Shown piece by piece: positions 1 through 64,000 of a stretch of 64,000 bases of DNA; position 1 is the first letter of the stretch, and every line of letters starts with the position of its first letter. Source of the stretch: Membranipora membranacea (lineage: Eukaryota; Bryozoa; Gymnolaemata; Cheilostomatida; Membraniporidae); assembly GCA_914767715.1 (NCBI GenBank), contig OU612075.1, positions 124,001 through 188,000 on the forward strand, read 5' to 3'. Below the pieces are notes generated by a model that worked only from the letters and a program-made list of their open reading frames with translations, made no database searches and had not been told where the DNA came from. Both the position numbers and the translations under genes were made by a program.

Positions 1-177
1 GTGAGCTATAGGACCATACTCGACATTTGCCATTTTTTCTGGAGGTTGGGTTTCCATATTGGCTATTAGAAGAATTCTTGTTATCAAATACAAAAACAAA
101 GTGTCTAAATTTCGATTCACCCAGATAATCCGAAAACAGAAGCTTCCAGTTAAGAAAGTAATCTCAATAAATAATAA

Positions 178-208
178 CCAGAGACTATAGATATCTATAG
201 TCTCTGTA
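178..208. repeat. Palindromic hairpin
   Basis: GAGACTATAGATATC is followed at once by its reverse complement, a near-perfect inverted repeat of about 26 nt. A related hairpin with the same arms and a slightly longer loop lies at 8884-8920. It sits in a phosphodiesterase intron. Confidence 0.7.
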
Positions 209-274
209 ATAACCTCACAATATAGACATATACAACTAGAGTGATTATTACTGAACTTGTTATTCCTTACTGAC

Positions 275-895
275 CTCGCTCATCTTTTATGGGAAAGCAA
301 AGAATACTCCTTGTCTTAAACCCTGTACTCTGATCTACGCCCCTGTAGAATAAGGGGTGCGAGTAGGCATCCTTTATATTCAGTATTTTACCTGTCTGTA
401 CCACATGACCTGCTATCCCCTCTGTAGCTGATATCCGAACCTGCCATAAGACAAAATAATTAAACCTTCAATCTGTTATTATAATGATTGAATATTAAAT
501 TATATAATATAATTATTCTGATTTGCACTGTGGGAATACTGGACTGTCTCTTTTACAATATCTAAGCACTCCTTGAGCTAACCATTTCATCAGCAGGATG
601 TCTTTGAGGCGTAGAACGTCTCTTAACCTCGGATGTCACTACATCACATCACAAATTGTAGTTCTCCAAGTATGGGCCATTTTATAAGATTTTGAGGCTT
701 CACACTTTGCCTGTTCTAGGACCCATCAACACACCACAGGGGTAACACTGACCTCATCAGACGCGATGTCTCCGTCAAACACTTTGGCCACCAACTCGTT
801 GACATCACTCTCCATAAGAAACACGGAGCACTTCTCAGCGTTTGTTATGTTTCTCGCCTCCTGCATTATTTCCTTGAGTAAATTTGTCAGATCAT
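275..895 (-). CDS. GAF-B domain exons of the phosphodiesterase
   Basis: Two exons, 753-895 and 275-440, join in phase 0. The first encodes the start of a GAF domain: helix [11 protein letters not shown], then AEKCSVFL and [10 protein letters not shown]. The second carries the core that marks PDE GAF-B domains: [29 protein letters not shown], then [17 protein letters not shown]. The STGFKTR-ILCFPI stretch is the closest match to the PDE5/PDE10/PDE11 group and is the main evidence for naming the gene. The exon at 275-440 ends in phase 1 with donor GTCAGT on the minus strand. No further exon could be placed between 1 and 274; that stretch is intron with a hairpin at about 180-206. Confidence 0.85.
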
Positions 896-3800
896 CTATA
901 AGCCACAAAACATCAAAATGATACCATCTATGATAATATATTGTATTTTTATTCAAGTAATTATAACTAAGGCCAAGTCATTCAGAAGCAACTGTTCCAG
1001 TCAGAGTAACGCAATAACTTAATTCTCAACCTTTTTTTTTGCCTTTTTTCTTTCGGCGCTATTCTGAAAACATTCAACTATTGAAATGAAAAAGACTGCC
1101 AATGAAAGTGTTAAAAAAAATGTGTTTATTAAAATATGGGATTGCATTTGAATTAGGGATAAAAATGGTGCAGCGTCAGGTAATGGAGGCTGGGACTGGA
1201 GGAGTGAAGCAAAGCAAGAATTTACAGTTTACAACAGTAGTGATAATACAGGAAGTGGATTTAAGGAGAACTTGGCGAGTGGATTAAAGGCGAGACAATG
1301 AGGTAAGGCAAGGAGCGGAGATTGATGAATAGGAATCTACGTACTCTCATCTATACCGACACAGTGGGTTACAGGTGTAAGCTTCAGGATTTTAGCAGTT
1401 GTCCATCTCCAGGTGAACAACTCAAACTCACTGGTGTTTGTATCCATACACTTGACCTCAAGTCTTCGCGACTTTTTCTTTGTGTAATCTCCGGCCTCCA
1501 CTCTGATTCCGTCATATGTTGAGATGTTGTTGTAGAGGAGTGTATTGATGTCACTGTCTGTAGCGTGACAGCTGGTCTCTGATGTAGATTTAACTGAAGG
1601 TTTATTAGACTGAGAACGAGCGCTGGTGATCTGAGTCATGGTCGGTAATACTGTACCGGAGATTGGTGCTAGAAGTGGCCTCAGGCTCTCAGTAGGTGCC
1701 TCCACAGAAGTGGGTTTGTGGTGAGAGGTGAGTGATTTTTTCATTGTAAGATTGTGTTGGTCCATACTAGATGATCTTCCGTACTTTACAGCAAGTATCT
1801 CCAGCTGAGACTGAGGGTGACGGCCGAGGAATGATTGAATAGGAGACGGACCATCATAAGACATTCTCTTATCTCTCAGTCTTGTCGGAGTCTCTAAGTC
1901 TATACTCGGATATTTGGTCAGTACCATGGATGTTTGGGCTGCGCTGGTACTAAGCATTGAATTATCATACTGTGTACCACGTGATCTGTAGGCGTTACAG
2001 CTTGATTTTCTCCGATTGAGAGCGTCGCGATGTATACTGTCTTCAGATTTAGCCATACTGGGCCGTTGTACACCTAATCTAGATGGTGGATCAAAAGGTT
2101 TGGTCTCCATAATAGAAAATCTACTGCGAAGGGAAGACTCCATATTAGATGCCCTTTTCTTGAATGGCCCAGACGTTGCGTCTGCAGCGTTCATGATTAA
2201 ATCGTTGACGTTTGATTGGCTGGTCGGCACAACAGAGACAGAGAATCTATGCATCTGACTTCTGCGATCAATCTTATCCGCGTAGGCTAGTCTGCTATCA
2301 TTTACATCTTTCACTCTGCTATCTAGATTCATGACAGATCGCCTCAATGGTGCAACTTGGTCAGTTGTATAAGATTTCTTAGATTTACCTTCATACGGCA
2401 CTATCTCCATTTTTCGCTCATATGGAACCACCTCCATTTTTCTCACAATAGATTGCTTATGGACCTTAGCAGTCATATCCATTAGAGATATATGAGATCC
2501 TTGCTTGAATGACTTTCCCACGTTAGGCATGACGTTAACTGCTTCATGAGATCTACCATCTTTCTTCTCTTGCGGACATTCCCTACTGAGGGTGAAGCTG
2601 GAATGCTGATTACCACCATCTGGACTCACTCGCAACTCTGACATGGAAATTTTTGATGACTTTCCAGCTTTTGTTGTTAAGCGGGCATCCATTGAGTCAG
2701 ATCTCTCAGCTTTTATCTTATCATCACTACTTTGTGCAGCCCAAGGTTCTGCAACAGAAGGACTTTCCTCTAGAATAGAACGTCTTCTGTACTCCATGAT
2801 GGACATCATCATCGCCTTCTCCCGATCCGCTTGTCCTGTTTGTTGCTGATGAAGCCGCAAATCTTTCTTCAATGCAGCCTGAAAATTCCGTAGATCTACA
2901 CTCTCCAAAGAGTCATTCTTACTGCCTTGAGTACTGGCTCCAGTGAAATCTGACCCGCTTTCACCAGTCATCACACTAGACTGTTTAGCCTGGTGTATAT
3001 CACCTGTCATAGAGGGCCTTCTACTCTCCATTCCTCCTTCTTGAACTGGTAGCAATGGAATATCTGGTGGTGTTTTTGGCACCAAAGATGACCTGAATCT
3101 TTGATCGCACAATGAAACATCACTCATATTTCTAGGTTCAATAGATTTCTCTCCAGGGAGCCCAGCATTATCTTTTTCCTGTCTTGAAAATGATTTTCTC
3201 TGTGGTTCGTTGGAGAAAATCTTTTTGTGCTCTAGATGATAAAGTCTTCCCTGCTCGGCCCTAGCAGACATATCCAATATAGATCCTGCAGTCTTAGCAA
3301 CACTCTTTTTGCTGGTAACTTTCATCAGACTAGGACCTCTTCCTCGACCATAGTTGACATTCATTTTACTCCCTGGCATATTACCTGACATACCAAATGT
3401 TGAAGGTCGCTGATTGACACCAACTACAGATGATCCTCTTGATGGCCTGGCAGTTTGTGGGACATCAGCTGTTGCCCCAAGAATCTGTGCGAGCATGTCA
3501 TTTTCTGCTGGAGTGGAAGCTGTCCCTGCAGTAGGAGGAATAGCGCCGAAGGACTGGGGCATAACATGACGGCTACTCCTAAGAGTGAGCTTAGAGCCGC
3601 CCATACCCCTCTTCTTAGTCTGCTCCTCCCTATCTGCGTTGTTGTTTTTATCAGCTGCTGCAGGATTAGATCGGCGCTTTGAGCGCCGAGTTACAGAATT
3701 GCGTACAGAAGCTCCACGAGATGAATCTCTAGTGGTTTGAGCTGATACGTTAGTGAGCACCGTATCAACATTAGAGGCTTCTGCCTCTTCTGAAATGTAG

Positions 3801-6800
3801 CCCAAGTTTGGAGCAGCAGGTTCCCACTTTTCTCTCACCATACTAAGTGAGTGAGACTGCTGATGACTATACTCTGGTTGGTCGTTTGATGAGTCATCAT
3901 GCATGTCGACTATAACATGACCAGTCTCATAAGAGTTAATCACACTAGATAGACCTGTGTCATCAGAACCCTCATCTCTGATTGATCTCTTCTGGAAAGC
4001 TTCAGGCACATTGCTGTGACGGACAGATCGGGGACCGATGATAAGAAGTCGATCGTCTAGGGAGATGAGACGCTGACAACCGATTGGAGGAATGAAGATA
4101 TTTTTATAATGAGAACAGCCGTGTGTAGCTTGGATAGGAGTGGGGAGTTCAGGTACAGCCACAAGATCAATCAAACGTAGATAACTTTCATTGAGAAGTT
4201 GACCAAAGTAATTGCCTAGTGAAGAAGAATGAATAATTTGTTCTATGATTACTTTGGGAAGACTAGAGTCTTGTAATGTAGTCTAACACCTGAATAAAAG
4301 GCTTCTGATTGCTCAGCTGGCCTCATACTGATTTGTCTGTCTGTGTGTGAGGTAAGTTTAAGGGAAATAGTGCATTTCATAGTAAAAGCAAAGACTATAG
4401 ACAATAGTCACTGGTAACAGATCGACAGTGATCACATTTTCAACACAAGACGTAGAGAAAGTATGAGAAAAAGTAGAAGGAAGTAAGATTGGTCTAGGAG
4501 TGAGCTTACCTAAGTGAGTGAAGATATTCTTTGCCACCTGGTGTAATTTCTGAAAGTAAGCAAAATATTACATTACAATAAATACAGATTCTAATATGAT
4601 AATGAAATGACTTATAAATTGGGCCGTGTGGGGTTCGTTCCTTGCTGGATGAGCCTGATGATATCATCAATGATGTGGGAACCCCAAAAAGAAAAATTGA
4701 CCCTAGTAGCGTCACGCCAAAGTAGCAAGCTGTGAGAGACGCAGATCTACCAGAGTCAATATATAGTCAACCATCCAGCTGAGTTTAGTTTTTCAGGGTA
4801 CATATTATAAATGTATATCAGCAACTTTTACACAACTGTGACACATCGGCTGATTAAATAGAAAGTTTTCTGAGCTCATATTTATGCCTCAATTCGGAGT
4901 TGTCCTCTCTCCAGTTTGGTATTTTTAACCCAAGCCGCATAGGAAAAACCTGCTGAAAGAGGGTTATATTGAAAACCGCTTATGTGCGGATAAAAATGAT
5001 TTTTGATTCAGAGTCTGCACCATTGAAAACCCAGTGAGACAGAGTTTCCAAATCATTGGAGGCTTGACTGTTTATAAATCTTAATTATAGTGACGAAACT
5101 CATGAAAGATTCTGTCAAATTGTCCGCAAAACAGGCGGAAAATGCTATAATTGACTATCCAAATACTAAAATTATTTCCCAAACTATGTACATATAAGTT
5201 TTCAATGTTGCAGATTTTGAATCAAAAATAATTTTTATCGTATTATAAGCGGTTTTCAAGATAACCCTCTTTTCAGCACGTTTTTCCGATGCGGCGTGGG
5301 TTAAAAGTACCAAACTGTAGAGAGGACAACTCCAAATTGAGGCCTAAATCAGAGCTCAGAAAACTGTCTATTATGTATCAATTCCTTAGGTAAATTAGAT
5401 AGTCACAGACATAGAAATATACAAAGCCATAGTTTATAGTAACATACCTCAGTTTGCTTTCTAAGAGTTCTCTCCCTCTCCACAATCATATCTTTGTATA
5501 ACATAGATCCACTCAGAGTAAGAACTGCCTGTACTAGAGCAAGTTTCTCTCTTGAGAAGGTACTACAGTCAGAGAAACACTTCATCAGTTGACCTAGCTA
5601 AACTTCACTTTGGCTTATTCTTCAAATTTGCATATTTCATCGACATTTATAATTATAGTTTCAAGTTATATTTCTACGAAGCAAGCGTCTGGGAGAATTT
5701 ACATAATATATTATTTAGAGCTTTCTGTGCTTATTTTCATCCTATGTCTGAGGGGTGTTATATTAATAAGAGTTAAGTCTAGTCTTTAAATTGTGTATCT
5801 TAGGAGCAGGAGGGGGCTAGGTTGGAGGTCGCGGGTTCGAATCCCACTGCAGTTCAGATGTGCTCCAACCTGCCTACAAACAAAGAGCAATCGGGTGCAG
5901 CAACTGCAGCCTTCTCCCTATGGCATCAAATCACCGCTCATACTTGGGATGGCGATGGCATGGGATAACACCCCTTGATATCAATCAACCAGCACTCACT
6001 TTTTGCTGACACTGAGAAGTGTGATAAATGCGATATTTTCTCCGTTCTGAGTGATTGGTGCTATAAGACACTGCTCAGCTGGTAATCTTCCCCCAACAGA
6101 TACGATATCTCTCTTCAGCTCTCGTGTGTACGAGCTCACAATCGGCTTAGTCTGAGAGAGCTTGGCGCTAAACGCCGGCAGGGAGTGGCGAGGAAATCTT
6201 TTCTCCGGTACCAGTTTATTGTCAAACGCCTGAAACAAACATGATCTCAGAGTGACTGACCATATAAGGTGACAATGTTCATGTACAGTGTCCAGATGTA
6301 AATGAGCCAACTGAAAGACTTGAGAAAAAGGACGAGAAATCTACTCCAATTACAATACCAAAGGTCTCAGAGTCTCAGAGACATTTCATATTGTCTTTGG
6401 ATGATTAAATTCTTCTTTGTTAGAGGGGTCTTGACCACAGCTTGTAACTCTCGAATGCCTCATCTGATTTAAGAGTTTGCTGTGAGCAGTCTTCCCCTAA
6501 CATGCAATTAAATGATGAGGATTTGCTTTCCAAATTTTTTTTTGCTGTTTCCATTGATCTTTCCATGTAAAAATTTACGGAAAAAAGTTTGGTAAGGACA
6601 TTTCATTTATCATACAGATGTCTGTTTGGTCAGCGGCCGTAGGGGCAGATGTTTACCTGCAGACTGATCGGCTAAGTGATTCAGCATCACCAGGTCAAGG
6701 TCATACAGAGATATTCTATAAACTCACCTTGAGTACAAAATCATCATCATATTTATTATAAGCCAATAAGAATCCGCTATCACATCCTGTCTCATCCTTC

Positions 6801-8076
6801 AACTATAACAAAATAACATAATAAATATCATATATATATTTTCTATGCGAGTTGAATGAACGCTATTCCTGATAAACATGGCCATGTGTATCTTTTTTTT
6901 TTATATAATTTATGCAATACATTTAAGTTTAATTTTTGCTCAAGTGAATTTATCCAGGTGGCTCAAAAGTTTGGCTTGTCTGTCAGCAAGGCACCATGGT
7001 GAGACGTACAAGGATTGCCTTGTCATGCGGCCACACGACAAGGCTAGTCAAGGCTAGTAAAGAGATAAAAAGCCGGGTACCATGGATACGATGGGGTGAT
7101 TTAAATCCATCTGTACAAATGAGGAAATGACACTAATATCTTGTCAGCATGCTAGACAATGTTAGATTGTCAGTTTGATGAAATTAGAATCGACTATATA
7201 CATCATTAGCACTCCGACATTATTATTTGCTCAGCAATCATACTGTGTAGGCTATCATCATTTCAATTCCAGAACGAAATATTTGTTTAAGCTCTAATTA
7301 TGTGTTTTTAATTTAATTTGATTATCGATTGACACGATGTGCTCTATGTATGACTGTATGTAGGACAAGGCTACTACTGTTACTGTTTACGTAAAAGAGC
7401 AGGGCTTCAAAATTTGTGCACCACTAGAAGTGAGTCATGTGCAGCCGGCCCACCTGTCCTAATAAAGTCTTGGTCAGCCTCATTTCAACCCCAAGGGACA
7501 AACCATATTGTGGTATTCTATTATCAGTCAGACATTGCTAATGGATCACTTGGGTCTTAAGAAGTTTAGGGCAAAAAAACATATTTGCTCGAGAGCCTGA
7601 CGCTCTTACTAAAGATGACAAGTAAGTATGTAGTGATGAGTTATTTTTGGTGAGTGCTTTAGCTCCCTTAGCTATCAAGAAAGGCACCTCCAAAATCTCA
7701 TGAGATACAAATGCTGAGATTCCATAATTTTTGTAACTCAAGAACTTAAACTAAGTGAATCCTTTGCCGCTGACCGCTGGTGCTTCCACAGATTGTGCAG
7801 AGTGTATTCAGCAGACTTTCTGTTTTGTGAAGTGTTACATTCTTGGACTATATGTCAGTGTCAGCCTCAGCGCAGATATGGATATAGTATAACTACTGTT
7901 GCACTTTACCCAAACCTCCCCATCCACAGGCCAACAATAAGTATGTACACTTACATGCTGGACCACTGTAAGCTGAGCTTGAGCTATATTATCGTCTATT
8001 TTAGAGAGTTGGGCTACAAAATACAGAATACAACATATTTACTCACAGTATACTAAAAATAATCATTTGATAGATA

Positions 8077-8109
<33 letters not shown>

Positions 8110-11100
8110 GACATATACCAACTGCGTTCAACATACAATCCTTATGATTTTCTGCAACAAAATATTCAACATTATTGACACAAGTGTAAGTCTTGGTATA
8201 AAAACTAAGCGAGCACTAACTAAGCGAGCACTAACTGCACTGAAGGACGATCAGGACTGTACACTGTACTGAATAAAATGGAAATAAAACAAAAATAGAG
8301 GTAGAGATCGTATAACCTCGCGTGTTGTCTGGACTATTTCTAAGTTTGTTAAAAAAAACGTACAAATTTATAAGTATAACTTACATAGTAAAGAAAAGGC
8401 TGAGCTGTAATACTGAGACTGCATGTTAATGAATGTATCACTGATCTGTAATATTCAAATAAACATACAGATTACTAAGTATCCCAGCATGCAACGCTAT
8501 AACAAAGTCTGCAGTATCCCAGCATACAACGCTATTACACAGACAGTCTGGTATCCCAGCATAAGATCACAGAGTAAGGATATCCTTACTCTGGGATAAG
8601 ATACAATGACACAAATTGAATAAATTTAATTTGTAGCAGCTGTCTTCCAGCGAGCGCACAAAATTATAACTGTCTGTTTACAAAATAAATTATGGTTCAA
8701 GTATTGATTTTTATTTGCAATGAGGGCACTACAAAAATTGAACTTCGAGTCAAAGACATCTAGCCCACAAGGTAAGATTGAAACGCTCATAAGTTATCAA
8801 TATTGGACACAATACCTGCCTGTTTCACACTGCTCATTAAATTATTCAGCTACGAATGTATCACAGAGTTAGGATATAATATCATCAGAGACTATAGATA
8901 ATATATCTATAGTCTCTGATATCATTACTCGGTGATAGTGTCCTGCTGAACATCAGTTTTTATTTCAAGATCTTTTAATATTATCATGCAGTTCAACATA
9001 ACAGTCTGTAAGTAGTGTCTAATGACAGGTCATCTCCGCTCATGGTGAACCAACATTTTTTTAATTATTTAGATATTAAATATAAACTCGCGCTGTTGTG
9101 GAGTCAAACATAGATGTTACCGAGCAAGCAAAGCATTTGTTGGAATACTGCAGAGGTTTGGGTATGGGAGGGAGGTAGGAGTTATTGGGATTAAGTCATG
9201 TGTACTTCTATACCTCATAGCAAAGCACCAAAGGGAGGTTGGTGTTATAAAAAGTTGTAATTGCTGAGTAATCTCAATAAATAATTGAAGAAAAATCAAA
9301 GAGAGGATAACTCCCAGCTGTGAGGTAGAAAAATTTTGAGCCTGTCTGTGATAGCTGGGTGGGAGATGTCTCAAACACATGTGGCGGACACTTAAATGTC
9401 TCTTATGGCTTGAATTTGTGATCTTTACAACTCTTACGCTACAAAGGATGAAAAGTAAGGAGTTGTGGGGCGATTGAGAGTTTTTTTCTGGCAGACAAAA
9501 TCATATTCAATGTTTTCCGTAGCATGCAGAAGAAATAATGACAAGGTGTGCATTGAAGCTAGAAGGGTGCGCAGTGTCAACCTCAACTTTGTCAACCTCT
9601 ACAGTGTCAACCTCTACAGTGTCAACCTCTACAGTTACAACCTCTACAGTGTCAACCTGCATTCATTTCTTTTAGTCTTCTATCTAAGCCTAACAGGTGG
9701 GATCTCTCAAGTGGGATAACCAGGCTTCTTTTGTTTTGTAAACTCAGGAGTGTATTGTCGGGATTCTGTCTATCTGCATGTTCACTGATTGAGTAGTAGT
9801 AATGGAGGGACCACGGGGCCTGAGTAAGGAGCTACAGGTGAAGACTGTAGATTATTGGGGGAAGGGTTAGGTTTACTTACTGAGGTAGTTAGATTGTAGA
9901 TAATGTCACTCGTTTCTGCATCTATAATCAGCTTCTCACTAATAAACTACAACAACAAAAGTCATCTTTTAATATTTCTAATGATCTGAGTTAGAACAAT
10001 TTTGATCCAAATCGCCAGCGGTCCGGCCATTCCCAATCTACTGGTGAGCTGCCGGCAGACTCAAATGCAGGTAAATTGGATCATGCTTGGTCTAGATCTG
10101 AGTGGGTGGAGTTAGTCGCCTGAAAAAGAAACTCATCCAATTCATAGTGTGATGTCTGTATCGTTTAAGTCACAGATACCTTGAAAATATATATGATGAA
10201 CAGTCAAATGGAGAGAGAGGGCTTATTGAGGGGTTGACTGTCATCCTGCTATGCTGGCTGTGAAAGTTAACATGTCACATCCAACATCGCCAGACACCAT
10301 AACAATTAATAGTTATAGTAAATTTTACCATCCTGGACAAGCAACAAAAACACATATTTCGTAACAAATCTAGAAATAATGTCACCAACTCTATGACTTG
10401 CTGAAGGTGAAGGTAACAGATTAGCTGAGGGGAACTTATAGTAAAATGTTTTAACCCCAGTATTCACATTTGCAAAATAAACCACAAATTATATCTTCAA
10501 TGTATTCTGTACATTCTGTACTCTGCATGATATAGCCACTGTGATATATCCCGCCACTGTTATTGCCAGCAGAGCAGGTCAACTAGACGCTGATGAGCAC
10601 ATATGAAGATACCTATATCATTAAGTTGAATTCCCTATTACATGTCATGAAAAGTTTGACAGAACTTGTTTGAACAGAGCACACTCTTGGCAAATAAGCG
10701 AATCCTCATGTGGTCTGTTCAACTTATGTCATGTGAGACCAACAAATTGAATGAAATGAAACAGAAAGCATTGAGTGTAGTAGTAGGGTGAATTAGGAGG
10801 TAAAATCACACAGCCAAGTTTAAATGCGGGTCACTTTGGTACTGGTACTAGTTTCCTCACAATAAGAGTGGTAGCCAGAAACAAAACTTCATAGTAAAGT
10901 GAGAAATAAAAAAATGTAAATTCTGATTTTTTGTCGTGATACACATTTCAAGAGATAGCTCCAATTCATAACAAGCCTAGTTAGAATTTTATCATCACCA
11001 TTAGAGAAGGTAAAAGTATTCAGATTAGTTCTTCTCACCACCTCCCGCTCATAGCTTATTTTACATTTGATGTGCAAAAGGCCGTATCTCGATCTTAGAT

Positions 11101-14100
11101 AGCTTCTTTTGAGAACTTTCTTTTCATATTAAAATGTAGAAGTCAGATTGCATAAAAGTAGCTTGTCAGCTTATGGAGTTAGGATAACAACATTTACATA
11201 TAGGATTTGTGTGCGGGGGGGGGGGGGAGGGGGAGACAAGAAATACACATAATCCAATGTAGTCAAAGACATTTCAATGTTATAACTACCAAAGGTAATA
11301 GAGAAACAGTGCACCAAAGGGGTCTTCCAAACTAGAATGCGCAATGCTATATAATCTTTGCTCATTTGATCTTTCAGATCAACAGATTCTTTCCCAAATC
11401 TTTCACTCACAATAATAACGGTTCCACCAATGAGTGAGATATTTGGGAACGAGACCACTAGCATGTCTCGCTCACTCAACTAAGAGCGATGAGATCGTGC
11501 CTTTATTGTATTGTTAATCGAAAAACCCCCTCGGTGAATCAGTGCACTTATGTGTTAGTAATACTTATACTTACTAAGAGACAGCCGACGGGTTTATCAT
11601 TGTCTGTAGGGGGGAGTATGGGTAAATAGCTGACTGAAAAATTAAAAAAAAGTATCGACATCATAACTTGATATGCTAAGAAGGCTACAAACTAACTGTA
11701 GTCTGAGAATCAGGAGTAAATAATAAAATCATCTTGGAGATTCTACAGGGATGTTCTAGCCTGACCTGATACACTCCGCAGCACATTGGATAGATAGTAC
11801 ACTGCAGACTGAGGCGTTCTCACCAAACCAAAACATTGCTATCATCCAAAGCTGCTTATAATCATACAGTAGTAAGCAGAGTAAACTTTGATATTTATAA
11901 CTCAGTGCTAATTAAACACTTCTACTTTGATTGTTTTGTGATAGAGCTAGCTGATAAGCACTTCTATATTTCACAAACACAAGATTAGCTGGTCTTACAC
12001 ACAAAAACCTCCATGAGGTTAGAGAAAGGTAACAAATCCCACATTCCACCACATCATAAACTCTAACAAGTCAGTGAAGGTTACCCATGTGTTAATCAAA
12101 GAACAGATTGTACTCAGCCTGGTTCAGAATCTTTCTATGAGCTTGAGAAACTAACCATAGACTAAGATCTCGATACCAAACACCCCTGCAGATAAAGAGT
12201 ATCACTGAACCAAATCAGAGCCAAGGCTGTGAGTTAAGTATACAGAGTCGAAACAGTCTATATTCAAGTCTACTGATAAAGTACTCTACGTTGTGAGGAG
12301 TGCGGAGGAGAGCGCTAGTAAAAAACTAAGTGTCGATTCAGCTCCACAGAGCACAGAAAGCTGAAGGTGCCCTCGAGCCTGCCTCACAAAGAAGAAGCAG
12401 CCCCGGTCTAGTGTTTCAAGAGTAGTGTGCGAGAAATGGGGGGGGGGTTGTGATTCCTGGCTATCAACCGCTCCTGGTGGAGTGTGAGGGAGGTTTTAAT
12501 TGAGGGCACCATGAAATCCTAACAGCCTATCCTTTCGGAGCAGAGCTCAAACTAGTACTGGCTCTACCATTCCTTATCCATATAAGTAGTCAGGCTTCTG
12601 TTCTCAGAATAGAGAGACGAGATCAGCTCACAGTACACTAGAGATATTCTAGCAGAGTTATATAATCACTGAACCTACCTGAGAGTGCTGAGCCTTTAGT
12701 GATATGACTGTAAGATAATCGAATAAAAACAGAGGAAACGAGAGCTGCACTGCTGTGAGACACTAAGAGAGAGAGCACTGTGCTACAGTGCCAGTCATAT
12801 GTATGAGAAGCTGTGATAGAAGAGTATAATTTGTGACAGCTAAGTGATTTATGATCTCTTAATTAACACTGTCACCGGCAACCTAATCTCTACTGCCATA
12901 TACTATGGACAGCATTATACACACCGTCAGATGACTGCAAATCAAATGCCCATCAGCTACTGGAAAAACCAACATATATCCCATAAATATTGCCAGCCGA
13001 TCCTGATATTATTTGATAAAACAGGGCGTAGTTGATACCACTCCTGTAATCTGGGTTTCGCTTATGGATTATAGTCTATTTCATGTAGGCTTATCAGGCA
13101 ATTTGTGAAGTGATTAATCATATTTTAACTGCTTGCCCAGTGAGATTTGTTACATAACAATCTATTAATGATTGATGTTAGCCTGAGCCTTAATTTTCTG
13201 TACCTCCTCAGATGGTCGGGTGGGTACCTCGCCCAATCAACCTATCATAGAAGAGTCAGGTACATGCTATGTTGATGATGCTTAATGATGAAAAGATAGA
13301 TGGACCCTTCTAATTGAGATGTAATGGATAAACAAAATTTGGACTGTTTGAATACATTATTTTATCAGGTATAAATAGACCGCCTATATTGAATGAATGT
13401 TAAATCTAAGTGAACCGCTAATAATCAGCATACTGGAGAAGTTGAGAATTTTGAGACTGATTTGATATTTTTCACGGTTTTCCGAGAGCAGTATTTTAAA
13501 TAGTTCTTTCACAGAAATTCCCTGGTGAAACTAAGGTTAACAAACAAAACTGAGAGAGAGAGATAATAATATACCACCTGAACATTGAACTCAATGAGGT
13601 CTATATAATTGAAAATTTCACTCCAAACAGCGTCTACGAATTGATGTCTATGTATCAATGTCTATGTATCGACGTCTATAAACAATGTTTATATACTATG
13701 TCTATGTATCAGTTTTTTTAGATTAACGTCTGTGTATCAATGTCCATATATAAATAAATGTCTTTGTATCAAACTCTATCTGCACCCATGTATATATGTC
13801 TATGACTCACCTCCGAGTGTTGAGAGAGTTTTCGGTTCTACATAAGACTTAAGTAGTTCATAAAGAGGGTCTCTTAACTTCAGAGACATATTCTGTTTTA
13901 TATCTTTGTAGAAAATGAGTTCTCTGTAAGATAATACATAGTTGATCAAGTATCAGGATGAATATAATAGTACGAAGAGAGCTGTCAAGAGAGATTCAGT
14001 GGACCTATGCTATCGAAGTGGGGGGGGGGGATGGGAGGGTGTTTGGAAGCTATATTGCCACTGTCAGCACTAAGAAACAGGTGGCGGGATTCTTGACATA

Positions 14101-17100
14101 CCCTAGTGAAGTAAACCTTAGCTAGAGTCTGGTCTGCTGCCAGATTAAGATTAAGGCTGACGCGAAGTTTGCTAACATTATATTTTGGCTGACTATGATG
14201 GGAGTCAATAAAAAGCGAAGGGGGTGTGTAACTTAGCTAGATGTGCGCAATGGCAAGCTTGTAATCCTGCCCAAACTTAGCTCCTCTATAGAGCCTTAGT
14301 CAAAGGCGACGTAAAGCAACGCAAATTCTCTTTCATGGTTGAAAGTTGGCATGGATATTAAAAGCTGTTCAGTGAGGGGTGCGGGAGGTTAGCTGGAATC
14401 CAGAACAAAAAATGTTGTTACTCTATAACAGTATTACGCCATTGTAGAATATGGTATATGCTAGAAAAAAACCTCACAGCTCTGATCCACGGCTCTATTA
14501 CTTACGAGGCGAGACCCTCAGATGGGAACATGAAGCCTGTAGCATCCTCCAGACTATCCGAGCCGATGTACACATGGCAATATTTCTACAATAATAAAAA
14601 TTATAAGTTATCTACTCTCTGAACATAATACTTTTAGAGAGGAGAACTTCTAATTACTAACGTGATTCAACAGACAATATTTGAGCAGCAGGGACTCCCT
14701 GATCTGAGAGGTACACAGGGTACTCTTTCCATTCCATCATCTATATTATCAAATCAGTGAGACTTCTGTCAATGAGAGTTTTATATAGCAGGAGGACCAC
14801 TCAGGTTATATATTTAGCTTATAACTCTTCTGACAAAGACACACACACCGATTATTCAAAAGGCCCAACTAGTCTTAGTCTACTATATATTTTTCACATC
14901 TGGACACAGAGATTTTCTCGTTGCGTCTGTAAGAGATAGTTCAGACAGAGACGTACAGAGAAGTGATGGTTTGTTTCTTTACCAACAATGTAGTACACTG
15001 TACATTTCTACACTAAGTGCTGGTACAAGGTCCCTTCCCGATGGTACAATATAACCTGGATATTGTGTGACAGTCAAACCTCAGAGTATACCATTAGTTT
15101 GAACCATGAGTTGTTAACCGACCGTAGGCAGTCCTTAACCTCAGCTGCAAACCTCTAGCCGACTAAGCAAGCAAACTATTAAGTTGAACTCTGCCCCCTT
15201 CAATTACAAAAGCTCAAGTGTTGAGAAGAATTATTCTTTCCGTAAGATTGGCCAACAGATAAAGCTGCACAATGAATTCTGTGTTGAGGCTCCCGTCAGT
15301 TCAACCTAGTACATGGAGAGGTTTCTGGTAGTTTACTATCAACCAGCTGAGTGCCAGGAACTCTCCACATATAACACAAGCCACTGGCACCGCTAGTCAT
15401 GAGAGTATCCAGTAGACTAGTGGGATGACTTAACCTTATAGAATTATTTCTTCTGACACTCCTCCTCGATCTCCTCACGTAACACTGGTGTAGAGTGAGG
15501 AGGGTGCTTACAAATTAATATTAGATATACCACTTTGAGAGGGGTTTGGATATCAACCTCATTGAAAGGGGTGGAGACCTACCACTTTGGGGAAGAGCTG
15601 ATAGAAGCATCGAGGTATGACGTCGTGTAGCTCATCAAAGCTGGTACACCGTCGGATCTGTAGCTCACAGTGCTGGAATCAAAATAGAGATATCAATATA
15701 AGGACCATCCCAAAGTATCACATCACTCGAGGTTCATCTCACTTTGTTACGGCCATGTTAGTAGTTCTGCTCGCTGACAGCAGGTTGTTGAGAGCATGTG
15801 GAGAAGGGGGGAGGCAGAGATTGACAGAGTATTTCTGCATAGAGTTCCCTGTGAAGGAGAAGGAAGCTCACATGTCTGATACTGAGTCATATACCTGGAG
15901 ACAGCTAAAGTCCGCACAAGAATAGCACACCCATTATTATCCAGCTAGTTAAAGATTTCCCATGTTAGTATCATGGGATTCCGCAATAATTACCTCATTA
16001 AAACTGCAACCCACCCCATCCCCAAGGAAAAATAGGTGAACCCAGGCTATTTATCTATCAGGCTTATTGTTTTCTGACACTGAACTTCTCGCCATATACT
16101 GATTAAACAAGATCATACTGATATGACAGTCTCGGTGTGGGGGGTATAACTTGAAATCTGCTGAGCTCATGATGACTGAAAAGTCTGTCCGAGTATCATG
16201 TCAAAATCACCACCAACCCTATCACTAGATCCTCATACAGGCAAATGTATCAAACCTGATCTACCCGATCACTTACTGATCTACCCGATCACTTACTGAT
16301 CTACCCGATCACTTACTGATCTACCCGATCACTTACTGAGCTGCTCTGGAGATAATTTGGGTCTCACATCTAACCTAACATTAAAAGTGATTGTAAAACA
16401 TAAAAAATGATAGCATCTTTTATCCTAGTGACATCTTGTGGAGCTGGACAGTTATTTGCTCACACAGGTTTTTAACGTAGATATTGATTTTATTATGTCC
16501 TTAATTATTTTCAACGAGTTCAGAGACTCTCCATGAAAAATATGTGAAATGAGAAGCTGATTTTGTGCAGCTTCTGTACACTTTTAAACCAGCTACAAGC
16601 CTGAGGAATGAATCGAGATAGAAGAGGCGGCAGAATAATATAAAACCAGGCTGGATCATCATAGAAGTTGAAGATTACAGTAACTCAGTCTCAGTATGTC
16701 TGACGCTGAGTAGGCTCTACCCTAAAAGAGTAAATATTTTGCCTTAGGAAAGGTTTGCCATTCTGCGCATGCTTGAATTGACTAAATTTAGAGTAGCCAA
16801 CATTAACTCATCCTCATTACAGTGCACTTCACTTAATTCAAACCTCTGGGGACAACAAAAAATTGTTCTAATTAAGCAGAGTCTGAATTAAGTGATATTA
16901 GAATGCATTGAGATCTGGCTGAAGGGACCAAGTTTCCTTGTGTGAATTAACAGGAGTTTTGAATTATAAAGTTTGAATTAACCAGCTTACACTGTATTTA
17001 ATATCTACCTACCTCCCTAAGCTAGCTAAAATTAAGTGCTAGCTAACATTCAGTGACCCCTTCTCTAGCTAAACTCTAGGGTAATTTACGGTACCATTCT

Positions 17101-20100
17101 TAAATGGCTTCCATCTCAGACATGACTTTATCACAATGATGTAAATTCTGGTAATAACTTAGATAATGTGACATTAGGAGAGGAGGAAAGTGTTAAGTCT
17201 CTGCTCAGTACAAGTATGTATCAGTGAAAGGCGGATAGTCAGATAGTCGGATAGTCAGATAGTCACTCTCCGATAGTTAATTTAATGTATCTCTGACACC
17301 AACAGCCTGTAAGGATTTAATTCAATGATCTCAATTATTGAAGACCTTGATATAATTTCTATGGCAGCATCAGAACGTAGTGTCATTATTGATTTTTATA
17401 TACCAGGTTTTAATTGTTTATACGACAGCTTTTCCATCCTAACATATTTACATAATATTGACTATCTAATTTAGGCAAACACACATCAAATGAAGTTCAT
17501 GTATCAACACCAAAGCCATCACCTGCAGATAAATTTTGTAGCCTGGGATCCAAGCTTAATAATAACACACAAAGTAGGGTTTTTATCTTGTCTTATAAGG
17601 CTATCCCGGGCAGCAGTGATATCTACCGATATACAATACTGACAAACAGAGACAGAGCAAGGAGTCCTCGGAGACAGAGGCAGACAGGCCTGGTGTCTGA
17701 AGAAAGCCATCAACTTATCAGATTTGTGTTTTTTGTGTAGAAGAACTGGAAATTTCGTCTCTTGCATCGTAATACCAAATATTATGTATACTGGTCATTG
17801 ATAATACCCTTATATTGTATCTCATAATGATGTTCTCTATGAACTTTATTTTAAATGTTGGGTTTATTGTTAGATGTTGATGTTAGATGTACACATACAA
17901 AGTGAATTTGAAATAATATTATTTAATTGAATTGAGCATTAATCAATTTAAAAATAATTAGCACATTTGACAGATGTACAACTTTGGCCAGCCGTTTAGA
18001 CGCAAGTACATGGTCACAAGCTCAGCAGGACTTGGGTCGGCCGTTAATAAGGTGACACCATCCTGATGATACTCTGAGGCTATCAGCGTATCACGATGGC
18101 CTCGCTTTGTTTATCAGAGCGGCCAGCTTTGAACAATTAGAACCCTCGGACAGATTAGGATTGTTAAGATGATAAGCTTATGTGTATATTATATCATAGT
18201 GTAAGTATATCATCAGTGTATGTGTGTGTGAGAGTAAGTGTACCCCCCTCCCCTCCTCCTGTGCGGTAAAGTGAAGTATACCCAAAAAAAATACCCATGT
18301 CTCAAAATAGATCACTTTCACTAACCATAAGCTAAGCTGACATGATAATGGATTATTATGCCTTATGATCGGGGGGGGTGGATGGGTAAATTACATTTTC
18401 TAGTCACTATTACTCTGTAGAATTTTATACATACACTGATCAGAGATAACTTTTATAACCAGGGATACACCTAACAGGTCTTTTATACATGCCCTGACCC
18501 GTGGGCGACAGCTTTGCTTACAGAACTTGAAGAAAAGGATATCAGAATATTCTCATCGCAGCGGTGAAAAATAAAAATCATCTTTCTGACACTTTAGAGT
18601 GAGAGTGCTCTCAATGCTTTACTTATTATGATTTAAATTATGAATACTGCATGGAGACAGCTTGAATGGCCCTACAGAGCACTAGCTGAGGCCTGAGGAG
18701 ATAACCTGGCAGCCTCATCTCTCTGCAAGCAGCATTTTGTCATATAAGTCATAGTCTGCAGGATAGACTCATATCAGGGGCGGATCTAGGGAGGGGGCAC
18801 TTGGACTGCACCGTCTTCACATTTACTTGCTTCAGAAACTGTAACCAAAAATTCCTATTTTATTCTCAGGTATTCTCAGGTATATTTGTTAGCCGAATAA
18901 ATTCAGGCACAATGTCTTATTGTCTGCATCCGTAGGTCATATGGGGAGGAGGGGGAGGAGGGGGAGGAGGGGAGGTGGGGGTAGAAATCTACAAGAATGT
19001 CCTGGTAGTCAAATTTAGGGGAACAGATATTATCTAAACAAAATATTTCTTATACAGTAATAAAATTTTTCGTTGCAAATGTATTCAATGAACGAACTAA
19101 TGATTAAAAAGCATTGATATAGTCAACTATGTATTAATACCATGATTGTGATGTGAAGTTACTATTGCATGATTTCATCCCATCTATTTACTCTCTTAGG
19201 TATCAATCAGCCGTGAAGTGAACTCGCCATTGACACAACTAAAGCACTGCTCGTAGGGTAAATCGTTAGTTGCTATTTGGACACATCAGATATTGAAATG
19301 TCAAGTTTATGAAGGTTATTAATGTTCTGCATGTATAAAGTCTGAACAGATGAACCGACCAGGAGAGGTGAGTCTGAACAGATGAACCGACCAGGAGAGG
19401 TGAATAACGTGTTGAGAGTTGGGAAATAGTGATGAGAAGTTAATACTTTTGATGTTTGTAACGGATTCAGAGATCATACAGGCTCACCCTCACAAGACAC
19501 ACCAACAGAAAACATACATGAGAATTATTAGATACTCATTTGACAGGACCCATATCCTGCTGCTGGAGACAGGACATATAACCCCGCTGCAGATAGTATT
19601 GATTATAATAGCTGCACTGTTAGTAAAATAAAACTCTTGATCTTCGGCCAGTTTATCGATTTTTTTTTTTTAAAGAGAAAGAAGATTATTATTTGTGCCC
19701 AAAATGGATCCAATGGTTCAAAATAATTGATTGGGTATCCACATCTATGACACTGCAAAGATTGAACAAAATCAATAATGAACCCGTTATAATCACGAAA
19801 TAGCTGAGCCCAGAATGAACAGCCCAGCCTCAGTGCACAGTCAGCCCACAATCCAACATTAAGTCCAGAGTAGAGGATTATGACTGACTCAGTACTGGGT
19901 TCTAGATTCAGCAATGAGCTGTGCTGAGCTGAGTTCAAACAAACAAAACACCAAGTATACTGTAAAAAGATAATCACAGTTATCATAATGACCAGTCTAT
20001 AACAACAACAAAACAACAACAACTATTCATGGATCATCGAATATAGAAAATTGGTTACAAAATGTTTTTTCTTATTCCAAGTGAGGATCTGAACTTTGAG

Positions 20101-21107
20101 GACAATAGCCTCAAATTCTTAATACTCCCTGGTACAGATTGTCAAATTTCAGGGTGTTATTAGCATATTGACAAACCATTTGCTCTAAAAAATTACCATA
20201 AGACAGCAATAACAGTGATGATATCAATCAGAGAGGGAGAGAACAAATATTACTGAGAAGTCTATGTTACACTTAGAAACAACCTTCGCTGTACCTAACC
20301 AAATGTCAGGAGAGTATCGCATCAGAAAACACTGCATGGCAAAACAGTAACCAATAATTTTCTGCTCAATTTTCCGCATGGAAGAAACTGACAGTAGTGG
20401 TTTTGTTTACCACATGTCACCTGTCACATGCGCCCTGAGCTCATCAAATGTCCTCCCTACTATCTTACTATCAAATATCCGATATCCTTATTCATTAATT
20501 TATAAATAAGTGTTTTATCGTGTTTGCATGAGCCTAGGTATATGCATGGTCCCCTAACAGCAGGATCAGAGTTCTTGCTTATATCATTGTCTGTCTTGCA
20601 TAGGTGATAAGTTCTCTCAGACTGGAGGCCGTAACTCACCCCAACTCATTCACTGCTCTACGGAACTATAGTATATGATGTTAGATTTCGGACCAAGGAT
20701 ACCCCTTAAAATTATAAAAAAAGGGAAACCTAGAGCAACGTTTACGCTTACATAGCATGTGGTTTGGATTGAATTAACTTAACCATGCAAAGTTTATCTT
20801 TTGTAGCATACCAGTCTAACTGTTTGTTGCAACTACCCAGTTGGAACTACATGCCTAAGATACTATGTGCTGTTGTTTAACTCTGGTTGTATTGGATTCA
20901 GTTGAGTGATAGGTTAACTATATGAGAGAAGGGGAATGAGAAACTCACCATTTGAAGTTCTGTGGTGACTTTTCCAGTGTCACTCCTTTTGCTAATAGTG
21001 ATTTCACCATCATCATTAGCATCTGCTGATCCAGCAAGTCCAATAGTACTTATGCTGCTGAGTCGATGGTAAATATTCCTAAAGAAGTCTACAACATAGT
21101 GTGCCAT
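275..21107 (-). CDS. Dual-GAF cyclic nucleotide phosphodiesterase, PDE5/10/11-like (5' part, 13 exons)
   Basis: Proposed exons, in transcript order: 20949-21107, 15583-15672, 14506-14585, 13811-13923, 12679-12707, 9881-9946, 6728-6802, 6000-6229, 5448-5562, 4510-4549, 1345-4269, 753-895, 275-440. Every junction has GT-AG ends and the phases agree throughout, giving one open frame of about 1410 residues that runs off the left edge. The order is a short N-terminal region, GAF-A, linker helix, a huge disordered insert, then GAF-B. The family hydrolyses cAMP and/or cGMP in the cytosol, with GAF domains as allosteric cyclic-nucleotide or dimerisation modules. The catalytic HD domain is not in the window, so enzyme activity is inferred from the GAF-B match alone. 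The start is the ATG at 21105-21107. The 5' half was copied to 42.7-45.2 kb, where it is dead. Exon edges are by eye; the tiny 29-nt exon and the giant exon's acceptor are the least certain. Confidence 0.75.
1345..4269 (-). CDS. Giant exon encoding a ~975-residue disordered insert between GAF-A and GAF-B
   Basis: The single exon of 2925 nt enters in phase 1 (minus-strand acceptor ending ACAAG) and leaves in phase 1 (donor GTACGT), both matching its neighbours. Its first ~15 residues ([15 protein letters not shown]) continue the helix after GAF-A. The rest is rich in Ser, Arg, Lys, Gln and Asn, has no recognisable fold and is probably disordered. At least six basic-basic-X-Ser sites are present, including RRRSIL, RRPSM, RRKSS, KRASN and KRMSY, which fit PKA/PKG consensus sites. 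A short tandem repeat occurs as KMEVVPYER followed by KMEIVPYEG. An open frame this long with no stop argues for real coding use. A hidden internal intron cannot be excluded. Confidence 0.75.
4510..9946 (-). CDS. GAF-A domain and linker-helix exons of the phosphodiesterase
   Basis: Five exons, 9881-9946, 6728-6802, 6000-6229, 5448-5562 and 4510-4549, join in frame. They encode a helix ([18 protein letters not shown]), a strand with [13 protein letters not shown], a segment with [16 protein letters not shown], and the closing strands [21 protein letters not shown]. This strand-helix order is that of a GAF domain. Exon 5448-5562 gives the exit helix ([17 protein letters not shown]) and a charged linker ending [10 protein letters not shown]; exon 4510-4549 continues it ([13 protein letters not shown]). 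I cannot see a clear NK-F-DE cyclic-nucleotide motif, so ligand binding by this GAF domain is open. The introns hold a fold-back element (4859-5375) and a SINE-like repeat (~5770-5990). Confidence 0.7.
4859..5375. repeat. Fold-back (inverted-repeat) element in an intron
   Basis: Two arms of roughly 185 nt, about 4859-5045 and 5190-5375, are reverse complements with scattered mismatches. Shared landmarks are AGTTTTCTGAGCTC at the outer ends, GGAGTTGTCCTCTCT in the middle and GAGGGTTAT further in. A spacer of about 145 nt separates them. No coding sequence is seen, so this is a MITE-like or fold-back element between phosphodiesterase exons 4510-4549 and 5448-5562. Confidence 0.7.
5770..5990 (+). 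repeat. tRNA-derived SINE-like element
   Basis: A RNA polymerase III B-box-like GGGTTCGAATCCCAC is followed by a non-tRNA body with GCATCAAATCACCGC. The 5' A-box part is weak and the full cloverleaf does not fold, so this is a SINE or tRNA relic, not a tRNA gene. The ends are approximate. Confidence 0.45.
8069..8111. repeat. AT dinucleotide microsatellite
   Basis: About 40 nt of alternating A and T with one small interruption. Confidence 0.9.
8884..8920. repeat. Palindromic hairpin, second copy
   Basis: CAGAGACTATAGATA and its reverse complement flank a few AT bases. The arms match the hairpin at 178-208. Confidence 0.7.
9575..9660. repeat. 15-nt tandem repeat
   Basis: Five imperfect copies of GTCAACCTCTACAGT in a row. 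No gene is associated. Confidence 0.8.
9947..12678. other. Phosphodiesterase intron, non-coding
   Basis: No supported exon or complete mobile element is seen. A G run lies near 11215-11228. The open stretch at 11171-11479 has no family resemblance and no splice support. Confidence 0.4.
12679..21107 (-). CDS. N-terminal exons of the phosphodiesterase
   Basis: Exons 20949-21107 (start ATG, protein begins [16 protein letters not shown]), 15583-15672, 14506-14585, 13811-13923 and 12679-12707 have matching phases (0, 0, 2, 1, 0 at successive exon ends). The middle exons read [19 protein letters not shown], then [19 protein letters not shown], then [19 protein letters not shown] do not recognise a named domain; the region may be a lead-in to GAF-A. 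Exons 1 to 3 are duplicated at 45047-45212, 43176-43265 and 42717-42796. In this copy exon 2 reads through TAT CAG, where the duplicate has TAT TAG, and exon 1 lacks the duplicate's 7-nt frameshift. This left copy is therefore the functional one. Confidence 0.65.
16259..16338. repeat. 20-nt tandem repeat, four perfect copies
   Basis: Four consecutive identical units of GATCTACCCGATCACTTACT. Confidence 0.95.
18942..18980 (+). repeat. G-rich GGGGGAGGA tract
   Basis: Several runs of three to five Gs are separated by A or GA on the plus strand, a layout able to form a G-quadruplex. It lies in the first phosphodiesterase intron. Confidence 0.6.
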
Positions 21108-24100
21108 CCTCCTCTATGTGTAGCATTGCTCTGTGACAATGTATTATCATGTCACTAATTTAATCATCCTCACTTGTTATGCACATGCCATGCCCATTGT
21201 TAACAATGTAACTTCAGTGTGTAAACACATCCCTTGATCTAATAAGCCCCGCCTTCATACGTCATTGATATTTAGACTAGTCAAAATGTGTTTGACATCC
21301 AAGCACAATAGAAACGCCCAGTGATGAACAGGTTGACATCCTAAATGATTTTGGTGGCTAAAGTTTAATCATTTCTTATAAAATAGAATTTTTTTTCTGA
21401 TGATTTGATGTGTAGCAAGTATGTTTAGCTTTATTACCTCACATTCTTTCATACTACAAGAGCCACACTATGGTTATGAGCAGACCAAGGAGTTAGAGGG
21501 ACTCCTTGAGCAGACCAGGCAAGGTTTCTAGCCTCAAGTTATCTCTTTTGCTCAGAGTTGTGGTGAATAAATCCAATTTGCCACTGCTGTGACTCTCTCT
21601 GGCAGGTCTAGCTTGTCAATCTCCAATTTGAACCTGATATTTGGTTTACTGTGAAATGCACAAACATGAATATACACAGATAAGTTATCTCAGTCGACAT
21701 AGTCTCCAGCACCAGCCCCAATGAATGTGACTTGGGAAGAAAGAAGCGAATGTTTCAAGGTTTTTAAACATCAAGGACAAGGTTAATGCAAAAAGCAGCA
21801 ATATGAGACAAGGAGTTAGTGAGACGCAGGTTTGTCATTACAAAATAAATTTCAGTTGGGAAACTCCTTTTCACAGGTCTACTCCAAAACCTGGGGCTTT
21901 GGCAATGTTTGACTGTCCCCAACAAAAACTCTTGTGGGCAGTCAAACATTCCCAAACTCCAAGGTTTTAGATTAGACCTGTGGTTTCAATCTTGAAAGCT
22001 ATAGCGGGTGTTATAGGATAGGATCACTGCAAACCTCCTCCGAGTCATGCAAATTGGTGAAGTGGAGATTTATACGGCAGACGTCATCAACATTCATCCG
22101 CATCCTGGTAGTACAATAATAAGGCACAACCAACAGTGACCATCATGTAAGACCTTACTTGTTTGCACCGCTTAATTGTGGAATAACGTTTGTTTGTATC
22201 GTTCGATAATTGTAGATCCTGCTGTGGCAGGTTAAACTACTGCTGCCACTCCACGATAATTAATTGAGACTTGAATCTCAGCATTGTCACCTAATGGGCA
22301 AATAATTTGCACGAACTGATCTTCAAAATCAGGGCATGAAATCTACGCACCAGCTAATGACGTGTACAGTATGCATTAGTAAGACGGTAACTACGTCACC
22401 GTGCCGGTAGATAATTAATTTCATACCCTAAGTTTGAAGATCAGTTTGTGCAAATTACTTGCTCATTAGGTGACCACACCAGACCACACCAGACCACACC
22501 AGACCACACCAGACCAGAAGAAGCATTTACTCTCTTGATATCAAGTACGTAACGGAATGGTGCTTTACCAAAAATTCTTATAATTGCATTTGTCGTCACA
22601 TTACTAGCTGACAATTCCATGTAGATCCCACTTCAACATTACAAAATACACTTAAGTTGTGAAACTCCTGTTGCATGAGCTTCAAGCTTGCAAGCCACTG
22701 GGTTGTATAATATAGGATCACAAACATACAGAAGCACACTGATATGATGCTTTATTTTCATGCCTTAAGTGATTTAAGACGTCATGTGGGCTTCATTGTT
22801 CCTGCTGAGCTATTTGGCTGATGTGATGTCTTGTGTAGGTTTGAATGCTATGACATCATACTAAGCCTTAACACCTAAGAATGCGATACAGCTCTAGTCT
22901 TCAAACATTGCAATTTATTTATCTGTTCTGAAAGAAAAACTCAACGATTTGTTGGCTACTGGTGTGTAAAGGCTCTTGAGAAATATTGTAAGCTATGAAC
23001 TGGTTGTCTTGCATAGACCTAAATCGTTTCACACAAAATAAAACATTTTTGGGGATATCAAGACACCAAAAACAATAGATTTTTATTGAACTGGGCCATT
23101 TTTGAAATGCAATTTTTGTCACACCTGTCGCCAGTGCCTTATTTTAGTACCTATTCAGATAGTATTAATTCTTTTAGTTCTCGCTTCTAAATTTTCTAAA
23201 ACTACCAAAATTACTTTACAGTAAATAACACAGGTGTGTGTGGTACATTACATGAAATCTATAAAAATCAAATGCTTAGGTTGTATTCATTTCCAACCGA
23301 GTCCTGCGCTTTTTGTATGAGATGATCTAGGTCTAAGGGGAGGGGGGGGGGGGGGGGTTTGCGTGTAAGGCAGTCTTGGGAGCCTAGTGCATAAACCTGT
23401 ATCAACTCATACAAAAAAAAACAAAAGCTTTTGTGGATATCAAGACATATCTGTCTCTCCAGTCACTTGACGTTGCAGGGCTGCTCAGTATCACAGCATG
23501 TTATATAGAGATTATGGTATTTGAATACTTCATCAAGTTTGTTTTGTTAAAGAGCAATCACCGCTATCCGCACTGATAATCAGAGAGTGAGCTCACAACT
23601 CTCATATTTTGAACAAATTTAGATTTTATGTAGTCTTGAGATATTGCATTACCCACCGATACCCAAAATATGCAGGCATCACCACCAGTACCAAACACGA
23701 CCCATCAACGCCCAGCCTACTGCATTGCACCTAAAGCGATATTGATCCAGTTTGCCTGAATTGTCATTACTTAAAAGTTGGGGCTTATTTATAAGTGAAG
23801 GGGAGCAATTCCAAATGCTAGCAAACTTAATCCGAGCTTCACCCACCGATTCCTAGCATTACCTACCAACACCCGATACCAAGTATTAGTATTGGTGCAA
23901 GGTCAAAAAACTAACATTAGATTGTCCTAACCAAAGATAATTTTCATTATTTAATCAACCAATGTCAGGCCTTCCCTATTATGAACATTCAGTATAACTC
24001 CTAATCTCTGCTTTTACTGTTCCACGCTACCTAGACCTGATAGTAGAATGGAGGACACTTGGTTGGTCTCCTACTTGATTTGATTGTAGATATCTGTGCT

Positions 24101-27100
24101 CAATTTTATTCATAATATTGATATCTTTGTTGTCTTTTGTAGTCAAAATTTGGAGTTGCCCCTTCTCGGCGCCAATAAATACAAGATGACTCCAGTCTGT
24201 ATACGTATACTGTATTTCCGTTTGGTGAAGGGCAACACTCTGGTGAGTTGCACACAAAACAATGACCAGGGTTTGTTACTGGGCCTTATTGTTCTTCGGT
24301 TAAGGAGAGGTGAACTCCTAGATCAAGAGTTAACCAAGGACTAACTGCACATATAAGTGTTAATAAATAAACTCTGAACCATTCAAATAAAGTCTCCTCC
24401 TGATATCCAGTTTAATTCTTTAGGAAAGCAAAGACAACCACCCCTCATATCAAAGCAAACTCATAACAATGAACAAAAACACCTGTTAAAATCTGTCACA
24501 GGGGAGGTAACGTATTCTAGATCCTTCTAAACCCTGGGTATTCGCGCTTTGAAATTCTCATTCAATAATGTTCTTGTGCGAGTAAATTAGGTTTTTTTGT
24601 TAACTGTTATTGAGAGTTTGATTTGATATGTACTGTTGTAGTCTGACCCCCCCCCCCCAGACTTTTGCCCCCGGCCGACGGCCCTCCGCCGTACTGTGGT
24701 TGTTTTTTTACTTTCCTAAACTCTGTATTTTTCTTAGAGCATACTCCCTGTGAGTGTGAGACAATTATCTTCTACCACCCAGCCAAGAATAACCTAATAC
24801 AGTTATATATAGTTAAAATCGTACATTGCGTCACATGGGTCACATAATACTTGCTAAGTTATTTCACGGGTGCGGTATTTTGTGTTGGTTTGATTGCTAA
24901 GCCTATGACATTTTACTAAACCTTGACACCTAAGACTGCCATGCAGCACTAGTCCAACATTGCAATTTATTTATCTGTTCTGACAGGAAAACTTGACAAT
25001 TTGCTGGCTACTGGTGCGTAAAGGCTCATGAGAAATATTATAAGCTATGAACTCGTTGTCCTGAGAGATTGCCCAGAGCATAGACCTAGATCATCCCACA
25101 AAAAAAACATTGGAAATACAATTTTTGTCACACCTGTCGCCAGTGCCTTATTTTAGTACCTATTCAGATAGTATTAAATTTTGTAAGTTCTCGCTTCATA
25201 AATTTCCAAAACTGTCACAATTACTTTACTTGAAATATATAAAAATCAGATGCTTAGGTTGTATTGATATCCAACCGAGTCCTGCGCTTTTTGTGTGAGA
25301 TGATCTTGGTCATGTACTTGGACTCAGGACTCACCCCAATTTATTTATCTGCTCCAAAAGTCGCTTTTAACGGGGGCATGTAACGTAGTCTTGAGAGCCC
25401 AGTGCGTAGACGCAGAAACAAAACGAAATTTTTTTGTGGAAAACAAGACACCCTAAACAATTGGTTTTTATTAAACTCATGTAATAAAACAAACTTTTGA
25501 ATCTCATGTTATGTACCCTTCAGAACTGGGTTACTTTTTGTAATGATAACAAAACTAGTTATCTATGCCCGACCGGAATGGGTGGTTATGGATGTATTGC
25601 TGTACAATAACAACAAATCACTGCCCTAGAATTCGAGAGTTCAAACTGATGTTTTTACATTTTTAACAGGACACATTGAAGGGCTTCATGTTGCCACAAT
25701 CTGAAAGGTGTCCCATGTTTTAATATGCTATATTATGGTCATTATCATGAATCTCATGTTTTATATCTTTTGGAACTGAGGAATTTTCGAAATGCAGTTT
25801 TCCAAAAACTCAAGAGTTCATTATAATTTTGTGCAACAGTTGTTTTGACCCTTCATGCCTGCACCCAAATTGTCATTGTGATCTTTCAGAACAAAGAGTA
25901 CTATGTTATGATGACAGACAGGTCAATGTTATGTAAATGTATGAGATTTACAAGTCTGATGCAGATATAGAGCTCATGTTATAAGATGACTTATCTACAA
26001 GAGCTGATCTGGTGTAATGTCTATCTAAAGAAGAGAGATCAATCTGAAGCTGAATTTTACTGCGTTGTTTTCTCCATCACAAGTTCACAAGTAACTATGT
26101 AAGGTTACGAAAGGTTATCTGCCCCTCCAGTCACTTGACATTGCAGGGCTGCTCAGTATCACAGGATGTTATAGAGAGGTTATGGTCTACACACTTTACC
26201 AAGCTTGTTTTGTTGTAGAGCGTCCAACACAATCTACACTGATAGTCAGAGAGTAAGCTGACAACTCTCATATTTACAGCAAATGTAGGTTTTCTGTAGT
26301 CTTGAGACATTGCATTACCCACTGATACCCAAAATATGCAGGCATCATCACTAGTACCAAGCATTGCCCATCAACGCCCAGTATACCACATCTCCCCTAG
26401 ATCGAGTTTGATCCAGTTTGCCTCAGGGGCTTATTTATCAGTGGAGGGAAGCTATTCCAAATGTAAGCGAACTAGAGCCAAACTTCATCTGCATTACCAC
26501 CCACCAACACCCAATACCAAGCATTAGTGTTGTTGCAAGGTCAAAAAACTAACATTTGATTGTCCTAACCAAAGATAATTTTCATTATTCAATCAACCAA
26601 TGTCAGGCCTTCCCTATAATGAACATTCAGTATAGGGAGGCTTGTTAAGACAGGCTAATTCTGGTGTAAGCTATATACCCTGGCTGTTAGTTGGTACATT
26701 TGTTTGAATATCTAATTGTACCTTCTGACATCTGTGGAACCCGATGGCCACACCACTGATACTACAGTATACATACATCCTGTTGGTACTGACACTGATC
26801 ACCTTCACACAATTCTCTGATAAGTATATAACTCAATATTATCTGATTATTGGAACACTCCGTTAGGTCTAAAATCCTTATCTAAAGTTGTCCTACATAT
26901 TAACACAAGTTTTGGCAAAGTCTTATTTCTTTATTATAAGCCTTGTCATTCAGCCAAAAAGGGTGGGCCCTTGACAAGGCTATATATTATGATATGAGCC
27001 TTGCATGATAAGGTTGCCAATAGAGGTTTATATAGATAACGTTATCACTATTGAAGTTGGCAGCTGTCAAATTATGTGAAACTGAGTGGGGATTTTATAT

Positions 27101-27221
27101 GTGTCATGGAAAACTGTGGGGAAAAATCAGACTAACCTTTGTCTTGTTTGTTGGTCATGAGAAATAGTTACACAGCCAGCATACACACTTCAAGTATACA
27201 CCTCTACTCGTCAGAGACAAA
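21108..27221. other. Intergenic region between divergent phosphodiesterase and ankyrin-caspase genes
   Basis: About 6.1 kb lie between the minus-strand start of the phosphodiesterase and the plus-strand start of ankyrin-caspase copy 1. The region is made of diverged internal repeats: 22846-23010 resembles 24888-25060, and 23460-23990 resembles 26110-26640. It also has an ACCACACCAG run (22480-22515), G runs (23338-23357) and a C run (24649-24659). Short open stretches at 24027-24344 recur at 52081-52401 but show no splice signals or family match. Any promoters of the two genes should lie here. Confidence 0.6.
22480..22515. repeat. 10-nt ACCACACCAG tandem repeat
   Basis: Three to four units of ACCACACCAG. 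The duplicate at 50540-50625 is expanded and less regular. Confidence 0.85.
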
Positions 27222-29966
27222 ATGGCTGCCGCTAGTGCTATTAAGGAATATCCGATAAAGTTTGACAGTGAAGGCTCACTAATCTGGGACATGAGTAAAA
27301 TAGAGAATCATCTGATAGAACTCAACTACAATCAGACTGATGTCTTCAGGCTAACTGAGTGCCTGACTCTGGAGAGAGGTTCTGGGTTGTTAAGTTTTAA
27401 CATCAGAGTTCGCTTACAGAATCAGGAGAGAGAAGATGTGAAGTATTGTGGTCTAGGTGCACTGATTGATCATGATGATGCTTTGAGAATGTTACTTCAG
27501 TCTCTAAGTGATGAGGACAGGATTAGATTACTTCATATTGAGACGTCACCAGGTAGCTGTTATACACTACTTCACTATATAGCTGCTTGGGGTAAGACAG
27601 AGACAATGCAGACAATATTAGAGTTAGTTAGAGAGGATCTACACTATGACTTACTCTGTGTACAGGAGGATGGACTCAAGAGTACACCGATCCACTTTGC
27701 ATGTATGTATAATGAGGCTGATGTATTAGAGGAAATAATCAGACTTTCCTCAGCTCATGCACGGTATAAACTTCTACAGATACCTGATAAATACGGAGAT
27801 ACACCTTTACATTATGCAGCAGCGAATGGTCTTACACAATGTATCAGGATTATCGCTGACTCTGTAACAGCTGATCAGCTCATCTACTTACTGAGGATAA
27901 CAGACACTAATAGACTCACACCTGTACAGCTGGCAGCACTACGTAACGAGCAGGAATCAGTGAAGCTTCTACAGGATTATCAGACTAAAGCTCTTATAGA
28001 CATAGCTCTACTACAAACTGAATATACAGGTGATCATATTCATCAAGTTTTATTATTATATGCTGACTGTTAAAAATAAATGTGTTCTTAGTTTTTTTGG
28101 GAAGATAAATAGTCATTATAAATTATCTGCGATTTGTTTGTTCTTTCTTCCCAACACTAAGCAGATTATTCAAAATTCAGTTTAGAATAAGACAGGGCAA
28201 TACAATATGTCAAAAATAGACAGAAATAACCGAGTAAATTTCCTGTTTTCGTCTGTCTGTGTGACCTTGAGCAACCCTTTGTTGTCACTCCCTGGGATGA
28301 TGAGAAGCTTAATTATGACGCTATCATCAATCATCATTTTATAAAGACAGACCTTGATCTGATGTCTGAAGTAGAAAGTGTTTATTGTCTATCAACCTGC
28401 AAACCTGCTGCAGGCGTTACATCAATTGATAGCATTGATAACCAGTACATTTTGGTCAAAAGTTATAATATAATTGGCCAAAAGTTAAAGAGTTTGGAAT
28501 TTAGGGAATTTCCATCCCTTTCTGGGTGTACTGTGTACTAAAAAATTGTGTGGTTACATAGTTCTGAATAAATTCTAAAATAAGAGACAACACGAACTTT
28601 CGCAATTAAATTGATTAAGAATTACCTCAATATCATTGCTTGTCTATGTTATGAATTGTGGAAAATGTATAAAAATTGACCTCCAATATTCAATGATTAG
28701 TATTGACTCTATTTCAACTCACAGTTAGAGAAGAACAGATACAACAGATCATAGACCGAGAGCCGTTATCACCTGGTCAGATCGAAGAGTTATCTCCCTA
28801 CAGTCCTCAGTATGTGATTCCACACAACCAGACTAAGAGTAAGAGGTATGGACTGATCCTCTACAGCACTGAGCACAGACACGGAGGTGAGGAAGAAGCG
28901 GAGAACTTCAAACAAGCTTTAGAGACCGCAGGATGTGTTGTCACTAAGTTAGAATGGTCACACACAGAAGAGCTGAGCAGTATGATAGACAGCTCACTAG
29001 AAGGGATGGTTGGTGACTGCTCTCTGCTGATTGTGGCTGTGATGACTCATGGATACAGAGGAGCATTGAGAGGAAGTGATAACTCCGAGGTTCCAATCAA
29101 CAACATTCTGTTCCAGCTAAACAACACCCTTCCGAAGCATGTACCACTGGTAAGTTTCTTTTGCTAAAACTGAATTGTTGTGGGGATAAAAAAAGGTGAA
29201 TAGCTGAGAGTGAATCTATTGCTTCTCAAACAGCTCTCAGTGAGTCCAAGTCTAATAATGACTTGCTTGACTGTATACCATCCTTTGACATGGTGGGTTC
29301 TCGGAGGATGTTTTCACCCTGAACTTCAGAACAAAACAAATAATAATGAATCAAGAATCATTTTTCTGTTTTGTATATTTGATTAGCAAGATAATTAGTG
29401 ACAATATTGTAGAAATATTGTTTAGATTTCTTTTTCAAACTCTGTCTGGAAAGGCATCATGGATAAATGGTTTTGATGATATTGAGTGGTTGTCGCAGTC
29501 ATTTTTAGGCTCTCGTTGGCCAGTTTTGTTGATACACGAACCTAACATTGTTCTTCAGGTCCCAATAAGTTCTCCATTTCTTACACAGGTGATGGTTATA
29601 CAAGCCTGTCAGATATTCATCACACATGGAGTTGTACAACCACAAGATTACGAATCAGATCCAGCTACTCCAAGTCAAGTCATCGACCCACACAGCAACA
29701 AACACATAGTTCTACGCAGACCACACACAGCGCTGTTATTAGCTACAGTGACAGGTGGTCTAGCTATCAGAGGGGCTTTTACAGGAGCCTTAGCAGATCA
29801 GATCAGAGCGGCTGATGGTAAGACAGATATATCCACCATGTTTAATAGAGCTGTTAACAGCATGATAAGAAATGAGCCGGCTTGTGCTGGTCAGACACCA
29901 GAAATTAGAGCCACGACAGATAAAAATCTGATTCTACCCAGAGTCGATAACAATACAGCTGCATGA
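27222..29966 (+). CDS. Ankyrin repeat-caspase fusion protein, copy 1 (type I)
   Basis: Exons 27222-28029, 28725-29149 and 29589-29966 have donors CAG|GTGATC and CTG|GTAAGT, acceptors CTCACAG and TTACACAG, and phases 1 and 0; the product is 536 residues. Residues 1-85 are unrecognised. About four ankyrin repeats cover 114-262, with TLLHYIAAWGKTE, TPIHFACMYNEAD, TPLHYAAANGLTQ and TPVQLAALRNEQE. The caspase domain covers about 308-530: KRYGLILYS opens p20, catalytic His378 is in VMTHGYRG, and catalytic Cys418 is in VIQACQIF. The p10 part has the substrate-pocket-like Arg472 in GGLAIRG. Caspases are cysteine proteases that cut after Asp in cell death and inflammation; the fused ankyrin domain probably binds a protein partner. 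No CARD, DED or death domain is seen. The start ATG has a good context (AAAATGGC). Confidence 0.88.
28075..28080 (+). promoter_or_regulatory. Intronic polyadenylation signal, copy 1
   Basis: AATAAA is followed by TGTGTT and lies 2 nt after an in-frame TAA reached by reading through the intron 1 donor. The same layout occurs in the other three copies. Use of this signal would make an ankyrin-only protein ending in the residues YADC. Confidence 0.5.
28081..28724 (+). other. Intron 1 of ankyrin-caspase copy 1
   Basis: This intron is conserved in all four copies at nucleotide level. A reading frame starting near 28208 is open for 111 codons only in copy 3 (57132-57467). Here a single-base deletion (AGCTTA for AGCTTTA) breaks it, so I treat it as intron. 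Confidence 0.6.
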
Positions 29967-30718
29967 ATGGAGAATGTCAGCACGGTTAACTCTGTCTCTG
30001 ATATGAAAACTATTATTTTATCCTTGAATACTGTTTAATCAATTAATGTTTATTAGTAACACTGACATCAATAATAATGATACAATACAATATACATACT
30101 ACTATATTGTGAGTATGTCTCCTTTAATATATTACATTATTTTTTTGTAATATTTTGTCATATAACATACTATATCATTAAGCTAAAAATTACAAAATAT
30201 TTTATCTGGCTATCTGGATGACCAAAATACACATTATTTTACCTCACGAGGCATCATGTTAGGGCCCTAATGTTCATAATATTGATAGAGTGCATAGAGC
30301 GTTCATAAGTTGCCTGTAAATAAAAGACGTCTGAAATAAGCTGCCATTGAATTTAAGTATTACACAATTCAGACTTATTGTTCTGATATTGATTGAGGGA
30401 TTTTTTATGAGTCATGGAAAACTGTGGGGAAAATTGGAACTGAGCGCTGCTTTATTTAAGGCTCAATACATAAATGAGCTAGTCACACACTCACACAGGC
30501 ATAACTTACACAGAATATTGACTACTTATTGAGGACTTCACCTGTGATAAAATGGCTGCCGCTAGTGCTATTAAGGAATATCCGATAAAGTTTGACAGTG
30601 AAGGCTCACTAATCTGGGACACGAGTAAACTAGAGAATCATCTGATAGAACTCAACTACAATCAGACTGATGTCTTCAGGCTAACTGAGTGCCTGACTCT
30701 GGAGAGAGGTTCTGGGTT

Positions 30719-32057
30719 CTTCCGATTCTTCCGATAGGTTGATCGCCGTCGGAGTAGTTGTCTCCTTTCAAGGGCGATATGCTGTGTAGTGATAACAGAG
30801 TGAGACTTGATTATCTGGATGTAAATAACAGTATATCAGTCATCGGAGATGTAACAGTTAGGTATTTTGTATAGCTTCACAGCCACGACTCGCAAGGGAT
30901 CAATTCAAGGAGGGTTTTGGCGTCACATTCACAATCGCAGGGTTTTCAGCAGTGGGTTGTTAACATATAAGGGGAGGATAAGGAGAAATTGACAGACAAC
31001 TTTTGTTAGTAATCTGGGACAACACTGTAGGGGTTTCCAGTGGATTATCAGACACCAGGCCACACCACACTCGGGACCAGATCAGGGTAACAAGTCCTTG
31101 CCCATACACTAAAATCAACCACAACAGGCGCCGGGAGCCGAGCACGGGGAAGGGGGCTTAGTGCCTTCGAGAAAACGGCAACAAATGCACAATCGAAACA
31201 GCACTGAGTACTTGTTTCATGAGTTGGTAAATATTGTTGGAGTTGAGTAAGACGAGAGCAACAAATTATAAACGGAGTAGGATGGCTAATATACAATGAA
31301 ATAGGACAGTCCAGTATGTCGATGAGAGTAGTCAGTGGTGTGAGTCATAAGTCAGTAAACAATATCATGAGTCATCAGTAGTACAATAACGATCAATAGA
31401 TAAATGAGCAACAAGGGATATAGTAATGCGAACAACGAACAACATATACAGTTATCATAAATCAGTTCGATGGATAGCTGGGTTGAGATATCGGTAGACT
31501 CGCTGTTTGAAAGCATATTTCTTCACATTGGTGTTGATTGTACCAACAACAGAACCTGTCCGGGTGTTGTGATTGTGCATATGGCTTGTGGAGACTTTGC
31601 CTTCATCAACAGCTGCTGAACCTGCAATGATTTTGAAGTACAATTTTAGATCGGAATTTTGTCGTCTTTCAGCTAGAGTCTGCCAATCGAACTGAGACAT
31701 GAGATCACTGATATGATCCGACTTCTTTTTGTGAAAAGCCCATCTGAAAGCCTTCCGATTAATCGCTTCCATAGTGTCGATGTGTTTCACCAAGTGAGGC
31801 GACCAGCTTTGAGAAGCGTATTCCAGTATAGGCCTACAAATACATTTATAGCAAATAGCTCTGGATTTTGTACGAGCTTTTTTCAAATTTCTCATCAACA
31901 TATGAAGTATTTGAGTGGCTTTTTTACATATCTCCCTGATGTGTTTGTCGAAGGATAATTGGTCATCTATATGTACACCAAGATATTTAATACTGGAGAC
32001 TTGAGTCAGCTTGGAGTTGTTGAGCATGTAACTAGCCTGGGTTGAGTTATGTTTTTG
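30719..32057 (-). mobile_element. 5'-truncated non-LTR retrotransposon in ankyrin exon
   Basis: Comparison with copy 4 shows about 1.34 kb inserted between GGGTT and TTTAGTTTTAAC. On the minus strand it encodes about 200 residues of the C-terminal part of a reverse transcriptase: IKYLGVHIDDQLSFDKHI, then ILEYASQSWSP and MEAINRKAFRW. These are typical of the thumb and following region in CR1/L2/jockey-type elements. The 3' UTR runs down to about 30719 and ends in two copies of a 9-nt ATCGGAAGA unit, a short tandem tail as found in CR1-like clades. The polymerase core and endonuclease are missing through 5' truncation. Confidence 0.85.
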
Positions 32058-32749
32058 TTTTAGTTTTAACATCAGAGTCCGCTTACAGAATCAGGAGAGA
32101 GAAGATGTAAAGTATTGTAGTCTAGGTGAACTGGTTAATAATCATGATGATGTTTTGAGAATGTTACTTCAGTCTCTAAGTGATGAGGACAGGATTAGAT
32201 TACTTCATACTAGAGGCTCGATATTCAGTTGGACATTACTTCACTATATAGTTTATCAGGGTACGACAGAGATAATGCAGACAATATTAGAGTTAGTTAG
32301 AGAGGACCTACACTATGACTTACTCTGTGTACAGGAGGATGACACAGGAATCAAGAGGACACCGATCCACTTGGCATGTTGGCTTAATAAGTCGGATGTA
32401 TTAGAGGAAATAATCAGACTGACCCCAGCTCATACACGGTATAAACTCCTACAGATACTTGATGAATACGAAGCTACACCTTTACATGATGCAGTAGCGT
32501 TAGGTCGTACACAATGTATCATGATTATCGCTGACTCTGTAACAGCTGATCAGCTCATCTACTTACTGAGGATAACAGAGACTGATAGACGCACACCTGT
32601 ACAGCTGGCAGCACTATGTAACAAGCAGGAATCAGTGAAGCTTCTACAGGATTATCCGACTAAAGCTCTTATAGACATAGCTCTACTACAAACTGATTAT
32701 ACAGGTGATCATATTTATCAAGTTTTATTATTATATACTGACTGTCAAA

Positions 32750-32755
32750 AATAAA
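32750..32755 (+). promoter_or_regulatory. Intronic polyadenylation signal, copy 2
   Basis: AATAAA followed by TGTGTT, overlapping the read-through stop. Same position as in the other copies. Confidence 0.4.
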
Positions 32756-32967
32756 TGTGTTGTTAGTTTTTTAGGGAAAATAAATAGTCATTATAAATTA
32801 TCTGCGATTTGTTTGTTCTTTCTTTCCAACACTAAGCAGATTTTTCAAAATTCAGTTTAGAATAATACAGGGCAATACAATATGTCAAAAATAGACAGAA
32901 ATAACCAAGTAAATTTTCTGTTTTCGTCTGTCTGTGTGACCTTGAGCAACCCTTAGTAGTCACTCCC

Positions 32968-33052
32968 TAGCCCTGTTCACACGGCCACAGGTTTTGGTTT
33001 TTTTGGTTTTGTACCAAAAAAACCAAAACCTGTGGCCGTGTGAACAGGGCTA
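32968..33052. mobile_element. 85-bp hairpin insertion with 9-bp target duplication
   Basis: TAGCCCTGTTCACACGGCC and the bases after it form a near-perfect inverted repeat spanning the whole element, with a loop of only a few bases. GTCACTCCC is present once in copies 1, 3 and 4 but flanks the element on both sides here (32959-32967 and 33053-33061). The 9-bp duplication shows transposition of a tiny non-autonomous DNA element; 8-10-bp duplications occur in hAT and Mutator-like families. Confidence 0.9.
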
Positions 33053-34477
33053 GTCACTCCCCGGGATGATGAGAAGCTTTAATTATGTCGCTATCATCAA
33101 TCATCATTTTATAAAGACAGACCTTGATCTGATGTCTGAAGTAGATAAGTGTTTATTGTCTACCAACCTGCAAACCTGCTGCAGGCGTTACATCAATTGA
33201 TAGTATTGATACCAAAAGTCATAATATAATTGGCCAAAAGTTAAAGAGCTTGGGATTTAGGGAATTTCCATCCCTTTCTGGGTGTACTGTGTACTAAAAT
33301 TGTGTGGTTACATAGTTCTGAATAAATTCTAAAATAAGAGACAACACAAACTTTCGCAATTAAATTGAGTAAGAATTACCTCAATATCATTGCTTGTCTA
33401 TGTTATGAATTGTGGAAAATGTATAAAAATTGAACTCCATTATTCAATGATTAGTATTGACTCTATTTCAACTCACAGTTAGAGAAGAACAGATACAACA
33501 GATCATAGACCGAGAGCCGTTATCACCTGGTCAGATCGAAGAGTTGTCTCCCTATAGTCCTCAGTATGTGATTCCACACAACCAGACTAAGAGTAAGAGG
33601 TATGGTCTGATCCTCTACAGCACTAAGGACAGACACGGAGCTGAGGAAGAGGCGGAGAACTTCAAACAAGCACTGGAGACCGCAGGATGTGATGTCACCA
33701 AGTTAGAATAGTCACACACAGAAGAGCTGAGCAGTATGATAGACAGCTCACTAGAAGGGATGGTTGGTGACTGTTCTCTGCTGATTGTGGCTGTGATGAC
33801 TCATGGATACAGAGGAGCGTTTGCAGGCAATGAAGATTCTGAGATTCCAATCAACAACGTTCTTTTCCAACTCAAACATGCTCTTCCAAAACACGTACCA
33901 CTGGTAAGCTCCAAATAGTGTATTGTTAAATCCTTGGATAAGCTACCAATATTCCGGCTCAAGCTTACTTTCATTTGACAACCATATACTGAGCTATAAC
34001 CACCACATGCACGAAGTAAGATTCCCCATTTGTAGACTAATTCTTTGATGTGCTTATATATTTTCCAATAAAAGCCTCGATTTCTTTCAGGTGATGGTTA
34101 TACAAGCCTGTCAGATATTCACCACTCATGGAGTTGTAAAACCTCAAGATTACGAATCAGATCCAGCTACTCCCAGTCATGTCATCGACCCACACAGCAA
34201 CAAACACATAGTTCTACGCAGACCACACACAGTTCTGCTACTAGCTACAGTAACAGGTGGTCTAGCCATAAGAGGGGCTTTTACAGTTGCCTTAGCGGAT
34301 CAGATCAGCGCGGCTGATGGTAAAACTGATATCTACTCCATGTTTAATCAAGCAGTCAGGAATATGATCAGAGACGACACAAATCAGAGACCAGAATTTA
34401 GAGCCACAACAGAATCTAGTCTTGTACTTCCACCTGCTGCTAATAATGAAGCCGCTGCTGTTGGATCCTCAGTTTAA

Positions 34478-36059
34478 AAAGATTCTCTTTTCAAGGTAGC
34501 ACCAATTGATGTTATTTAAAAGCATGAAGTGTCAATATAATTAAGTGTTCTTCTTCTCTTTTATTGTTATGCTAAGGGTCCATTTTTATACTCAATGCTT
34601 TTGTTTGGCCCTTTTAATTTGTAACATCACCTGTTGTGAACTATGGCCTCACATCATCATTTTTGATTTCCAGTTTTCATATATAAAGCTGTTTTCTTTC
34701 TCGAAAAGTGTTCTTAGCCAAAGTATCTATGATGTGAAAGGCTCCACTAAGTGTGCTTGAGTGAAATTTCCTGACTGGCCACACAACACTCACTAGCCTT
34801 ATCTCTACAGTCATTAGATGTAGGCTATAGGTTTTTACATCATGACCATACTATCTAGATGGAATCTACGATATTCTTTCCCTCAACATTGGTATAAATT
34901 TGATACACTTTATTGATGTATATATATATATGTCTTTGACTATTGGTTGATTTATAATAAAAGGTGCGCCATGCAAACATTGATTATTGATAATTGATCA
35001 GTTCAGGCCAGTTGACAGTAAAACGGCACTAGCTAAGAGACCCTAACCCAGATCGATTTGCATAGACAAGTAGAGCTGGATATTCAACGCGATTAAGATT
35101 GCCTAAACTTTTTCATAAAACAGCATATGAAAACATGACAATGTAAACATTGAGACAAAGTAGGATGTCGCTCATCGTTGACCAAGTGAGTAGTTCAAAT
35201 TTTCAACAACAATATAATCAAGCCATTGCAAAAGTCATTCTATAATTAAACACAAATCTGTAAAACTGATGCAAACGTGGAGGCCCAGCACAATGATGGA
35301 TACTGATTTTGAGTGACATAGTCAAAGAGTTGTCTCGTCATTTATTAAAGGGAGACAACTACATAACATATTGTATAGAATAGTTAATTACAGTATGGAA
35401 TTCTCACCTCAGATCTCCAGTTACAGCAGGATACCAAACATAATAATAATAATAAAAATTTTATTTGGTGGATCTGAACAAAATCATGAGATTCCCTGAA
35501 CGCATCTTGACAGAGTAATTGATGTTGTTCTATTCTGAATTGAGACTATAAACAGGAGCTCGTCACTGTTCTTGCAAAACTATTATACCGATGAATTCTG
35601 GGGAGGGAATTCATTGGCAGTCTTGGGTGTTGTGAGGTGAAGTAGGATCTCATAGCAATAAAACCGACACGACATCACAATATTATGGCATATGGCACCT
35701 CTTGCAATACTTATGCGCAACAAGCAGTGTTATGGGTACCGGGACGGCATGAGGGGGTCCTACCACTGCTCTGCAACATTGCTGTATGCGTTGTGTGGCA
35801 TCTCAGCATGTAGTTTTAGAATTGCATTGAACTGAGAACCTAGAATACCTTGTAAAATTCACCATCAGCTGTACCAACGAACCTTAATGCTTCTTATTTG
35901 ATACTTGGAAAGTTATCATTCTTTTTTCTGGTAAAGGTTCCAGCAATGTTTCAGGCTCGTTTAGTGGTAATTCGTCCGTGTCAGACAACATGAAAAGCTG
36001 CCATAGGAGGATCTACAAGTATCGAACAACCACCGACAAAGGTTATTCAACAATTCAGT
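34478..36059. other. 3' flank of copy 2, non-coding
   Basis: The first ~690 nt (to 35167) match 63305-64000, the flank of copy 4. An AATAAA at 34957-34962 is the likely poly(A) signal, giving a 3' UTR of about 0.5 kb. A short TA run lies at 34917-34931. From 35168 to 36059 I see no gene. Confidence 0.6.
34957..34962 (+). promoter_or_regulatory. Polyadenylation signal of copy 2
   Basis: AATAAA about 480 nt past the stop, conserved at 63789-63794 in copy 4. Confidence 0.45.
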
Positions 36060-36310
36060 GGTGAAAACAAAGAAGCTCTATTGGTGGAGGTCAGTGTTGC
36101 GGTGAGGTATTAGGTACTGCTGGTTCTGCCTGCTAGTACTGCCAGGATATGGATGAATGTTGCTATACTCTGCCATATCAGTGTCCACTTCACCAAAGTG
36201 TATGGCTCGGAAGAGTCCAATTCTCTGATATTCTCTCCTAGTAGTTAGATTGTGCCATTCTGAGTATTCTATTTGCTGCCAAGTGCCAGTCACATGGGCT
36301 AACCGTGGGA
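36060..36310 (-). mobile_element. Non-LTR retrotransposon 3' fragment
   Basis: The minus strand encodes EWHNLTTRREYQRIGLFRAI and, at the end, YLIPHRNTDLHQ. The fragment at 49429-49749 has the equivalent WDTLKDRRERRRLGIFRAM and YFIPHCNTKLHQ. Both are the C-terminal tail of a reverse-transcriptase ORF. Only this relic is present. Confidence 0.7.
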
Positions 36311-36314
36311 TATT

Positions 36315-36410
36315 GTATGTATGTATGTATGTATGTATGTATGTATGTATGTATGTATGTGAGTGTGTGTGTGTATGTATGTATGTATGTATGTATGTAT
36401 GTACAACACA
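36315..36410. repeat. TATG tetranucleotide microsatellite
   Basis: TATG units run almost without break, interrupted by a short GTGTGTGTG stretch near 36361-36372. Confidence 0.95.
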
Positions 36411-36682
36411 TTATTGACTGAAGGGAGGAGGATGATATCCTAATTATCGTATACTTTTGTATGGCTGAGACAAGATGGAGGATAGAGGTGTGGATATCAC
36501 CAGGATAGAATTAATCAGTCGAGGATTTACCATCAGACATTGTCATCTCGATTAAGGAGTTAACAGAGAAAGAACCCAACGATTTTAGATTTACAGAGTC
36601 GAGAAATACTCTTCAAAAGCCTCGATCCGGACCCTAAACTGGCAACTGTTGAGTTAGCCTGCCTTGACAACCAACCTAGCCT

Positions 36683-37554
36683 GGCTACTCAGGCACTAGC
36701 TACATCCTATGTAGTAAAAGGGTAATGTGACTCTAAGGCTACTCAGGCACTAGCTACATCCTATGTAGTAAAAGGGTAATGTGACTCTAAGGCTACTCAG
36801 GCACTAGCTACATCCTATGTAGTAAAAGGGTAATGTGACTCTAAGGCTACTCAGGCACTAGCTACATCCTATGTAGTAAAAGGGTTATGTGACTCTAAGG
36901 CTACTCAGGCACTAGCTACATCCCTATGTAGTAAAAGGGTAATGTGACTCTAAGGCTACTCAGGCACTAGCTACATCCCTATGTAGTAAAAGGGTAATGT
37001 GACTCTAAGGCTACTCAGGCACTAGCTACATCCCTATGTAGTAAAAGGGTAATGTGACTCTAAGGCTACTCAGGCACTAGCTACATCCTATGTAGTAAAA
37101 GGGTTATGTGACTCTAAGGCTACTCAGGCACTAGCTACATCCCTATGTAGTAAAAGGGTAATGTGACTCTAAGGCTACTCAGGCACTAGCTACATCCCTA
37201 TGTAGTAAAAGGGTAATGTGACTCTAAGGCTACTCAGGCACTAGCTACATCCCTATGTAGTAAAAGGGTTATGTGACTCTAAGGCTACTCAGGCACTAGC
37301 TACATCCCTATGTAGTAAAAGGGTTATGTGACTCTAAGGCTACTCAGGCACTAGCTACATCCCTATGTAGTAAAAGGGTAATGTGACTCTAAGGCTACTC
37401 AGGCACTAGCTACATCCCTATGTAGTAAAAGGGTAATGTGACTCTAAGGCTACTCAGGCACTAGCTACATCCTATGTAGTAAAAGGGTAATGTGACTCTA
37501 AGGCTACTCAGGCACTAGCTACATCCTATGTAGTAAAAGGGTAATGTGACTCTA
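36683..37554. repeat. 54/55-nt minisatellite, 16 copies
   Basis: Sixteen head-to-tail units start with GGCTACTCAGGCACTAG and end with GTGACTCTAA. Units are 54 nt (TCCTAT) or 55 nt (TCCCTAT), with a second variable base (GGTAATG or GGTTATG, the latter in units 4, 8, 11 and 12). CTACAT and ATGTAG in each unit form a short inverted repeat. Near-perfect identity implies recent expansion or homogenisation. Confidence 0.97.
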
Positions 37555-38677
37555 GAAGAAAATTAACTATCATTTGTTTCTTGCAGTTGCTTCTTTTAGT
37601 TCTAATTATATACATTGATTACGGCAACTTCTGCATGCAACATGATGCTTTGAAGCCCAACTTAATCAATTTAAATTATTTTGGACGCCTGGAGATTCTC
37701 AAGATAAGCGAAAAATATTTTTTGTTGCCCCTCATCAGGTAGTACTTCAGTTCATCGTAAATATCTTCTAACGTTGAGGTATGAGATTCGACCAGAGTGT
37801 AATAAATAATACAATTCTCAGAAACAGCGTAGCTAGCAATAAATCTTTTGCTTTATTCGACAAGTACAGAATATCAATATAAACTGTCCACTGAAAATAG
37901 AACTCACACATATATATGGATAAGACAAATAGCATAACACCATCGTAACTAGAGACCCTCAACTTGAGTTATGCTGACCATGGAAAGTAATTATAAAACT
38001 TAGTTAACTAAGGACAGAACATGAAAATGTTGGCAAATTTTTTTACAAGATAAATAGGGTTAATATCAATACCAATTGATATGACTAGCAAATTTTTCAA
38101 AAGAAAATTGATGTGAAAAAAACCTTTGCATCTTTGCATTGCAGAGAAAATGAATTGCACTTTAAAACTAACAAATTATCAAAAGAGTACTTTTGATCAA
38201 AGCTACACAAAACTAACAGTAGACAAATCTTAGAGAAAAAATCATGAGTGAGAAACGAACAACAAAGTTATCTGCATCTAATTATAGAGACAATATTGTC
38301 TGTTCTGAGATCCAAGTCACAAACATTGGGCTAACTAGAGTCAGCTTTATTGATGACTGTATTATTAAAAATGGTGCTCACTTTATAAATTCAAACACTA
38401 CAGTAGAGACGGTTATGAATAATAACATTAAATATCAGCCTTGATTCAGAGATGGACTTAATAAAAACAAAGACAGCAAAATAATCGACTTACATATAGT
38501 ACATACAGTATATTATATATGTATATATATTACAAAGTGATACTAATATACAAATGGCAGGATAAAATATTAACTATAGTGGATATTATACATTATTATA
38601 CAGTAGTTTTCGGTGGGTTGAGACTGAGGGTTATCTTTGCTGCAAACCAAGATACCTACACAGGTCGGTAATGTAGC
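37555..38677. other. Non-coding stretch downstream of the ANKRD10-like fragment
   Basis: AT-rich. A 66-codon open stretch at 38244-38444 on the plus strand has no family resemblance. The low-coordinate part may include the 3' UTR of the minus-strand ANKRD10-like exons. Confidence 0.4.
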
Positions 38678-41600
38678 TCACACTCCATGATATTCGGCTA
38701 ACATACTATCAAACATCATACTATCGTATCCTTGTTGGGCGAGTAGATATTTCTGATGTTCTTCATCTGATGTATTATAGAATTGTCTTATCTTGTATTC
38801 ATAACAAGCTCTCCTCACTAAAACGAGCAGCAGGTGTGAATAATCAGATCAGTGACACTCCTATCTATCAGAACATATGAGATCGAGAGGCAAGATACTC
38901 TAAGAAGGGATGAGATTTCACTGCAGCCAGTGATGGTGTATCGTTGTTGTTGATGTTGGTGCTTAGAGCCATGCCTGTAAAAGTTAATCATATATCCAGG
39001 ATATTGTCACGCTACACAATCATTGCTGCGTTTAGATGCAGGGAGAATTCTTAAATTTGTGAGAGCAGTAGAACTGACCAGAGACATCTGCATCAAACAC
39101 TATAGGAGCGGAGATCTGGTGGTTTGTTATTCTCTGCCTATTGTTATTAATGGTTAAAGATGAAGTTTGTTCAAGAGCTTCATCATTATCCGTCATCATA
39201 TGGACACCGCCTGCTGTGATTGGCTGATTTACTGAAGTGGGAGGAGCTATAACTGACTGACCTTGTGGTTGTATAGGACAGTCTCCACCCCCTGTCTCAA
39301 GTCGCCGAACTCTCTTCCATTCCTCTGGCTCATCTTCGACTTCTTCACGGCAGCGTTTACGTCCTGCTATCGGCAGCATGTTAGATGATACTTCATGTGA
39401 TAGTAAAATATCCTGCTGATGGACTCGATTCATGACGTGAGATATTCCCTTTGCTTTGGGCTGTAGGGCGAAGCCGTTCTGCATCAGACGCTGGTTGATG
39501 TTGTTGCCACCAAATCCATTCTGATACTCATGAGGGTGGTGGGTGTTGAGACCCTGTGGTGGTGTAGCGTTACTATTTGGTGATATTTCTGTATCCATGT
39601 CCGACTCGAGGCCATTGTTTTGAGGTATATGTTGTGATTCAATAGAATTAGGGAGTCGTCCACCGTTTATTCCCTGTCAATAATGGAGTACATGATTTTA
39701 GAGATCAGAATATATTTTATTACATATCATCTATCATTCAAACATCAGGAGGGTGCTGGGGGCTGGAACAATCAACCTTTGAAAGCTCCCCCAGTTAGTT
39801 GTAAACACCTAAAATCTTTGTATGCCAAGTCTGTCAGCAAAGCACAATTTCTAGAAGCCCATCATCATTAGATTACCTATTGTATTACTTAGAGACATGA
39901 GCACACCTGAGTGATGATACATTTATCTGGACGCTGTCCCGGCAGCACGGCCTGCGTCTGTACGACAGGTAACATAACGTCATCTATGATGCCGCTCAGT
40001 TTGAGAGCCTGCTGCTCAGCAGCTCTCTGTAGATACAGAGCACAGTCCACATACCCACAACGGGCAGCTAGATCTGCAGGTCTCAATCCGCTGTGACTTG
40101 TAACACTGTGGGAGGGAGATATACACAATCATATGTAGAGAATGAGGCTGAGGGAGGGATTCTAGTTAGTCTGGATAGAGTTAGAGGATAGCAATTTTCA
40201 TTTTTTTTAAAAACTAGGGTGCAGCATTTTTTATTAGGCCTTCAACAGACATTAATAGTATGAGTATATCTGCTTCATGCCTCGGGCAAAGTGTCGGCCA
40301 CATCCTACAGATCTTCATCCTACAGATCTACATCAGTAGATTATATCAGACATTAATAGTAGAATTAATTACCACAAATGTATCTTACTTATTGAATCGT
40401 TTTTTTCTACATAATTTGAAAGCAACAGGTAGAAGAAATCCAAAAGAGCTTAGGTAAAAATGAAAGAATCATAGGCCATTACATTACCTCACAGAGAGAA
40501 TAGATAATATCTATGATCTCTAGTTCCCATGTTTTGTAGATTGATGGACCTTGCCCCCCTCCCCCCCCCCCCGAAGTCAGTACACTATAATTACTAAGTT
40601 CACTGTCTGCTCAAGGGCATCATTACTGTCTATCTAGACGCTGATATACCTACTAACTCCTCTGAGATCTCAGACATATACTAGACAGAGTCACAGACAA
40701 CTAGAGACCTGATGAAGACTACATCACTATTAAACACTCAGATATGTGTTTAATCCATTAGAAGTCAGACTTTACTCATATTTTTATATTTATTTTTGTT
40801 ATCCCCTACTCATGTAACAGTATAAACACTCAAATCTCTGCTTGTGACAGATAAACCAGCCAGCATCATATCAGCACTAAGAGTAGAAACACAAATCTTC
40901 ACAGCGAAGTCAGAGTTTCCCTTTGTTATCACCTCTCCTCGCTCATGTTACAGACACAGTACTCATATTGTTGCTTATTATTGAGCCCTGTTATGAAGGT
41001 GAAGTTTAGAAGATTATCTCCTCAGTTACATAATCATATCACCTTGTCACAGAGTGTGTTATTACAGGAGAGGTATACACCCGAGGGTGCTGGGGGCTGG
41101 AACAATCAACAATGAAAGCTCCCCCAGTGGGGCTCGAACCCACAACTCCTGCGGCACTAATCGCCTGGCAGTGAATAGCAAGCGCGCTAACCGATTGCGC
41201 CATCTCACCATCCCCAAAAAAGAATGGGTCGATGGCGCTAATTAGATAGCCCGCTATTCACTACTCGGAGTTGTGTTCTCTCATCCCACAGCACATTCCA
41301 ATCCACCATTGCCACCCTATGAAACACAGCGTACGTGTTAGGGTTATTGGCCTTACATGGCCCATTGCTGGGACCCCTTGTAGTAGGTTTAGCTGTCTTT
41401 CCAGCTTGTCAGCATGTCTTTCCATGCTGTCACATGTCTTTCCATGAGTCAGTCAGTAGACAAGTACACAGGAGAGGTATACACCCGAGGGTGCTGGGGG
41501 CTGGAACAATCAACAATGAAAGCTCCCCCAGTGGGGCTCGAACCCACAACTCCTGCGGCACTAATCGCCTGGCAGTGAATAGCAAGCGCGCTAACCGATT

Positions 41601-42277
41601 GCGCCATCTCACCATCCCCAAAAAAGAATGGGTCGATGGCGCTAATTAGATAGCCCGCTATTCACTACTCGGAGTTGTGTTCTCTCATCCCACAGCACAT
41701 TCCAATCCACCATTGCCACCCTATGAAACACAGCGTACGTGTTAGGGTTATTGGTCTTACATGGCCCATTGCTGGGACCCCTTGTAGTAGGTTTAGCTGT
41801 CTTTCCAGCTTGTCAGCATGTCTTTCCATGCTGTCACATGTCTTTCCATGAGTCAGTCAGTAGACAAGTACACAGGAGAGGTATACACCCGAGGGTGCTG
41901 GGGGCTGGAACAATCAACAATGAAAGCTCCCCCAGTGGGGCTCGAACCCACAACTCCTGCGTCACAGAGTGTGTTATTACTAACAAAGCAATAGCTAACA
42001 ATCTACCGTCTTTACCTATGAAAATCCTTATAATCAATCAGATAATTTGGTGATGTCACTGACCTTTCTAGACTGACCAACCCATTATTCCAGATCTGAA
42101 TAAAGAGAACATGCCAAACTGCTTATCACTATCATATGTAGGCATATAGATGGTATTTGCTACTCAGGTTTGAATGATTACTTACTTGAGATCAGCTTGC
42201 TCAGCAGCTAGTAGACTTATACATTCCATGCTGCCTGTACGAGCTGCTTTATGTGCTGGAGTCTCACCCAAATAATC
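38678..42277 (-). CDS. ANKRD10: ANKRD10-like ankyrin protein, 3' exons only (5' truncated)
   Basis: Exons in order are 42186-42277, 39907-40105, 39079-39673 and 38678-38817, with matching phases (2, 0, 1). They encode an ankyrin repeat GETPAHKAARTGSMECISLL, another reading GLRPADLAARCGYVDCALYL, a low-complexity linker with GRKRCREEVEDE, and a C-terminus ending DSMLAEYHGV then TGA. The order of repeat, repeat and GRKRC-E-VED basic stretch is what I recall of vertebrate ANKRD10, which is poorly characterised. The first ankyrin repeats and start are absent: just upstream (42436 on) the sequence becomes the duplicated 5' end of the phosphodiesterase. The duplication junction has therefore cut off the gene's 5' exons, and this copy is probably an orphan fragment although its frame is open. 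Confidence 0.75.
39747..39805 (-). repeat. SINE fragment
   Basis: GGGTGCTGGGGGCTGGAACA and the following bases match the SINE units at 41066-41960. Only the part near the tRNA-like 3' end is present. Confidence 0.6.
41046..41980 (-). mobile_element. Multimeric tRNA-derived SINE with 20-bp target duplication
   Basis: GTCACAGAGTGTGTTATTAC occurs at 41046-41065 and 41961-41980, a perfect 20-bp target-site duplication. Between them lie two full units of 404 nt (starting near 41064 and 41468) and a third, partial unit (from 41872). On the minus strand each full unit has an A-box-like TGGCGCAATCGGTTAGCG and a T-arm GTGGGTTCGAGCCCCAC. The acceptor arms do not pair and the spacing between boxes is too long, so these are tRNA-derived, not tRNA genes. 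It sits in the intron between ANKRD10-like exons 39907-40105 and 42186-42277. Confidence 0.8.
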
Positions 42278-42716
42278 CTACAACATATATACCAGCAGAT
42301 GAGAAAGTTATACATAAAATACTGTGTGCCAGGGAATACAACACATGGAGCTAACTTCCCAAATATTATGTTTAGTGCAAAGAGTCAATCTACAACGTTC
42401 TTCCCTCGAACTATGTTTATTAAGAAAAACACATAATTGTGTAACTTAGCTAAATGTGCGCAATGGCAAGCTTGTCATCCTGCCCAAACTTAGCTCCTCT
42501 ATAGAGCCTTAGTCAAAGGCGACGTAAAGCAACGCAAATTCTCTTTCATGGTTGAAAGTCGGCATGGATATTAAAAGCTGTTCAGTGAGGGGTGCGGGAG
42601 GTTAGCTGGAATCCAGAACAAAAAATGTTGTCACTCTAACAGTATTACGCCATTGTAGAATATGGTATATGCTAGAAAAAAACGTCACAGCTCTGATCCA
42701 CGGCTCTATTACTTAC

Positions 42717-45212
42717 GAGGCGAGACCCTCAGATGGGAACATGAAGCCTGTAGCATCCTCCAGACTATCCGAGCCGATGTACACATGGCAATATTTCTAC
42801 AATAATAAAAATTATAAGTTATCTACTCTCTGAACATAATACTTTTAGAGAGGATAACTTCTAATTACTAACGTGATTCAACAGACAATATTTGAGCAGC
42901 AGGGACTCCCTGATTTGAGAGGTACACAGGGTACTCTTTCCTTTCCATCATCTATATTATCAAATCAGTGAGACTTCTGTCAATGAGAGGTTTACATAGC
43001 AGGAGGACCACTCAGGTTATATATTTAGTTTATAACTCTTCTGTCAAAGACACACACGCCGATTTATTATAATAGCCAATTATTCAAAAGGCTTTGGAGT
43101 TGAAGAAATACTTAATAAGGGGGGACGTGCCACTTTATGAGGGGGGACATACCACTTTAGGGAGTGGAGACCTACCACTTTAGGGAAGAGCTAATAGAAG
43201 CATCGAGGGATGACGTCGTGTAGCTCATCAAAGCTGGTACACCGTCGGATCTGTAGCTCACAGTGCTGGAATCAAAATAGAGCTATCAAAATAAAGACCA
43301 TCCCAAAGTATCACATCACTCGAGGTGAAGTTACTATTTCATGATTTCATCCCATCTATTTACTCTCTTAGGTATTAATCAGCCGTGAAGTGAACTCGCC
43401 ATTGACACAACTAAAGCACTGCTCGTAGGGTAAATCGTTAGTTGCTATTTGGACACATCAGATATTGAAATGTCAAGTTTATGAAGGTTATTGTCGTTCT
43501 GCATGTATAAAGTCTGAACAGATGAACCGACCAGGAGAGGTGAATAACATGTTGAGAGTTGGGAAAAAGTGATGAGAAGATCATACTTTCGATGTTTATA
43601 ACGGATTCAGAGACCATACAGGGTCACTCTCACAAGACGCTCCGGAGACAGGACATACACCCTGATGCCGGAGATGGTATTGATTATAATAGCTGCACTG
43701 TTAGTAAAATAAAACTCTTGATCATCGGCCAGTTTATCAAACGTTTTTTTGAAGAGAAGGAAGATTATGATTTATGCCCAAAATGGATCTAAATTGTTCC
43801 AAATAATTGATTGGGTATCCATATCTATGACACTGCAAAGTATGAACAAATCAATAACGAACCAATTAAATTAACGTAATAGCTGAGCCCAGAATGACCG
43901 GGCCAGCCTCAGTGCACAGTCAGCCCACAATCCAACATAAAGTCCAGAGCAGAGGATTATGTCTGACTCAGTACTGGGTTTGCACATTCAGCAATGAGCT
44001 GAGCTGAGTTCAAACAAATAAAACACCAAGTATACTGTAAAAAGATAATCACAGTTATCATAACGACCAGTCTATAACAACAACAAAACAACAACAACTA
44101 TTCATGGATCATCGAATATAGAAAATTGGACACAGATTGCTTCCTCTTATTTCAAGTGAAGATATGAACTTTGAGGACAATAGCCTCAAATTCTTAATAC
44201 TCCTGATACAGATTGTCAAATTTCAGGGTGTTATTAGCATATTGACAAACCATTTGCTCTAAAAAGTTACCATAAAACAGCAATAACAGTGATGATATCA
44301 ATCAGAGAGGGAGAGAACAAATATTACTGAGAAGTCTATGTTACACTTAAAAACAACCTTCGCTGTACGTAATCAAATGTCAGGAGAGTATCTCATCAGA
44401 AATCACTGCATGGCAAAACAGTAACCAATAATTTTCTGCTCTATTTTTGGCATGGATAAAACTGACAGCAGTGGATTTGTTTACCACATGTCACCTGTTA
44501 CATGCGCCCTGAGCTCATCAGATGTCCTCCCTACAAGCCTTACGTATCTGGGGTGCTGACAAATGTCGGATATCCATATTTATTTATTTATAACTGTCTT
44601 CACATATCGTGTTTGCACGAGCCTAGATATATGCATGGTCTCCTAGCAGCGGGTTCAAAATTCTTGCTTATGTCATTTGTATGTCTTGCAGAGGTGATAT
44701 GTTCTCTCAGACTGGAGGACTGAGGTCACCCCAAATCATTCACTGCTCTACGTAATGTTAGATGTCGGACCAAGAATACCCCATTAAAAAATAAAAAAAG
44801 GAGAACCTAGAGCAACGCTTACGCTTACATAGCATCTGGTTCGGATTGAATTAACTTAACCCTTGGTTTTATCATGCAAAGTTTATCTTGAATTTTGTAG
44901 CATACCAGTCTACACTAACTAATGGCTAAGATGTTAGGAACTTTTGGTTAGCCCTGGTTGCATTTGATTCAGTTTACTGATAGGTTACCCAATGAGAGGA
45001 TGTTCATTGGGTTACCTATATGAGAGAAGGGGAATGAGAAACTCACCATTTGAAGTTCTGTGGTGACTTTTCCAGTGTCACTCTTTTTGCTAATAGTGAT
45101 TTCATCATCATCATCATTAGTTAGCATCTGCTGATCCAGCAAGTCCAATAGTACTTATGCTGCTGAGTCGATGGTAAATGTTCCTAAAGAAGTCTACAGC
45201 ATAGTGTGCCAT
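42717..45212 (-). pseudogene. Phosphodiesterase 5' exons, duplicated and dead
   Basis: Exons 45047-45212, 43176-43265 and 42717-42796 correspond to exons 1 to 3 of the phosphodiesterase, with splice sites kept. Exon 1 has 7 extra nt (TTAG repeated, plus CAT expansion), which shift the frame and give an in-frame TAA after the residues ADAN. Exon 2 has TAG (43191-43193) where the left copy has CAG. Exon 3 is open, but its phase-2 end does not fit the phase-0 start of the next same-strand exon (ANKRD10-like, 42277), so a chimeric protein is not possible by simple splicing. Confidence 0.85.
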
Positions 45213-47881
45213 CCTCCTCTATGTGTAGCATTGCTCTGTGCTGTGACAATGCATTTTCATGTCACTATTAATCATCCTCACTTGTTATGCACATGCCATG
45301 CCCATTGTTAACAATGTAACTTCAGCGTGTAAACACATCCCTTGATCTAATAAGCCCCGCATTCATACGTCATTGATATTTAGACTAATCAAGTTGTGTT
45401 TGACATCCAAGCACAATACAAACGCGCAGTGATAAGCAGGTTTACATCCTAAATGATTTTGGTGGCTAAAGTTTATTCATTTCTTATGAAATAGACTTAA
45501 CACCAAAGCTTACGCAGTCCTAAGCTTCTACTGTCCCTTTATCTATATATCAGCAGGCAGAATATGGGCCAGCTCAGAATTGACCAATCAGGTGTCACCT
45601 GAAAAAAATAGCACTGTACAGCCATTGTAGTAATAATAAGAATAGCTGTGACTGGAGTTTAATGAACCAATCACACAAGAGCAAGTATCTTCTGCTGCAC
45701 TGCACTCAAACTAGAAGAAAGAAAATAGCAGACGGGTGTATTGGAGATGGTTTGTAGTACCTAGAAAAGATAGAGTCAGGTAAATCACATTGCATCTACC
45801 TAGATAGGAGTAGCACTTGCTCTCCAAGATATCAAAATTTCGTCATTGCTTTAGTATCCTTTGTTTTAGGTTATTGAAGACATATGACCCATGCTTTCTT
45901 TCTCTTAGCCTGTCTCAACCAGAGGGGTAACTGTCTACAGTACCCTTGTCTGTGTATTTCAATGAATAAGAATGGGTTTGATAGGTACAGATAGGAATGA
46001 ATGATATTTGGCCATGTATTTCAGGTTACTACAGCAATGCACTGACCCTACTAGTTATACAATAATAATAAACCAACTACAGAGGATTCTGATAAACTTC
46101 CAGAAGGTTATAGGTTGTAGTGAGCAAATGCTACAAATTTACAATCCATCAAGTCAGCCTGTGTAATCATTGCTCAACGTTAATATGTACAATGGCCCTG
46201 ATTATTCACACCTATTTTTGGAATGTTATAGGGGAATGAATTGGTTAAAAGCTGTCGTGAGGCAAGACCTAGTCAACACATACGTGAATGGAATGCTCAG
46301 TAGAAGGCATATTGCGCTCAACATTTTGAGGCTGGAGACTATACCCGCTGCAAGTCGTAAGTTTTTCACATCAACAACCCAAAAACGATCTTAGGAATAT
46401 CAACCCATTACTTTTGAACGGCTAATTTATGAATTGAAGCACAGAGGTCCGCTATGCAACATTTAACTTTACTTAACTTATTTTAAGTTAAAATTTAGTT
46501 TGTCTCCATAACCACAAGTTCTTATTGTGATAAAACCAATTTGTGTTTTAATGGCTTTAATCTTACTCAAACCAATATATGATGTCTCTTTTGCAGGCTG
46601 CACAACAGAATTATCCTGAGCAAGCAAGCAGTACCTCAACTCAACCTCAGGGGGAACTCTCTCGCTAGTCTAATAGGGGGAAATTCTTTGCCTCTAGATT
46701 GTGGTGCACTTACATATGTATCAGCCAGCTTTCTACATTTGTCATTGCGCTTGATTCTCTTTCATCTGCCACTCTTTCCAATGTGAGCAGTAATCGCAAC
46801 GTAAGAGATCTTGTCATGGACTCTATACTGCACGCTGACAAGGCTCACAACCAGTGGCTCACAGTAGATTGTAACATACCAAGTTCTGAAGCCTTTGATT
46901 TATTTCATAAGGTAGTGCAAAAGTTTTCCAGAGTGAGGTGTGTGGCATTTATAAATAGATGTAAACAATAAATAGACAGCAATAAGAAAAAAAATCCTTG
47001 GGCCAGTTTTTAGACAGAGTTTACAATAAAAGAATCAAACTGATCTTGTGGTTTCAGGAAAATCTGTATCTAATTTTTTCTAAGTCTCTTTTATGTAATT
47101 TTACTTCTGCAATTTTATTCAAATACTATTGCTACGTAATACTTTACATTCTCAGCCCAACAATGGTTAACAAAAACCCATGACTCATTTCTTTTGTCAA
47201 CTTCCTTTCTCCATTGGCTCCTCAGAGATCACCATAGTGTCTTTTTAAAGTTTAGTGTAGTACCCTTTGGATATAGTACATTCAGCCTCTTGTGTCACTG
47301 TCAGTATCCTGGCTGTATTTAGAAACTCGCTCATAGTTGGAGCATTGTTACGGCCAGTTTTGGCTCTTTGGTGACCAAAGTACTGCTCCAAGCTATCTTG
47401 ACAAAGCGTTTTCTCAGTCAAAAACTCCTTAGTGAGCGCTAAGAAGGAGTGACCTGTAGGAATATTATAATGGCGTAATGATAGCTCACACTTAATCTTG
47501 GTTATTTGAGGTGGGAGTCTATAATAAAGTAAAGATGTTGAGCTAGACTTGAATTTAGCCTAATATAGTATGTGCTAAGGATACAGCCGGCTAGGTGAGA
47601 AGAAGTATGTGCAAAATGGCATTCTATGTAGATCTTGATTTCCACAATCTTGATCAATATCACAGATTTTGCATCACATTGTAAAGTGTACTTACAAGTG
47701 ATTCTCCAGCTGATTCTTGTCTGAATGCAAAGCGGACATTTTGACCTATCTGCATCCGTGATGTCGACACCATATACTTCGTCCTCCAATTGAGTTAGCC
47801 AGTCAAGAAAGTCTACGATGAACTGCAACATCAGAGAAATACTGTGATATAAGTATTAAAGCTATGATTTAGATTTCAAAT

Positions 47882-48129
47882 CAGGGGGGTCTTTCAATTA
47901 GAGAGAGCGATCCTTTACTAAAGCAAGTTATCACTATCACATCGGTCCAAAATTATCACTCACTTGGTCTTTCAATTAGACAGATCGCTCTCAAATCGTT
48001 CACTCTGAATGTATATAGTTCCATCAAGTGAGTGAGCGATCTGAAAGTGAGAGCCTAGCAGGTATCACTCACTCAGGGAGTGAGCGATCAAATTGTGATT
48101 TTGGCTGTTTCTAATTGAAAGACCCCCTG
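47882..48129. mobile_element. ~248-bp MITE with terminal inverted repeats
   Basis: CAGGGGGGTCTTTCAATTAG at the left is mirrored at the right as CTAATTGAAAGACCCCCTG, one G shorter. The interior repeats the words TCACTCACT and GAGCGATC and has no ORF. It is nested in the P-element-like insertion. Confidence 0.8.
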
Positions 48130-48534
48130 TATAACTTTAAAGCGCTTGTTGGATTTCCATGCCTAAGAAAAACCTGGCGTGTCGATAAAAACATTGAAAT
48201 ATTTGACTAGTCTGTCATATTTGTAAGAAATAATTCCTACCTTGAATCGCTAATCTGTAGGAGATTCTATGCGGCATCTTGTACTTGTTTCTTGAGTTCC
48301 ATCCCTCAGACCTGTATCGGATGTTCAGTACATCGAAATCATCATTGGAAATCTGTATTAATTCTATGGTAGCCGAATATCTCACCGCATTCTCGAGTTC
48401 ATTTGCAACAGATCCAGAGTGCCTAGAGAGAAATAAGGAATAAAATTTATAGTCTTCTTTTCTGGTCATGTGCAGCTCTAGACTATCTTCCAACCACAGG
48501 CCATCTGTATTTGGTGTAAGTCCAGGACCAGTGG

Positions 48535-48680
48535 TTGAATGCCCGAGTGGTCAAGGCCTAAACAACTGGAGTTGATTCAACTGTACTACAGAAAGTTGCT
48601 TCCAACCTCCCTGTTCCAGCAGACTGGTTGTGACGGAATTACACCGGGAGTTCATTGGTGAGAGTCCCTCTTAATAAATC
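48535..48680 (+). repeat. tRNA-like SINE fragment
   Basis: ATGCCCGAGTGGTCAAGGCC resembles the A-box and D-arm of a class II (Leu/Ser) tRNA. The anticodon and T arms that should follow are not recognisable, so it is a SINE or relic. Confidence 0.4.
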
Positions 48681-49244
48681 AAAAATAACTCCTCACTTTT
48701 CATCTTTCTTACTACTATGGTATAAGCATGTACTTCTTGCCTAAATAACTTTGTCATCTGAAACAAACACCATTGCACTCACATCAACTCATCCAACTCC
48801 TTGCTCACATTGTTGTAGTTAGAATCAGATTGTCTTTATAGTTCAATTTTCTATTAGATAAAATACACCAGATTTGCTAAGCGAGTCATATTTTGCCATT
48901 AGTTAGTGTACAGTGCTATTTTTTCAGGTCATAATATAGTACACGCCCAGACCACGCCCCAGTTTCGAAGCTCTATTGATATATTAGCTCTGCTTAACAC
49001 AGAATTTTTTTTTCTGATGATTTGATGTGTAGAAAGCATTCTTTCATACTACAAGAGCCACACTATGGTTATGAGCAGACCAAGGAGTTAGAGGGACTCC
49101 TTGAGCAGACCAGTCAAGGTTTCTAGCCACAATTCATCTCTTTTGCTCATAGTTGTGGTGAATAAATCCAATTTGCCACCGCTTTGACTCTCTCTGCTCT
49201 GGCAGGTCTAGCTTGTAAATCTCCAATTTTAACCTGATATTTGG

Positions 49245-49735
49245 TGCTTACTTACTTGGTACTTGAAGGTTAATCGCCAACTTCTGTGAGAAGGTTGTGG
49301 CAATATGTCATCTTGTCTGTCCGTCTCCGTTCCGGGTCTGCAACGTAGGGTCGGTAGATCGATCGCCATCAACCTTAGCCTGCCACTGGGGGTCCCTCGA
49401 GGAGGGTGCTGCCGATCGGTAGGGCGTTCTACAGTTTAGCAGTGCTCACAAAGAAGCTGTTCTGGTGCAGTTTGGTATTGCAGTGAGGGATAAAATACTG
49501 CGATTGGTGTTTCCTTGACTGTCCAGCATGTGTAGGATGTGGAGAGAGGTAGTCAGTGATGTTAACAGCAACCTTGTTGTAGTGCATAGCGCGGAAGATG
49601 CCGAGCCTTCTTCTCTCCCTCCGGTCTTTGAGTGTGTCCCACTCCAGGTCCTCCAGAAGTTTTGTAGTGCTGGTGGTGTGATCAGTTCTTCTGACATTGG
49701 ACACCATCCGGGCTGCTCTTCTTTGGACTGCACAA
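49245..49735 (-). mobile_element. Non-LTR retrotransposon 3' fragment
   Basis: An insertion relative to copy A (near 21650). The minus strand encodes VQRRAARMVSNV, WDTLKDRRERRRLGIFRAM and YFIPHCNTKLHQ, then FFVSTAKLWNALP, the usual C-terminal end of LINE reverse-transcriptase ORFs. It ends in an AAGTAAGTAAG-type tail at about 49245. It is heavily 5' truncated. Confidence 0.8.
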
Positions 49736-52700
49736 ACATGAATATACACAGATAAGTTATCTCAGTCGACATAGTCTCCAGCACCAGCCCCAATGAATGT
49801 GACTTGGGAAGAAAGAAGCGAATGTTTCAAGGTTTTTAAACATCAAGGACAAGGTTAATGCAAAAAGCAGCAATATGAGACAAGGAGTTAGCGAGACGCT
49901 GCGCAGGTTTGTCATTACAAAATAAATTTCAGTTGGGAAACTCCTTTTCACGGGTCTACTCCAAAACCTGGGACTTTGGCAATGTTTGACTGTCCCCAAC
50001 AAAAACTCTTGTGGGCAGTCAAACATTTCCAAACTCCAAGGTTTTAGATCAGACCTGTGGTTTCAATCTTGAAAGCTATAGCGGGTGTTATAGGATAGGA
50101 TCACTGCAAACCTCCTCCGAGCCATCAACATTCATCCGCATCCTGGTAGTACAAAAATAAGGCACAACCAACAGTGACCATCATGTAAGATCTTACTTGT
50201 TTGCACCGCTTAATTGTGGAATAACGTTTGTTTGTATCGTTCGATAATTGTAGATCCTGCTGTGGCAGGTTAAACTACTGCTGCCACTCATGCAAATTTG
50301 TGCTCATCGAATTCTGCATAGCTCCACGATAATTAATTAGACTTAAATCTCAGCATTGTCACCTAATGGGCAAATAATTTGCACGAACTGATCTTCAAAA
50401 TCAGGGCATGAAATCACCAGCTTATGACGTGTACAGTATGCATTAGTAAGACAGTAACTACGTCACCCGTGCCGGTAGATAATTAATTTCATACCCTAAG
50501 TTTGACGATCAGTTTGTGCAAATTATTTGCTCATTGGGTGACCACACCAGACCCGCACCAGACCACACCACACCAGACCACACCAGATCACACCTGACCA
50601 CACCAGACCACACCAGACCAGAAGAAGCATTTACTCTCTTGATATCAAGTACGTAACGGAATGGTGCTTTACCAAAGGTTCTTATAATTGCATTTGTCGT
50701 CACATTACTAGCTGACAATTCAATGTAGATTCCACTTCAACATTACAAAATACAGTTAAGTTGTGAAACTCCTGTTGCATGAGCTTCAAGCTTGCAAGCC
50801 ACTGGGTTGCATAATATAGGATCACAAACATACAGAAGCACACTGATATGATGCTTTATTGCAAAATGGTCAGTTTCATGACTTAAGTGATTTAAGACGT
50901 CATATGGGCTTCATTGTTCCTGCTGAGCTATTTGGCTGATGTGATGTCTTGTGTAGGTCTAAGGGGAGGGGGGGCTTTGCGTGTAAGGCAGTCTTGGGAG
51001 CCTAGTGCATAAACCTGTATCAACTCACACAAAAAAAAACAAAAGCTTTTGTGGATATCAAGACACCCTAAACAATTGATTTTCATAGTCAAAAGATGTT
51101 TGCAATCTTAGCATGTTATATGAATCTCATGTTTTATACCTTATGAAACTGAGAATGGCTTACAATGTTGTGCACCAGGATCTTTCGAGCCCTCATGCAC
51201 CCAACCTGTCATTGTAATCTTTCTAAATTATGATGACAGGTCAATGTGATGTGGTGAGTGACTAACTCTTGTGATTTTAACCAACATTTATAACCAACAT
51301 TTTAAGAGCTGATCTGGTGTGATGTCTATCTAAAGAAGAGAGATATATCTGAAGCTGAATTTTACTCCGCTGTATTGTTCATTACATGTCCACAGGTATA
51401 CTTTGTAAGGTTACCAAAGGTTATCTGTCTCTGTCACTCACATGTCCACAGGTATACTATGTAAGCTTACCATGTCCACAGGTATACTATGTAAGGTTAC
51501 CAAAGGTTATCTGTCTCTCCAGTCACTTGACGTTGCAGGGCTGCTCAGTATCACAGCATGTTATATAGAGATTATGGTATTTGAATTCTTCATCAAGTTG
51601 GTTTTGTTAAAGAGCAATCACCGCTATCCGCACTGATAGTCAGAGAGTGAGCTCACAACTCTCATATTTTGAACAAATGTAGATTTTATGTAGTCTTGAG
51701 ATATTGAATTACCCACCGATACCCAAAATATGCAGGCATCACCACCAGTACCAAACAAGACCCATCAACGCCCAGCCTACTGCATTGCACCTAGATCGAT
51801 ATTGATCCAGTTTGCCTGAATTGTCATCACTTAAAAGTTGGGGCTTATATATAAGTGAAGGGGAGCAATTCCAAATGCTAGCAAACTTAATCCGAGCTTC
51901 ACCCACCGATTCCTAGGATTACCCACCAACACCCGATACCAAGTATTAGTATTGGTGCAAGGTTAAAAAACTAACATTAGATTGTCCTTACCAAAGATAA
52001 TTTTCATTATTTAATCGACAAATGTCAGGCCTTCCCTATTATTCAGTATAACTCCTAATCTCTGCTTTTACTGTTCCACGCTACCTAGGCCTGATAGTAG
52101 AATGGAGGACACTTGGTTGGTTTCCTACTTGATTTGATTGTAGATATATGTGCTCAATTTTATTCATAATATTGATGAGATCTTTGTTGTCTTTTGTAGT
52201 CATAATTTGGAGTTGCCCCTTCTCGGCGCCAATGAATACAAGATGACTCCAGTCTGTATACGTATACTGTATTTCCGTTTGGTGAAGGGTAGCACTCTGG
52301 TGAGTTGCACACAAAACAATGACCAGGGTTTGTTACTGGGCCTTATTGTTCTTCGGTTAAGGAGAGGTGAACTCCTAGATCAAGAGTTAACCAAGGACTA
52401 ACTGCACATATAAGTGTTAATAAATAAACTCTGAACCATTCAAATAGTCTCCTCCTGATATCCAGTTTAATTCTTTAGGAAAGCAAAAAACAACCACCCC
52501 TCATATCAAAGCAAACTCATAACAATGAACAAAAACACGTGTTAAAATCTGTCACAGGGGAGGTAACATATTCTAGATCCTTCTAAACCCTGGGTATTCG
52601 CGCTTTGGAATTCTCATCCAATAATGTTCTTATGCGAGTAAATTAGGTTTTTTTGTTCACTGTTATGAGTTTGATTTGATATGTACTGTGGTAGTTTGAG

Positions 52701-55179
52701 CCCCCCAGACTTTTGCCCCCGGCCGACGGCTCTCCGCCGTACTGTGGTTGTTTTTTTACTTTCCTAAACTCTGTATTTTTCTTAGAGCACACTCCCTGTG
52801 AGTGTGAGACAATTATCTTCTACCACCCAGCCAAGAATAACCTAATACAGTTATATATAGTTAAAATTGTACATTGCGTCACATGGGTCACATAATACTT
52901 GCTAAGTTATTTTACGGGTGCAGTGTTTTGTGTTGGTTTGATTGCTAGGCCTATGACATTTTACTAAACCTTGACACCTAAGACTGCCATGCAGAACTAG
53001 TCCAACATTGCAATTTATTTATCTGTTCTGACAGGAAAACTTGTCAATTTGCTGGCTACTGGTGAGTAAAGGCTCATGAGAAATATTGTAAGCTATGAAC
53101 TCGTTGTCCTGAGAGATTGCCCAGAGCATAGACCTAGATCATCCCACAAAAAAAAACATTGGAAATACAATTTTTGTCACTCCTGTCTCCATTCCCTTAT
53201 TTTAGTACCTATTCAGATAGTATTAAATTTTGTAATGAGTTTTCACTTCTTAAATTTCCAAAACTGTCACAATTACTTTACTTGAAATATATAAAAATCA
53301 GATGCTTAGGTTGTATTGATATCCAACCGAGTCCTGCGCTTTTTGTGTGAGATGATCTTGGTCATGTACTTGGACTCAGGACTCACCCCAATTTATTTAT
53401 CTGCTCCAAAAGTCGCTTTTAACGGGGGCATGTAACGTAGTCTTGAGAGCCCAGTGCTTAGACACAGAAACAAAACAAAATTTTTTGTGTGGAAATCAAG
53501 ACACCCTAAACAATTGGTTTTTATTAAACTCATGTAATAAAACAAACTTTTGAATCTCATGTTATGTACCCTTCAGAACTGGGTTACTTTTTGTAATGAT
53601 AACAAAACTAGTTATCTATGCCCGACCGGAATGGGTGGTTATGGATGTATTGCTCTACAATAACAACAAATCGCTGCCCTAGAATTCGAGACTTCAAACT
53701 GATGTTTTTACATTTTTAACAGGACACATTGAAGGGCTTCATGTTGCCACAATCTGAAAGGTGTCCCATGTTTTAATATGCTATATTATGGTCATTATGT
53801 TTTATATCTTTTGGAACTGAGGAATTTTCGAAATGCAGTTTTCCAAAAACTCAAGAGTTCCTTATAATTTTGTGCAACAGTTGTTTTGACCCTTCATATA
53901 TGCACCCAAATTGTCATTGTGATCTTTCAGAACAAAGAGTACTATGTTATGATGACAGACAGGTCAATGTTATGTAAATGTATGAGATTTACAAGTCTGA
54001 TGCAGATATAGAGCACATGTTATAAGATGACTTATCTACAAGAGCTGATCTGGTGTAATGTCTATCTAAAGAAGAGAGATCAATCTGAAGCTGAATTTCA
54101 CTCCGTTGTTTTCTCCATCACAAGTTCACAGGTATACTATGTAAGGTTACCAAAGGTTATCTGCCTCTCCAGTCACTTGACATTGCAGGGCTGCTCAGTA
54201 TCACAGGATGTTGTAGAGAGGTTATGGTCTACACACTTTACCAAGCTTGTTTTGTTGTAGAGCGTCCAACACTATCTACACTGATAGTCAGAGAGTAAGC
54301 TGACAACTCTCATATTTACAACAAATGTAGGGTTTCTGTAGTCTTGAGACATTGCATTACCCACTGATAACCCAAATATGCAGGCATTATCACTAGTACC
54401 AAGCCCATCAACGCCCAGTATACCACATCTCCCCTAGATCGAGTTTGATCCAGTTTGCCTCAGGGGCTTATTTATCAGTGGAGGGAAGCAATTCCAAATG
54501 CAAGCAAACTAGAGCCAAACTTCATCTGCATTACCACCCACCAACACCCAATACCAAGCATTAGTATTGTTGTAAGGTCAAAAAACTAACATTTGATTGT
54601 CCTTACCAAAGATAATTTTCATTATTTAATCAACCAATGTCAGGCCTTCCCTATAATGAACATTCAGTATAGGCTAATTCAGGTATAGGTATTCTGGCTA
54701 ATTTTGGTGTTAGCTATATACCCTGGCTGCTAGTTGGTACATTTGTTTGAATATCTAATTGTACCTTCTGACATCTGTGGAACCCGATGGCCACACCACT
54801 GATACTACAGTATACATACATCCTGTTGGTACTGACACTGATCACCTTCACACAATTCTCTGATAAGTTTATAACTTAATATTATCTGATTATTGAAACA
54901 CTCCGTTAGGTCTAAAATCCTTATCTAAAGTTGTCCTACATATTAACACAAGTTTTGGCAAAGTCTTATTTCTTTATTATTAGACTTGTCATTCAGCCAA
55001 AAAAGGTGGGCCCTTGACAAGGCTATATAATATGATATGAGCCTTGCATGATAAGGTTGCCAATAGAGGTTTATATATATAACGTTATCACTATTGAAGT
55101 TAGCAGCTGTCAAATTATGTGAAACTGAGTGGGGATTTTATATGTGTCAATAAATGTGTATAAATGTTATTGTGCACAT
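49736..55179. other. Non-coding part of duplication copy B
   Basis: The counterpart of 21690-27100, with the same diverged internal repeats. It has an extra tandem of CATGTCCACAGGTATACTATG near 51386-51500. No gene is supported. Confidence 0.5.
50540..50625. repeat. Expanded ACCACACCAG repeat
   Basis: About eight imperfect 10-nt units, compared with three to four in the duplicate at 22480-22515. Confidence 0.8.
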
Positions 55180-55950
55180 TTTATCAGTGTTAATATATTT
55201 TTTTATTATTATGTAACAGGCATCAACCGCTTGTATATTTACTATCTTCATGTGTATTTATTGAACCATAAGAAAATAGTTTCTTCTTTGCAAAAATCTT
55301 CTAAAATTCATCACCAGTATATCAGCTGAGTCTCAATCATAACCTCATGTATTTATCCGTCCAATAAGAGCAGAGGGAGCAGAATTGTTCTAGAGCTACC
55401 TAACTGGGACTATAACATGTATAGCTGTTTTGAACACCTTACTGATGAGGAAATCAGTAAGTACAGGATCTGATGTTGCGAGGAGTGAGTTCAGTATACT
55501 AGCTGTAAGTAACAAATATCCAGACATCACCAGGTATCATTTACAGTCCAGGCTAATAATCAATAATAAACCTATGTTCCTACGAGAAATCCAGCCAGGG
55601 ATCTTCATTGCCAAATTTGTTATGACCATTCTAAGAAAATTCTGACGCATATTTGCTAAAATAATTCTCCTGTCTGAACATCCAAGACTGTTAGAGCTTT
55701 GGAACAACTCCAGGGGAAAACTCCTGAAAAAGTTGCTTATAGAAATAGTTTATTATATCAAATCATTAGACTCCATATCAGGTCATCAGAAACACACAAT
55801 TTTTATTGTATATATTAAATCAGGTTACCTGATTTCACATGCTTCACTAAGCACCATGTTAGGGCCCTAATGTTCATAATATTGATGGTGTGCATAGAGC
55901 GTTCATAAGTTGCCTGTAAATAAAAGACGTCTGAAATAAGCTGCCATTGA
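55180..55950 (+). repeat. Upstream module of copy 3, shared with copy 4
   Basis: Matches about 59870-60640. It includes the words GCATCAAC, TTGTATATTTACTATCTTC and TTAGGGCCCTAATGTTCAT. Copy 2 keeps only the last ~300 nt and copy 1 has lost nearly all. A 71-codon open stretch at 55430-55645 is disrupted in the other copy. Confidence 0.75.
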
Positions 55951-56151
55951 ATTTAAGTATTACACAATTCAGACTTATTGTTCTGATATTGATTGAGGGA
56001 TTTTTTATGAGTCATGGAAAACTGTGGGGAAAATTGGAGCTGAGTGCTGCTTTATTTGTGGCTCAATACATAAATGAGCTAGTCACACACTCACACAGGC
56101 ATAACTTACACAGAATGTTGACTACGTATTGAGGACTTCAGCTGTGATAAA

Positions 56152-58921
56152 ATGGCTGCAGCTAGTGACATTATGGAGTATCCGATAAAGTTTGACAGTG
56201 AAGGCTCACTAATCTGGGACATGAGTAAACTTGAGAATCATCTGATAGAACTCAACTGCAATCAGACTGATTTCCTCAGGCTAACTGAGTGCCTAACTCT
56301 GGAGAGAGGTTCTGGGTTGTTAAGTTTTAACATCAGAGTTCGCTTACAGGATCAGGAGAGAGAAGATGTGAACTATTGTCGTCTAGGTAAACTGATTGAT
56401 CATGATGATGTTTTGAGAATGTTACTTCAGTCTCTAAGTGAGGAGGACAGGATTAGATTACTTCATACATCAGATAGCGGTTGGACATTACTTCACTATA
56501 TAGCTGCTCGGGGTAAGACAGAGATAATGCAGACAATATTAGAGTTAGTTAGACAGGATCTACACTATGACTTACTCTGTGTACAGACGACTGCACACAA
56601 GCAGACACTGATCCACTGGGCATGTATGCGTAATAGGCCTGATGTATTAGAGGAAATAATCAGACTGACCTCCGCTCATACATGGTATAAACTCCTACAG
56701 ATACCTGATGTATACGAAGCTACACCTTTACATTGGGCAGCAATGTTAGGTCGTACACAATGTATCAGGATTATCGCTGACTCTGTAACAGCTGATCAGC
56801 TCATCTACTTACTGAGGATAACAGAGACTGATAGACGCACACCTGTACAGCTGGCAGCACAAATAAACAAGCAGGAATCAGTGAAGCTTCTACAGGATTA
56901 TCAGACTAAAGCTCTTATAGACATAGCTCTACTACAAACTGATTATACAGGTGATCATATTCATCAAGTTTTATTATTATATAATACTGACTGTTAAGAA
57001 TAAATGTGTTGTTAGTTTTTTTTGGGAAAATAAATAGTTATTATAAATTATCTGCGATTTGTTTGTTCTTTCCTCCCAACACTAAGCAGATTATTCAAAA
57101 TTCAGTTTAGAATAAGACAGGGCAATACAATATGTCAAAAATAGACAGAAATAACCAAGTAAATTTCCTGTTTTCGTCTGTCTGTGTGACCTTGAGCAAC
57201 CCTTTGTTGTCACTCCCCGGGATGATGAGAAGCTTTAATTATGACGCTGTCATCAATCATCATTTTATAAAGACAGACCTTGATCTGATGTCTGAAGTAG
57301 AAAGTGATTATTGTCTATCAACCTGCAAACCTGCTGCAGGCGTTACATCAATTGATAGCATTGATAACCAGTACATTTTGGTTAAAAGTTATAATATAAT
57401 TGGCCAAAAGTTAAAGAGTTTGGGATTTAGGGAATTTCCATCCCTTTCTGGGTGTACTGTGTACTAAAATTGTGCGGTTACATAGCTCTGAATAAATTAT
57501 AAAATAAGAGACAACACGAACTTTCGCAATTAAATTGAGTAAGAATTACCTCAATATCATTGCTTGTCTATGTTATGAATTGTGGAAAATGTATAAAAAT
57601 TGACCTCCAATATTCAATGATTAGTATTGCCTCTATTTCAACTCACAGTTAGGGAAGAACAGATACAACAGATCATAGAACAAGAGCCTTTATCACCTGG
57701 TCAGATCGAAGAGTTGTCTCCCTATAGTCCTCAGTATGTGATTCCACACAACCAGACTAAGACTAAGAGGTATGGACTGATCCTCTACAGCACTGAGCAC
57801 AGACACGGAGGTGAGGAAGAGGCGGAGAACTTCAAACAAGCTTTAGAGACCGCAGGATGTGTTGTCACTAAGTTAGAATGGTCACACACAGAAGAGCTGA
57901 GCAGTATGATAGACAGCTCACTAGAAGGGATGGTTGGTGACTGCTCTCTGCTGATTGTGGCTGTGATGACTCATGGATACAGAGGAGCATTGAGAGGAAG
58001 TGATAACTCCGAGGTTCCAATCAACAACATTCTGTTCCAGCTAAACAACACCCTTCCGAAGCATGTACCACTGGTAAGTTTCTTTTGCTAAAACTGAATT
58101 GTTGTGGGGATAAAAAAAGGTGAATAGCTGAGAGTGAATCTATTGCTTCTCAAACAGCTCTCAGTGAGTCCAAGTCTAATAATGACTTGCTTGACTGTAT
58201 ACCATCCTTCGACATGGTGGGTTCTCGGAGGATGTTTTCACCCTGAACTTCAGAACAAAACAAATAATAATGAATCAAGAATCATTTTTCTATGCTTTGT
58301 ATATTTGATTAGCATGATAATTAGTGACAATATTGAAGAAATATTGTTTAGATTTCTTTTTCAAACTCTCTCTAGAAATGCATTGTTTGGACATTCAAGC
58401 CTTCCCTGTCCCAACTGTGCTGTAAATATGATGATATTGAGTGGTTGTCGCAGTCATTTTTAGGCTCTCATTGGTCAGTTTTGTTGATACACGAACCTAA
58501 CATTGTTCTTCAGGTCCCAATAAGTTCTCCATTTCTTACACAGGTGATGGTTATACAAGCCTGTCAGATATTCACCACACATGGAGTTGTACAACCACAA
58601 GATTACGAATCAGATCCAGCTACTCCAAGTCAAGTCAACGACCCACACAGCAACAAACACATAGTTCTACGCAGACCACACACAGCGCTGTTATTAGCTA
58701 CAGTGACAGGTGGTCTAGCTATCAGAGTGGCTTTTACAGGAGCCTTAGCAGATCAGATCAGAGCGGCTGATGGTAAAACTGATATCTTCTCCATGTTTAA
58801 TAGAGCTGTTAACAGCATGATAAGAAATGAGCCGGCTTGTGTTGGTCAGACACCAGAAATAAGAGCTACGACAGATAAAAATCTGATTTTACCCAGAGTC
58901 GATAACAATACAGCTGCCTGA
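56152..58921 (+). CDS. Ankyrin repeat-caspase fusion protein, copy 3 (type I)
   Basis: Exons 56152-56950, 57649-58073 and 58544-58921, with the same phases as copy 1, encode 533 residues and are intact. The ankyrin repeats read TLLHYIAARGKTE, TLIHWACMRNRPD, TPLHWAAMLGRTQ and TPVQLAAQINKQE, differing from copy 1 mainly at hairpin and first-helix positions. The caspase domain keeps His in VMTHGYRG and Cys in VIQACQIF. The p10 loop has GGLAIRVAF where the other copies have GGLAIRGAF, next to the pocket Arg, which could affect substrate choice. The C-terminus is type I (NLILPRVDNNTAA), so this is the duplication partner of copy 1. The N-terminus starts MAAASDIMEYP rather than MAAASAIKEYP. Confidence 0.88.
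56999..57004 (+). promoter_or_regulatory. Intronic polyadenylation signal, copy 3
   Basis: AATAAA followed by TGTGTTGTTAG just after the read-through stop of exon 1, which ends in YNTDC. Confidence 0.45.
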
Positions 58922-60820
58922 ATGGAGAATGTCAGCACGGTTAACTCTGTCTCTGATATGAAAACTATTATTTTATCCTTGAATACTGTTTAATCAATTA
59001 ATGTTTATTAGTAACACTGACATCAATAATAATGATGATACAATACTATATTATTTTGGGTACATCTCCTATGCTGTCACATAACATAATATATTGTTTT
59101 GAGTATGTCTCCTTTAATATATGACATTATATACGTAATATTTTGTCATATAACATACTATAACATTAAGCTAAAATTTACAAAATAAGTTATCTGGCCA
59201 TCTGGATGACCAAAATACACATTATTTTACCGAATAATATGTATTATATATACTGCTACCCTAATCATTATGTCATTATGGTTAATATTTCTGTGAAAGT
59301 ACAGTTTGTTTTGAGTAGACTCAAAATATCTGATATCAGTTAGTTTTCTATTATTTAACTCTTACTCATTAGTAGTTATCTTATCCTACATAGAGAGGAG
59401 ATAACTACTTTTATATTGATAATTTGTAACCAAAACACAGATTATATTATGTTCAAAGATTATATGAGGTGAGATATAATATACAGATGTACAAAACATT
59501 AAACACATTATCACTACTAAGTTTGGACCGGATAAACTGATACAACCAATACTGAGTCGTATCTTGATACATGAATATAAACCTGTATTGGAGTGATGTA
59601 CTAATATGGGTCTGGATGCGCCTGATGATGGCTTCAAATTTAGTTATCGCATCAAATGAATTGACAGAGCTGACTTGTATGACTTTCAATGTAACACAAT
59701 CATTCCATACTAGAGATAATCAGAGTATGTGCATCTCAACAACACCACACAACGGCTCATAGGTTAGTTGGTGAGTATAATCAAAAATAATGCTGACTTA
59801 AAATAGCTAACAATAATTACTCGGAAGGTTGTCCATTTTTTATAGGCGAACTGATAGTTTTGCATACAATTTGTTAATATATTTTTTTATTATGTAACTG
59901 GCATCAACTGCTTGTATATTTACTATCTTCATGTGTATTTATTGAACCATAAGAGAATAGTTTCTTCTTTGCAAACATCTTCTAAATTTCATCACCAGTA
60001 TATCAGCTGAGTCTCAATCATAACCTCATGTATTTATCTGTCCAATAAGAGCAGAGGGAGCAGAATTGTTCTAAGACTACCTAACTGGGACTATAACATG
60101 TATTACACCTCACTGATGAGGAAATCGGTACAGGATCTGCTGTTGTGAGGAGTGAGTTCAGTATTCTAGCTGTAAGTAACAAATACCCAGACATCACCAG
60201 GTATCATTTACAGTCCAGGCTAATAATCAAAAATAAACCTATGTTCCTACGAGAAATCCAGCCAGGGATCATCATTGCCAAATTTGTTATGACCATTCTG
60301 AGAAAATTCTGACGCATATTTGCTAAGATAATCCTCCTGCCTGAACATCCAAGACTGTTAGAACTGTGGAACAACTCCAGGGGAAAACTCCTGAAGAAGT
60401 AGCTTATAGAAATAATTTATTATATCAAAATAATTCGACTCCATATCAGGTCATCAGAAACGCACAGTTTTTATTGTATATATTAGATCAGGTTACCTGA
60501 TTTCACATGGTTCACTAAGCATTATGTTAGGGCCCTAATGTTCATAATATTGATAGTGTGCATAGAGCGTTCATAAGTTGCCTGTAAATAAAAGACGTCT
60601 AAAATAAGCTGCCATTGAATTTAAGTATTATACAATTCAGACTTATTGTTCTGATATTGATTGAGGGATTTTTTTTGAGTCATGGAAAACTGTGGGGAAA
60701 ATTGGAACTAGGCAACTGCCCTATTTGTGGCTCAATACATAAATGAGCTAGTCACACACTCACACAGGCATAACTTACACAGAATATTGACTACTTATTG
60801 AGGACTTCACCTGTGATAAA
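58922..60820. other. Spacer between copies 3 and 4
   Basis: 58922-59230 is similar to the flank of copy 1 (29967-30240). 59230-59870 has no counterpart in the window and no gene. 59870-60640 repeats the upstream module of copy 3, and the last ~180 nt are the proximal promoter shared with copies 2 and 3. Confidence 0.6.
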
Positions 60821-63304
60821 ATGGCTGCCGCTAGTGCTATTAAGGAATATCCGATAAAGTTTGACAGTGAAGGCTCACTAATCTGGGACACGAGTAAACT
60901 AGAGAATCATCTGATAGAACTCAACTACAATCAGACTGATGTCTTCAGGCTAACTGAGTGCCTGACTCTGGAGAGAGGTTCTGGGTTGTTTAGTTTTAAC
61001 ATCAGAGTCCGCTTACAGAATCAGGAGAGAGAAGATGTAAAGTATTATATTCTAGGTGAACTGGTTAATAATCATGATGATGTTTTGAGAATGTTACTTC
61101 AGTCTCTAAGTGAGGAGGACAGGATTAGATTACTTCATACTAGAGGCTCGATATTCGGTTCACTACTTCACTATATAGCTGCTGTGGGTAAGACAGAGAC
61201 AATGCAGACAACATTAGAGTTAGTTAGAGAGGACCTACACTATGACTTACTCTGTGTACAGGATACAGGATACAAGTTGACACCGATCCACTTTGCATGT
61301 TGGCTTAATAACCCTGATGTATTAGAGGTAATAATCAGACTTACCTCCGCTCATACATGGTATAAACTTCTACTGATACCTGATAGAGACAGACAAACAC
61401 CTTTACATTTGGCAGCAGCGTTTGGTCATACACAATGTATCAGGATCATCGCTGACTCTGTAACAGCTGATCAGCTCATCTACTTACTGAGGATAACAGA
61501 GACTGAAGGACTCACACCTGTACAGCGGGCAGCACAATTAAACGTGCAGGAATCAGTGAAGCTTCTACAGGATTATCAGACTAAAGCTCTTATAGACATA
61601 GCTCTACTACAAACTGATTATACAGGTGATCATATTCATCAAGTTTTATTATTATATAATACTGACTGTTAAAAATAAATGTGTTGTTAGTTTTTTTATG
61701 AAAATAAATAGTCATTATAAATTATCTGCGATTTGTTTGTTCTTTCTTCCCAACACTAAGCAGATTATTCAAAATTCAGTTTAGAATAAGACAGGGCAAT
61801 ACAATATGTCAAAAATAGACAGAAATAACCAAGTAAATTTCCTGTTTCCGTCTGTCTGTGTGACCTTGAGCAACCCTTTGTTGTCACTCCCTGGGATGAT
61901 GAGAAGCTTAATTATGACGCTATCATCAATCATCATTTTATAAAGACAGACCTCGATCGGATGTCTGAACTCTGAAGTAGATAAGTGTTTACTGTCTATC
62001 AACCTGCAAACCTGCTGCAGGCGTTACATCAATTGATAATATTGATAACCAGTACATTTTGGTCAAAAGTTATAATATAATTGGCCAAAAGTTAAAGAGT
62101 TTGGAATTTAGGGAATTTCCATCCCTTTCTGGGTGTACTGTGTACTAAAATTGTGTGGTTACATAGTTCTGAATAAATTCCATCCATCCATCCATCCATC
62201 CATCCATCCATCTATTTATCTATTTTATGAAATGAATTGTGGAAAATATATAAAACATGAACGCCAATATTCAATGATTAATATTGACTCTATTTTTACT
62301 CACAGTCAGAGAAGAACTAATACAACAGATCATAGACCGAGAGCCGTTATCACCTGGTCAGATTGAAGAGTTATCTTCCTACAGTCCTCGGTATGTGATT
62401 CCACACAACCAGACTAAGACTAAGAGGTATGGACTGATCCTCTACAGCACTAAGGACAGACACGGAGCTGAGGAAGAGGCGGAGAACTTCAAACAAGCAC
62501 TGGAGACCGCAGGATGTGATGTCACTAAGTTAGAATGGTCACACACAGAAGAGCTGAGCAGCATGATAGACAGCTCACTAGAAGGGATGGTTGTTGACTG
62601 TTCTCTGCTGATTGTGGCTGTGATGACTCATGGATACAGAGGAGCGTTTGCAGGCAATGAAGATTCTGAGATTCCAATCAACAACGTTCTTTTCCAACTC
62701 AAACATGCTCTTCCAAAACACGTACCACTGGTAAGCTCCAAATAGTGTATTGTTAAATCCTTGGATAAGCTACCAATATTCCGGCTCAAGCTTACTTTCA
62801 TTTGACAGCCATATACTGAGCTATAACCACCACACGCACGAAGTAAGATTCCCCATTTGTAGACTAATTCTTTGATGTGCTTATATATTTTCCAATAAAA
62901 GCCTCGATTTCTTTCAGGTGATGGTTATACAAGCCTGTCAGATATTCAGCACACATGGAGTTGTACAACCTCAAGATTACGAATCAGATCCAGCTACTCC
63001 CAGTCATGTCATCGACCCACACAGCAACAAACACATAGTTCTACGCAGACCACACACAGTTCTGTTACTAGCTACAGTAACAGGTGGTCTAGCCATAAGA
63101 GGGGCTTTTACAGGTGCCTTAGCGGATCAGATCAGAGCGGCTGATGGTAAAACTGATATCTACTCCATGTTTAATCAAGCAGTCAGGAATATGATCAGAG
63201 ACGACACAAATCAGAGACCAGAATTTAGAGCCACAACAGAATCTAGTCTTGTACTTCCACCTGCTGCTAATAATGAAGCCGCTGCTGTTGGATCCTCAGT
63301 TTAA
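60821..63304 (+). CDS. Ankyrin repeat-caspase fusion protein, copy 4 (type II)
   Basis: Exons 60821-61625, 62306-62730 and 62918-63304, with the same phases, encode 538 residues and are intact. The ankyrin repeats read SLLHYIAAVGKTE, TPIHFACWLNNPD, TPLHLAAAFGHTQ and TPVQRAAQLNVQE. The caspase part has MTHGYRGAF and VIQACQIFSTHG. The type II marks are NEDSEIPINNVLFQLKHA and a longer C-terminus ending AAAVGSSV. It is the partner of copy 2 and shows what copy 2 looked like before damage: TGG at the Trp codon, no retroelement, no hairpin. Intron 2 is short (187 nt) compared with about 440-470 nt in type I genes. Intron 1 has a TCCA run at 62179-62212. Confidence 0.88.
61674..61679 (+). promoter_or_regulatory. 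Intronic polyadenylation signal, copy 4
   Basis: AATAAA followed by TGTGTTG just after the read-through stop of exon 1. Confidence 0.45.
62179..62212. repeat. TCCA microsatellite
   Basis: About eight CATC/TCCA units in intron 1 of copy 4, replacing sequence found in the other three introns. Confidence 0.9.
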
Positions 63305-64000
63305 AAAGATTCTCTTTTTTAGGTAGCATCAATTGATGTTATTTAAAAGTATGAAGTGTCAATATAATTAAGTGTTCTTCTTCTCTTTTATTGTTATGCT
63401 AAGGGTCTATTTTTATACTCAATGCTTTTGTTTGGCCCTTTTAATTTGTAACATCACCTGTTGTGAACTATGGCCTCACATCATCATTATTGATTTCCCG
63501 ATTTCATATATAAAGCTGTTTTCTTTCCCGAAAAGTGTTCTTAGGCAGAGTATCTATGATGTGAAAGGCTCCACTAAGTGTGCTTGTGTGAAATTTCCTG
63601 ACTGGCCACACAACACTCACTAGCCTTATCTCTACAGCCGTTAGATGTAGGCTATAGGTTTTTACATCATGACCATACTATCTAGAGGGAATCTACGATA
63701 TTCTTTCCCTCAACATTGGTATAAATTTGATGCACTTTATTGATGTATATATATATATATATATGTCTTTGACTATTGGTTGATTTATAATAAAAGGTGC
63801 GCCATGCAAACATTGATTATTGATAATTGATCAGTTCAGGCCAGTTGACAGTAAATCGGCACTAGCTAAGAGACCCTAACCCAGATCGATTTGCATAGAC
63901 AAGTAGAGCTGGATATTCAACGCGATTAAGATTCCCTAACCTTTTTCATAAAACAGCATATGAAAACATGACAATGTAAACATTGAGACAAAGTAGGATG
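63305..64000. other. 3' flank of copy 4
   Basis: Near-identical to 34478-35167, including an AATAAA at 63789-63794 and a TA run at 63746-63764 (longer here). No gene. The match continuing to the window edge shows that the second duplication unit extends beyond it. Confidence 0.75.
63789..63794 (+). promoter_or_regulatory. Polyadenylation signal of copy 4
   Basis: AATAAA about 485 nt past the stop, conserved in the copy 2 flank. Confidence 0.45.

Follow-up and report, generated by a model that had tools for sequence, protein, structure and literature searches.

Tandem predicted ankyrin-caspase genes of a bryozoan vary mainly at the putative ligand-facing positions of their ankyrin repeats

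Analysis of a 64,000-nucleotide stretch of contig OU612075.1 from the bryozoan Membranipora membranacea (the window) revealed four copies of an ankyrin gene, designated A to D and all on the plus strand, with two further paralogues, E and F, situated just outside the window (Table 1). These six copies are young tandem paralogues and constitute a cluster designated C11. Every copy follows a common plan, in which a single long exon encoding an N-terminal cap and four 39-residue ankyrin repeats, each with one extra short helix, precedes a p20 exon and then a p10 exon; the splice signals and phase between the ankyrin, caspase p20 and p10 exons are conserved at the DNA level. The exon 1 donor, whose GTGATC is a weak signal, was placed in copy A from the end of the homologue alignment and from its phase with the next exon. 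Membership in the ankyrin family is indicated by the Pfam profile match of this exon, and an ATP-cone assignment considered for the N-terminal 60 residues was rejected, as Pfam at E 10 returned no such match for any of five pieces. A sequence-only reading of the window had described four copies, and all four sequences are present as described, but copy B is broken, with an insertion splitting its first exon and an in-frame stop in its p20 exon. Within this insertion, a minus-strand open reading frame (31455-32072) resembles, by eye only, the terminal part of a LINE reverse transcriptase, and a Pfam search with this frame returned no match. The frames of copies A, C, D, E and F are open in the parts examined.

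Table 1. Gene copies and their parts within the window, numbered from its first nucleotide
Feature	Position	Strand	Basis or remark
Copy A, reading frame holding the ankyrin part	27222-28070	+	
Copy A exon 1, N-terminal cap region and four ankyrin repeats	27222..28029	+	ORF; Pfam Ank_2 2e-15; predicted donor ACAG/GTGATC
Copy A ankyrin repeats R1-R4, residues 110-252	27549..27977	+	hypervariable mainly at repeat positions 1-5, 10, 13, 14, 16
Copy A exon 2, caspase p20 part, THG motif	28725..29149	+	homology, phase, alignment to solved caspase chain
Copy A exon 3, caspase p10 part, starts VMVIQACQ, catalytic-type Cys	29589..29966	+	homology, phase
Copy B exon 1, first part	30552..30718	+	broken copy
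Insertion splitting copy B exon 1	30719..32054	.	holds minus-strand ORF 31455-32072
Copy B, reading frame holding the ankyrin part	32056-32754	+	
Copy B exon 1, remainder, with ankyrin repeats	32056..32704	+	
Copy B p20 exon	33479..33903	+	in-frame stop
Copy B p10 exon (matched part)	34091..34429	+	
Copy C, reading frame holding the ankyrin part	56152-56994	+	
Copy C exon 1, N-terminal cap and ankyrin repeats	56152..56950	+	
Copy C p20 exon	57649..58073	+	
Copy C p10 exon	58544..58921	+	
Copy D, reading frame holding the ankyrin part	60821-61669	+	
Copy D exon 1, N-terminal cap and ankyrin repeats	60821..61625	+	
Copy D p20 exon	62306..62730	+	
Copy D p10 exon (matched part)	62918..63256	+	

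The joined copy A protein matches PF00656 (Peptidase_C14) at 6e-15, with nearly the whole profile covered. Its p20 part matches solved Caspase-1 chains, THG being aligned with chain 1m72, and QAC is invariant in all 12 aligned p10 sequences; the His of THG and the Cys of QAC are presumably the caspase catalytic residues. Searched by itself at E 1, the p10 part had no match among solved chains, and no NACHT or NB-ARC Pfam family was detected in the joined protein at E 0.001. Judged from the DNA, the ankyrin exon is very probably the front of a caspase gene, the exons of which would be spliced to encode a single ankyrin-caspase fusion protein. This fusion had been missed by the sequence-only reading, as had the further copies and clusters that exist outside the window, and its overall interpretation is partly supported by the results described here.

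The strings that had been quoted for the third repeat are matched exactly in copies A, B, C and D, and in the following 63 bases (CIRIIADSVTADQLIYLLRIT), said to be almost identical, 2 codons differ between copies, one through a silent change only. The proposed concentration of diversity at hairpin and first-helix positions, mostly through amino-acid changes, is likewise borne out. At repeat positions 2, 3, 5, 10, 13 and 14, which an excerpt of PMC3308923 gives as those randomised in a published engineered ankyrin library, 22 of the 24 codons vary among the window copies (21 changing the amino acid, 1 silent only), as against 31 of the 118 remaining ankyrin codons (26 and 5, respectively). A blind site model for C11, of a kind that recombination can inflate, chose mainly repeat positions 1-5, 10, 13, 14 and 16; positions 6-9, 11, 12 and 15 are spared by the selected sites. 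Library-position codons are strongly represented on the selected lists both in C11 (18/24, hypergeometric p 5e-12) and in C9, a cluster on another contig (17/22, hypergeometric p 1e-15), and the N-terminal part outside the repeats contributes 2 of 28 selected sites in C11 and 8 of 27 in C9. The variation is not spread evenly over buried and exposed sites, with exposure judged by repeat position, and each copy carries a distinct ankyrin face. Thirty database homologues vary at the same repeat positions; homologues came from ENA, JGI and a further source, all on short contigs. None of the 71 pattern matches to relatives in viral contigs was confirmed, nor were any of the 15 matches to caspase p10 relatives in prokaryote genome contigs, and in the open-licence literature, judged by title and start of abstract, no such ankyrin-caspase genes are described among the matches listed.

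Estimates of dN/dS in C11 are ~24 at the six library positions, ~1 in the ankyrin framework and 0.26 in the caspase; framework omega estimates are 0.97 and 0.84, and caspase exons at omega 0.20-0.26 indicate purifying selection. Between copies A and F, the ankyrin part contains 44 nonsynonymous (N) and 3 synonymous (S) differences. When only the window copies are considered, omega is ~15 at library positions versus 1.07 elsewhere and a neutral but locally fast model is rejected (2dlnL 21.5), in agreement with the positive selection that had been postulated for hairpin and inner-helix positions; the site-wise omega is thus well above 1. A model that fixes omega at 1 but lets these sites have their own rate is also rejected for the six copies of C11 (2dlnL 39.8, or 29.6 when copy B is dropped), copy B being represented only by the stretch after the insertion. 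The pattern in C9 is similar and less strong, with the same model rejected at 2dlnL 17.9 for seven copies whose ankyrin exons lack stops, a set that includes N1, N3 and N7, with damaged or partly found p20, and omits N4 and N6, which have stops, and M1. For N2, N5, N8 and N9, in which the caspase exons are also open, omega is 3.1 and the own rate 3.8 (2dlnL 4.9, p 0.03); inclusion of M1 yields 2dlnL 9.4 (p 0.002), and all ten C9 rows yield omega 3.0 with an own rate of 2.6 (2dlnL 12.4 versus omega 1). The concentration exceeds chance: in each of two clusters, none of 300 random ankyrin codon sets reached the omega of the a priori set of positions 2, 3, 5, 13 and 14. We regard it as nearly certain that diversifying selection acts on the predicted ankyrin binding face, as assigned by repeat position rather than mapped on coordinates.

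Copies A, C, E and F differ by ~2% in intron 1 and by 8.5-13% in their ankyrin parts. Among N2, N5, N8 and N9, intron 1 also differs by ~2% (1.4-2.1%) and ankyrin synonymous divergence is higher, at 4-6%, so part of the C9 diversity is older than its flanks. The copies are gene-scale mosaics, in which exchange joins whole gene halves. Damage is also observed in C9, where the ankyrin exon has stops in N4 and N6, and p20 has a stop in N7 and a changed frame in N1; the p20 match of the C3 copy contains a stop, and two more copies, C5 and C9:22 Mb, are broken. The C8 relatives, read by eye only, seemingly carry more repeats that are more alike one another.

These observations, taken together, are likely to reflect sensor-effector genes, in which ankyrin-sensor caspases serve recognition, and for the role itself we lean toward that of a recognition receptor, either immune or in allorecognition. 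The paralogues could instead be neofunctionalised signalling adaptors, specialised for different fixed host partners with no recognition arms race. Ankyrin domains often bind host proteins, every copy has its own face, and no foreign ligand is indicated by the present data. However, adaptors of such a kind would be expected to settle and become conserved, whereas the same diversification occurs in two clusters and in database homologues, in very young copies that include mosaics and broken genes, and we consider this possibility unlikely.

Gene conversion of the framework, from which the variable sites would escape, had also been invoked by the sequence-only reading. Sequence exchange between copies is real, and most PHI settings are significant for all C11 copies and for C9; without copy B, however, the C11 p values span 0.02-0.24 across six settings and are mostly not significant, and multi-base codon changes bias PHI. 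Moreover, the framework has an omega of ~1 and in C11 is about as young as its surroundings, with dS of 0.064 at non-binding ankyrin codons versus 0.059 in the N-terminal part and a mean intron 1 divergence of 0.051 (five copies; the gene-wide divergence tables omit copy B). Its near-identity is thus accounted for by recent duplication and requires no extra homogenisation, and conversion is very unlikely to be what maintains it.

A mutational or conversion hotspot at the variable codons, acting in the absence of selection and with amino-acid change as a by-product, would be consistent with variation that is packed in short stretches and with the many codons differing at more than one base. Codon models cope poorly with multi-nucleotide changes, and among the 40 binding codons that differ in three independent C11 pairs, 21 are of this type. 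Fits for C9 and C1 give a 2-4 times higher local rate, and in C1 (four copies, with L031 used only from its first homologous residue) the binding-site omega is not separable from a faster local rate (2dlnL 1.8). A pure hotspot nevertheless predicts equal changes at the three codon positions, whereas the minimum changes in binding codons at positions 1, 2 and 3 are 22, 34 and 10 in C11 and 20, 27 and 9 in C9. When the count is restricted to codons that differ at a single nucleotide, C11 has 19 N and 0 S (p 0.007) but C9 has 13 and 1 (p 0.22). With omega 1 and a free rate rejected in C11, the window copies and C9, as given above, a hotspot of this type is highly improbable. Least credible is relaxed constraint in pseudogenising tandem copies mistaken for selection. 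The damage to copy B and to the C9, C3 and C5 copies speaks in its favour, but relaxation would give omega near 1 rather than the 10-27 found, the selected sites spare particular repeat positions, the caspase is constrained, and the signal persists in the open copies A, C, D, E and F and, more weakly, in N2, N5, N8 and N9.

If the genes are indeed ankyrin-sensor caspases, the sensor would be a four-repeat ankyrin solenoid preceded by a small N-terminal cap, with a complete caspase domain spliced on as the effector. Tandem duplication would generate new copies, diversifying selection would alter ligand-facing residues at the hairpin tips and the exposed inner-helix face while purifying selection holds the caspase, and recombination between copies would re-pair 5′ ends, ankyrin blocks and caspase bodies. 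A ligand bound to the ankyrin face would most likely cluster or release the caspase, and the ensuing proteolysis would probably elicit cell death or an inflammation-like response, in the setting of pathogen, symbiont or self/non-self recognition. These genes represent a concrete candidate recognition system for which predicted ligand-contact residues, open copies and an output can be named. More tentatively, and at somewhat less than even chances, they might constitute a natural counterpart of DARPins in an animal: a germline ankyrin-caspase repertoire, with hairpin and inner-helix modules diversified and reshuffled between tandem copies, that wires non-self recognition to a caspase without an NLR and forms one branch of a genome-wide set of sensor caspases sharing a p20/p10 cassette, other members of which may, for instance, have an upstream Roc GTPase exon. 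If this is true, the ankyrin face chosen by engineers is the face diversified by natural selection, and fungi and (probably) animals have arrived convergently at coupling repeat sensors to death proteases. Should the genes differ from one individual to the next, self/non-self recognition of an ankyrin-caspase type would be directly testable.

Engineered ankyrin or DARPin repeats are artificial and 33 residues long. The bryozoan repeats share with such libraries, as excerpted from PMC3308923, the variable positions and the kind of repeat scaffold, and differ in being natural, in their 39-residue length, in the extra short helix of each repeat and in the additional variability of positions 1, 4 and 16 in C11. 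NACHT-domain receptors of sponges and corals are mentioned in passages of PMC8242945 and PMC4986451; the likeness to these lies in their being large families of putative repeat-bearing sensors in early-branching animals, and the difference in their NACHT-type domain, with or without LRRs, none having been found in the ankyrin-caspase gene. Fungal NOD-like receptors with ANK, TPR or WD40 repeats, as presented in part of Dyrka et al. 2014 (PMC4986451), similarly join a repeat sensor to other signalling or effector domains, and recombination has been proposed there to generate new faces; fungal-type hypervariable repeat receptors are characterised by positive selection on the ligand face, and the same is found here by repeat position. 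Those receptors contain NACHT or NB-ARC, neither of which was found here, and their repeats are highly conserved and vary in number between alleles; in C11 the four repeats differ and neither high similarity between repeats nor variation in repeat number is evident; the effector here is a caspase C-terminal to the ankyrins, in an animal host. According to passages of PMC12881547, gasdermins in fungi are controlled by protease domains to which ANK, TPR or WD40 repeats are directly fused. These proteases are described as S8 serine or CHAT caspase-like domains, in place of the Peptidase_C14 domain with a Caspase-1-like p20 described here, and in both systems no NOD intervenes between the repeat sensor and the death-type protease fused to it.

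The genome assembly spans 339 Mb in 18 contigs, with the window at C11:124001-188000. Its four ankyrin-caspase paralogues (A-D) form two pairs, in blocks duplicated ~29 kb apart, and two further copies of this cluster (C11), E and F, lie to the right. In each copy, exon 1 is one long exon of ~269 residues encoding an N-terminal cap region, which has no Pfam match, and then ankyrin repeats (Pfam Ank_2, 2e-15 in copy A). A caspase p20 exon follows ~0.7 kb beyond the ankyrin exon, with the p10 exon after it, an order seen in all six C11 copies and in eight of nine copies of C9, a cluster on another contig. Copy B is broken by an insertion within exon 1 and a stop within p20; the p20 exons of the C9 copies N1 and N7 are damaged, and just the beginning of p20 could be located downstream of N3. 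The right edge of the copy B insertion reads TTTTTGTTTTAG followed by TTTT, a possible splice acceptor. An extra p20 piece behind copy F (L011:9167-9640), which has no ankyrin exon directly upstream, looks like the deletion remnant of a B/D-type gene.

Features of the window and of its right flank (window positions)
Feature	Position	Strand	Remark
Open frame	1337-4174	minus	945 residues, serine- and charge-rich by eye; no Pfam match
Segmental duplication	14225-30100 and 42438-59231		large; ~28-29 kb apart; third block right of window
Copy A	start 27222	+	window paralogue
Copy B	starts 30552 and 32056	+	window paralogue, split
Insertion in copy B exon 1	30719-32054
Open frame in that insertion	31455-32072	minus	resembles LINE reverse transcriptase end, by eye; no Pfam match
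Tandem repeat	36683-37554		sixteen copies of 55-base unit, 98% matches; recurs in next duplicated block (L009)
Tandem repeat	41064-41965		404-base unit, 2.2 copies, 99% matches; tRNA-like T-arm string by eye, no tRNA in window by ARAGORN
Copy C	start 56152	+	window paralogue
Copy D	start 60821	+	window paralogue
Copy E	start ~18 kb right of window end
Copy F	start ~22 kb right of window end

We infer from the exon sequences that the ankyrin exon, p20 and p10 belong to one gene rather than two. The end of exon 1 was placed between ACAG and GT because alignment with homologues runs to ..QT-x-x-[TS]-G and gives way to divergence beyond it. The p20 exon begins after ag with two codon-completing bases (TT, except for TC in D and AT or AA in three copies of C9) and ends in TG before a gt donor, and the p10 exon begins after ag with GTG, GTT or ATT; all 14 p20 exons at which splice signals and phase were checked conform. 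When the three exons of copy A are joined, they yield a single Peptidase_C14 match (6e-15) covering almost the whole profile, compared with 7e-6 and 1e-4 for the caspase exon reading frames scored singly. The p20 part aligns to a solved Caspase-1 chain, THG motif included, and the QAC of p10 shows no variation across all 12 aligned sequences.

The sequence-only reading had proposed positive selection on a variable ankyrin binding face, and diversifying selection on this predicted face is strongly supported. Over residues 77-252, nonsynonymous and synonymous changes number 44 and 3 between A and F, 40 and 3 for E-F, 47.8 and 4.2 for A-E, and 46.5 and 4.5 for C-E (Fisher p 0.002-0.004 for each pair). 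At repeat positions 2, 3, 5, 13 and 14, chosen a priori, NG86 dN/dS reaches 3.6 (C11) and 2.1 (C9), compared with 1.4 and 1.3 at other repeat codons. Blind site models favor M2a over M1a, with 2dlnL 203 and 28 selected sites in C11 and 126 and 27 sites in C9. Two (C11) and eight (C9) of these fall in the N-terminal part, several of them in the cap just ahead of the repeats. Within the repeats, 18/26 and 17/19 lie at positions 2, 3, 5, 10, 13 and 14 (p 5e-12 and 1e-15), none at 6-9, 11, 12 or 15, and one per cluster in the stretch 17-39. Those six positions were randomized in a published ankyrin library because their side chains face outward on one surface (PMC3308923).

Per-position omega peaks at repeat positions 1-5, 10, 13, 14 and 16 in C11 (10-45) and at the six library positions in C9 (4-20), remaining at or below ~2.6 elsewhere in the repeat except at position 32 in C11 (5.7); the two profiles correlate (Spearman 0.74). 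In a four-class joint fit, omega in C11 and C9 is 24.4 and 10.5 at library positions, 11.2 and 1.9 at positions 1/4/16, 0.97 and 0.84 in the ankyrin framework, and 1.06 and 1.23 in the rest of the exon. No random set of ankyrin codons reached the omega of the a-priori positions (0/300 in each cluster). Library positions also stand out in the window copies alone (14.9 versus 1.07 elsewhere), in C11 without broken B (27.4 versus 1.56), and in C9 restricted to N2, N5, N8 and N9 (10.9 versus 1.22). Omega across the caspase exons is significantly below 1, at 0.26 in C11 (A, C, D, E, F) and 0.20 in C9 (N2, N5, N8, N9, M1). The predicted fusion to a caspase gives the selection on the ankyrin face greater interest than it had when first described.

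A raised local mutation rate could also make the predicted binding codons variable, and it was modeled by holding omega at 1 and fitting a separate rate to these codons. This model is rejected in C11 (2dlnL 39.8; 29.6 without B), in the window copies alone (21.5), and in C9 (17.9 for seven copies; 4.9, p 0.03, for the four fully open; 9.4 with M1), and codon position 3 is the least changed at these codons. It is not rejected in the small set from C1, another cluster (2dlnL 1.8). Multi-base changes are frequent (21/40 differing predicted binding codons, counted over three independent pairs of C11 copies). Single-base changes alone divide 19 nonsynonymous to 0 synonymous in C11 (p 0.007) and 13 to 1 in C9 (p 0.22). 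A locally raised rate is thus possible besides selection in C9 and C1.

The genes are young. Among A, C, E and F, divergence is 1.6-2.5% in intron 1, 0-1.9% in exon 2, 0-4.9% in intron 2 and 0.8-3.8% in exon 3, and 8.5-13% in the ankyrin part; N2, N5, N8 and N9 differ by 1.4-2.1% in intron 1 and 8-10% in the ankyrin part. This youth accounts for the near-identical framework, which had been attributed to gene conversion; that proposal is not borne out, as C11 framework dS (0.064) resembles that of the N-terminal part (0.059), with omega ~1. Ankyrin synonymous divergence in C9 (4-6%) exceeds that of intron 1, and thus some of this diversity may predate the sequence flanking it. The copies do recombine with one another. 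Copy A is a mosaic of an E-type 5′ flank (140/140 informative sites) and an F-type 3′ half (41/46), and copy C of an F-type 5′ flank (122/130) and an E-type 3′ half (44/46). By eye, hairpin and helix motifs appear reassorted, with helix residues of the fourth repeat common to A and F and its hairpin to B and C. The PHI test is robust only when copy B is included.

Thirty homologues on short ENA contigs (38-54% identity) share the variability profile of the window copies, with mean entropy of 2.60 bits at 20 DARPin-type sites versus 0.91 at the remaining 120 (p 5e-11). Within the genome that holds the window, at least 150 matches to the p20 exon occur (150 of 274 candidates scored), a lower bound on matched pieces rather than genes; many cluster on contig C3. 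Four other p20 places were read (C1, C8, C3 and C5), and upstream reading frames were scanned in the first three. C1 has p20 and p10 together with an ankyrin exon whose N-terminal cap is similar, C8 has p20 together with such an ankyrin exon, and at C3:19.0 Mb (L029:836-3777) a frame matching a Roc GTPase (3.6e-6) lies just upstream of a p20-matching exon that Pfam does not call. Because of these exon arrangements, the predicted sensor-caspase plan extends beyond the C11 cluster. Ankyrin-caspase relatives at C8:14.9 Mb (L028, L034, L035) seemingly carry more repeats than those of C11, some highly alike by eye, which suggests change in repeat number. In the database protein P0020, a p20 segment directly precedes an ankyrin cap region, the opposite order to the window genes.

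Among the open-licence papers listed in literature searches, none was judged by title and abstract to report an ankyrin-caspase family with selection of this kind. No nucleotide-binding domain was found in the window ankyrin-caspase gene, which is therefore not an NLR. Its closest precedents are fungal: NLRs with positive selection on the concave face of their ankyrin repeats (PMC4986451), and proteases to which ANK, TPR or WD40 repeats are directly fused (PMC12881547). The window gene may still work in the way an NLR does.
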